From positions 45,153,885 to 45,217,884 of the forward strand of contig CAIIXF020000001.1 of assembly GCA_903813345.2 (NCBI GenBank): a stretch of 64,000 nucleotides of DNA. Direction: 5' to 3'. Of this stretch, positions 1-64,000 are shown in pieces. Source of the DNA: Owenia fusiformis. Taxonomy: Eukaryota > Annelida > Polychaeta > Sabellida > Oweniidae. How positions within the stretch are numbered: the stretch's first letter is position 1; each line of letters opens with the position of its first letter. The position numbers and the translations under genes were made by a program. Under the pieces are notes generated by a model. The model ran no database searches. It was not told the origin of the DNA and saw only the letters and a program-made list of their open reading frames with translations.

Positions 1-102
1 TTGACGATTTTTGTGATTTATTTAGTGAAAGTTGATCCGTGACAGGTTACAATGCTGTAAGTTTTTGGGGGTTTGCATGCTGTGTGTAAACATGCGTGGT
101 AC

Positions 103-3100
103 CTTCATCAGAGCTATCAGCACAGTCGGGACCACCGTCTAAATACCAAGCTTCTGATATACATTTAGTCTCAGGGGGATTTCCTTCAGGGTTGGTGCAA
201 GTAAAAGCGGGAGTTTTGCAGGGTTTGGGAACTGCAAGCAAAGGTTACAATAACAGGGGTATTAACATTAAGCAACAACGTAACGTAACGTACATTTCAA
301 ACTAACAGTGTTAGATGAAACTGGTTAAGTTGGTAATTTTAGTATCGGTGCTGGTTTTAGTTTATGTGTATAGGGGTCTCTAGATCATGCGAACAACCAC
401 CTTCGTCGCTTCCATCTCCACAATCGTCGTCGCCGTCAAGTCGGTAGAATCCTGGTATACATTTCCCATTGCTACACGAGAAACCACCTGCTTTACACAT
501 CTCAAGCACTACAAATAAACATCACCATTGCATATCTTTCATCTACTGGATGTCACGTTTTTTAAATTGCGAAAAACGTTTAGTTTATTTTACTTCAAAG
601 TGTTGATCTCCTCTTGCCACGGTTCTCTCACAACTGAAAATGTTTGGAAGACACGTGTCTCGGAACAAAACAGAGAATGTAAACATTTCAAATGTCGTTC
701 TTGCCTGTAATATGTTAACAGATACACATTACCAACATACAAGTAAATCAAGGCAATTTTCACAGTAAAGTAACCCTTTTTTCTCAGCTGACAAAACATG
801 ATGGAATGAAAATCAGTGTGTGTGAATATTACGATAGCCTGCTTTTAAAATAGGTGCAACATGTTTTTACAACATGGCCAGAGAGTGATAATTGGTGCTC
901 ATGGACATAGCTCGATTACTTATAGCCTGCTACTGAATGCTGTTTATGATAGTAATCAAAACCTCAGAAAATCCAGAAATATGTCCTGTTGAAGAACCAT
1001 AATATTTAATAGTTGGAACCTACTGGCATTGTTCTTCTGATTCCTGTTTTTAAAGCAAATCACTTTGAGTCTTTTGAAATAATGGGGGATTTCAACAAGG
1101 CGTGATATTAAAGAATTGTATTTTGAATAGAAATCTCTACATAGTATACATGATAATTTTTATTTTCACTGCACATAAAATATATCATTAAGATCTTTAC
1201 AATCTCAGAAAATATAGATTGTCAAATGTTGTAATCATCAGATTAGATAATAAACTATATCTTTAATTTTATGAGCTTCCGACTGATTCTCATCACATTT
1301 ATCTTTTCTTATCTTCGACCTTCCTGCTGGTAATCATCACATTTTCCTGATGGTGAAAATCCAAAACAATTTTTACATTAAAGATAGTAAAGATAGTAAA
1401 TTAGGCCAAATCTACTTTTTTGTTGTTTAAACAACTAAATGATATCCAATAATTGTTAAAATTGTTTTACCCTTGGAAAGTGAGAAACTGTTCAAAAACA
1501 TATTATAATAGATAGAAAATATGTCAGTTAAGATTAAAATAGAGCCTTGCTTACACCCCCAATACCTCGTTATAAAGTGTGAAGTTACCTATAAAGTGAG
1601 TATATATATTTTAGTGAAATTTAGTAAATTTGATTTTTGTCAGAAGTTTTCCTCGTAAATTGAAAACAGGGTTTCTGCAACAGGACATAAAACCTTAGGT
1701 CTTTGGCATTTTTTGTATCTACTGTAAAGAAAAACAAGTCTAAAAAACCATAGAACCTAGAGATTCTCAATGTGTGGATGCCAGTATGCACTTAAGGTGT
1801 GGCATTTAGTCGCAAATATATTTAAAAGTATATACAAAACTGAGTGTTGGTCATCATTGGAATGGTGATGTGGATGATCATTCTGTGTCCTAGGGCATCA
1901 TGTGGTACATTGCCTGCGTCAATTCACATTAACATTTATGCTACACTCCCATACTTAAGTCTGGATGGAAACCCTGGCAGCCCATACTCATTGAATATTT
2001 TGAAGTTTTTGTCCCAACTATGCAGGTTAACAATCATGATAAAGGTGGATTTTTAACGAGTGGCATGTTCTCCTAAGATATTTTGTATAATTCTATTCTA
2101 GTAGTTTGCACGATGAAGAGCCTACCTTCGTCCGAGTTGTCATGACAATCATTGACAGTGTTGTTGAACTTGGACAATTCGATACACCGGCCATTAGCAC
2201 ACGTGAACTCCCTTTGATCGTCGCAGCTTTTGCCAACTGGAAATACAGAATCGTTCATCTGATAGCCTACTAGTATATTGAAATATTGATATTTGGCTAA
2301 ACACTGGGCGTGGAGTAAAATGTCACAACGCGAATGTCAGACTGACAATGTCTGCGCTCAGTAATTTGCAGAGTTTCTATTTTTGTTAAAAATATGGGCG
2401 TGGTTGCTAAAATAAAATGTCTATATTTATGCCAAGTGCCAAATATAAGTGGTTCTAATTGCTCATACAAATTGGTTTTCAAGCGCTCTTGACTTCAGCA
2501 CATGTGAGACGTTTTCACATACGTTTGTTTGACATTAAATGATAAACAAAACATAACATGTATTTTAATTATTTGTTACATATCTGCCTCATTTCCCTAT
2601 AATGGCATGCCGTTTGTGGTATTATGTTGAGTGACACCTAACAAATACACGATAACATGAGCAATAAATAGACAAGAAGATGTTCCTACAAAGATATGTA
2701 GATGCCTTTAATGATAGCAACCTCTAGAAGCCTCCATCTGATAGCAAACATAGTGATGAACATTCGGTACGTTTTCATTGGAGTCGTGGCGAACTTTACT
2801 TCATTAAGCTCTATTATTGGATCATGAGATGCTACACTCCTGTGATTAAGCTGACATAGAACCAGTTAAGCAATCGTCTTACGATATCAGTTGTCTTTTA
2901 TTATACGATTACTAGATTTCTGAAGTCAAAATATATCCAGATCAAATTCTCCTCATAGAGTATTAAATCAGTTGGCAATGATCTATTTTGAGAGAGGCGC
3001 TATGCTCCATAAAGATAACCTACACTACAATTTCTCTACCTTTAATGCTGGTATTCATTATCAATTTACTATTCTCTAGATGAGTAGGAAACCGATCATC

Positions 3101-6100
3101 GGATGTTTTAGATCCATAGGCCGTTTCAAATAAAATACATAAAGATTACAGGTAATATCATATGATAGAGCAACCATATGATATCAGGGAAGAATTTGCC
3201 TTCTTAACATTGTATATTCCTTACGCTGTAAGAGATCACCCTGGGATTCTGTGATAGCACCTCATATATTTTAAGGTCGCAAATAAGAAACTAATAACAA
3301 AATAAATGTTTTAGAGTTGGATGATCATTATACAGCTATCGCTCTTCAAAGTAAAGGCGAAATCTGACCTCAGATAAATTAGAGCTATATATTCTGCCTA
3401 GTGTTATGGCGAATTTTATCTTTATCTTATATGTAAAGTAATTGCAATTGTATTTAATTATCTTGGGTAAACGTATATTACCTACAAAAATAAAGTACAA
3501 GACAATATACAATTATACTACAGCAGAACATTTGTAATTAGATATAGAATACATACGATAGTTAATTATTTGTAAACGATTTTTGAAGAGATCAAGTAAT
3601 TATGTTGTGATGACCATCCCTTAAACCTTAGTTTCTATATTTCGTCTAGGGGGAGAACATTTTCATAAGTTTACAATAATAAGTGTATACAATTAAAGTA
3701 TATTACATTTACAGAAATTGTAATAAAATTCTTAATATATATTTTAGAACTATGATGATAAACTTAAACCAAAAATGTGTGTGACATTAAATTAAATAGT
3801 AAACTATGGGCGGGGCTGCATTATATTGTTTTTATTGAATTTACCGCATCTTTAAGAAGACAATGTCAGTCGTCATCAGAAAATCGTTTCATATATTAAA
3901 GGTTGAGCGCATTAATCTTACCTAAGTTCACCAACAGAGCTACGGAGTTAATGAATGTTGATGTCAATTGCGACCCTCTAAGAGTGATGTTTGGATACAT
4001 GATGCTCCTACCATCACATTATCACAAGTGTTAGCTATTTAGATATACAACAGTAGCAATTATTGTTGCCATAAAATAGTTTAAGGAAATAAAACAAAAT
4101 TCCTTGTTCCGGTATTTCTGAAAAAATGTTCTATAGATTTTAATGCGTTAACACCATGCTCCTCTCCAAAAATATCCACTCTAAGTCCATATATTTGTGA
4201 GCTATATCTTCAATTAATCGTTCTTGATAAATTTTGCTCTGTACATTATCTGTCTTCTACTAAATACGCCTCCCTATACATTGCCCCAGGTGTAGGAATG
4301 CAAGAAACGGCATATCAGTTCTCGTTCGATTTATTAACGAATCGCGATGTTCCTAAACTTGGAACTTGTAAAACAATTCACAAGAATTCAGGCCATAACG
4401 ATTCCATGGAAAACAATATTTTGCCAAGTTCGCTACGTAGTTAGCCGATTTATTTTGTGTTTTTCACACTTTTTTGGGGGGGGAGGAGGCGGGTGGTTTC
4501 CACTGATTATGGAAAAGCGTTCTTAAAGGGAAACGATTTAATAGGGATGTGTACTGTCTACTTAAATGCTGAAAATAAACGTTCGCAGATCATAGGTGCT
4601 TTATTATCGTATATGTAAATCTCGAGTTTGTTTATATAAAAGTGTGGTGAGATGAGAGGTATTGATCAGATGTTGGCAGCAATTATACATTGATTTACAT
4701 CTCACCCCAGTACATACAGGTTATGATCAATCCCTAGTGCATCAGGCCGTTATATAATGTATAAACCATGAGTATTGGCTATTAAGTGAATAAATGGCCG
4801 AGGCCCATATGCGTGGGAACATTATTTCTCCTTAGAGTCGATACCATGGAAGATTGGCTCCGAGTGTTCCAACTCGACATTCTGATTTATATGGGGTCAT
4901 GTCGTGATTTCAAAATTCAAAATCAAAAAGCCACCGTGAATGGAGTTTTGGTCTTATTTCCAAACAAAAAAAACAAAACACAAGAAATGATCAAGGTATA
5001 TCAGTTCAAATCTTTTGAATCGTTGATTATGAATTATAGTTAGTTATAGTCTCAGAAAAGTTTTAACGACATTTTTAATGTTTATATAGATCAAGGTCGA
5101 ATATCGAGTCAATCCTCCTTGAGCCAGTACGATATATGACTTATATTACTTAAAACCCACACTGACTCTTATGAAAGGTAAATGGTCTTTGATCCATTTA
5201 AGCTTAAACTGTATTATTCAACTCTGAAGTTTGATATATTTTGTATTAGCAATTCAACTCTTTTGTGCCACACTTGTTTTCAAGACCTTTCCAAGTGATA
5301 TGTCATGTTATGTACATTCTTTAAAATAAACTACTGTGCAGTTCATTCTATTGTATTGCTACATAAGTGGGGTTTAATTGAATCTAAATGTACAACGAGC
5401 TGTTATCCAATCACACTATACACTGGCGGATTTTGGGGGCGCCCCCTCCCCTTGGGTGGGCCTAGAAAAAATTGGCTCCAAAAAATTTGGACCAAAAAAG
5501 GCCTCAAGGTCCCTAAAAGTGGGCATTTTTTATCATTACTGGGCCTTATTTTTAATTTTAGGCGAAATTTTGATGAAAATGGGCATCAATTTTTCAGAAT
5601 TTGGGCCCACTTTTGGATTTAGGGGCCCAAAAATCGTTATTATTTTCATCAGATCTGTCTACGCTCTGTGTACAAAGGCCGGACCAATACAATCAGACCA
5701 CTGATATCATCGAATAGTGTTTTACTCACATACCAGCAGGAAATTGAATCGGTATATGCTTTTCTATTTAGGAACTGATCATTACGTTTCTTTACCTACA
5801 TGCATTAACCCATAAAACATTCTAGCTATGACCAGTGCTCACCAGAGATCATCATAGATAAAGCAGGTTAAGTGCCTCAAAATCGAGACAATTTGTCATG
5901 TACTTGAGTCCATCAACTAATGTTTTTGGAATGAATACAGATTTCCTGCCTTTGCTATACTATTGTATGATGGACCTATCACGTATTCAAGAGAACGGAG
6001 ACTAAATCCTAGTTTAATGGTTCTAATTTTCATTATATAATGGCAAACAATCTATCTTTCTAAGTGAACTCAAAACAGCCATGATCTTGTTTAGTGTTTC

Positions 6101-9100
6101 AAGTCGTGTTTATGCATTTTCCTCTTAACCATTGCACCTTTTAATGCAAAAGCTATATAACAGGAAAGCTTGTCAAGTGGTGTCTTACACTTATCGAAAC
6201 GCCTAACATCAGTGGTTTACCAACTATTCTTTTTTCACCGATTGTTGATCTTGAGCATTTATATCGTCTTTATTGCCCATCAAAGCAATTGCGCTAATTC
6301 CCCTCTTATTTATTACGGCTATATGATCATTTTTCGCAATAACGTTTACAAGTGGAGCGTTGTAAATAAGGAATATGAGGGTGTTTCGCTTTGGATGGGT
6401 ACTCTGTAATGATTTCAAGTGGATCACAATTAAGGTTTGTCGATCGCTATGAAGGAAGAACCACCTACTTTGTAATGAATGAGGAATCTTAATCAAGTAT
6501 ATTTTTGCACTTTTTACCCAAGTGCATCATCATCATACTCCTAGTACATTTTCAAAATCGCAATTGTTTGTCAGAACCAAATGGAAAACGCATCAAATCA
6601 AACGTGTTTATTTTGATAGTTCCTGATTGTTTTTCAAAAGCCAATTAGCATATTTCGTGGAGTATAAAAACAGATATGGATAATCGGCAACACATGAACG
6701 TTATCACGGTGACATAGCGTTAATCAATGGAATGAACAAATATCCTGTTGTTACCGCTTGTTGTCATGGAAAACGATGTAAATTCATCTGGTCGAAAAAG
6801 GTTCCAATCACAAAAACATGGCCGTTTCACATCTTGCGTAGGAAATCATATACCCGATACACGTGTAGTTAGTTAGAGGTGGTTTACCATTACATTCCGT
6901 TAATCTAATCAAGTACAGGTAAAAAGAGATACTTCAGTCGTTCTTTAAATATCTGCATCCAGACAATTAGACCAGTTTCCTTACATCATACATCATGCAT
7001 ACTGATACTTACTATCATTAGAAGCAAAATTCAAAATTTGTTCCGTGCATACACAATACATGTACATAATTAATCAAAGAGCCGTGGCAACATTTTTGAT
7101 GTCTTAAACATATATTATATAATTTTATTATGTATCGATACATATTGTAATTCTCTAATATTTTGAACCATCAAGGTAATGGCTGAAGAAATTCACTGGT
7201 TAAACAGTTTTGTCCTCTAAATAAGAATCGTGGTTCTAAATTGTTTTCTTTTCACAATTGGCCGTGGGAAACATAGTCAATGGTTCAGGGTTATCAGAGT
7301 GGGTTCTGCCTGTTTAGGAAAGGCTCATACTTTATGTTTCAAGGTCTGTATTTGCATTTAATGTTAAATATACTTATCCCAGTTAAAACTTCTCTGGAAT
7401 TGACAAAGTTCTGTTTAAACAAAAAAATGTAGTTACCGTTTGTCCATTTGAACATCTGATCATCATAGGATTTGTAATGTCTTTCTCTCTCGAAAAAAAA
7501 GTTTTTAAGAATTTGTTACACGCAAAAATAAAGTGTAAAAACGGCAAAATTTGAAATGGCAATTTTGTAAAAACTGGATAACATGCTAAATATGGGTTGA
7601 CTTCCTTTTAGTCATAGGATAGGCGTAGGCTTGATTGATCAATTGGTTGTCATTTCTTAGAAAGGGTAGGTCTAGTGAATAGTGATGTTTTGATGTTGTA
7701 TGCAAGGAATTCGCATTTTCCACACCATCTTGTGCCTAAACTGCACTAAATCATTCTAAAGCATAATTCATTGATTCTGTGATGCTTCCCAGACCACTGG
7801 AATTGAGATAAATTTAGGTAAGGCATGCTACAAATACATCAAAAGCCCCCATTTATATTTCAAACTAGCTCAAACTTATCTTTCAATATTATCTTAGATG
7901 AATATTAGAATTATCCCAAAATATATACCATTGGTCAAGGGATAACCCTTGTAATTATCTAATATCTATTCAACGCGAACGTAGAATTCAGTGGCGGGCA
8001 GGTGTATTATATCTCGCTGCTATCTTAGAACGTATAGCTACTGTATGACTGGCGGATCTCTCCCCCCCTTGGATGGGCCCAGAAAATTATTTTTGCTCAG
8101 AAAATTTGTTGGCCCAAATACTTTTAAGGGGCCCGATTAATGGGTCTTTTTGGTATAAATGGGCTTTTTAAGGCCTTTCTTTTTTAATTTCAGGCCAAAT
8201 TACCAAGAAAATGGGCCGGAATTTCAAAATTTGGACCCACTTTTTAGGGCCAGAGTTTTTTTCGCGCAAGCGTATTTTTCATACTTCAAATATGGGCCCC
8301 TTGTTGGTTCCTGCTGGATCCGCCCCTGTGTTCTCGTGCTCGATATTTGAAGATCTTTATTTTCATATCTTATATATCACAAACACGTCTTAGAATGGGC
8401 TAAACAACGCAAATGCCTTAACGTAACGTAACAGGCGTTTGAGATGACAAAGCAGAGCAGGATTAATTGTGTTTGTAATATAAAACGGGATTGACATTTG
8501 GAAAAGGTATTAGGAACTTAAAGATTCTGTTTCTGCCTGCAAAGTCACTTTTTTGACAGCCTACAAATGAAAGACATAAAAAATATTTTTCACTTATCAC
8601 ATTTCATGTACATATTTTGAAAAACAATAGAACAAATAGAATAGACTATTGAAATTAACAAATTAAGTTAAAATACAAGACACTCGTCATAGACTATCCA
8701 TTAGATCAGAGAACATATGCATTCCTATTTAAAGACGAAAAAGATACGATGATTAGGAATGGATTTGGAAATTGATAATGACGGGGAAAACTATGATGCA
8801 ATAGTGAATGTCTTACATGTGAATATTTCCCAAAAATGTAGCCCATTTTTGTGTGAGCACACTATCCTAAATGAAGAGCATTTTTCTGAAAATTGATAAT
8901 GACGTGGGAAAACTATGATGTTAGTGAAGGTCTTACATGTGAATATTTCCAAAAAATGTAGCCCATTTTGTGTGAGCACACTATCCTAAATGAAGGCCTA
9001 AAAGTTTAATTTCACAATTTATAGTCATATATTATATCAATTCGAAGCTCTGTGTTGGTTTTGCGAGATCACAATAACCACAATGGGCAACATTTGAAAA

Positions 9101-9190
9101 CACAAAAGACTAACGTAACGTACCTGTCGAATATATGACCACAAAAAGCAATGTTAGTCCGATATTACAACTTGGAGTTCTTCCTGGCAT
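103..9190 (-). CDS. LDL-receptor class A repeat protein, 5' part (runs off left edge)
   Basis: Predicted exons, minus strand in coding order: 9190-9124, 2236-2126, 508-401, 231-103. All junctions are GT-AG and phase 1, so the frame stays open (415 nt, about 138 aa). Exon 1 starts [20 protein letters not shown], a signal peptide with a hydrophobic core. Each later exon is one LDLa domain ending in an acidic calcium-binding motif ([24 protein letters not shown]). LDLa modules bind calcium and mediate ligand binding in secreted or membrane proteins. Joining exon 1 to exon 2 puts the first domain directly after the signal peptide. Oddly, all three domains have four cysteines, not six. The LDLa exons are certain as domains; linking exon 1 across a 6.9 kb intron is inference, and unseen exons may lie between. 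The 3' part lies outside the window, so the full protein cannot be named. Confidence 0.75.
509..2125. other. Intron of the LDLa gene, no other feature seen
   Basis: AT-rich DNA between LDLa exons. I see no RNA gene, further exon or clear repeat. A short TAACG microsatellite-like run (near 277-293) lies in the next intron, between 232 and 400. Confidence 0.5.
5421..5632. mobile_element. Inverted-repeat transposon relic, GGGCCC-type
   Basis: Begins CACTGGCGGAT followed by a G/C-rich run, and continues with repeated GGGCCCA and AAAATTTGG words in both orientations. The same start and interior style occur at 8047-8328, so these are two diverged copies of one non-autonomous family. The right end is not clear. 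The open frames here come from the repeat. Confidence 0.55.
8047..8328. mobile_element. Non-autonomous DNA transposon with GGCGGATC terminal inverted repeats
   Basis: Left terminus GACTGGCGGATC, right terminus GGATCCGCCCCTG; these are inverted copies of a GGCGGATC end. The interior holds GGGCCC, GGCCC and AAAATTTG words in both orientations and has no coding capacity. GGCGGATC-type ends recur in many marine invertebrate genomes, and some have been attributed to hAT-like elements. I see no clear target duplication here, so the superfamily is uncertain. Confidence 0.6.
8768..8997. repeat. Tandem duplication, period about 120 bp, two copies
   Basis: The stretch starting AAATTGATAATGACG at about 8768 recurs at about 8888. 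It runs through the shared block GTGAGCACACTATCCTAAAT with only a few differences and small indels. It is non-coding. Confidence 0.85.
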
Positions 9191-9435
9191 CATTATTACT
9201 ATAAATGACCAATGGTCAGTCAGTCCTTCATCCTTACAATAAGTTGTATTTGGTGTTGTATAATCCAGTAGTCCTTGGTGGGACTGCGTTTCACAGTAAT
9301 CAAAAACTTGATAAAAAATATTAGACGTGGAATGTAAAAAAAAATTGCCTTGAGTATCCTTACAATTGGATAATTAACACCGGCTCTACTGGTAGTGTCA
9401 GTGAAGATTCGAGATACCAAACGCGAAGTAAGTTC

Positions 9436-9443
9436 TTATATAA
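9436..9443 (-). promoter_or_regulatory. Possible TATA box of the LDLa gene
   Basis: TTATATAA lies about 245 bases upstream of the proposed start codon at 9190 on the minus strand. The motif is palindromic and common in AT-rich DNA, so support is weak. Confidence 0.25.
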
Positions 9444-9831
9444 AGTGCAATGGGAAGGATAGCGCGGCTTTAAATTACATGTTGATAAGAAGGGGGTGCT
9501 GATTGGTAGGAATCAGTGAGTAAACACAAGGAAAAAGTCCACTTCCATGAGCTAAGCTGTTAATGGTTATGCGATAGGATTGAAACTAAATTATGCACAA
9601 TGACCTAAAAATATAGTTGTTGTAGGAAAATGACATCGTCCTGAAACAACATGTCCTAGAAGTATGTTGCTGTCCATTTTTAAGGATAGTACTTACAAAT
9701 ACTCTTTCCTGTTACATTTTTATTTATCACATCGTTGTCGTTTTTGTAATGTTATTATGTCAGCTCCAAAAGCGGTGACATATTGTTGTGGTTTCCAACT
9801 TAATTGTGACGGCAGTTTGCGTCCAGTCGTC

Positions 9832-9870
9832 GGCGGTCGGCGTCTGTAACAAATGGCAGGCTGTGACATG
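9832..9870. repeat. Dispersed repeat, copy 1 (TCTGTAACAAATGGCAGG core)
   Basis: The core TCTGTAACAAATGGCAGG, preceded by GGCGGTCGGCG and followed by GTGACAT, recurs at 44157-44196 and more diverged at 19811-19838. It is probably one end of an interspersed repeat. The flanking DNA is not alignable by eye. Confidence 0.6.
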
Positions 9871-10101
9871 TGTATGTCTTGTTTGTTTTGACATAACTCT
9901 GTGAGTGATGATGAAATATTCTTGAAATTTAGATACCAGACGGGCATCTGAAAGTTCCACAGGAAAAACTAATCAACTTAGTTTTAGAGAAAACCATCAT
10001 CATATACATCGAAATATATCATCATATCATCATCATCATATATATCTGAAAATGTCATTAAGTAACATTGCTTAGTTTTAGAGAAATACTTGTTTTAGTA
10101 G

Positions 10102-10123
10102 CCTCGTCCATTATTTCCACATT
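10102..10123. repeat. Terminal fragment of the CCCATTATTTCCACATT element
   Basis: CGTCCATTATTTCCACATT matches the terminal repeat of the element at 17517-17798 with one base missing. No second end was found nearby, so this looks like a solo relic. Confidence 0.45.
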
Positions 10124-10220
10124 CAGCTCTAATGGAGATCATTTAGACCATGTTAACTAAAATGTTATCTTCCGTAAGTAGTATACATTTCTATGAATTT
10201 TTCATCATTTCTGTTTAATT

Positions 10221-10245
10221 TGGGTACAATTTTTGGGACACCCTG
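10221..10245. repeat. Solo end of a CAGGGTGTCCC element
   Basis: Reads TTTGGGACACCCTG followed by TA, matching the right terminus of the element at 18929-19561 and its TA target. A similar shorter end, AACACCCTG before TA, ends at 18798. No partner end is seen. Confidence 0.5.
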
Positions 10246-10332
10246 TAGGCCTCATGGCTTTAGTAAAATGCTTGCATTTTCTCTTTTTGCACGACGACCT
10301 ATAATAGAAATTATATTTTTTGATTGATGATA

Positions 10333-10492
10333 AGCACTGCTCCACAACTAGTTACTTTGACGGAACGTCAATGTAACAAAATGGATGAACTTCCTGGATA
10401 CGAGTTTTTGGTTTTCTCGATTTAAACTTACGTATAAGTCATGTTGCGGATTATCATTTGGCACAAAGCTAGACAATATAGTCTAGAGAAAG
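10333..10492. repeat. Diverged single arm of the 20.35-21.28 kb foldback element
   Basis: Aligns by eye with the left arm of the foldback element: GCACTGCTCCACAACTAGTTAC against CACTGCTACCCACCTAATTACAC, and CGATTTAAACTTACGTATAAG against CGATTTACACCTACTTATAAG. It lacks the nested TA-target insertion present in the other copy, so it shows the empty site. Confidence 0.6.
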
Positions 10493-10499
10493 GACATGC

Positions 10500-11369
10500 C
10501 ATTGACGCAAGCATTTATACTCGAGGTTCTGCACCACAGAATGAAGCATTCATTGTGCAGCTGTTCGTCCATAAATGTGATTTTCGTACTTGTACACAGT
10601 GTTATAGACGACGATTTAAGAAGATCACACTTACGGATCCATACTTACGGACGTATAGAACTGCGCAATAAATGCTGACGTAATCAAACGCTTCATGAGT
10701 TATACGTTATACTGGAATAATAAACATGTTATAAATGAGTGGCAAAATCTCTTTATAGTGCTCCCTGTACAAAATGGAACATTCACGATATGTGACAGTT
10801 TGGAATTGTTAGACCACACTGCCATCTTTCTATCGATCATAGATCGATACTAAAGACCTGTTATACTTCATTCATACAATAAAACTCATTAATGCAATAA
10901 ATGTACAGTACATCAAACATCATTGGATTTGCAATATTTATACGAAGTTTTCAATGCTTTGCAGATTTTTATTATTGTGCGCTTATTCCCGAGTGAAAAA
11001 TTGGGAAAAATGCAGAAATTCCATTCTCAGGATTTTGAAATAGAGCTTACCGTACAATGGATAGTGCTTCACGCTCAAGATTTAATATAGAATGTTAAAT
11101 TGACTTATGAATTTTACTGAAATCTTGATTGTAACTAAGTTGTAGAAAACTGATGAATTTCAATTGAATAAATTACTTCAACATATTATGTTATGAGTAG
11201 TAATATTCATCGTGTGAAGGCTTAATTGCGAACGTTAACAATCTGTATGGAATATTTAATCATTCAATTTTCTAGTCTTTTTTAGAAATCAGATCAAATA
11301 CAATACCATACCAAAACAAACAGATCTCACATATTCATAAATTAAATTTCTCTTATTGAAGTAATGGGT
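10500..11369. other. Intergenic, no feature seen
   Basis: AT-rich DNA between the repeat relic and the 3' end of the first H1 gene. Short open frames at 10441-10678 are not protein-like. Confidence 0.5.
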
Positions 11370-11385
11370 GGCCCTGAGAAGGGCC
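11370..11385 (-). terminator. Histone mRNA 3' stem-loop (minus-strand H1)
   Basis: On the minus strand: six-base stem GGCCCT, loop TCTC, stem AGGGCC, then ACCCA. This is the SLBP-bound processing signal of replication-dependent histone mRNAs. It lies 31 bases after the stop codon. A purine-rich AATAAGAGAAA follows and could be the U7 snRNA-binding downstream element. Confidence 0.95.
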
Positions 11386-11415
11386 TTTGTGTTTGTGTTA
11401 CTGGTGTGAATCAGT

Positions 11416-11946
11416 CTATTTCTTGGCTGCTGGCTTCTTTGCGGCCTTCTTGGCGGGTTTCTTGGCAGCGGGCTTCTTGGCTGCTGGTTTCTTGGCTGCT
11501 GGTTTCTTGGCTGCTGGTTTCTTGGCTGCTGGTTTCTTAGCTGCTGGTTTCTTGGCTGCTGGTTTCTTGGCGACCTTCTTGGCCTTGGGCTTCTTTGCCT
11601 TCTTGACCTTCTTGGGTTTCTTGGCCTTGGGCTTCTTTGCTTTCTTGGGCTTCTCTACTTTGCCAACTTTGAAGCTGCCTGATGCTCCGGTTCCCTTGGC
11701 TTGTTTGAGTGTGCCTGCTGTTACTCCACGTTTAAGAGCAAGTTTAACTTGTGCGTTGACTGAGGCATCACCACCGAGTCCTTTGAAGTTAGCCTTGATG
11801 TATTTCACGATGGCTTGTCGGGATGATCCAGTGCGTTCCTTCAAAGCGCTGATAGCTGCGGCGATCATCACGCTGTATTTAGGGTGAGCAGCTGGTGCCT
11901 TAGGCTTGGATGCCTTCTTGGCCTTGACTGGTGACTTTGCAGACAT
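11416..11946 (-). CDS. Linker histone H1, replication-dependent copy 1
   Basis: Encodes 176 aa with no intron. The winged-helix globular domain is at about residues 20-95 ([18 protein letters not shown], then [11 protein letters not shown], and ending [12 protein letters not shown]). A basic C-terminal tail of [11 protein letters not shown] units follows. Linker histone binds DNA at the nucleosome entry/exit site and compacts chromatin. The start is fixed by MSAKSPVK and by a conserved block directly upstream shared with the second H1 gene. The long opposite-strand frame of FLAAG repeats is only the antisense of this tail. It differs from the copy at 15225-15755 at a few positions (Y/F in [14 protein letters not shown] against GADASINAH) and in tail repeat order. 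Confidence 0.97.
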
Positions 11947-12021
11947 GCTGAGAGTTTTGCGATCGCTGTAGAATTTCTACTAAGATTTGCAATAGAATAA
12001 TTTCCCCTCTCTATATTGTTA

Positions 12022-12031
12022 CCTTTTATAG
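12022..12031 (-). promoter_or_regulatory. TATA box of minus-strand H1
   Basis: CTATAAAAGG on the minus strand, about 75 bases before the ATG. It lies between the shared CTGACGTCCGCG motif and the 5' leader. Confidence 0.8.
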
Positions 12032-12038
12032 TGCGCTA

Positions 12039-12050
12039 CGCGGACGTCAG
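12039..12050 (-). promoter_or_regulatory. Shared H1 upstream motif CTGACGTCCGCG
   Basis: The same 12-mer lies upstream of both H1 genes (also 15121-15132, plus strand), a little upstream of each TATA position. TGACGT is a CRE/ATF-like core. Conservation between copies suggests a functional element or recent duplication. Confidence 0.55.
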
Positions 12051-12059
12051 AGAACAACA

Positions 12060-15000
12060 GAACGTATTATCGAGTATCCATTAAATCCGAATTCTTGAGA
12101 TCAAATATGTGTTTCTTGTCCACTTTCAAACATTATTTTGTTGCACTTATTATATACTTCCCTGTGTGTTCAATGTCTTATTTGAAAGCCAGTATATCAA
12201 CGCTGCTATCTATCTTTGAAATATAAACTAGTTATTCACGGAATTCGAAGATCAACGTTTGAAAGTCTTAATGAGTGGTTAATAAAACAGTTATATTTTA
12301 TCTATGTCTAATTATCGTTCTTCATTGTTTACCGCAACCACTTCTCTTTGTAATGATGAAAAACTTCAAACCTTTGGCTTGGATTTGGTACCATACATGA
12401 ATACAATAATAATTGTTTTAAGGGGGGAATTTATAGATTGATTTAGGACACAAACACACCGAAATGCAGCTATTTGGCTAGCCGCCATTTTCATCGATTT
12501 TCTCTGCATTTCTTCAAATAGAACTGAGTTCGATCTATATTTACACACGGTCATGTTTTTTTAATTGTTTTACGGAAGGGGATTGTAAAATGTGATTAAA
12601 TATATTATAATTACCTAAAGTAATTAACATTTTATGCATATATTAAATAAATTATGGGTTTTTTCTTCTGTATTAGGTTTTACAGAATATCAATCTTGTT
12701 TAACCTACTTCAGCATGACTTGGGTCAAACGACAATATATGTCTTTGTGAGCTTGATCAAAACGATCAAGAGTTTGATCTCTCCACTCCTAATCGACAAA
12801 TCAACAAACATATCCAACTAATACACTTGACTGATTGACCAGTAAGTAATGTGATAATAAGATTATTATAAGCCAGAACCAGAACAAAGATTGAAACATA
12901 GGCAATCAAATATGTGTAGTTTTGCATTTTAGCTTTATTTTCAACATAGCATTTTTAAATGGAATATATTAGAAGGAGACAGAAGTTTGATGCAGGACAC
13001 AAAGTATGAAGTCTGCTCTGTTGTCCATAATCTAATAGAATGGTTGGCTTTTTATTTAAATGCTTTGTTCTGTTTGCATTTTTAGGCACATGGAATAAAG
13101 CTTTCATACAATTGTTGGAATTGCTATTATACTTTGACTCAAACAATTTTTAATTGTACATTTTTCCCCAAATGGGTCTGCTTCATTTATTCATTCGAAA
13201 TTGAACAAGCATAAATGGCAACCACCTGGTTACAATTCATCTCCAGCCCAATGAGCGACAAAAGGTTACTTTCATTGACATTGCCTTATCTCACCCTCAC
13301 CATCTTCAGCCTTCTTTTGATAATATGCACACCCATATACATTACATAAGTCTCTGAAATTGATATAATGGGGCAGAGGTTAGATGCAAGGGAATGAAGA
13401 CTTCATGTAAGCCGACTGCTGCAGAGATGGCTATTTATTTATCTGCCAGGTCAAGTTTTAGACAAGTTTGGCCTGGTGAAGTTACGATTTGAAGGAATAT
13501 CATGTCATAATATCACTGCTATCATGATACATCATTGATGAATAAAAAAACAAATAACAAAATTTCAAACAAGTTAATGTTACTTAGGCCTTAATCGATT
13601 TATTTTGTATATCCCGAACCAAATTAAATGTATTCTGCACTATTATAAAATGTAAACAGGTTATTTCGCGCTCCCGCAATTTATTTGCGCCCTTGAATCT
13701 AGGCGCGAGTTTCGATTTTGATAATCTTATAAATATTAGTATTGGCCGTCACGTGATTCTTTTCAAAGTATGTATAGAAGGATTAAGAATGAACTCCAAA
13801 TAATGCGAACATTAACTCGTACCATATTTATTTAAAAATCAATACTTTGGCATACATGCTAGACATGTACATTCACCCCCAATTTCGTGCGTGCTTGGAT
13901 ATTGATTAGTTTGGGGTGACTTAGGATACTTAAGGTTGCCCTTTGCAGGCTTGATCATGATCATTTCACCTTTCTCCTCGCAATGTCAACTGTTATGAAG
14001 GATTTGGGACTGAGAGGATATAGGTCCATGATTACAGTAACCTGATTCCTAAGGAGTTTTTCGTGATTGTTCAGTATGGTTCCACACAAAAAAACTATCT
14101 TAATATCCAAAAACGTTTAACTTCTTGAACTTTTAATATTATCACATATTAATATGAACAAGTTCCAGCACCAAGCCTTTCATTTTTACTGGAAAAATTG
14201 ATACTATGTACATTATACAAAATAAAACCAAATACCCACTAGTGTAGTTTGTGAATGAATTATTTTTCAAAATGGCGCCCTAAAAGTACATCTGTTTAGA
14301 AAATCATCAACTGTTAAAACTGAACAGCCTTTTGCTCATACTTTAGCCATTAAAACTGCCATTTTAAACATGCATGTATAAACGACTTCTTCAGAGCAAG
14401 TCATCAGATACAAATACGGAATGATTTCATCCAAAAAAAGTTTTAATCCGATAGCAGCAAAATCAGAATGTTGTTGAAAATTTCCAATTGGTTTCTCGAC
14501 ATAACGGTTTCAACATTTCCCGAGAACTTTGTAATCTCAAATCCTAATATCTCGTTTTTACATAAGTAAGATTCCAAAACTGTAGAGGATAATTTATTTC
14601 AATACATTAGTATGCATTAGATGTCTAAGAAATGGGTTAATCGAACATCATTAATCCAAAACAAATCACAACATAATATTGAGCGGGATAAGATGGCGAT
14701 GGTTCAAACATTTGTGTTTGTGTGTTGTTACAAACTTGCTTTTTCCTCTATGAATCTCAATCATAGTTCTACCATATTTGGTACCAAATTGAAGCGAATA
14801 TGATGAATTTCAATATTTATCAGAAAACAATCGTATCCGGTATTGCATTTTTAAAGATAAGTATAATCAAAACAAAAGTTATTGTTTTTTAGAAGATATT
14901 TTTTCGATTAAGGATGATTTTCGTCTATAATGACAATTTATTCATATTTTCTTTATAAAGTAACAAAATCTAGAATCATTTAGCTTTCATTTAATGTATT

Positions 15001-15120
15001 GAGTTTCTAGAAGTGGTGGATATTCATTGTACAAAGGTGTTCTGGAAATTGGTAAGAAACACAACTTAAAATTTAAGTGGAACATTTTAATGGACGGACT
15101 CGCAATCCAGATATCTTTCT
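12060..15120. other. Spacer between the two divergent H1 genes
   Basis: About 3 kb of AT-rich DNA. No core histone gene, other exon, tRNA or 5S gene was recognised. A GC-rich patch GCGCTCCCGCAATTTATTTG lies near 13669. The open frames at 12366, 12955, 14621 and 14987 are not protein-like. Confidence 0.5.
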
Positions 15121-15132
15121 CTGACGTCCGCG
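15121..15132 (+). promoter_or_regulatory. Shared H1 upstream motif CTGACGTCCGCG
   Basis: Identical to the block upstream of the minus-strand H1 at 12039-12050, about 100 bases before the start codon. Confidence 0.55.
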
Positions 15133-15137
15133 TGGCC

Positions 15138-15148
15138 TCTAATAAAAG
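15138..15148 (+). promoter_or_regulatory. TATA-like element of plus-strand H1
   Basis: TCTAATAAAAG occupies the position of CTATAAAAG in the minus-strand copy, with one base departing from TATAAA. The leader after it is strongly conserved between the copies. Confidence 0.55.
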
Positions 15149-15224
15149 CGGAGTCAAAGCCAGAGGGAAATTATTCATTTGTAAATCTCAGTAGAAATTC
15201 TACAGCGATCGCAAAACTCTCAGC

Positions 15225-15755
15225 ATGTCTGCAAAGTCACCAGTCAAGGCCAAGAAGGCATCCAAGCCTAAGGCACCAGCTGCTCACCCTAAATACAGCG
15301 TGATGATCGCCGCAGCTATCAGCGCTTTGAAGGAACGCACTGGATCATCCCGACAAGCCATCGTGAAATTCATCAAGGCTAACTTCAAAGGACTCGGTGC
15401 CGATGCCTCAATCAACGCACACGTCAAATTGGCTCTTAAGCGAGGAGTAACAGCAGGCACACTCAAACAAGCCAAGGGAACCGGAGCATCAGGCAGCTTC
15501 AAAGTTGGCAAAGTAGAGAAGCCCAAGAAAGCAAAGAAGCCCAAGGCCAAGAAACCCAAGAAGGTCAAGAAGGCAAAGAAGCCCAAAGCCAAGAAGGTCG
15601 CCAAGAAACCAGCAGCCAAGAAGGCAGCCAAGAAACCAGCAGCTAAGAAACCAGCAGCCAAGAAACCAGCAGCCAAGAAACCAGCAGCTAAGAAACCTGC
15701 AGCCAAGAAACCCGCTGCCAAGAAGGCCGCCAAGAAGCCAGCAGCCAAGAAATAG
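15225..15755 (+). CDS. Linker histone H1, replication-dependent copy 2
   Basis: 176 aa, intronless, nearly identical to the minus-strand H1. The order is a short basic N-terminus ([18 protein letters not shown]), the globular winged helix at about residues 20-95, and an AAKKP-repeat tail ending in AAKK. Differences from copy 1 include IVKFI for [14 protein letters not shown] for GGDASVNAQ, and two KKAAKKP irregularities in the tail. Codons differ at many synonymous third positions (for example GCC/GCG and ACC/ACT), so the copies are old enough to have diverged silently while protein and control elements were kept. Regulation should be S-phase-coupled, given the stem-loop 30 bases after the stop. 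Confidence 0.97.
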
Positions 15756-15785
15756 ACTGATTCACACCGGTCACAAAAACACAAA

Positions 15786-15801
15786 GGCCCTTCTCAGGGC
15801 C
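15786..15801 (+). terminator. Histone mRNA 3' stem-loop (plus-strand H1)
   Basis: GGCCCT-TCTC-AGGGCC followed by ACCCA, identical to the other copy. ACAAAAGAGAG at about 15813 is a good candidate for the purine-rich U7-binding downstream element. Confidence 0.96.
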
Positions 15802-15829
15802 ACCCATTATTTACAAAAGAGAGATTGAT

Positions 15830-16540
15830 TTATGAATTTTGCGAAATAGATTTAGCATTTTTACTCAAATCGTGTCTCATTCAGATTGATACTCTGTCTA
15901 TTTGTTTGATATAAAGAATCAAAATATTTTATCCTCAAAATAAATGCGGATAGTTGATATCGACATTTACTTTACATTTGAAACTCTAGAAACGGATTCT
16001 TTTGAGATATATTATATTGACATATTGGTCAGAATACCAGAAATATTACTTAAATCTATTATATTATAGCCTCTATATATTTCTGATTATTGTTTTAACA
16101 TAACATACATGTACATTTATAGTGTTTGTACATGTCCTGGTCCAAATATTTCAGTTGTGTGCTGTCATCTGAATCTGATTTGTATGAATGTATTTCACAT
16201 TTGTGTCTTCTGTAAGGTCTTTTGAAATTCTTTGACAAACCTAAACAGATAAGTATTATGTAGTTTCTCTCAGAAATAATTAAGCGAAGCTTTTCTGTGG
16301 ATATGTTCTTGAAACAATTGTTTTAATGAGATCCAGCAGTGAAAGTACCAAAGAAAAAATTAAAAGACTATCCATTAGCTTTAATGTCATGTTTAAGAAC
16401 CCATATTCTTACCATCGAAAATATATCAACTTGAGTACTTCAGAACTTTTTGTTGGCTCTGAGATGAAATGGGAACAGATTTCTACCATAGGCAGAAGTG
16501 ACATCTTTGAATCAATGCATTATTATGATTTTGAATCTAC
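15830..16540. other. Intergenic, no feature seen
   Basis: AT-rich spacer between the H1 stem-loop and the poly(A) signal of the minus-strand gene that follows. No coding or repeat signal recognised. Confidence 0.5.
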
Positions 16541-16544
16541 AGCA

Positions 16545-16550
16545 TTTATT
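16545..16550 (-). terminator. Poly(A) signal AATAAA of the unrecognised minus-strand gene
   Basis: AATAAA on the minus strand, 44 bases after the stop codon at 16595, in the expected place for a short 3' UTR. Confidence 0.5.
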
Positions 16551-16594
16551 CATATATTGCAGTGTTTTTACATATAGATGTCACTCAATAACGT

Positions 16595-16940
16595 TTAATT
16601 GGCAAAATAAGTGAGGTCAATCGCATCCTGTGGTGCTATATTGTGATCAGTTTGCCAGGCGGTTGGATGGACAGGCGATCGATCTGTCGGGTGGGGGTCA
16701 CGATGAATCTTGTATACAGGTTTCCAGCCAAATCGTTTCATGGGTTCATCTGAAAAATTGTTAGGGATGTTTCTTGGTATGAAAGTCTACACCTAATTAG
16801 TTACTAGGTATTCAATGTTAAGGTGGCCATTTCACTTCATTTCCGTCCCAAAACCTGTTTATTCTATTAAAAGGTGCGATACTTTTCACCCTGTGCCTTG
16901 TAAACCTTCACCTCGTCATTGAATATGTTCTTCAGATTAG
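16595..16940 (-). CDS. Unrecognised gene, last two exons
   Basis: Two exons proposed on the minus strand: 16940-16890 (51 nt) and 16749-16595 (155 nt, ending TAA). The last exon follows a pyrimidine-rich tract and CAG. It reads EPMKRFGWKPVYKIHRDPHP and then TDRSPVHPTAWQTDHNIAPQ, a protein-like, proline- and tryptophan-rich composition not expected by chance. The upstream exon reads NLKNIFNDEVKVYKAQ and joins in phase 1 across an intron of about 140 bases with a weak GTGAAA donor. The frame is too short to appear as a long open frame. I do not recognise the family; the short PxxW/HP style recalls small axonemal proteins, but that is only an impression. The 5' exons were not found and may be interrupted by the repeats beyond 17.5 kb. 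Confidence 0.45.
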
Positions 16941-17390
16941 CTTTTATGGTCTAACTATCATCATCAGTGATGTGAGATGACGGAACAGATCTAACCAACA
17001 ATGTTTTGCTTTTTGTTTAAGAACCTTTTCAAAATATCTAAGCACGAGTATCAAAGGGAAGACAAAAAACTGTAAATAAATCTAGCAAGAAAAGAAAACC
17101 CTGAGAGTAAACCTGTCATAAGAAAAAAGACATGTATCCAAAAACCATGATCCAAAGTGAAAAAAAATAATGTCTAACACCCCCCCCCCCTCCTCCTTCC
17201 TCTCCAATCGGGAGCCAATGACCAAAACACCATACTGAAGTCATTGCAACTACATGTTGAAGAAAAAAATAATGTGATAGCCAAATCTCATAACATCAAG
17301 AATAGTAGACACCATATTCAGTCTCAAATTATGTGGGATAGACAAAATCCAGTCTCGAAGCCCATGGGCAATTCAAATGCTTAACACATG

Positions 17391-17412
17391 AGCGTAGCCA
17401 GGAGGGGGGAAG
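17391..17412. repeat. Transposon end fragment (GAGCGTAGCCAGG)
   Basis: GAGCGTAGCCAGGAGGGGGG is an end sequence. Its inverted form, CTGACTACGCCTATGG after a C-rich run, lies at 48025-48066. Both appear as solo ends. Confidence 0.4.
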
Positions 17413-17516
17413 TAAATTTTTAATTCTTTTCGAGAGGTGAATCCCTGTACCCCCGCTCGCAGGGACACAGACCCTACAAATCGCATCCCACAAAGGATTT
17501 CTAAGCCTTGAGAGAG

Positions 17517-17798
17517 CGTCCCATTATTTCCACATTGTTATAACAATTTTTACAGGTTTTGGGATAAGTACACTATATTTTTCAATTTTTCACGAGGAAT
17601 TCATTTCTGAGGTACATTTCAATGGATCTCATCAGTCTCCTTTTGGAGATATCCAGTACCACATTGTTATAAGTGCAAAATGAGGCAAAACATTTAGGCC
17701 CACCTTGTCATATCCGTTTGGGTAGGCAGCAGAGCCAATCAGATACATAATTTTGGTCATGTGACAAATAGTTATAACAATGTGGAAATAATGGGACG
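17517..17798. mobile_element. MITE with CGTCCCATTATTTCCACATT ends
   Basis: 282 bp with terminal inverted repeats of about 28 bp that begin CGTCCCATTATTTCC and run through ACATTGTTATAAC. An internal CCACATTGTTATAA word is repeated near 17654. No coding capacity. Further single ends lie at 18373-18400 and 10102-10123. Confidence 0.8.
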
Positions 17799-18372
17799 AT
17801 CTGTTACTAGCATACTTTGCAGGTAATTTACAAAGGAGATCATAAATCATGACACCATACATGTAGTACAAACAAAAGAAAGCAGATTTGACATTATTTG
17901 TAACAAAAAAATCATTCAGTTTAACTTAATCAACTACTGACCCTGTTATGGCCTTTTTACCTTTTAAAGATCTGGTGGATTTATCCAAAATATTTACAAT
18001 TTTTCGCACTTAAGTTGTGTTGTTATGGCAACCACTTGACCAATCATAATCAAACTTGTCATGGCAACTAATTATAGGTGGATACATAATCCCTAGAAAT
18101 ATGAATGTGATTGAAGGTATATATTAACACAGAATAACCAGAATAATGGTATACGAAACAATAACAAAATGGAAGTGAATAAAAATTCAGTTTTCAGGGT
18201 TATTTTGATATTTCAAAAACAAGAAACCATAAAAAAAGATGATTTTTGCTCTGCAATGCCTGCATATACAAATGATTACCTATACGATAAATTAAGTTTT
18301 TAAAAAGTTCTACTCAAAAGTTATGAAGACCTAAACTTCAACCTTTGATTTCTCAATATCAGCGAAAATGCA

Positions 18373-18400
18373 ATTGTAACAATGTGGAAATAATGGGACG
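18373..18400. repeat. Solo end of the 17.5 kb MITE family
   Basis: ACAATGTGGAAATAATGGGA then CG, matching the right terminal repeat of 17517-17798. Confidence 0.65.
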
Positions 18401-18539
18401 AGAGATAGACATAGAGGCATTTTTGTTTTTCTTTTAATAGCACAACTTTGAAGAAAAACAGTGCAGTACGAAACAAACAATCCTTGATTTTCAAACACCT
18501 GGTAGGTTTGAAATTCAAATTAACGGTTTTGCGGGACGT

Positions 18540-18800
18540 AGTCGTTTCGATACGTCCTGTATACATAATTGGATCAGTATTTTCCAAGATATAGTGATTT
18601 TCCATTAGCGATTTTCGTATTTTCCTAGTACAACTATCTTTTGAGCAGGTGTCCAAGGCATCATGTTTTACAACTAATCATTTACAGGAGCTATACATAC
18701 ACAGTCTCTTCTTTATTTCCTGAAAATATGAACATAATTGAACCAGCATTCTTCAAGATATAGCGATTTCTTTGGGTTGCGTTTTTTTTAACACCCTGTA
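18540..18800. repeat. Two diverged copies of an ACATAATTG...AAGATATAG unit
   Basis: The stretch at about 18562 (ACATAATTGGATCAGTATTT) resembles that at about 18731 (ACATAATTGAACCAGCATTC), and both continue into CAAGATATAG(T/C)GATTT. The second ends in AACACCCTG-TA, a CAGGGTGT-type terminus. Confidence 0.4.
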
Positions 18801-18928
18801 GTTGGTTCTCTGTGTAAATGATGACTGTCTATCTACGGGAAGCTGGATTCTTTATCGCCATAGGTTTGGAGACACACAACCAATTGATCCTTCCACTACG
18901 AATAGATGGCATTTAAAAAACAAGAATA

Positions 18929-19561
18929 CAGGGTGTCCCGAAAGTATGCCCCTCCCCCCCCCTAGGCAGACATATTCCAGTGTCCTCATAATATGCGTCA
19001 TATATCATGTTAAAGCTTATCCAAAGTTACATTGATCTGCCAAGTATCATGGTTTAACTCCCAAATTGGAAAAAGTTACAGTCATTTTAAAAGTTCGTGT
19101 TTTGTCAAAATAAAGTTCAATTTTACACCACATTACTAGTCAATGAGTCCCCCCTTGGCCATGTGAACAGCAGCAATTATTTTCAGATATGACCTTAAAA
19201 GCCCTTCATATAGGGGCGTGGAATTTTATAACCCTCTTAAAACCTGTTAAGCCACTTTAGAAGAGTTTCCTTAGAGTTCTCTTTTTCCAACTCAATATCC
19301 ATCCGACCCGAAAAGAATTGATGCTGTTACGATAGCCCAGGAGGACACATTGACTATTGATTTGGTGTAAAATTGAACTTAATTTTGACCAAACACTAGA
19401 TTTTGAAATGCCTGTAATTTTTTCACATTTGAGAGTTGAACCATGATACTTGACAAATCAATGTAACTTTGGATACGCTTTAAAATGATATATGACACAT
19501 ACTATGGCGACACTGGTATATGTCTGCCTAGGGGGGAGGGCCATACTTTCGGGACACCCTG
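18929..19561. mobile_element. Foldback element with CAGGGTGTCCC ends, TA target duplication
   Basis: 633 bp flanked by TA on both sides. The terminal inverted repeats start CAGGGTGTCCCGAAAGTATG and extend about 220 bases inward with roughly 85-90% identity by eye, leaving a short centre. The TA target suggests Tc1/mariner-type mobilisation, but no transposase is present. The frame at 18802-19035 is not a gene. Confidence 0.85.
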
Positions 19562-19810
19562 TATAGTCCATTATTGTAATTACATTAACATCACCAGTGG
19601 TTGGATTTCGATAAGTACATGAATGAAAATATGTATGTATGGACCAACTCTAGAACATGGTTTGATGTGACGAAGGTGCATTTTCTTTAAAATATTTGAC
19701 CTTTGTGACCTGCCTCAATCTGTCAAAATCAGAATGACAATTTTTATGTCACCACTAAAAAGTGTTATGGTCTCCGTTTTTTACGGCGGTCTGTGGTTGG
19801 CGGTTGGTGG

Positions 19811-19838
19811 TTGGCGATCGGCGTCTGTAATAAATAGG
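19811..19838. repeat. Dispersed repeat, copy 2 (diverged TCTGTAAyAAATrG core)
   Basis: GGCGATCGGCGTCTGTAATA followed by AATAGG resembles the repeats at 9832 and 44157. It is preceded by a GGTTGGCGGTTGGTGGTTGG run. Confidence 0.45.
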
Positions 19839-19859
19839 ATAGTTTCTAAATAGCAGAAA

Positions 19860-20352
19860 AAGCAATGGAATCTAGTGCTGCCATCTTTTATTCAGCTTTT
19901 AATTTGGGCTAGAGTTCCATTCACTTACATGCTATAATCTTGGCAAAGTGGCTTAATTTCATGATTTATCAAAGAGTCTTAGTTGAATCTATATAAAACT
20001 TGAATGATATACCACTTGATGACCCTGTTTAAGTACATGTTGTGATTAAACATGCAAATGTTGGTTGACATACAAATAATCCAAGGTTTTAAAGAATTTT
20101 AGCATTGTATCTATGGAGATTTGGTCCAAGTTTTTTTTAAATTGTCATAGAAAATTATTCAAACTACATAACTGTGTAAATCAAAGCTAATATAGGAGAA
20201 AACAGTTCACTGAATTCAAATATGCCATTCAAAAGAAGGTAATGTAAGCCATTAGTCTAATATGTAAATCTTTTAAAATCCCACAAAAAACGTGATTTAG
20301 CGAGATTTCAAAGGCTATATGGAAACTATACTATTCTTACAACTTCCAATAA
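19860..20352. other. Intergenic, no feature seen
   Basis: AT-rich DNA between repeats. No exon or RNA gene recognised. Confidence 0.4.
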
Positions 20353-21282
20353 TCACTGCTACCCACCTAATTACACAGACGTATCGTCAGTGTATCATGG
20401 CGGAACTACTTCCGGGACTAGGTTTCGGTAAGATTTTTTTAATAGAGAATTTTCGTTATACGTATTGATTCTACTTATACGGATACGTATACGTATGTTT
20501 ATAAGTATAAGTATAAGTATAAGTTACAGATTAAAATCATGTTTCGTTATAAGTATAACATTAGAAACTTATATCAACAACGGCCGGTATAATGGACATA
20601 AAGTTCTAACACTATGTCACTGGGTGTTATGAATATCAATAATGTATGCAAGACAATGAAAAAAAGATAAGGTAACTTCTTACTTATAAACCCTGTTCTA
20701 ACTGTAAAAAACGTATAGCCTAACGAATAGAGAGCGCAAGTTGTGATGACGTATTACACAAAAGCCATACGTATAAGTATAAGTATAAGTATAAGGGGGC
20801 CAATTACGTATAACGAAAATTCTCTATTACCCGATTTACACCTACTTATAAGTCACGTTGTGGATAATAATTTGGCTCGAAGTTAAGGAAGATAGTCTAG
20901 TTTGAGAATGTGTCGATGGTTTTAGGTTTTATATGTTTATAAAGAAGACACAATTCACGTATTTAGTCCCTCGCTTTTGTTACACTGACGAACGACCAAT
21001 ATCAGTGTAATATTGGCAATATTAATGCCGATCGTCAGTGTAACAAAAGTGAGGGACTAAATATGTGAAATGCGTCTTCGTTAACATACCAAACCTAAAA
21101 CCATCGACACATTCTTAAACTAGACTATCTCCCATAACTTCGAGCCAAATTAAAAACCACATCGTGACTTATATGTAGATGTAAATCGAGAAATAAAAAT
21201 ATCTTACCAAATTCAAATCCCGGAAGTAGTTCAGCCATGATACACTGACGATACGTCTGTGTAACTAGGTGGGTAGCAGTGA
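20353..21282. mobile_element. Long foldback element (interrupted by a nested insertion)
   Basis: Outer ends TCACTGCTACCCACCTA and its inverted copy, with ATAA on both sides as a possible 4-bp target duplication. The arms pair almost throughout: CAGACGTATCGTCAGTGTAT, then the CTACTTCCGGG, TCGAG/CGATTTACA and GATAGTCTAG blocks, to a centre of TTTTGTTACACTGACG and its inverse. The left arm is split by another element at 20442-20827. No transposase. Confidence 0.85.
20442..20827. mobile_element. Nested MITE with ATAGAGAATTTTCG ends and TA target
   Basis: 386 bp, terminal inverted repeats of 23 bp starting ATAGAGAATTTTCGTTATAC, flanked by TA on both sides. It sits inside the left arm of the foldback. 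The interior contains arrays of ATAAGT units near both ends, in both orientations, and ATACGTA palindromes. Its absence from the right arm and from the related arm at 10333-10492 proves insertion after the host element formed. Confidence 0.85.
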
Positions 21283-21365
21283 ATAATTGAACAAATACTG
21301 TTTAGACTGACTTCAATTTCATCTACATGATTTTAGAAGTTCGTATCTGACTTTATATTTAAGAT

Positions 21366-21790
21366 TTGGCCTTCAATGACCTTTTCAAGGTCAAAAGGTA
21401 TTTTTTCAACTTGCTTCAAATTGACCAATTTTTTTTCAAAATCATCTACAAGTTATCAGACTTTCAAATCTGCCTTTGGATTTTAGATTTGACCTTCAAT
21501 GACATTCTCAAGGTCATAAAAGGTCAAAAAGGCCTTTTTTCAACTTGCTTCAAATTGACCATTTTTCAAAATCATCTACAAGCTCTCCCTCTCATTCCTC
21601 TGAACATTCTAGTCTTATCTGTCCTGATTTGAGATTTGACCTTCAATGACCCTTTCAAGGTCAAAAAAGTACTTTTTCAACTTGCTTCAAATTAACCAAT
21701 TTTTTCAAAATCATCTACAAGTCTCAACGGTTCAAATCTGACTATAGATATTTTTCTCTCATTTCTCTTAACATTCTAGTCTTATCTGTC
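21366..21790. repeat. Tandem repeat with AAGGTCA words, about three copies
   Basis: Degenerate units of about 125-145 bp, each with GACCTTCAATGAC, TTTCAAGGTCA, TTTTTCAACTTGCTTCAAAT and CAAAATCATCTACAAG. Copies start near 21367, 21490 and 21634. The frame at 21366-21632 comes from the repeat. Confidence 0.8.
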
Positions 21791-21993
21791 AACAAATTAA
21801 TTAACAGGCCATTACTTTGATATGTTCCGCAAGTACTAGAATTTCTAAAATGTTTGTTGGTGACACAGTTTTTAAGAAATATGTAGTTAAGAGAAGAGGT
21901 CAAGTGGATATCAGACATTAATTTAAATGTTGAATATTATGTAAAAACCATCTTCTAATTCTAATAAAAGTTACACCATCGTAACGCGTGAAG

Positions 21994-22108
21994 AATAGTA
22001 CAATAACGTCATTTCTGCAGGCAATATAGTGAAATATTGGACCAAGGGCCGCAGGCCCAAGGTCCAATATTTCACTATTTTGCCCGCAGAAATGACGTTA
22101 TTACTATT
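21994..22108. repeat. Near-perfect 115-bp hairpin
   Basis: AATAGTACAATAACGTCATT through to GGACCAAGGGCC pairs with GGCCCAAGGTCC through to AATGACGTTATTACTATT, leaving only a few loop bases. It has the form of a palindromic MITE or a source of long double-stranded RNA. It lies immediately before the 22.1-22.65 kb element. Confidence 0.8.
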
Positions 22109-22216
22109 ATTACCACCGTTAATGCCCAGGGCTGAAATAGCAAATTTGAAATAGAAAATCTTACGCACTGAACGATATCACTTTTCCCGGGAAACATAGC
22201 CGGGCGGATAATGTCA

Positions 22217-22533
22217 GTATTACATACCTAGCGAAGCATTTGTATGAAAGTCAATGGGAAAGTTAGCGAGCTATATCCACCGATATTGCCCGATTACCCC
22301 GATATAGCCCGCTTACCTCGTTTTGATATTAGATTTCTTTAATAACCATGATAATATCATGACGTCACGTCATTGATACAAAGTAACCATGGGAACAAAT
22401 GCATGTAATACATCAGTTATGTCACTATGACGTGAAATATGCCTTCGTTCTTGCCCAAATATAGAGCCTCCCAAGGTCGGCCTATATTGGGAGAACTCAG
22501 GCATATTTCACGTCATAGTGACATAACCTCTAA
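22217..22533 (+). mobile_element. 317-bp module, copy A (inverted twin at 33254)
   Basis: Almost identical to the reverse complement of 33254-33570; I count two differences. The second third is a long palindrome built on TTATGTCACTATGACGTGAA. It may be the core of a larger element at about 22111-22655, whose outer parts carry inverted TTACCACC words. No coding capacity. Confidence 0.85.
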
Positions 22534-22659
22534 TTATTGCCCGACTAAAGTCATTAACTCCCGACACAATATTGCTCACGTCAATATAGCAATTTAAATG
22601 CCTTCTCAACTAGTTCTAAAACCCCTAGAACAGGCCCTGCAAGGTGGTAATGATGGGGA

Positions 22660-23382
22660 TTAAAATTGTATCAGACATATTTCTCGTTCACCCCTTGATC
22701 AATGGTAGAAAAACAAGAAAACAAAAGGAATTTACACTAGGGAATCAGCTTAGATACTGTTAAAACATGCTAAACAGACCAGAGAGTACAGCTTTCATTT
22801 ACTTGGTAATTTTTAATCTGCTTTGAGAATCAGTATTAGGCATAATTATAGGGGGATACGATATGAGATAAACATGTGATGAAAGATCATTTAATTTAGG
22901 ATAATTCAGTAGTTTTTCATATCATTTAAAATATGGGAAATAAAGTATTTTGTACTTATAAAAACACGAGTATACTTATGACTTGGCCCATATTCACAGG
23001 GGTGATGTAATTGCAAGAGGAATCTATGAATTCTATGCCATTGTGTGGATAAATTAGTTTTCTTAAAATAGATATCAATATTGAAATGCATTAATATTAA
23101 ACATCATCTTGAACTAAACAAAATTAACAGTCAGTTTAATTCAAAAGTCAACTGCCAACATAATTTCTGATTTTTAATGCTATGGTATCAGGTTCAGGCA
23201 CTGTACTGCTGTATGCAGTTAAATCTAAGCACACTATCCTCATTGTATTGTATTGTATTTTATTGCCTCATTTATATGAGAGAATACTGTTTTTATACTG
23301 GCAATTAATCATTCTAGCAAGCCCGACAACATGACATTAATATTAACCGAATGGCGTCCTAAAGTGCATGTATACATTCATT
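22660..23382. other. Intergenic, no clear feature
   Basis: AT-rich; a short TTGTATTGTA run lies near 23243. The minus-strand frame at 22906-23091 is not protein-like. Confidence 0.4.
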
Positions 23383-23803
23383 GGGGATTAACTGGAAACG
23401 AAGACACCATGTCTTCGTTTCAACATGACCTGACTTCTGGAAAGAGAATTTAGTAATATTTTTTTGTTTTCTCGATTTATTCGCTTTAATATTTTTTTTG
23501 TTTTCTTGATTTCGTCACTTTTATCCTCTAAATTTCAACTAAATCACGCCTAATCATCGGCGTCAAAAAATAGCGGAGTACAGTTTTTGTACGGTGACGC
23601 AAATCGACTGCTTTGGAGCAAAAACTATGACAAGGATTATAAAAAAAATTAATTTGATGAAAACAAATACGATTTCATGTGAAATAAAAACAGCATTCTC
23701 TTAGAAATGGTTTTAACTTTCTAATTATGATAAACTTTTTACGAGCACTGTTCGGATTTTTTCTGATTTCTTTTGGTTATTATTTTCCCTGCCGTCTGAG
23801 AGT

Positions 23804-23950
23804 ATGGATTATTTTTATGAGAATATGTATTTGTTAAATACACATTTTAGAACGGGCGACGATTCAGCAAATAATCATACATTGTGTATATTTAAAAAAG
23901 ATCAGATTTGTACTGTGACGCATAAGCTGTACGGTGACGATTCCTTATAA
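23804..23950 (+). pseudogene. Left-arm copy of the foldback element's 48-codon frame
   Basis: Reads MDYFYENMYLLNTHFRTGDD and ends IFKKDQICTVTHKLYGDDSL. It matches the right-arm frame at 39 of 48 positions with no indel and the same stop. Upstream, the frame corresponding to the right arm's first 43 codons is broken by a deletion. Function unknown; possibly a vestige of a transposon protein. Confidence 0.35.
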
Positions 23951-24860
23951 TTTGTGAGAAGTAATATAAAGAACTCATTATTTATTTCAAATCGCATAAG
24001 TTTTAGTGTGGAAGTTCAAATGTTGATCCAGTCAAGTATCCCTCGTATAAATGTTGTCAAATGATCAGTATCAGGCGAAAGTTACTGCAGTCACTTTTGA
24101 ATTTAAGATGTTGGAAAGGAAGTGTCGATTTCGATACTTTTAGTTTTATTCGAATTAAACTTCTTTACAATTTGCGTTATGCTTTGATGAACTAAATGAG
24201 ACTAAAATGAAATGAAATGGAAGTTCTGGAGTACGATCATTTGTTCATATATAATGCATGGGCGCCACAGCTCAACGATATCTTCCACCGCTTATGGAAG
24301 GTTACTGGAAATGTATGATACGGTAAGAATCATGAAACCAAAAACTCAGTATATTTGTTGCTATGTTATTGATGTTTTTAAACAAGTGATGTCACAAGTA
24401 AATCACATCTTGCACGTGTGACTTTTTAGGATGAAAGGTGCAATATCTTGCATGGGGTAAAGATGGCTATATGCTGTCTTTTTTAGTCATATGAGAAAAG
24501 CCTGGTTTAGTTCAAATGATATCAAAGCATATCGTCAACTCTCAAATAGTTTGTTCCATGAAAACTAAAAATATTGAAATACTTCCTGCCCGCCATCTTA
24601 AATGCGAAGGTGACGGCCGTAACCTTCGCTTGATACTTACCAGTGATAATGTACATGTAGATCTGACACGTCTTTACCTCTTGTTCAAACAGTAAGCTTA
24701 GAGTTGAATGTGTTTCAGTATTTAATCCTTGTTATCAGAAAGGAATGGAAACATAAGAATTGATCTTTTTCAATGTTGAATGGGATTCAACATTTGAATT
24801 CCACACAAAAACTTATAGAATCACAAGCTAATACTGAGCTCATATATTACACTTCATAAA

Positions 24861-25136
24861 TTATAAGGAATCGTCACCGTACAGCAGATGCGTCACCGTA
24901 CAGATTTGATCTTTTTTAAATATATACAGTGAATGGTTATTTGCCAAATCTTCATCCGTTCTAAAATGTGTAGATAACAAATACTTATTCTCATAAAAAT
25001 TATCCATACTCTCAGACGGCAGGGAAAATAATAACCAAACGAAAAGTGAAAAAAAAAAACATTTTTCTTTCGAGTCGATTATTGGGGCTGATCCAGTCAG
25101 AAAAAAACCGAGCAGTGCTCGAAAAACTTTTATCAT
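24861..25136 (-). CDS. 91-aa open frame in right arm of the foldback element
   Basis: Starts MIKVFRALLGFFLTG, includes a hydrophobic stretch (FFFSLFVWLLFSLP) and ends IFKKDQICTVTHLLYGDDSL. The last 48 codons are shared with the left arm. The codons for LYGDD are themselves the element's TGTACGGTGACG word, so similarity may reflect DNA structure, not protein function. I recognise no family. Confidence 0.3.
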   Translation of the reverse strand: MIKVFRALLGFFLTGSAPIIDSKEKCFFFSLFVWLLFSLPSESMDNFYENKYLLSTHFRTDEDLANNHSLYIFKKDQICTVTHLLYGDDSL

Positions 25137-25822
25137 AATTAGAAAGTTAAAACCATTTCTAAGAGAATGCTGTTTTTATTACACTCGAAATCGTATTTAT
25201 TTTCATCAAATTAATTTTTTTAAAACCCTCATAATAGTTTTTGCTTCAACTCAGTTAATTTTCGTCACCGTACAGAAAAGTGTACTACTGTATTTTTTGA
25301 CGCTGTACGGTGACGCCTGCTTCCGCGATGGTTAGGCGTGTAAATATCTGATATTTGGCACGTATATGATACGTGTACATTCCGGATTAGAACACACATA
25401 ACGTAATTGTTTGGATATTTATGAATCTTTTCCCTCGCTAAGGAAACGAAGACTGTTAATAGCTTTCTGAAGCATGAAACGTCGTATCCCAAACAATTGC
25501 GCTATTTATTTCGGAGGTGAAATCATATTTCTATAGGGGCTAAACCGGAATGTGTGCCAAACATTTTAGTGAAATATGGATGATATTAAGCGATTAAATC
25601 GAGAAAAATCTTCGTTCCGGAAGTCCGGCCATGTTGAAACGAAGACAATTGTCTTCGTTGCCAGTTGATCCCCGGTGACATTGACTGTGCGAAAGTGCAT
25701 GTATGCATTGTAACGTAGATGGTATCACATATAGCATTTACAGCCTTTACTTCAAGGTCTCTTCAAGGTTCGTACGACAAGCTGCATTTTCGAATATTTG
25801 AAAGCTCACATTTCGTTCAAAA

Positions 25823-31513
<5,691 letters not shown>

Positions 31514-31718
31514 GACATATAGTTTTGAGCTCAGAACAGTAGGCCTAATTCTTGTTAAGTCTAAAATACAAATGAATTCCAAACTATATCGTCATACGCG
31601 AATATGGACACTGATAGAGCTGTTTCTACAACCTCAGAAAATTATGATTCAACCATTTTGTACTGAATCTCAATTGAGATACTTTTGAAAAGGTATTCTA
31701 GTATTGTATATGTTACAA

Positions 31719-31724
31719 ATAAAT
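31719..31724 (+). terminator. Candidate poly(A) signal of proline iminopeptidase
   Basis: AATAAA about 206 bases after the stop codon; the first good signal downstream. Confidence 0.5.
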
Positions 31725-31770
31725 CTATGTGTGACGACCATCAAGTTCAGTCCACATTTTAAAGAAGAAT

Positions 31771-31815
31771 ACGAAGCTCTCTTTTAAGAAGTGAAGTCAA
31801 ACGAATGCAAAGGGT
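31771..31815 (+). repeat. 45-bp dispersed repeat, copy 1
   Basis: Starts ACGAAGCTCTCTTTTAAGAA and ends AACGAATGCAAAGGGT. It matches 48239-48283 in the same orientation with one difference. Nothing similar extends outside the 45 bp by eye. Confidence 0.8.
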
Positions 31816-31829
31816 GTGTCAACTTTAGT

Positions 31830-32281
31830 GATCCATGATTTAATTTAAGATTCATTTCTTATAAGTAACTTTTGGATAATTCGGAATACTTTGAACACAT
31901 ATTTTTTATGAATATTGTTGAAAACTATTTTAATGGAATGTTAAATTCATGCAATAGTCAATTTCAGCACTCTGAAGTTTCTGTTGGAATCATTTTCACA
32001 TTCCAATATCCCTATACATTTATGATTTCATTATTTTTGTCAATTAGGCATTACATGTGCTACTTATGTATTAATCTAGTTTGCTCCTTATGTTACAGAA
32101 GACTGTGACATTGCATAGTTTGTTCATTGGTGTCTGTTCAAAAGCCTACATGTGTATGACCTGTATATAGTGGTTATTTGGGACAACTTATACAATATTG
32201 TTTCGTATCGCCGAGATGCGACATAACAAAGGCTTTTGATTCATAAACTCAGACCATGAATCTGTATTGTAAATCTAGCCG
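31830..32281. other. Region after proline iminopeptidase, no feature seen
   Basis: AT-rich DNA, possibly 3' UTR continuation if the first poly(A) signal is skipped. The frame at 31872-32108 is not protein-like. Confidence 0.4.
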
Positions 32282-32641
32282 CGTACACCAATGGGACAAT
32301 GTCCGACTTTATCCATTTTGTCCTAACACATCCACTCTTGTCCCCCGGGCATCATGCGACATCATGGGACAATGTCCCACATTTTGTCCGATGATGTCTG
32401 AAATATAGCGCCATTTTGTCAGAAAATGGTCATATGATTATCACCTGATGAAATGGGACATAAAGGGACAAAATCGGACAACTTGGAACAATGTCCCGGG
32501 GACAACCTGGGAAAAGGGACAACGTGGGACAATTTGTCCTCTGATGTCCCATGGGAATGTCCGAACTTGTTCCTTCATGTCCCATGAAAATAGTTTACTC
32601 AATAACTCCCTTGATGTCCCAACATGTCCCATTTGTGTACG
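32282..32641. mobile_element. Element with TACACCAATGGG ends and GGGACAATGTCCC words
   Basis: 360 bp. Inverted ends CGTACACCAATGGGACA and TGTCCCATTTGTGTACG. The interior is packed with GGGACA/TGTCCC words in both orientations, for example AATGTCCCGGGGACAACC. CTAGC occurs just outside both ends. The two frames crossing it (32441 minus, 32448 plus) are repeat-derived. Confidence 0.85.
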
Positions 32642-33073
32642 ACTAGCTTAACTGAGAACATACAGTGCTGTAGTGATAGTTATTTGGGTTTAGTGGTAGT
32701 GTACATTAGTATATATATACATTAGTACATATATAGTTCTCTATCGTGTTTATTCATTTGTGATTTGCCGGAAATCCGTGCACTAGTCTAAAAACCAAAT
32801 CGTGGTGTGGTAATTTTGTAACATTACAAATAAATATACATCTTGTATTCCAAATCCAGTAGCCTGCTTTGTGTCTAATATTCATATTATTAGTGCTTCA
32901 TTTGTCTTCTTTTTAATTAGAAATTTGCGGAATGTCGTTTTAAATCATTTATCATTATCATTCTTGATTTAACTTTTCATATACAAGTAGTTTATATAAA
33001 CTTAGTACAATGGATCAATAAAGTAGTTTTTACTTTATATAGTTATAAAAACATGCTTCTTTTATGTTAATTA

Positions 33074-33121
33074 TTGTGACAACGGTATCTGACTTTACCG
33101 TTGTCAGGCTATTCCGGGGTG
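33074..33121. repeat. Solo end of the 26.1 kb ACACCGG MITE family
   Basis: TGTGACAACGGTATCTGACT then TTACCGTTGTCAGGCTATTC and CGGGGT, matching the right inverted repeat of 26078-26664. Confidence 0.75.
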
Positions 33122-33253
33122 AATACGCCATTTGACTCGACATTTTCCATCCGATATAACCAAATCAGAGACATATACTCTGACCAAATCAACACATTTG
33201 TAGAAGAAATGGCATGTTATCATTGCAAAAAATATGTAAAATTCTACCTATAT

Positions 33254-33570
33254 TTAGAGGTTATGTCACTATGACGTGAAATATGCCTGAGTTCTCCCAA
33301 TATAGGCCGACCTTGGGAGGCTCTATATTTGGGCAAGAACGAAGGCATATTTCACGTCATAGTGACATAACTGATGTATTACATGCCTTTGTTCCCATGG
33401 TTACTTTGTATCAATGACGTGACGTCATGATATTATCATGGTTATTAAAGAAATCTAATATCAAAACGAGGTAAGCGGGCTATATCGGGGTAATCGGGCA
33501 ATATCGGTGGATATAGCTCGCTAACTTTCCCATTGACTTCCATACAAATGCTTCGCTAGGTATGTAATAC
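33254..33570 (-). mobile_element. 317-bp module, copy B (inverted twin of 22217)
   Basis: The reverse complement of 22217-22533 with about two changes. The outer parts seen around copy A are missing here, so only the core was copied or conserved. Confidence 0.85.
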
Positions 33571-33648
33571 ACCAGTTTATGGACTCGTCATGAACATAAT
33601 TGTGTTACGACTAAATTCATTTTTCTGTGGCAGTTTTGCCGTATACCC

Positions 33649-34361
33649 AGATAGCACAACTCTGATGGGCCAACGTTGGCCCAACAACTACGTATCTGTT
33701 GGCCCAACGTTGGCTGTCGTGGTTGGCCCACCGTCGCTATGTCCATCGGTCCAACGTTGGTCCACCGTCGCTATGTTCATTGGCCCAACGTTGGTCCATT
33801 GTTGGCCCAACACGATTTCAAGCTACGTTGGCCCATAGTTGGCCCACTAATAGTAAGAAGACTGGTTGGCCCGACGTTGGTCAACAGTTGGTCCGACAAT
33901 GTTAAGAGGGATGTTGGCGCATTGGCGGTCAAAACTGGTTGGCCCAACGTTGGTCAACAGTTGGGCCAACTTTGGCCCAACGATTACGTATATGTTGGTC
34001 CAACGTTGGCTGTCGTGGTTGGCCCACCGTCGCTATGTCCATCGGTCCAACGTTGGTCCACCGTCGCTTTCAAGCTACGTTGGTCCATTGTTGGGCCAAC
34101 CATATTTTCTTTCGGAGGGCCAACGTTGGGCCAATGGACATAGCGACGGTGGGCCAACCACGTCAGCCAACGTTGGTCCAACATTGGCAGCCACCACAGA
34201 ACCAACGTTGGCCCACTGTTGACACAATTTACTTTTTGTACAGCCATTGTTGGCTCCCTGGGCAGCCAACGACAGGCCACATGAATAATTTGCCAACTGC
34301 AACCTTGAGAACCAATGGTCACCGATAGCGACGTTCACCCAACGTCTTTGTGCTATCTAGG
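33649..34361. mobile_element. AACGTTGG-word element, unit 1 (CCCAGATAGCAC ends)
   Basis: Left end CCCAGATAGCAC, right end GTGCTATCTAGG. The interior is almost entirely degenerate GGCCCAACGTTGGTCC words, in both orientations because the core AACGTT is self-complementary. It includes a direct repeat of GCTATGTCCATCGGTCCAAC at about 33738 and 34032. All long frames here (GPTLVQRW-type peptides on both strands) are by-products of the words. Confidence 0.85.
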
Positions 34362-34369
34362 CATTCAGT

Positions 34370-34640
34370 ACTGCTACTGTAAATGTGTTCACATATTATA
34401 TCCGTTTTTCATCAATAAAATATGGTGGCTTGTTTTTCCATACTAAATATATTTGGTAGCCTTATAAGTGGTTTCAACTGTATAACAAGGCGAAAATCCA
34501 TATTTTTGAGGTGAACAACATTATCAGATAATTTTGAAAGAAAATATTACAAAAATTTACCTTAATTTTTTTTAATGACAGCTGGTATGTTTTCTTCTAT
34601 TTTTAAGCATTTGCAATGATTTATCGATAGGTGGCTTCCT
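34370..34640. other. AT-rich segment between the two AACGTTGG units
   Basis: Contains no AACGTTGG words. It may be host DNA between two insertions or the remains of an element interior. Confidence 0.4.
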
Positions 34641-34720
34641 GGTATTAGCGGCAGCCAACAACGGGCCAACGTTGGCCCAACTACAATTTGCCAACTGCAA
34701 TTTTGCACTGATCGATAGGT

Positions 34721-35614
34721 CCCAGATAGCACATCGCCAATGGGCCAACGTTGGGCCAACAACTACGCATCTGTTGGCCCAACGTCGGCTTGAGCGGTTG
34801 ACCCAACGTCATTTTGTCCAGCGGGCCAACGTTGGTCCAACAGTGGCAAAAAATTATATTGGCCCAACGTTGGTCCAATGTTGGCACAGATAGCACACCG
34901 CCAGTGGGCCAACTTCGGGCCAACAACTACGCATCTGTTGGCCCAACGTCGGCTTGAGCGGTTGACCCAACGTCATTTTGTCCAGCGGGCCAACGTTGGT
35001 CCAACAGTGGCAAACAATTATGTTGGCCCAACGTTATAGTTCCGCCCTAAAATTGCTAACTTCGGACCTGATATCATTGTCGGCCCAACGTTCTACCGAC
35101 CCTAAAATTGTGTCAATTACCAACGTGGTACCAACGTTGGCCCAACGTTAGTGTACCACCCTAAAATTACTATAATTTGGGGCTAACAGAAGTGTGATTT
35201 GCCGACCTGAAAATAACGTCGGCCCAACGTTATAGTTCCGCCCTAAAATTGCTAACTTCGGACCGAAATAGACACGCTGCTTGCCAACCTTGCACCGACA
35301 TCGGTACAACGTCAGCGTACAGCCGTAAAATTGCTGACTTCAGGCCAACAGAAAAGTGTACCTTGACGACCTCGTACCAACGTCGGCCCAACGTCAAAGT
35401 ACCGCCCTAAAATTGCTAACTTCAGACCGAAAAAGATGTGTCATTTGCCAACCTTGTACCGACGTCGGTACAACGTGAGCTTACAGCCGTAGAATTGCCG
35501 ACTTCAGGCCAACGGAGAAGTGTGCCTTGACAACCTTGAACCAACGTCGGCCCAACGTCAAGGTACCGACGTAAAATTGCCGACGTTGGGCCAACAAAGA
35601 CGTGCTATCTGGGT
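34721..35614. mobile_element. AACGTTGG-word element, unit 2, with tandem repeats
   Basis: Ends CCCAGATAGCAC and GTGCTATCTGGG. It contains a 164-bp tandem duplication starting TGGGCCAAC at 34741 and 34905, then about three further units with CCGCCCTAAAATTGCTAACT (about 35042, 35237, 35402) at roughly 165-195 bp spacing. TA precedes the left end of unit 1 (33647) and follows this right end (35615), so the whole 33649-35614 block may be one TA-target insertion. Confidence 0.8.
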
Positions 35615-35840
35615 ATGTTCATAGGATGGTATACGAACGGTTTCCGAATAGTCATTGTGTGAACGAGGTTACTGCCCTCTTATCCAGTCAGTGTTCCTAT
35701 AATTATGTTCGAATGGTTGTTACCGAGCCAGTAAATCTGAAATAAAATTCGAAGACAGTTCTGTCTTGATTATCTGGATGTTGTTATTGGCTCCTCAACT
35801 ATTTTTGATGTAGCCCATGGTATAATTTTGTTTTCAAATA

Positions 35841-36329
35841 CAGTAGAACCTGTATATCTGAACACCTGGCTAATCTGAACACCTCCCAATCTGAACACTT
35901 TTTTCGGTCCCATTTTTTCCTCCCATTGACTCCAATGTTAAAAAATACTTGAAATGTGAACACCTCTCAATTTGAACAGTGAACAGTCATATTTGAAAAA
36001 TTAGCCTGTCTAATCTGAACACTTTTCATAAAGTTTCACATGTTTCATTGAAAATTGCTCAAATGTTGTTATGATATCAAAACTAATGGGAAAAATATTT
36101 GAATGGTCTTGATTATAATAGGGTTTTCCAGCATGACTAGATTCATTCGAATCAAATTTTTGAAATGCCATAAAGCTATGTGGTCAAATGAACTATAAAG
36201 TTGAGAATGTGTTCACATTTCTTCAGAATTTGGAATCTCGCGAATGCAAAAACCTCAAAATGTGAACACCTCCTAATTCGAACGCTTTAAGCCGGTCCAA
36301 ATGGCGTTCGGATTAGACAGGTTTTACTG
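35841..36329. mobile_element. pogo/Tigger-like MITE, TA target duplication
   Basis: 489 bp, ends CAGTAGAACCTGTATATCTG and inverted CAGTAAAACCTGTCTAATCC, flanked by TA on both sides. CAGTARAACCT ends with a TA target are typical of pogo/Tigger elements. The interior repeats CTGAACACCT / TGTGAACACC words. No transposase. Confidence 0.8.
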
Positions 36330-36745
36330 TATGTAAGAATTGGTTCTATTCACTTCTTGTTTCACCCTTGGTATACGCAGCTAACGAAAATTGACCGGTA
36401 CGGGTCAAAAGCTGGACCGGTACGGGTTAACGGTTTTATTTGAATTTAAAATAGCCATAACTCAATATTGACTTCCTCGTGTCTAATTTGATATATGATG
36501 CCTCCCGATGCTGTTAAGTACCCCAATTTTTTACAGATTTTTAAACGGACCAAAACTCTCTAAATGCGCATTTATGCTCTTTTCTCTCGAGAACGACTGT
36601 CTCATTTTCACGATAACTTTTATTTAGTACTTCTAACATATAAGATCTATTTTCCCCATCAAGGTATGATGTAAATGACATGCTATTTACATCTTGTGAG
36701 TTTCAATGACGCGCGTTTGATTTTATAAAAAATGCCAAACTTTGT

Positions 36746-36892
36746 GACAAAGAATTTCATCCTGCTTGCAGCGAGAAAACGGACCGGTTCGGGGCAATCT
36801 GCTTGCAGCGAGAAGACGGACCGGTTCGGGGCAATCTGCTTGCAGCGAGAAGACGGACCGGTTCGGGGCAATAGCTAATGAAATTCTTTGTC
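36746..36892. repeat. Three 37-bp minisatellite units framed by a perfect 15-bp inverted repeat
   Basis: Units at 36762-36798, 36799-36835 and 36836-36872 (CTGCTTGCAGCGAGAAAACG then GACCGGTTCGGGGCAAT). They are flanked by GACAAAGAATTTCAT at 36746 and its exact inverse at 36878-36892. The GGACCGGT word also occurs at about 36392 and 36414. The frame at 36683-36871 is repeat-derived. Confidence 0.9.
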
Positions 36893-36899
36893 AAAATCT

Positions 36900-38860
36900 T
36901 CAAAATCTATGAACATCATGCGTCAGCTTATAGCTGATTCCATAACGTTTATTTCAACTGTTTATGAACAAAACGGCAACGCAAACCTACAATATTGTGC
37001 AAACTAAATCGGCAGTCGTGTTTTTGCCGGTGCAGGAGGAAAGAATTACGCTATCCATTACGGAGCCGGGACATCCAGATATTTGAAAAGGGTGTATAAT
37101 TTTGGAAACATTTACGTAGATTTTCTGTAAAATCAATAATACTTGTATCATACTAGTATCTAGGATTCAGCTTAAAACATTTTCCAAGAATGTAATCCTT
37201 TGTTTTGTAAAGTACTTTAATGGCAAAAAGTACAAAACGCCTGATGAATTTTAACCTAATTATTATCACAATTTCGTGCCATTCTACCAATAACTCCACT
37301 AATTGATTGCAGTAATAATTTATTAAACAGTTCAAGTGACAATTTATTTATTTCAACATTCTATTAGTGGAAACATTACAGTTCTTATACCTTGCTAATA
37401 TTCGTGTAATGTCTTACACGCTTTGCGGCAAAGTAAACGTTTCAGCGCTAGATTCATCTTGTCAAGAGCACTCAAAACTTTATACAGTGTGGTACCCATT
37501 ACGTCGTTCCCAAAGACCTATGTAATAGCAAATAAAATCAATTGATTAGTTCCGAAGGAAACATTAGTTAATTTGGCGTGTCTGACATTTGAAGCAATTT
37601 AGAGAATTATCTATTTTCCATTTATGAAGTTACTTTTGTTGCATTTTCTAAAAAGTGAATTTAGGGGATATATTTTTTGTTAAATTTTAGTTTTGAATCT
37701 CTCCTATTATTATCGTATTTTCTTCTCGAGAAGATCCATAAATTACACCATTAACAAGTGCAGATATCTTGCTTTTGTTTCGTGTCAACAGATAAACAGG
37801 AAATATTCTTTATTGTTTCATCCATATGCTTTCTCCCATGTCCTATCGAAGAAGATGTTGCGTGAGGAGAGGACAAACAACTCGAACTATCATCCAATTA
37901 ATTGACTCTTATTCCTATGATTAACTATTCCGGTATTGTGTCAAAGATCACCAATAACCGATTTCTATTTTTTCTAAGAAATTTGACAATACTTGGATTG
38001 GATCTAGACCGTGATAGTCTTGTAGATAAATAGGTGCATGCACCTACACTATATCAACTTTATGCGACTTCTCTATATCGACTTTAGGCCCATCTTCATC
38101 AAAACCGTATTCATTTTGATTATTAGAAAATGATCTGTGTCATCTTATCAAATGGGGGAGTTATTGAACATTTAAGATTTGCTCGAGTATCCATAAAGAT
38201 AAACACGTAAAGGGGAATTCAAAATAAATACCACCGCCTGTATTATCCACAACCAATTATTCATTGGAATCCCTCTCAAGGATTAGGTAAAGAGGGGGCA
38301 CAATTTTCACAATCCAAAATGCACCAGGAGTATACATATCTTCGACTTTCAAGGTGGTATAACAAGAAGTTGGAGTGAACCTTGTGAATGAAGATGGGGA
38401 GTACACAGGTCAACAGCATTTAGTGTAAAAAGATAAATAAAGATAAAAAGATATCAGACACACAAAAAACAAAATGTGAATTGGAAACCAAAAATGTTTC
38501 GCTAAAATCAGACTTTTACAAATACCAAGTTGTGTCTGCTCATTAACGGATGTTAATGATCTGTTTGCGGTATATCAGTTTCCCGAATGTGTATCTATGA
38601 TGTAAATTTTAAATCAATCCGTTATGATACCATTGGAAAGCGTTAATTGGAATAATCTAACCAAATAATGAACTGGAATGAGAAATTAATGTTTCTGCAT
38701 GATTAGTAATTCAGCAATCGAATCATGTCTATTTATTGGGTACTAATGAGCTATAATTCGGTGTCGTTGTTTCGATAGCCCCTCTAACAATTGCACAATT
38801 CAAAGTGGGTAAGCAATTGTATCCAATACAAACCTTCTAATAACTTCAATCAATTTGCTC
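36900..38860. other. Intergenic, upstream of the homeobox gene
   Basis: AT-rich DNA with no repeat or exon that I can support. TAAT/ATTA sites are frequent, as expected by composition and in homeobox control regions. Confidence 0.4.
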
Positions 38861-38864
38861 ATTA

Positions 38865-39074
38865 ATGATGGGTAAATTCATATTGCGATATGTTGCTATT
38901 GTTTTACTGCCAATGATGTGTGTACATGTTATTCAATCGCCTAATTTCATAAATGGTCGAGAGGCGGGCTGGGAACGACCATGTGGAGAGGGGAGGCTAA
39001 TGGCATCGATTCGTGGATGTCCAAGTATTTTAAATGATTTGTGTATCAGTAAAATTGTTTATAGGTCTTATTAG
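38865..39074 (+). CDS. Small secreted-peptide candidate, insulin/relaxin B-chain-like
   Basis: 69 codons with a true ATG. Residues 1-22 (MMGKFILRYVAIVLLPMMCV) look like a signal peptide. Then WERPCGEGRLMASIRGCPSI contains Cys-Gly and a Cys-x11-Cys spacing, the spacing of an insulin-superfamily B chain, with Ala and Ile at the relaxin-like positions 7 and 9 after the first Cys. Against this, the usual Leu at +4 is Arg, a third Cys follows (NDLCISK), and I found no A-chain CCxxxC exon downstream. If real, the exon would end at a donor before or near the ORF end. It may equally be chance. Confidence 0.22.
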   Translation: MMGKFILRYVAIVLLPMMCVHVIQSPNFINGREAGWERPCGEGRLMASIRGCPSILNDLCISKIVYRSY

Positions 39075-39079
39075 TTATA

Positions 39080-39753
39080 TTGGTTTGCTACTCGTAAGGC
39101 TAATGAGTTGTTTGTTCGGTAAATTAATACAGCTTCATACAAGGTATAACGACAACAAGAACGGAAAGAGAATTTAAAAGGCACCAATTGATTTATTCAT
39201 AATAATACTAAATCTTTAAATTATTCAAACAAGAAATATGGTCAGCTTGCATAACGATACAAGTATGTGGTGGGTCCCGAGTTGATAAATGAAATGAAAG
39301 TTTTCTATGAAGTGTTTTAAGTAGCCATCAGTTTTGCCTGAGTTGACGCATATTTATTTGAAAAGGAATCAATTGTAGGGTTTTGTTGAAGCTGTTAAAA
39401 GGCGAATGAGGAATGTTACTTATTGTCTATGGGCGCTTTGCAAGGTGGTGTGAAAATCTTAAAAGAAACTTATGGTGTTTCATTTGTCTTCACTGAAAAG
39501 TATTGATCTCTAGAAGTACTGGTCTCACATGATAGAATATACGTTATTGCTTGATATATAGTCGGCCAACACGAACGCTGCCCATATACATCACCATCGT
39601 CGAGCCTGTCACATCAATTAAGTTGGACACACCAAACGAGAGGCAACTTATTAATTGTTTGGAAAAAACTTAAACAGTACGAAAATATAAGTGAAAAAAT
39701 AATTTGGGAAAACTTGAAAATACATCAATAAAATTATTAGCGAATTAGGAAAA
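39080..39753. promoter_or_regulatory. Proximal upstream region of the homeobox gene
   Basis: No classical TATA box at a fixed distance. AT-rich leader directly before the ATG (AATTAGGAAAA). Promoter position is inferred only from adjacency. Confidence 0.3.
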
Positions 39754-42681
<2,928 letters not shown>

Positions 42682-42768
42682 ACAGTTTCTTGTACCAGAC
42701 GTCTGTATAACGACATGTATATATAGCAGTCTGCTTTGTTTGAGTCTCTTCCCTCCTCTCTCATATTA

Positions 42769-43203
42769 GACGGAGGGTGAAGTACACATGAGGGTTTGGT
42801 GAATGAGTAGTAAGATAAAAGTACAGGGTCCTCTCTGACAATCATTTATTATTAAGACGGAGGGTGAAGTACACATGGGGGTTTGGTGAATGAGTAGTAA
42901 GATAAAAGTACAGGGTCCTCTCTGACAATCATTTATTATTAAGACGGAGGGTGAAGTACACATGGGGGTTTGGTGAATGAGTAGAAAGATAAAAGTACAG
43001 GGTCCTCTCTGACAATCATTTATTATTAAGACGGAGGGTGAAGTACACATGGGGGTTTGGTGAATGAGTAGTAAGATAAAAGTACAGGGTCCTCTCTGAC
43101 AATCATTTATTATTAAGACGGAGGGTGAAGTATACATGGGGGTTTGGTGAATGAGTAGAAAGATAAAAGTACAGGGTCCTCTCTGACAATCATTTATTAT
43201 AAC
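42769..43203 (+). repeat. Five tandem 87-bp units in the homeobox 3' region
   Basis: Units start GACGGAGGGTGAAGTACACA at 42769, 42856, 42943, 43030 and 43117, very nearly identical, including AAGTACAGGGTCCTCTCTGA and CAATCATTTATTATTAA. They begin 87 bp after the stop codon. The minus-strand frame at 42766-43137 simply reads the repeat. Confidence 0.95.
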
Positions 43204-43540
43204 GACTCGACACAGTGTCTGAGTACATTCTCTTTCGATCAGATATTATGCAAGTTTTAGTGTCATTAATTGGAGATACTAATGATATGACCAGGTATAG
43301 ATGGCGTGACAATGTTTGAGTCTCTTCCCTCCTCTGATATTAGACGGAGGGTGGAGTACACACGGGGGTTTGGTGAATGAGTAAGATAGAAGTACAGGGT
43401 CCTCTCTGACAATCATTTATTATAATGACTCGGCACAGTGTCTGAGTACATTCTCTTTCGATCAGATATTATGCAAGTTTTAGTGTCATTAATTGGAGAT
43501 ACTAATGATATGACCAGGTATAGATGGCATGGCAATATGA
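43200..43540 (+). repeat. Duplicated segment, period about 233 bp, after the 87-bp array
   Basis: The stretch from ACTCGACACAGTGTCTGAGT to ATATGACCAGGTATAGATGG occurs twice (about 43204 and 43437). A shortened 87-bp-type unit lies between the copies, so two levels of tandem duplication are combined. Confidence 0.85.
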
Positions 43541-43694
43541 ATATATATATATCATATACAAGAGATATACAAATAAACTAAATATAAAAATGTAATGCTT
43601 CTTAAAATGTAATGCTTTTTAAAATGTAAATAAATAAATATTAATTATAAAGATCATGAGTTTATTATAGACATTCTGTATATTTTACTAGAAG

Positions 43695-43700
43695 AATAAA
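43695..43700 (+). terminator. Candidate poly(A) signal of the homeobox gene
   Basis: AATAAA about 1.0 kb after the stop, downstream of a TGTAAATA Pumilio-type site (about 43625). If used, the 3' UTR would contain both tandem arrays. Confidence 0.4.
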
Positions 43701-43820
43701 GTTTTTAGTTTATGCTTATTTAGTATCCATTGCACTTTCCCAAAATGCTTTCAAGGAAAGCATAGTCTCTTTGATTACTCAGGAGTTCACCACAAGAAGT
43801 GGCTGCATATTGGCCCAACA

Positions 43821-44115
43821 TACACCAATGGGGTACGGTGGGACCTCCATAGACTTTAAATTGTGTCGGACCTCGTGGGACTTCATGGGATTTTGCCCTA
43901 TGGACTCCATGGGACTCCTTCGAATTTTACCCCATCGAGTCCCATGAGTTCCCACGTTCTTTCCATGGGACATCGTGTGACTCTTGATGGTGTGACTAAA
44001 TCACATCATTTCCGTTGGACTCGATGGGTCATGGTGGGACTCACTCAATGGGGCAAAGTTAAAGAGGTCACATGGGACTCCTAGGGTTTCGATGGGATTT
44101 TGCCCCATTGGTGTA
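43821..44115. mobile_element. Element with TACACCAATGGGG ends and CATGGGACTC words
   Basis: 295 bp with perfect 13-bp inverted ends TACACCAATGGGG / CCCCATTGGTGTA. The interior uses TGGGACTCCATGGGACT-type words and their complements. The first 12 bp of the ends equal those of the 32282-32641 element, yet the interior words differ. Confidence 0.9.
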
Positions 44116-44156
44116 TATTGAACTTTATAGTCTTCGACAATTTTGTGGCGGTTGTT

Positions 44157-44196
44157 CGGCGATCCACGTCTGTAACAAATGGCAGGTGGTGACATA
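44157..44196. repeat. Dispersed repeat, copy 3 (TCTGTAACAAATGGCAGG core)
   Basis: GTCTGTAACAAATGGCAGG followed by TGGTGACAT, very close to copy 1 at 9832. Confidence 0.6.
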
Positions 44197-44621
44197 CTGC
44201 ATGTTAATGCCTTGTCGAAGTCGTACCATCGGCTTTCTGATTAGTGTCTAGCATTTACAGGTGGCACAGAGTGCATCTTGGAACAACTTTGTCAAAAACT
44301 TATTGAATCCTCTCGAGAATATGGTTTCAAGAGTTCAAACATTTTCAAGATTCAATAGATGTAAAAACGATTTGATTTTGCATAATAGATGTCACACTCG
44401 ATCAATTGTTCCGAAAATAATGATATAGATATGAAATGCGTTTGTAGTTTGTTGTAAGATGAGGCAATTGAAAGAAACAAAAACTTATTCTTGGTATCAG
44501 TAAATGGCATATTTCTTTCTTCATCCCGATGGCAACGTGAATGTACCCCCTTGTAAATATAGTAAGTCAAAGACTACATTTCCTAGAACAATAAGTCTGA
44601 TGGACTATGCTTACTGTGTAG

Positions 44622-45118
44622 TCCGGGGGCTAGACCTGAATGTCCGGGTTGGACTTTAATAAAATAATCCCAAGTGTTTTATGGCCATTCCGGGCCATAC
44701 TTCCTAGTAAAAATGTCTAGTAAAAGAATAAGTATATAAAGCTCTATCAGAATAATAATTCATTGACATCCAATACAGAAAAGTAGTACACTCCCCTAAA
44801 AAGTTGGTCTATCAAAGTGAGTTTTATGAATATTAATTTACCAAATATTTATAAGGTATAAGTCATCCTTCTTCAAATGACTTCATTGATGCTTTATAAA
44901 AAGAAGTGAAATACCATTGGACAAAGGAGGGCATACGATATTTTAAAACTTTCTATCGACCCCCTCCCCTCATCAAGATTGGATATCAAACTGGGAAGCA
45001 AGTATGGACAAAACTATGCATAACTTAGCTTAAAAGTATAACCTGCATTATTTTAAAATCCAAAATCTAGAAATACCGGAGACTATTTTGTCCTGCGGAC
45101 ATTCAAAACTAGCCCTGG
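44622..45118. mobile_element. Probable MITE with imperfect GGCTAG...TGAATGTCCG ends
   Basis: CGGGGGCTAGACCTGAATGT at the left and CGGACATTCAAAACTAGCCC at the right are imperfect inverted repeats. There is no clear target duplication and the interior is AT-rich with no frame. Confidence 0.45.
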
Positions 45119-45282
45119 CTTTTATGCGCGATTCGTACGTGTGTGACATCTATATGTACACTTTGAGTCAATTCTCATACAATTCATTACCTTTATTTTA
45201 GGAATATAGATGGTTCTCGTCAGAGTAGATGGAATAAATATGGAATGTATGGCGAATGGATTACAATCATAGTAAAATAGTA

Positions 45283-45389
45283 GTTATTCACCAGGAGGGA
45301 TTTGATGTGGATGATATCAATATTTGACAGAGGGAAATATTGATATCATCCGAGAGATAATCCTCACAGCATCCCGACAGGTGAATAAC
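45283..45389. repeat. Short inverted-repeat element with inner hairpin
   Basis: Ends GTTATTCACC and GGTGAATAAC. Inside, GGATGATATCAATATTT pairs perfectly with AAATATTGATATCATCC around a nine-base loop. Confidence 0.75.
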
Positions 45390-45399
45390 GAACTTATAC

Positions 45400-48024
45400 C
45401 ATGGTCAAGAGCAATATCTGCCTAAAATCCTCTGTTGAATGAGAAAAATTATGAAAAATTAAAAATTTTGAAAAAGGGAGATTTTGAAAAAAAAATTTTT
45501 TTACAAAATATAAAAATGTTATTTTTTACCATTATTCTACATCCTCCTCTGCATACATGAGGGTTGTGTAATTGTGTTATGGGAGGTTTTGGATATACCC
45601 CATATTCAAAACCATGGGCTTCCATTAACTGAAAGCCCATGTCAAAACCGAGCATCACATAACTAATTTATCCTATGACAAGTGAGGTTTGTGTGAAGTT
45701 TTCAGACCGTATCCATTTTTTTTCATTGTTCTCATTCTCAATATTTTCGAGAACTATCAACATTTTGGTCAAAATAAATTATACTGTCTGCTGCATCCAT
45801 TTTGACTGTTTCGCTATATGCAAGATACTCCAACAAAATGACTGAACAAAAACATTTTCCCGGTAATATTACAGCGGGCGATATAAAGCGAGAGATATAA
45901 TATTATGTCCCGCTCCTCCAAGATACCAATTCTATATCCCGCTGCCATGTACCTGAAACCAACTTGTCATAGGATAAGTTCTATATAAATGGGGGGGGGG
46001 GCGGCTCGCTTTTGGGAAGTCAATTTAAACCGAAAAGTTTAATTAAAAATAGGTATTGTTATTTCATGACAAATAGGCAAGTATTTTGAAGTTTTGCTAT
46101 TGTTGATTTTTCTTTCAATATTAATAAATGCCAGAAAGTAAGCTCCCATGTCACTTCTATCTATTTTACACCTTATTTGACCTACTTTCTGAGAAAAGTT
46201 GATATATACCCTCAGACTGTTTTGAACACGCTTTCCAATGCTTTGAATGATTTTGATATTCAATCAAAGGATTTCAGTAGGAGGAAGGGGGATGAATTTG
46301 AAATGTTCTTAATATAAATGATGTGTAACTGACATAATGTATAGATTTGGACGTAAAACTCCTTTTCTGTAACCACCGAAGTTTGAAAACATCGTTGATA
46401 TAGAGCTTCAATTCACTGGTTTGCTAATTGTTTATTAATCATTGAATCTGCTCGCACTGCATATTATATATAGGTTAGGATTTTTTCAAGGCAATTTTGA
46501 TATTTTCAGAAAAGAAAGTTTACATTCAAGTTTATTGAATTTGTAAACTATATAAATAAAAAATATTGTAGGAATTACACGACAGCTCTTTGCCCTTGAA
46601 TATGTAATCAAAATATTCATATCAAAAATTAAAATATATATTTATAGTGACATTCAGAAGAATTACTCTTATATTGCTGACTTCTAATCTGGTCCTAAAA
46701 TCCATAAATATTACACAGACTGCAAAACAACATCATGATAAACCATGACAGTAGATTTCAAATCTTCTCAGCCCTGAGTTTCGGGTGAAGCAGAAAGATG
46801 CTGTGAGTATCAGAAAGGCAAAGCAATTTATAGTTCATAATACCAATATAGACGTTGATACAAACCTTCTTGTAATGGTGCATACTACAAGCCATTAGAG
46901 TTAATTGACAGAATGAAACTGATCAACTAATTAATAATAATTAAGAAATAATTAATTGGTTTAAATATAAATGCTTGGTTTCAATATAAAAAAGTAACTC
47001 TCTAGGTTTTTCTTTTTTTCAATTTTTTATGTGGTCTGAGGATTTTTATCGCACGAAAATCCAAATATGCAAATCAAAATCCTGTTTTATTAAAGAATCT
47101 CCAAATATCATAGAACATCCTTTCGTTGGATTGTACCCGTGTTCCACATTATCCACGAATTCCTTTTTCAAACGTAGTCGATTTGCCGCACATTCTAAAA
47201 ATAATATAATTTTTTCGTAATAATATAATAGTTTTCGTAAATATGATGAAATGTTACCATCTGATAGTCATGTTGAATCAATTTGTGCCTGGTCTTTCAT
47301 TTGACGTTCCAAGAAAATAAGCTCATTAGAATGATATTAATGTTCAATTTAATTTTAATTTCAAAGTATCAAACTATCCTATAATATCAATTATTATAAG
47401 CATAATTTGCTAATATCGATTTATGACAAGCAAACGTAATTATTACCTTTATAATATGATGTCATTGACATATATTGAGTTTGAAATGCCTTTTAAATTA
47501 ATCCCATAGATTTAACAACGTAGTTTCTATGAGATGTTATTAGGAGCCAAAGACATGCCTGGTATAGTTTCAATAATTTTTCCCAATGATCACGGTGCAA
47601 GGTTACGCAAAGCCTTCACATGGTGCTTCAAAATAAATAAAAAGTAAAAGTCTGTTTGATTCTTCTACTTATGGCATAAATCAAGGGACCTAAAAACCAT
47701 ATAAATGCGATAACATCGATAATAAAATCATCTAGTCTTTTTTGTCGTGATGATTTAATTTGTTCGTTAGGAATGTTTTAATAGATCTTGAATACTAGAA
47801 TAGGATCTAGTTGAATATGTGTCTACAGGAAAACGACAAAAGAAATCCGGTTTTCAGTGAGGGATGCAATTGTGGCATAAACAAGCCAAAAGGAAAGATT
47901 CATTTTGAATGTTTACAAAAATTGATGCAAATCCTTCAAAATTGAGATGGAAGCTTCAAATAAAAAGCATTTTAAAGCTCCTTTCTTCCTCTTCTTCATA
48001 GCTTTATTTTTATTGGTTATGAGG
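45400..48024. other. Intergenic, no supported gene
   Basis: AT-rich. A G-run lies near 45992, and GCGGGCGATATAAAGCG-type words occur near 45873 and 45909. Open frames here are short, compositionally biased and not protein-like. Confidence 0.4.
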
Positions 48025-48066
48025 GGGGATCGCCCCCATCGCACCCCCGACCCCTGACTACGCCTA
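48025..48066. repeat. Transposon end fragment (CTGACTACGCC)
   Basis: GGGGGATCGCCCCCATCGCA and CCCCTGACTACGCCTATGG. The latter is the inverse of the GCGTAGCCAGG end near 17391. Confidence 0.4.
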
Positions 48067-48238
48067 TGGTCTAGAATAAATTCAGTCAAATGGTATCATA
48101 TTTGAAATCTTAGTCTTGCTACAAGCCCTAGTAACACGGGGTCTTGAAGAAAGACTATTGAAATCTAAATTTTATATCTAGCGATGTGGTTCTAATCCAA
48201 GTACCCTGCGTGCAGAGTCAGTTAAACTACAGACGAAG

Positions 48239-48283
48239 ACGAAGCTCTCTTTTAAGAAGTTAAGTCAAACGAATGCAAAGGGT
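48239..48283 (+). repeat. 45-bp dispersed repeat, copy 2
   Basis: One difference (TTAAG for TGAAG) from 31771-31815, same orientation. Confidence 0.8.
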
Positions 48284-48400
48284 TTAATCCAAGTGTTTTT
48301 CAACTTTGAAAATTTTCTTTGAAAATGTGACTTCTAGGTCGGTGAGATTCCCCAGGTCGTAAAAAGTGAAATTATATTTTCTTGTATTGGACATATATCA

Positions 48401-48575
48401 TTTATAGGATATCCTATGATTTAGAGGAATATCATCAGCGAATGCAGATATCAAGGTCACCGAGCAAAGTGAGATATTTATATATGCACTCATTCGCTTC
48501 GATCTCTCGTGCAGATATCTATATCACCTCGTAGATAAAATGATATTCCTCAAAATCATAGGATACCCTATAAAT
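48401..48575. repeat. 175-bp imperfect palindrome
   Basis: TTATAGGATATCCTATGATT then TAGAGGAATATCAT at the left pairs with ATGATATTCCTCAAAATCAT then AGGATACCCTATAAAT at the right. The centre is rich in GATATC and AGATAT words. Confidence 0.75.
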
Positions 48576-48599
48576 ATCCTCCGCATATTGGTTTTCCGG

Positions 48600-50030
48600 A
48601 GTATATCGTGTCGATTGGATATCCCCCGGGTATTTATTTGTTAATAGACATGACGATTGATTGGATAGGTGTCAAATTTATTTTTCAATGTTATTAAATA
48701 CATTTAGTACACTAAGTGTAGGATAATTTCTTTTACTGGACATATTCAATTTGTATAACTATCAGAAACATAAGGGATATATGAAAATTGAACATAAAAA
48801 GTGATGAATATTCAAGTTTAAGGGAACTTTCTAATACCCCGCCATGTTATCTGCCCCGAATGAGCCACCTGGTGGTGAAACTGGTAACTACTTACTCGCA
48901 TCTGGGTTATTGCAACATGTACATTTGATCTACTGATGTATTCCTTACGATATTAGCATTTGCATTCTCAAAACTTTTGAGAATGCAAAGTGTAAAGCTC
49001 TGAGAGCATCTAGTTTATAACTAGACTCTGCGCGCAGGGTATTACGATATCAATTATGATATGTCCCAAAATCATCCCCAATATGTTATCAGTTGGTGAA
49101 GTTATTTCAGATTCAAAATGCAAAAATTGTGAAAAATGTTTAAATTCGGCCAAATAATAAATGTGGTAAACACATTCTAGAAAAATGAACATATTATTTG
49201 AAAAATATTAAATTTTCTTCAAATACAGTATGCACCTTGAAGATTTCTTGGAAATGGGTATGACAAGGAGTGATATCAGCCAAAAATATTCTAAATATTG
49301 AAACAATTTTTTTATATGACTCTCTAGATCTGATATACGGGCTGATATACTACCTCAAGTATAGAGAAACAAATGAATTACGTATAATAGGTACGATAAT
49401 GCTTCAACGTCTCTTATGCCTCTGTTTTAAACTTTAACGCTTCCTAATGATAATTAGAGGTTTTGCTAGTCTGTTTTTGTGTTCTCAAGCTTTGCATTCA
49501 ACGATCGTAAGAATCTATACAAATGAAATGTTATACAACTTATGAAAAGAGAATAATTGTTTCAGAATAATTATGGAATTCAGAGCAAGAGAGAACATTT
49601 TCACAAAGCGAAAACTATTAACTCACTACTCAGATAAAAGAAAAGACTTTGTTTTCTCCATTCTAATTCTCTGGTAAGCTAAAACAATGGGGGTTGGGAA
49701 TAGGCGTGTATTGAAGGTTTATCACAGTTTGACACCCTACTATCATATAGGCTGAATTTACATCTGCTTTAAAAATCTGGAATTGTGGAGCAACTAGCCT
49801 AGGCCCACCCCTCCCTCTGTCACTGTACCTCTCTTGTCCGCTTGACTACAACGTTTAAGTAAATATTAACGTTTAGCACCTATCGGGTGACAATTCGTGT
49901 TGACAGCTCTTTGTTATTCACTATACCTTCTGAATGTTTTACAATGACAACAAATTGGGGTACAAATCCAATTTAGGTATTAAAATAATTTAATCCCCTT
50001 CCAGAGATAGATTTCGCGGGGAAAATCTGA
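48600..50030. other. Intergenic, upstream of the PRDM-like first exon
   Basis: No coding signal. CTAGACTCTGCGCGCAGGGT at 49021-49040 is a small GC-rich palindromic patch; GTACCCTGCGTGCAGAGT at 48211-48228 is an inverted relative of it. Confidence 0.4.
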
Positions 50031-50037
50031 GTGATTT

Positions 50038-50047
50038 GCGCATGCGC
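50038..50047. promoter_or_regulatory. NRF1-type palindrome GCGCATGCGC
   Basis: A perfect match to the NRF1 consensus, 62 bases before the PRDM-like start codon, in an otherwise AT-rich area. It supports a promoter / 5' UTR here. Confidence 0.6.
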
Positions 50048-50108
50048 ACAGGTGTGTATGATAGTAAATTGAAAAGCGATTGTCAGAAGAAGACGTGAAA
50101 ACTCAATC

Positions 50109-50145
50109 ATGCGATCTAAGGCAAAGGCAAGAAAGATTACAAATG
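50109..50145 (+). CDS. First coding exon of a PRDM3/PRDM16 (MECOM)-like gene
   Basis: ATG followed by MRSKAKARKITN and a split codon at a strong GGTAAGTAT donor (12 codons plus one base, phase 1). The MRSK(G/A)(R/K)ARK start is the hallmark N-terminus of the PR-domain isoforms of MECOM (MDS1-EVI1) and PRDM16, which are zinc-finger transcription regulators with a SET-like PR domain. In vertebrates this tiny first exon is followed by a very large intron, as here, where no second exon appears in the remaining 14 kb. The exon is short, so identity rests on about nine diagnostic residues, the donor, the phase, and the NRF1 site just upstream. Confidence 0.6.
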
Positions 50146-53100
50146 GTAAGTATACTTCCTTTTCTACATATATTCGTAGATTCCATGTGTATTATGATGT
50201 TTCAAGGTCGGAATCTAACAGAGATAAGACAGATGAGCCTCGTGAGATAAGTTTGACAAGCAAATAGAATTTGAAAAAATTGAATATTGAACTTGAATTT
50301 TTGGCATCGCTTGAGACCAATACATCTCTCACTTCGTGGTCTAATAGCTTCTTGTATGGTTTGAATTTCAATTTGGCATTAATGTAGGTCATTTGCTGGT
50401 GGTCCAAGTTTGTTCAAGTCTTGAAAATGAAGAGATTGGGTAACAGGGGGAAGGGGAGGGGTGAATGTTTTATGTTGGACTTTCTGTCAATATTTCACAT
50501 TGGCTTCAGATTGTATATAGTGTTGGGGTGGGGTGGGAAACCCCCTAAAATGGTAAAAATAAAATGAAATAGTTTTAGTTTTATTTTGAATGCCTCCACC
50601 CCCTCCCTAGAAAGAGTAACTTCCTCTCAGCAACACCGGTCTTTTAAAAAGGATTTGATTCTTTTTAGTTTGTGTTATTATTTTTCTGTAGTACATATTT
50701 ATTGCTTTCAGACTGGTTATATTTTAAATGAAAAGTCATAATGTTAGCTCAATAGAACTTTATGTTTGCACCCAATAAACCTATACATATAGAATTCCAG
50801 TATGATTATTTGTTACAATTAAAACATATCCGAAATCCGAAGAGTGACAAAATTATAAGAGAAATCATATTTTCTAACCAATGATGTCAAACATTCCAAA
50901 TATGGTACTAAAAAAATTAAAATATCTAATCAAAAAATGGTTGTTGAAAACTTCATTAAGATGCACAAATACTGTATGTAAATTAGTAATGATTTCCATG
51001 AGAAGCAGTTCAATTAAATTAAATTAATGTATTTCTCTGTTTTAAATTGTAAAGTTTGGGTATTTTTTGTAAATAGACATGGCAAGAAATGATTTGTAAT
51101 AAAAAGATTATTGTATTGGTTCAAACTAAATAATAAGATATATTACTATGAATTATGTTATTTGCTCTGATTTCCCAAACATTTTCTTGTATAATACTGT
51201 TCCATTCTAAATAAACTCAAAAGTGGTGACTTATTAATTGTAAACATTTTGAGAAAACCTTAAATATATACAGTATTAGATTCATATATTAATGAATAAA
51301 ATGTTTCAGGAGTGGGATTTTTTGAAGTAAAGAATTGTATAACCTACTAATAGAAAGAACATGTGTGAAATGAATCATAGAAGGAAGAAGACACATATTT
51401 TAATATACTGTTATGTATTACATGTAAAAATCTGTATTATACATAAAAAGTAACAATCCCCTCTCCAGAAGGATCATTGATGAAGTTAGAGTGAACTGAA
51501 CATCATGATCATTACATGATATAGTATCTAGCAGGTCAGATTGATTACAATTACATATATTATGCCTAGAAAAATTACAAATTTGAAATATATGAGTTGT
51601 ATTTTTATTACTTGGTACAATATACAGAAGATAAATACTCTAATTTTGCATATAGTCATTTATCTATAATGATGTGAAAGTTTCAGCTGTTATTTAAACT
51701 TTTTGTCATTTTATCATTTGGCCACACATAGACTAAAAATGACACTGCTAGCCAAGTAGCAACGGCACTTGAAGTTGGCATGTCATATGATACAATTAAA
51801 TATCACATATTCTTTTCAATATTTTCGTAAAGGATGGTTTGTATCTGGATCTAAATAGACCCAAATACCAACAGGTTGGCATTGCCGCCCATGTGAAAAT
51901 ATGTCATTGACAGATCAGCTACATTTAAATCTATTTTACTTTCATCCGGTCTTAATTCAATATTGCATCAAGGCTTTTGTCAGTATTGCAATCAAAAGAG
52001 ATTGGCAACTTCTATCTGAAATCCACTTTTCTTGACTCATAATAGGACTATTTCGTTGCATTGAAGTTTCTAGTTGCCGTGTCTTTTGTTGTCCCATGTT
52101 TGTCAAGTTTGGTTGAAGGATTAAGCCAGATTAGCCTGTCCACTCATAGAATATTTCCGCTAGAGTTACACCGCTATCTCTTATCTAATAGAACCTTTTA
52201 TAAAAGATACAGAAAACAGCAAAGTTATGACAAGAGATTAGTATAGCGCCAAAACCTCAGACATTGTTGGTATTAATGCATCCTCGAAGTTTCAATATTC
52301 TCCTAAATCGCGGGAGATATTTGTGACATTGGGACTTTGATTATCTCGTGAGGACGGAATTATTCTTTTGGTATTCAGCGGAATGTCTCAATTGAAAAGC
52401 AAGCATTATGAGATTATTTTCAACTATAGGATTCTTAAAAGCTTTTGCTGTGTCATTAACTCTACTACAATGGTAGAATCCTGTTAGTAGTCTTTGGCAA
52501 ATCCTAAGCCATCTTGTAATACCTCTAGATAACAAATGCTTGGTGATAAATAAGCTAGATCTCAAACCTTGATTGCTACCTGTCTTCTGATCAGACAACT
52601 TTGGAACAGTTTTAATATAAGTTTGATGAAACAACAAATATTAAGAATTAATGTGAATAATATAATGATTGATTTACAGTTTATCATACTGTTCACACCT
52701 TAAGTATTTCATATCATAAGTACAATATTTTTTAATCTACCACCTTTTGAATTTAATTGAATTATACCCCATATTGCTAAGTTCAGTTCTTTTTTGATCA
52801 AAGCCCCTCCCATCTTGAATTTCCCTATGTATGTTCTTTTATCTTCATGAATCAGGCGATTTATACATAGAAAGACAAAATCTGACAATTATGATCTCAA
52901 CCCAGCTTTTCTCCAAGCGACTTCAACCTTAGGGTATATCTTTCTTGTACTGATCAATCAGCCACAGGTTTTAATGTGCCTTTTGTCTCAAATTTGTTTC
53001 ACCTGTAAATGTGAACATGGACATTTATTAAATGTTAACAGTGAGTAAACATTAAAGTATAATTTAATTTATACTTTTGTGTTATTAGTTTTGAGTGGAA

Positions 53101-56100
53101 AGATCACTCTTGGTTGATTAACCCCAAGGTAGATATGATATACAGCTCTGGTTGCTGAAAATAAAAATATATTTCATATTGGATATGAAAACGAAATTTT
53201 ATCCCATATTTCTTATTTGTTGAGTGAGGAATTTCTGCAATAAAAAGTATAATAACATACAAAGAGGACTTTTGTCCTTCCTCATTTATTTTAAAATAAT
53301 AGATGAACCAATTAATCAATTTGATAAAATCTTCTTTAACATATCCATAGCTAGAATTGATATCTTGTCATAGATAGGCAATATAAGTATCTTTATATCA
53401 ATAAGATATACACAATACAAAAAATGTTCAATAATCTGGAAGGAGGATGGGAAGCTGAGTATCTTATTGTTATTTGTCGTTGAACAATCATAACTTAAGA
53501 TCATTTTGTGCATCAATAGATAGATACTCTCATCCCGTATCATCTATAATGAACTATTTATAGATATTGTATCACCTATGATGAGCTTTTTATTGATTAT
53601 CAAATGTGGAATCCTCTTCTCAATCTGACACAAATACAATTAGGCTACATGTAATATATCTCTTTGCCACATTGTTTATTGAATATCTTTAACTATTATA
53701 AACTTGCCTCCATTTTGTCAAAATTCTTCTGAATATAATCCAACTAGCATTAATTCTACATAGCTTCCTGTTATAAACATTTCAATATTTCTAACTTCTT
53801 AGAAAATAAGATTTCAAAAATGCTTTTTTCCCATCCCATGTTGTAATATTTGCCTTATTAAGGATATATATGGCAATAGCTAGATTATAGGATGAGATAG
53901 ATACAAATGCCAGTTCCATTGAACTGTTTATTCTTAATTAAATATTTATTTATCAAGAGCTTTACAGGTAGATAGATACTTAGGTATTGATGTCCATGAT
54001 GGTCTGTTTCATTGCCTTATAAGATGATAATTCCTTAAGGCCTTTACAAATTAATGCCTGTTTAAAGTTGAACTATGGTATTGCAAAATTTGCCTGGTTA
54101 AACCCTTTCTTGCCCCTTAAGGATTTAAGGTACACATTTCCTCCATGGATCTTGTTTTGGATATGCACTATCGCTGTACATGTATATGTAGTTTGAAATG
54201 TATGGGGAAAATATTCTTTGTATTATTTTCTTCATCCATTCAAGTTAACATGATATACAGAGTTCAGGTGAAACACTTTATTTGTTGAAAACTAGAAAAT
54301 AATATAGATTGAGAACAGTTATTAATATAAATATAGAAGAGCTATTTTATGTCAATCTTATTGAGTCTTTTTAATTGGTAATATCATAACTTAATTTATG
54401 TCATTCTTAACAAACTTACATGTACTTTTACTAATTCTACAATCTGACTAATCAGAGTTTTTCTTATAAAGTTAGAATAAGATTCACTTTAACAATGATA
54501 GGCGATTCTTCAAAAACTAGGTGTAATTTTATCTGTTAAAATGACAAATCCAACTAGTGATTTGTTGACTTTAAGCTTAGTAGTTTTATTCACCTTTAAT
54601 ATAGATGATAGAAAAATCATCATTTTAGACAGTGCACACACAGTAAAGTAAATGTTAGAAGATAATCAATCATGAAATGTTGGATTAGTTGTCTGTGTGT
54701 GTTGTCACTAGACACAAAAATCCCATCAAACATCTTCAGTTAACATACAATCATCCTACCAAGTCTACCACAATATAAGATTCCTTATTGTGTGCTTAAC
54801 TTCAGTGTCAATGCAGAAGCTTCTCTTTACCACAAAGATAATAGAAAACAATTACTAATCCCAAGTTCTAAATTGCAATAATCAAAGTGAATGTTTTATC
54901 AATGAGGAATTTAATTTCAAAAGGCATGCCACTGGCTTCTATCGCTTTTAAATTTATTTGAAATAAATAGAGATCTGAAAATCCCAAAATTGTGGATTTA
55001 TTTCATGGTTTGTGCCTAGCTACGGGCTCGAGTCTATGCATGTCTTTCAGTCATAAAATTGTATTGTTCAAGTACAAACTCGTCATGTAACTTATAGATA
55101 ATATATACGTCTGTTGTAGTTCCACAATCAAATATGGATGAGACATAAAAGAAATATAGATACATCTAATACCTTTCAATTCAAACATTGATTTTGAGCA
55201 AAAATCATTTGTGCTTTTGTTAAACGGTTATTAGAGAATCAATGTTGAAACAAAAGCCAGATAATACATAATTTTTCAGGCAACGCTGCGTGATGATTCC
55301 TGGGTGAATTATCTATTTTCCTGTGTAATCTCTTGGTGTGTCCCTGCGGCGGAAATCCAAATTGAAATCAAGAAACTGAGTAAACATGTCTTCCTTTCCT
55401 GAAAGACGTGATGGATTCTCAATATGTGGTTTTAGATGACTATTCTTGTTTCTTTTGGGGGCATCAGAATCTATCTTGTCTCACCATGAAGCAGCTAATG
55501 AAGACAATATAAATCTATATATACCTGGGGGTACCTAGGCAACAAAACCTCATAATCCTATTGTCCGTCTTAAATAAAAGGAGTTCATTTTTTCAAGTAG
55601 GTTATCTTCTATGGAACAGTGGCCTATCATCAATATTTCATTTAGTTATTTTGATGTCTTTGGGCAACTGTCAGAATAGTATAAATAATATGGATGGGAT
55701 TCCGTCAACCTTTTGTACTTGGTTAAGGACCTTTAAAAGATATATCAGACTTGGACTGGCCACTAGAGTCTTGGCTTGTATGAGGGAGGCCTAGAAATCT
55801 ATCATAATAGAATAATAATTAATAATGCTTAGACCTTAGTCTTATCTAACTGAACTTATCACCTTTTTTATTCACCTTGTCTCAAAAATGCCCACATTCT
55901 AAAAAGTCCAAACAGTTCTTCTGATTTTTTGGGTTTTATAATCAACATTTAAACAGATAAAGGTTAACTGGTAAAACATTAGAAAAGTTACCTAGCTCTT
56001 TTTTCAATTCTAATGAATTTGGACATTTTAAAACGTTTGCATGTTTTTGTAGATTTCTTACATTTCAAATTGTTAGTCTTTACTCCTACTTAAATGTACA

Positions 56101-59100
56101 TCTATTAAGGAAATACCTAATTTTTGGTTTTATTCTGACTGAGCATTCAGTTCAATAGCCTAAAGAGGAACTGAGAATAAAGGAGATCAGATACATCGAT
56201 ACATACCACTGCTGGAATCCCAATGATAACCAGTGGTAGTTTTAATCTTTTGTTTTTTATTTGTCCTATTATCATTTTACTTCCTACAGTACACCTGATG
56301 GTTATTGTTATATTCACTGACATGCAAAGATCTTTCACACTCTTCATATTTTTATAGATTCCTTTCAAACTATTATCTGTTTAACATACCCCCAGTAGTC
56401 TTTTGATCAATTATCTCGAGAATTATTTTATATATCCCGGAGCTGGGAAAACTCACTGACAGATCTTTTATCTCTTATATTTGTTCTTATTGAGAAATAT
56501 TTCATATTAAACCAATTAATCAATAAATGAATTATGTAATATTGTCTTCCATCGTTTAGGGAAATTAATGTTTCTCTTAGTTTCCGAGAGACACTCATTT
56601 CATGGTCATGTATTTTATTTCTCTTGTTTTTACTAACAAATTTGGATAAGGAAATAAAATAAGCATTTAGCAATGTTAAGCCATTATATAATGAGGTGAA
56701 AATATTTCATAGGAACAGGATGCTGTGGCATAAAAGTATGAACAGTGTCATGTCTCGTAATCTAAGCGAAAGTAACTTTTATTCATTTTCAAAGATTACC
56801 ACATCAAGAATATTGGTTTCTGTTGGTTTTCTGGACATAAGACAGGTGATGCTAGAACATGATTCACAATTACCTAATATTGCTGGCAAAGTACTAAGTC
56901 CGCAAATACAGTTATTCGTGAAGCATTTACACAAGTTCTTAGTACACCTGAAAGGCCTGTAATCAAGCTTGCTATAAAGAAAGCACACTATTTCAATAGA
57001 CATTCACGTAAACTGATTGTTATATGTCCACTGAGTAGTGTATTTTAATTTGTACAGTTGGTGCCATTGTCATGTGGCCCATCAGAGGCTCGCATTGTTG
57101 GCAGAGTATACACTGTTAGATTGGTCGCTATTTGCCTTACGTAAAGGATCCCACAATGTCAAGAAAGATCACATTGATACGAGAAGGCCATTCTCATCCT
57201 AGATTTAGAAAAGAGTATTGAAGTCCTGAGAACAGGAAATCCTCTAATGGACACTGGAGAAGCACAAACATCCAACAAACAATGATTTGGCCAAAGTCTC
57301 AAAATCTCCCCCAGAGAATCACATTTCAGTGAATTGGTTATTTGGTCATGCTTGTCTTTTGGAATCATGTCACTTATATATAAATAGTTGTTATATATAA
57401 GAGTTATTACCAGTTTTGGGGTATAGTTCAGTCAGTCAGTGCAACTATCTTTTATGGTCTGAGGAAGTGTATGACACCCTACATTCATAAGAACATGTTT
57501 GGAGTCATTGTTTCAACTGCATGTTTCTAGATTCTGCTTTACATTAGTTTTTTCCTTTGTCGGTTCTATTGTCACATTGGAATGTTGATTCATATCCCAT
57601 GCATTAAAATTAATTTCTGCAGATTCTCAATTCAATAAACTTAAGTTTTTAATTCAATTATATTCAACATATAATTAATTATTAATTGTAGGATTTATAG
57701 ATTGAAGCATGTCTAATTAGAAGATTATCCACTATGAGAGTTGGAAATATTATTGGGTAAAGACAGCTGAGAACACGGCACAAGTAAATATTCACTCTCA
57801 ATATATTAGTGACTTGGAATATGATAGTTTTGCATAGATGTAAATTGAAAAGAGAGTTCATGTACATTAATATTAATATTAACATATCTACTTCTGTAAA
57901 AGTGAAGTGTCAACTCGCCATTTAAGGTTTCCTCCTCCATAAAGTGTAACCAGTTCTCTATAATATCTTTTTAATATTTTGAGAGAGCATGATTTTGTTT
58001 TTTAATGATTCAGCGCTTTGTTGGCAAATTGAACGGGTGAATAATGTCCATTGATGGCACGATAATTCACTATTTTGCAGATAGAAATTCTGTAAAGCAC
58101 TTGTGAGACCACTGTTTAAATATTAGTGCTACTTGAGTTTGAAAGGCTGGGTATCTTTGGATGAGATGACACGCCAACCTATATACCCCACCCTGAGTAA
58201 CATCGGGTCTCAACAATACCTATCAACAACTATCTGTGTGTCTTTAGTGAGAGCAAATAAACCTTCTTAAACTAATATATGGCTGCTTTCAGTGGTATTA
58301 TCTTGTTGTTTGCCCATCTGCCTAAATGGTTTACTTGTGTCTTCATAAAATCTATGTGGATTTCAAAGAGTCTTCTCACTTCATTAAAAGCTCAACTCAC
58401 GTTTTGTAAAGTATTGGTGTCTGTTCAAATAGTCATTCTCTCGTGGACCTGGCGCACAATTGAGTTATTTGCTCATCTCCCTTCGCCATTATCAGTAATC
58501 ATGTTCCCATAGACCCTACCACTCACTTCTATTCATTCTTGCTTTAAAGGGGTGGGAATGCTTTAAAAGTTCATTGAAGACATAGCTATTAACAAAAATC
58601 GAAGGACAAATCATCTATTCAGAAGTTTTTATACAAAAAGAGTAAATAATTGAAACAAGATTTTATCCTTGTTAACATTTTTTTGGCAGTTGTTAATCCT
58701 GAAATCAGTTTCTGGTAATTAACATGTGATTATACGTGTAATTAAATATTGTTATTTAAATGTTACCAGTAGTACTGTTATGAAATGAAATTAGGTTAAT
58801 AATTCATCAGGTGGACATTATACAACTAATTTGTAGCAAGGTACACTTTGAAATGTTCCTAATTTGTTGATTGTTGACTTTTATAATAATATTTCACCAT
58901 AAGGAGCTTAAGAAATCAAAGGTGTTCTGTATACAATATACAAAATTCTATTCATAATATACAGATTAAAAGCTGATTTAATAATCTTAATAATTTGTGA
59001 TTTATCCTTGTTCTGAGAAAAACTAATGACATTTGAATTTTATATTTTTTATTCTTAACATTCATAAAATGGGTTGTTCCAAATTCTGTATTCAGAATAT

Positions 59101-62100
59101 CTACAGAATATCTGTTATATATAATTATATAAAGTACAGATTTTGATTAATTGTGATTAATGAAGGACATCATGATCAGAGAAATTCTACCTAAAGATAT
59201 AATTTTCAAGTTGAGGCAATGCATCAGGTTCCTTATGATATTATTACAAGTGATAATCTGTATTAATCTAAATTATTGACTTAAGTTCTCTTGATTCAAA
59301 ATATTAACAAGTATTTAATTTAGTACAGGTTAAGTTTTAAGAAAATGCCTTTTTAAATTGCTTTTGTTTTTCGATTTTTTGATAACCTTTTGCTCCATTA
59401 TATGAATGTCATATTCAGTCATTTGCTTGATGTGTTGGCTATTTGTTGACTGATCCATCTCACTTGTCAGAGATTCCATTACTACATAATCTGCTGAGAC
59501 AACACATTAATAGCAGAGAAAGTCAGTTTTAAACAAACCAAGCTACAAGTGATATTGACCAATGATTTTAATTCCAAAACAAACATAATTCATGCATTCA
59601 CACCCGATGAAAGCATATAAAGACTGACAATGTATTTAAAATAGTTTAAAAGAAAGAATGGACTGTATTGAAATGTGTGATAGGTGTTATGGCGTAATTA
59701 AACGCCACTGAGGTATGTATAACTAGCTGCTAAGGCAATATTTGACCAGAAGGGGTGTTATACTTCAGATGAAAGCTCTTGTATACACATTCACTTTTCA
59801 ATTCATATTTATTCACTTTAATTCATTTATGCAGGCTGACTAAGTAGTCACACCAATTGTCTAACTAAATTAATCTTCTGCGCGAAAATAAGAACTGCCA
59901 CCAGTTGCATTCCATATTGACTAAAACCATCAATAAATGCACTTTTTAAGTGCTATCTAACAGGTGAAACTCTACCTTTGTTTTAAAAGATAGAATATGA
60001 GATATAAGGCGTGGCAAAATTGTAATCAATTTCTATGATTTTAAACCAATATGCCTTTTCTGCCACATCTATATATGATATCTCAAAGAAAATTTCGAAA
60101 AAATTAACAATTTGATCACTCATGGATTCAATGATTTGTGTCAAAATAATGTATAAAATATTTTAAAATTTAAAGAGTAAGTCAACTTCTCAGCAACAAT
60201 GAAATTAATTTGATAATGCGAGAGACATTGGAGTCTCTCCAACAGTATAGGGCCAGGGGTCACATTAACAGACCTGGGAAGGATCCAACTTGCTCTAACA
60301 CCCATGTTGTCTATATTCTCCCAGGAAGCGGGCTTGTTATCCGATCTCTCCCAATAGTGTCTGAATAGAGCACACATAACATCTACCGTCTATTAATACA
60401 AAGAGGACAAAAGCATACAACTGGATATTTACAAATGAAATGTCCAAAGGGTTTCCATTATCTGAGCCCTAAGTAGATCAATAACAGTAGAGTTGACCAT
60501 AGCAACTGTCCAAGCCACTAAACATCCATTTCAACCGCACCAAAAATAAATTCATAAAATCTTATGCAAACTGAAAAGGTTGAAGAGTGCTATATGATAA
60601 ATCTGGGAGTTTCAAGAACCTCAAAGTCAACAGCGGTAAATACTCTATGAAAATAGAAGATTGGCCGTCTAAATCTTCCATGATGTTGTGGCATTCTTCA
60701 TCGCAACTGAGTGGCAGAAATGAATGGCTAAAAGGAGTTAAGCCGCTGACAGGTCTGGTGTATGTAAACCTGTTTAGTATTGTATAAATACATCCAACTA
60801 AAATGTTCAGATAATACAATGATAACAAAGCCCTTCCAATGAAACCAGTTATGTAAGTTTAGTTGGAACATTTCACTTTCATTATTAGGAATATTATGAC
60901 AATCTGCTATATTCAAAATATTGCCCCACCTATTTGTATTTAACAATGTCTATGCCAAACATCCTACTACTGTATATAACAACTACATGTCCAAAGATGA
61001 CTAATTTATTAAAGATGCTCAATGAATCTCTTTAGTTTGCAAATATGGTTTCTCACGAAATACATAAGTCAATTGATTTAACTTTCATCAAACTTTTTAA
61101 TCTGGATTTTGAAAAAATATTATATCGAAATCAATAAATTATATTTAGCAGTGTCTATGGTGTGATTGTCTTATCTTTTGCCACCTGTCACCTTCCCAGA
61201 GCTTTTTGGCAAATTCACCCACCTAAACTCATGTTCCATATGATCATATCTTTGGCGACATGCTATACATGTATTTTACTTGGTCCTTATCATTGATGAG
61301 AAAACAGCATATTCACTTGGCATTTTATATGATCATTTGTATATCTTACTGATAACTTATATTCCCATTTTGTCGCACCTAATAATAATGATAATTAATT
61401 GAATATTGGCAGGTATTCTCAGGTAGATCTGAGTATAGCGAAAAGTATTGAATTTGAAAGTATTGACACCCCCCCTCCCTCTTGGTGACTCCATCGAGAA
61501 AACACTTTATACTCTATTGTCTTTGATCAATCAATAGAGTAATTGAAAGTAGTCCCGTGTAATAAGAGTGTCAATTAGTTCCTGTATTGGTTTTTATATT
61601 TAAATAGCTATGATAATAGTGAATATGATATTTCCAATTGGAAAATTAAGTTCTGAGCTAAAAAGTTCTTTAATTAAACGGGAGAATTTCAAGGGAGATG
61701 TCAGTTTTTACGATGATGATGTCAGGAAACAAAGGTAATGATTGATCAATGATGAAAGGTAACTTTGAAATGACTCATGATGATTTTTAACATGTAATTA
61801 AATTTAAGAGAACCATATTTAAATTTGAATTTATATATTTTTATACAATCTGCAAGTACCAACACATAATTTGATATTAAAAATTTAATTTATATTTAAA
61901 ATTATATTAACATTTTATTTATATTAATCAAGAGTGACATTGAAACAATTATTGTTTTATATGAACATAATTTTTGATTATAGCAAAGATATTTAGAGAA
62001 TATTTACAATTACAATTATATATATGACCAAAATATAGATAATTAATACAGAAATGGTGATCTAATGAAAATCAAACATTGGCAAATCAATATACATATA

Positions 62101-64000
62101 TTCATGAATTGACACAACATTGACTCAATTCATATCTAAGTAAAGATGAATTGAGATATGAAATGATTGATTGATAATAATGATGCTAGGATTCCAATAT
62201 ATGTCTCTCTTGAGGTAGATTGAAGAGTCGTTTCTGGAGAAATTCTCTCTAAAAGACAGCTGGTCCAATACTTTAAGTAAACACTCTCCTTTGTCAGAGA
62301 TGAGGGCCAGTAAACATTTTCTCTGAGCACGTTATATTGTGTAACATGCCAACCAAGTTAAATGCTTAGAAAACCACAATTAGAAGACAAGAATAGCGGA
62401 TTATGTAATGTTCACTTTAGTCAGAGTTTGATTTCCATCTCAAGCAGGTGGCTACATCTAGTGGCTGAAATACATACTATTAGCTTATTGTCTACTAGTA
62501 AATATTCCTGCGTTATTTTGGTACCTAATCTTTTTATAGAAATTGTATGTTGCATATTAAAAATAAAACATCTAATAAATACTTCCAAGGAGCTTAATCA
62601 ATATTGATTGATCACTTTAAACTCCATGTATTTTGATTTAACAGCATCTGAATTTAGATTGTTAAGTTTATCTTTTGGTATTAGATCTGTAGTCTGATCT
62701 TCCATAATTGTTGCCAGAAAGTGTTTTAGTAGATTAAAAGATCTTGGTTATAGTTAGGCTCTTGACTTGCTCTTAAGGTGGAGACATTCGTGTTCTGCTT
62801 TATCTAGAGATACATTCTCAGCTACTTTGCCCACTCTTCTTAACTTTGAAGCAACCTAACGCTCTTTGGTGTGAAACATTTTATGTTACCCAGATTCGTT
62901 AGTTCACAATTTGCGGTTTAGGAATTTAATAAATGTTATACAGGCCTGTGAGTTTTATAGTTGCAGCAACGTTGCTTTGTTATTGAGTAAAACTATTTTT
63001 TATTTACATGTGTGAAAATCTTGTCACTATTCTCAGTCGCATACTATATAATCTTTTCTTTTTGTGTCGATGTGGCAGGTACTAATAGTAAAATATGTCA
63101 ATTGAGAGTTTAATTGAAATGATTTTCATTATGATGTAGGTATTTCAAAAGTGACTGAACTAAAACTAAATAGAGGAATTATGAAAAGGGCTGAGACGAT
63201 TAAAATGTATTTTGTTTTGATGATTATTATTAATTTGTCAAGGAAGCTTTTTATTGCTAGCTAAACATTTATGGTCTCCTCTCAGTTGTACTTTGCTCAA
63301 TGCACTTGTATGTGATATAGCATTTCCCAAGACAGGTAAGACAGGTGTGTAGATCTGTAAAAGACCCCCTAGAAAAATAATGAATTTAAAAGGATGTGAA
63401 AAAGCGAGACAATAGGAATAACAATGAAATAGTATGAATATATAAGATGGGATGTAATTATAAAAACATATTGTATGATTTTAAAGATAGATGGATGAAC
63501 CACATAGCATTTATTTTCATGTCATGCAAAATATAATTTTTCAGACTGAGTCAATTGATAGGGAAAATGAGGGGAGTATTTAACTCTAAAAGTACTAATT
63601 CTTTCATTTTCTCAATGGATATCTGCACTATATGACTGAAGATCACCATGCGCACTATTGATTTTAATTCATTTTAGTTTTATTGAAATAAACAATTTCT
63701 TTAAAGCCAGTCTATTGTGTAGAATATCTTTTTCTCGTTGACATAGAATGAATCTAGTTAGTAAAACATTTGATTCACATTTCAAGTGAATAGAAAAGTT
63801 TGTCGACAATTTAGTCTATTATCTACTGATTGAAACACCATGGTTCTATTTATTGAGTTAGGTGTCACTCCACATACAAATATATCAGCATTTAATTCCT
63901 ATCACCAAAATGTCAATAAAACATTTAAAAGAGTAGTATGTCATACAATAATCATAATTCTTAATCAATGACCTTGCACCTTTACAAACTCCTTATATAT
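50146..64000. other. Probable first intron of the PRDM-like gene; no other feature seen
   Basis: Uniformly AT-rich, unusually poor in the inverted-repeat elements that crowd 17-45 kb. None of the open frames is protein-like. The signal-peptide-like frame at 52061 starts at TTG, not ATG. No PR-domain exon, tRNA or conserved RNA recognised. Confidence 0.45.

Follow-up and report, generated by a model that had tools for sequence, protein, structure and literature searches.

Six inverted-repeat elements carry an excess of one short word

A 64,000-nucleotide stretch of the Owenia fusiformis genome (hereafter the window) contains inverted-repeat elements whose interiors appear to be written in one short word. 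This raises the question of what the words are and how they came to fill the elements. The preliminary description of the locus listed seven such elements, each with its own dominant word. We compared the best 8-letter word of each stretch (at most one mismatch, both strands) with dinucleotide shuffles of the same stretch, using 40 shuffles per stretch and only 10 for the two stretches longer than 1000 bases (33648-35615 and 23389-25667). A word excess was found in six elements, E3 to E8, five of them among the seven listed and one, E8 (35841-36329), absent from that list. At the remaining two, those at 8047 and 23383, the claimed word is not the excess word. The features are as follows (coordinates within the window; no strand is assigned unless given).

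26079-26663, E3: terminal repeat CACCGGA.. of about 50 bases, no target-site duplication found; word CCGTTGTC nine times (at most one mismatch), with a central cluster at 26306-26434; over 26078-26664, 10 copies vs a shuffle mean of 5.2 and maximum of 7 (40 shuffles)
33074-33121, minus strand: further E3 end with E3 words, 92% identical to the 48-base left terminal repeat
27515-27828, E4: 14-base terminal repeat CAGGCCTGTCAACT, flanked by the 6-base repeat CTATCG at 27509-27514 and 27829-27834; word GTCACGC eight times, seven on one strand; over 27520-27829, 8 copies vs mean 4.0, maximum 6 (40 shuffles), the weakest of the five
32286-32637, E5: TA on each side, terminus CACCAATGGGACA, its right copy with one mismatch; word TGGGACA 22 times (at most one mismatch), 10 bases being the commonest adjacent spacing; over 32284-32640, 18 copies vs mean 4.5, maximum 6 (40 shuffles)
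33646-35613, E6, composite: TA on each side, terminus CCCAGATAGCAC; dyad CCAACGTTGG 42 times (at most two mismatches); over 33648-35615, 69 copies vs mean 10.9, maximum 12 (10 shuffles)
43823-44113, E7: TA on each side, terminus CACCAATGGGG; word TGGGACT 12 times (at most one mismatch), 11 on one strand; over 43825-44115, 10 copies vs mean 3.9, maximum 6 (40 shuffles)
35841-36329, E8: TA on each side, terminus CAGTA(G/A)AACCTGT; word TAATCTGAACAC 11 times (at most three mismatches)
23389-25667, long fold-back element claimed earlier: 12-mer TGTACGGTGACG seven times (at most one mismatch), six of these being mirror images in the fold-back arms, i.e. three per arm plus one; its 10 shuffles are beaten through another, AT-rich word, TATTTTTT (26 vs a maximum of 23)
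8051-8324, stretch claimed earlier: GGGCCC present three times, without a word excess, 6 copies vs mean 5.1, maximum 7 (40 shuffles); ends paired by eye alone

The E3 end at 33074-33121 is the only extra one that turned up on self-comparison of the window, and no partner end was seen for it there. At 1968 bases, E6 is long for miniature inverted-repeat transposons. It holds end-like copies in its interior at 34350-34361 (by eye) and at 34721; the listing of this element omits 17 self-alignment pairs from 33600-35650, as well as the inverted pairs between 33640 and 35620.

Outermost words lie at matched distances from both ends

End-to-end comparison placed terminal inverted repeats at the exact ends of all six elements, with the termini CACCAATGGG, CCCAGATAGCAC, CAGTAGAACCTG, CACCGGA and CAGGCCTGTCAACT. 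An open search of the window yielded 316 inverted-repeat pairs, many of them surely chance. The claim that each listed element has terminal repeats of its own holds at the exact ends of E3 to E7; the ends of 8051-8324 are matched by eye alone. The TA beside both ends of E5 to E8 is self-complementary, so a duplication is indistinguishable from a part of the terminal repeat.

Measured from the exact element ends, the left/right distances of the outermost word are 14/14 bases in E3, 6/6 in E5, 19/19 in E6, 16/14 in E7 and 13/14 in E8. Five of the six word elements thus have it nearly equidistant from the two ends, 6-19 bases in. In E4 the 60 bases next to the right end are free of words. The symmetry in E3, E5 and E8 arises because the outermost words fall within or at the terminal repeat, while in E6 and E7 it adds to the terminal repeat as evidence. 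The two outermost words of E6, and likewise those of E7, point in opposite directions with respect to their ends.

Strand use, palindromes and spacing differ between elements

Words occur in both orientations in all six elements. Near 1:1 strand use, expected from the preliminary description, was seen in three of five, E3 (5:5), E5 (10:8) and E6 (34:35), and not in E4 (27520-27829; 7:1) or E7 (43825-44115; 8:2); E8 is also skewed. A mainly palindromic word, another property claimed for the class, is present in one of the five, E6 (33646-35613). E5 (32286-32637) has 22 words, and the palindrome arises there from just three opposite pairs, at spacing 8. When any spacing was allowed, the proposed non-random spacing was found in E5 (10 bases in 7 of 21 gaps, P 0.0027) and E6 (11 bases in 10 of 41 gaps, P <0.0001), and was not significant in E7, E3 and E4 (P 0.87, 0.26 and 0.36). 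Helical phasing as a general rule was rejected, as only E5 and E6 pass on these terms; earlier tests, whose spacings had been picked after inspection of the data, carry no weight here.

Word excess also occurs at a background rate

Shuffled-composition controls and ordinary MITEs had been named as controls. All five listed elements E3 to E7 beat their shuffles, and eight of nine comparison stretches containing inverted repeats, which were chosen and bounded by hand, did not, one of the eight tying the maximum. The ninth, 20344-21291, did so through the word TTATACGT (18 copies vs a maximum of 11; 40 shuffles).

Raw counts were also taken in random 300-base draws off the elements (158 kept of 200, those overlapping tested stretches being removed). 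One draw had 18 copies, one had 10 and at least six had 8; the draw with 18 falls in H1 coding repeats. The weaker word elements are not singled out by raw word counts alone. In a blind scan, 62 of 1072 scan windows off the listed elements also beat all 40 of their own shuffles; inside the elements, 2 of 8 did so in E3, 2 of 2 in E4, 3 of 3 in E5, 31 of 36 in E6, 2 of 2 in E7 and 3 of 6 in E8. At a stricter threshold (1275 overlapping scan windows), 14 stretches were flagged, and the elements at 8047, 23383 and 26078 were missed.

Six flagged stretches in word elements: 20.3-21.0, 27.5, 32.1-32.8, 33.5-34.4, 34.5-36.15 and 43.7-44.2 kb
Eight flagged stretches elsewhere: five that are AT-rich, two in H1 coding repeats and one in an 87-base satellite

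The words are best read as expanded transposase-binding sites

E3 to E8 are probably short non-autonomous DNA transposons, retaining hardly more than their termini and a set of putative subterminal protein-binding words. The best reading of the elements is that they are of the cut-and-paste type and that their interior consists of subterminal transposase-binding sites expanded into an array. The word excess, the terminal repeats, the matched end distances in five of six and the different word in each family support it. So do the non-random spacing in E5 and E6, the differing base after the shared GGAC core in E5 and E7, the lack of self-alignments beyond word length in E5, E7 and E8, and the published precedents. 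Counted against it are E4 without a right-end word, the opposite-facing outermost words in E6 and E7, the one-sided E4 and E7, the 62 of 1072 off-element scan windows, and the non-significant spacing in E7, E3 and E4. The preliminary description allowed binding by a transposase or by a host protein; the former is the better supported, given that five of the six elements have their outermost words 6-19 bases from each end. Among five longer reading frames scanned against Pfam no transposase was found, and the one match was histone H1.

Each word would be the recognition site of the element's own transposase or of an accessory DNA-binding protein. The coding interior may have been lost first; words and word-bearing segments would then have been duplicated during repair after excision, until the element was filled. 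The words would persist since extra sites raise binding, while the spacers drift. Selection on the words is something we infer, because each element was studied as a single copy.

Neutral expansion, in which slippage, gene conversion and strand-switching in repair multiplied near-end sequence without selection for binding, is the first rival, and we regard it as unlikely. In its favour, E6 holds tandem units of 164 and 82 bases, and stretches of about 70 bases that comprise spacers as well as words recur in it both ways round. Such both-orientation copying, earlier proposed as slippage or snap-back for the whole class, is visible only in this element (33646-35613). The words of E5, E7 and E8 speak against it, as they have no longer shared flanks (self-alignment at E 1e-4 gave nothing exceeding the words in length). 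Information also falls off around the E5 and E7 words, a comparison biased by choosing the sites via the word.

Binding by a chromatin or transcription factor of the host, whose sites the elements would carry, is very unlikely. E6 has 49 nuclear factor I type half-sites (TTGGC/GCCAA) vs 7.2 expected, but the full TTGGCN5GCCAA site occurs in none of the six elements, and another word in each family fits better with element-specific proteins. Two other motifs were tried and rejected: the full CENP-B site is found in none of the six elements, and p53 was searched as half-sites only, with one in E5 (0.04 expected) and none in the other five.

Structure-forming DNA (hairpins, cruciforms) selected for mobility, also raised in the preliminary description, is not favoured and scarcely probable: folding beats shuffles in E5, E7, E4 and E3 (z -4.7, -3.9, -2.3 and -4.8) and in part of E6 (33646-35613; z -14.0, 20 shuffles), but a comparison element that lacks a word excess reaches z -11.5, a stronger fold relative to shuffles than in four of the five word stretches folded, and the E4 and E7 words are mostly one-stranded.

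The word elements resemble known subterminal arrays

With TA on either side and CAGT at the start of its terminus, E8 may resemble Tc1-mariner elements of the pogo/Tigger type. It differs in that no transposase was seen and the inner terminal motif recurs through its interior. The exact pattern TTGGCCCAACGTTGGCCCAA matched no stretch in viral_contigs and one in genome_contigs, and one strict E5/E7 terminus-plus-word pattern and two E8 patterns matched none in viral_contigs; these collections of viruses and prokaryotes have little bearing on animal relatives. The one bacterial stretch was rejected as a relative, as it holds CCAACGTTGG once, which was taken as chance. Among the listed papers matched by six element sequences and six E8-type sequences, none was on transposons to judge by titles and the starts of abstracts.

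The statement that no general class of this kind had been described does not fully stand. Reiterated family-specific subterminal motifs are described for CACTA elements (PMC2613891) and several binding sites for the repetitive Galileo termini (PMC3688188). Because similar arrays are thus reported at plant and insect element ends, the word elements look like a variant of a known design. CACTA elements (Tgm of soybean, Spm/En of maize) combine a short terminal repeat with a short motif reiterated in direct and inverted orientation, which differs between families of one species, and deletion derivatives occur (PMC2613891). Their termini begin CACTA, whereas those of E3 to E8 begin CACC, CCCAG, CAGTA or CAGGCC, and their motif is subterminal in an element of 20.5 kb, while the words here run throughout (PMC2613891). 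In Galileo and Foldback-like elements of Drosophila the termini are internally repetitive and offer several sites to the THAP domain of the transposase; these termini are long tandem repeats, whereas the words here are mostly scattered, in both orientations in some elements (PMC3688188). Muta1, a Mutator-like element of Aedes aegypti, has a palindromic terminal motif followed by a subterminal repeat of 12 bases, present 9 times with spacers of 3-4 bases, and more than 300 putative non-autonomous derivatives; it differs in its 8-9 base target duplication and in having tandem repeats only at its termini (PMC5225508).

One terminus is combined with two words

If arrays are rewritten whole when the recognition protein changes, and non-autonomous copies become nearly pure binding-site arrays, this might be a general course for animal DNA transposons, a proposal we make tentatively and hold to be possible rather than likely. 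Elements of one terminus, such as E5 and E7, would then carry concertedly different words, and word-filled elements would act as sponges competing for transposase, their words showing its specificity directly in the sequence. Should word-filled elements be confirmed genome-wide, the recognition site of an unknown transposase could be inferred from sequence alone, and the elements would record how binding-site number and specificity evolve.

E5 and E7 offer a ready case for such protein-site coevolution, with two word versions on the same terminus, CACCAATGGG (one mismatch at one end). The core GGAC is common to both. In NGGAC sites the next base is A in all 20 of E5, and T in seven, C in two and A in one of the 10 in E7 (Fisher P 7e-6 for A vs T, with copies treated as independent). 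Elsewhere in the window, GGAC is followed by A in 89 of 217 cases.

Word excess of the inverted-repeat elements

For each stretch, we determined the best 8-letter word on both strands, allowing at most one mismatch, and applied the same procedure to dinucleotide-preserving shuffles. The preliminary description had claimed seven inverted-repeat elements, each filled with one self-complementary word. Five of these stretches (26078-26664, 27520-27829, 32284-32640, 33648-35615 and 43825-44115) exceeded all of their own shuffles with a word like the one described, while the other two did not bear out the claim. The stretch at 8051-8324 showed no 8-letter word above the level of its dinucleotide shuffles. 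At 23389-25667, the excess word was AT-rich and differed from the 12-mer described; the latter is present in seven copies, six of them mirror images in the arms of a single fold-back. Nine further stretches with inverted repeats served for comparison; eight of them showed no word excess, and thus ordinary inverted-repeat elements did not reach an equal word density in these eight. The exception, 20344-21291, consists of nested fold-backs whose AT-rich word (TTATACGT, TATAAGTA) exceeds the shuffle level.

Word-bearing inverted-repeat elements, with the distance in bases from the outermost word to the left/right end (exact ends)
E3, 26079-26663: 14/14
E4, 27515-27828, word GTCACGC: 14/64
E5, 32286-32637, word TGGGACA: 6/6
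E6, 33646-35613: 19/19
E7, 43823-44113, word TGGGACT: 16/14
E8, 35841-36329, TA at either side, terminus CAGTA(G/A)AACCTGT: 13/14

The word arrays of E5 and E6 are beyond doubt, the word excess of E7, E8 and E3 against their own shuffles is clear, and E4 is the weakest case. The raw counts of the weaker elements were matched in the background, where one of 158 draws held 18 copies, one held 10 and at least six held 8; 62 of 1072 off-element windows exceeded every one of 40 shuffles of their own sequence. These results rest on single copies of the elements within the 64-kb window.

We found E8 by reading on from a blind-scan stretch that extended beyond the end of E6. Within E8, TAATCTGAACAC recurs 11 times when up to three mismatches are allowed; the whole window has 83 such matches, giving about 0.6 expected per E8 length. 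Its best 8-letter word occurs 14 times versus a maximum of 8 in 40 shuffles. Beyond base 13, aligning its terminal repeats by eye requires a one-base gap.

Anatomy and possible origin of the arrays

The outermost words at the left and right of E6 are oppositely oriented relative to their ends, the E6 unit being nearly palindromic, and so are those of E7. The terminus CACCAATGGG is common to E5 and E7, apart from a single mismatch at the right end of E5, but the core continues differently. NGGAC continues with A in 20 of 20 cases in E5, and with T (7), C (2) or A (1) in the ten of E7; elsewhere in the window, A follows GGAC in 89 of 217 cases. The near 1:1 strand use proposed earlier holds for E3, E5 and E6, whereas E4 and E7 are skewed, as are the E8 words. 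A mainly palindromic unit is confined to E6, the E5 unit being a half-word, and word spacing was non-random in E5 and E6 but not in the other elements tested.

E6 is a composite with internal end-like copies at 34721 and 34350-34361 (the latter by eye). Segments of about 70 bases, words plus spacers, are present in both orientations, alongside tandem units of 82/164 bases, which suggests that the array would have grown by segment duplication with strand-switching. Self-comparison revealed no longer internal similarity in E5, E7 and E8, which fits either older arrays where only the words are still alike or word-by-word gain.

Possible function of the words

We lean towards the words being binding sites for the transposase or an accessory protein of each element. 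Binding by a host protein is a less probable alternative; the six elements lack any complete nuclear factor I or CENP-B site. DNA structure is less likely to be the target of selection, because 22217-22537, where no word is in excess, has a folding z of -11.5, stronger than that of four of the five word stretches folded.

Excerpts of published reports describe related arrays. Soybean CACTA elements carry reiterated subterminal motifs, direct and inverted, that can form stem-loops and differ between two families within one species (PMC2613891); Galileo has repetitive termini with several sites for its THAP domain (PMC3688188), and Muta1 a 12-base subterminal repeat in nine copies (PMC5225508). 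Among the matches listed (titles and abstract starts, most subscription journals being outside the scope), none concerned animal elements entirely packed with words of this type. We therefore file the elements here as a variation on known arrays of reiterated motifs.

The E5 word in viral contigs

The E5 word at 10-base spacing (GGGACANNNTGGGACANNNTGGGACA) was found in 82 viral-contig stretches, whereas two permuted words gave 5 and 7 stretches. Grouped by the 21-mers they share, the 82 form 31 clusters. Each orientation was represented by two or more words in 41 of the 82, compared to 3 of the 12 control stretches.

Examples of viral loci where TGGGACA recurs roughly every 10 bases, often in both orientations
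L029, 9507-9825
L063, 7012-7450
L080, 3190-3400
L036, 1217-1360

In four hand-picked viral stretches, we scanned one protein each. One had DUF927 together with a Cch helix-turn-helix, two had AAA_25 (one of these also PriCT_2), and the fourth was a DNA polymerase of family A. The words adjoin the scanned gene or overlap its end; they may be phage replication-origin repeats, perhaps widespread, and we saw no evidence of kinship with E5.

Genomic setting and other repeats

The window (G+C 34.6%) is probably animal DNA, since it holds a divergent pair of linker histone H1 genes with a histone 3' stem-loop downstream of each. Self-comparison showed them to be 93% identical, and Pfam Linker_histone matched the one protein of the two that was scanned.

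Linker histone H1 genes, divergent, with lysine-rich repeat tails
11333-12054
15117-15837

The stretches 22217-22537 and 33250-33570 are two 321-base copies, 99% identical and in opposite orientation, of one element, which contains a strong internal palindrome; the second copy lies close to a solo E3 end at 33074-33121. Three tandem 37-base units lie inside an inverted-repeat pair at 36742-36896. A satellite-like tandem array at 42764-43536 (unit 87 bases, 5 copies, 98% matches) overlaps a 223-base unit.
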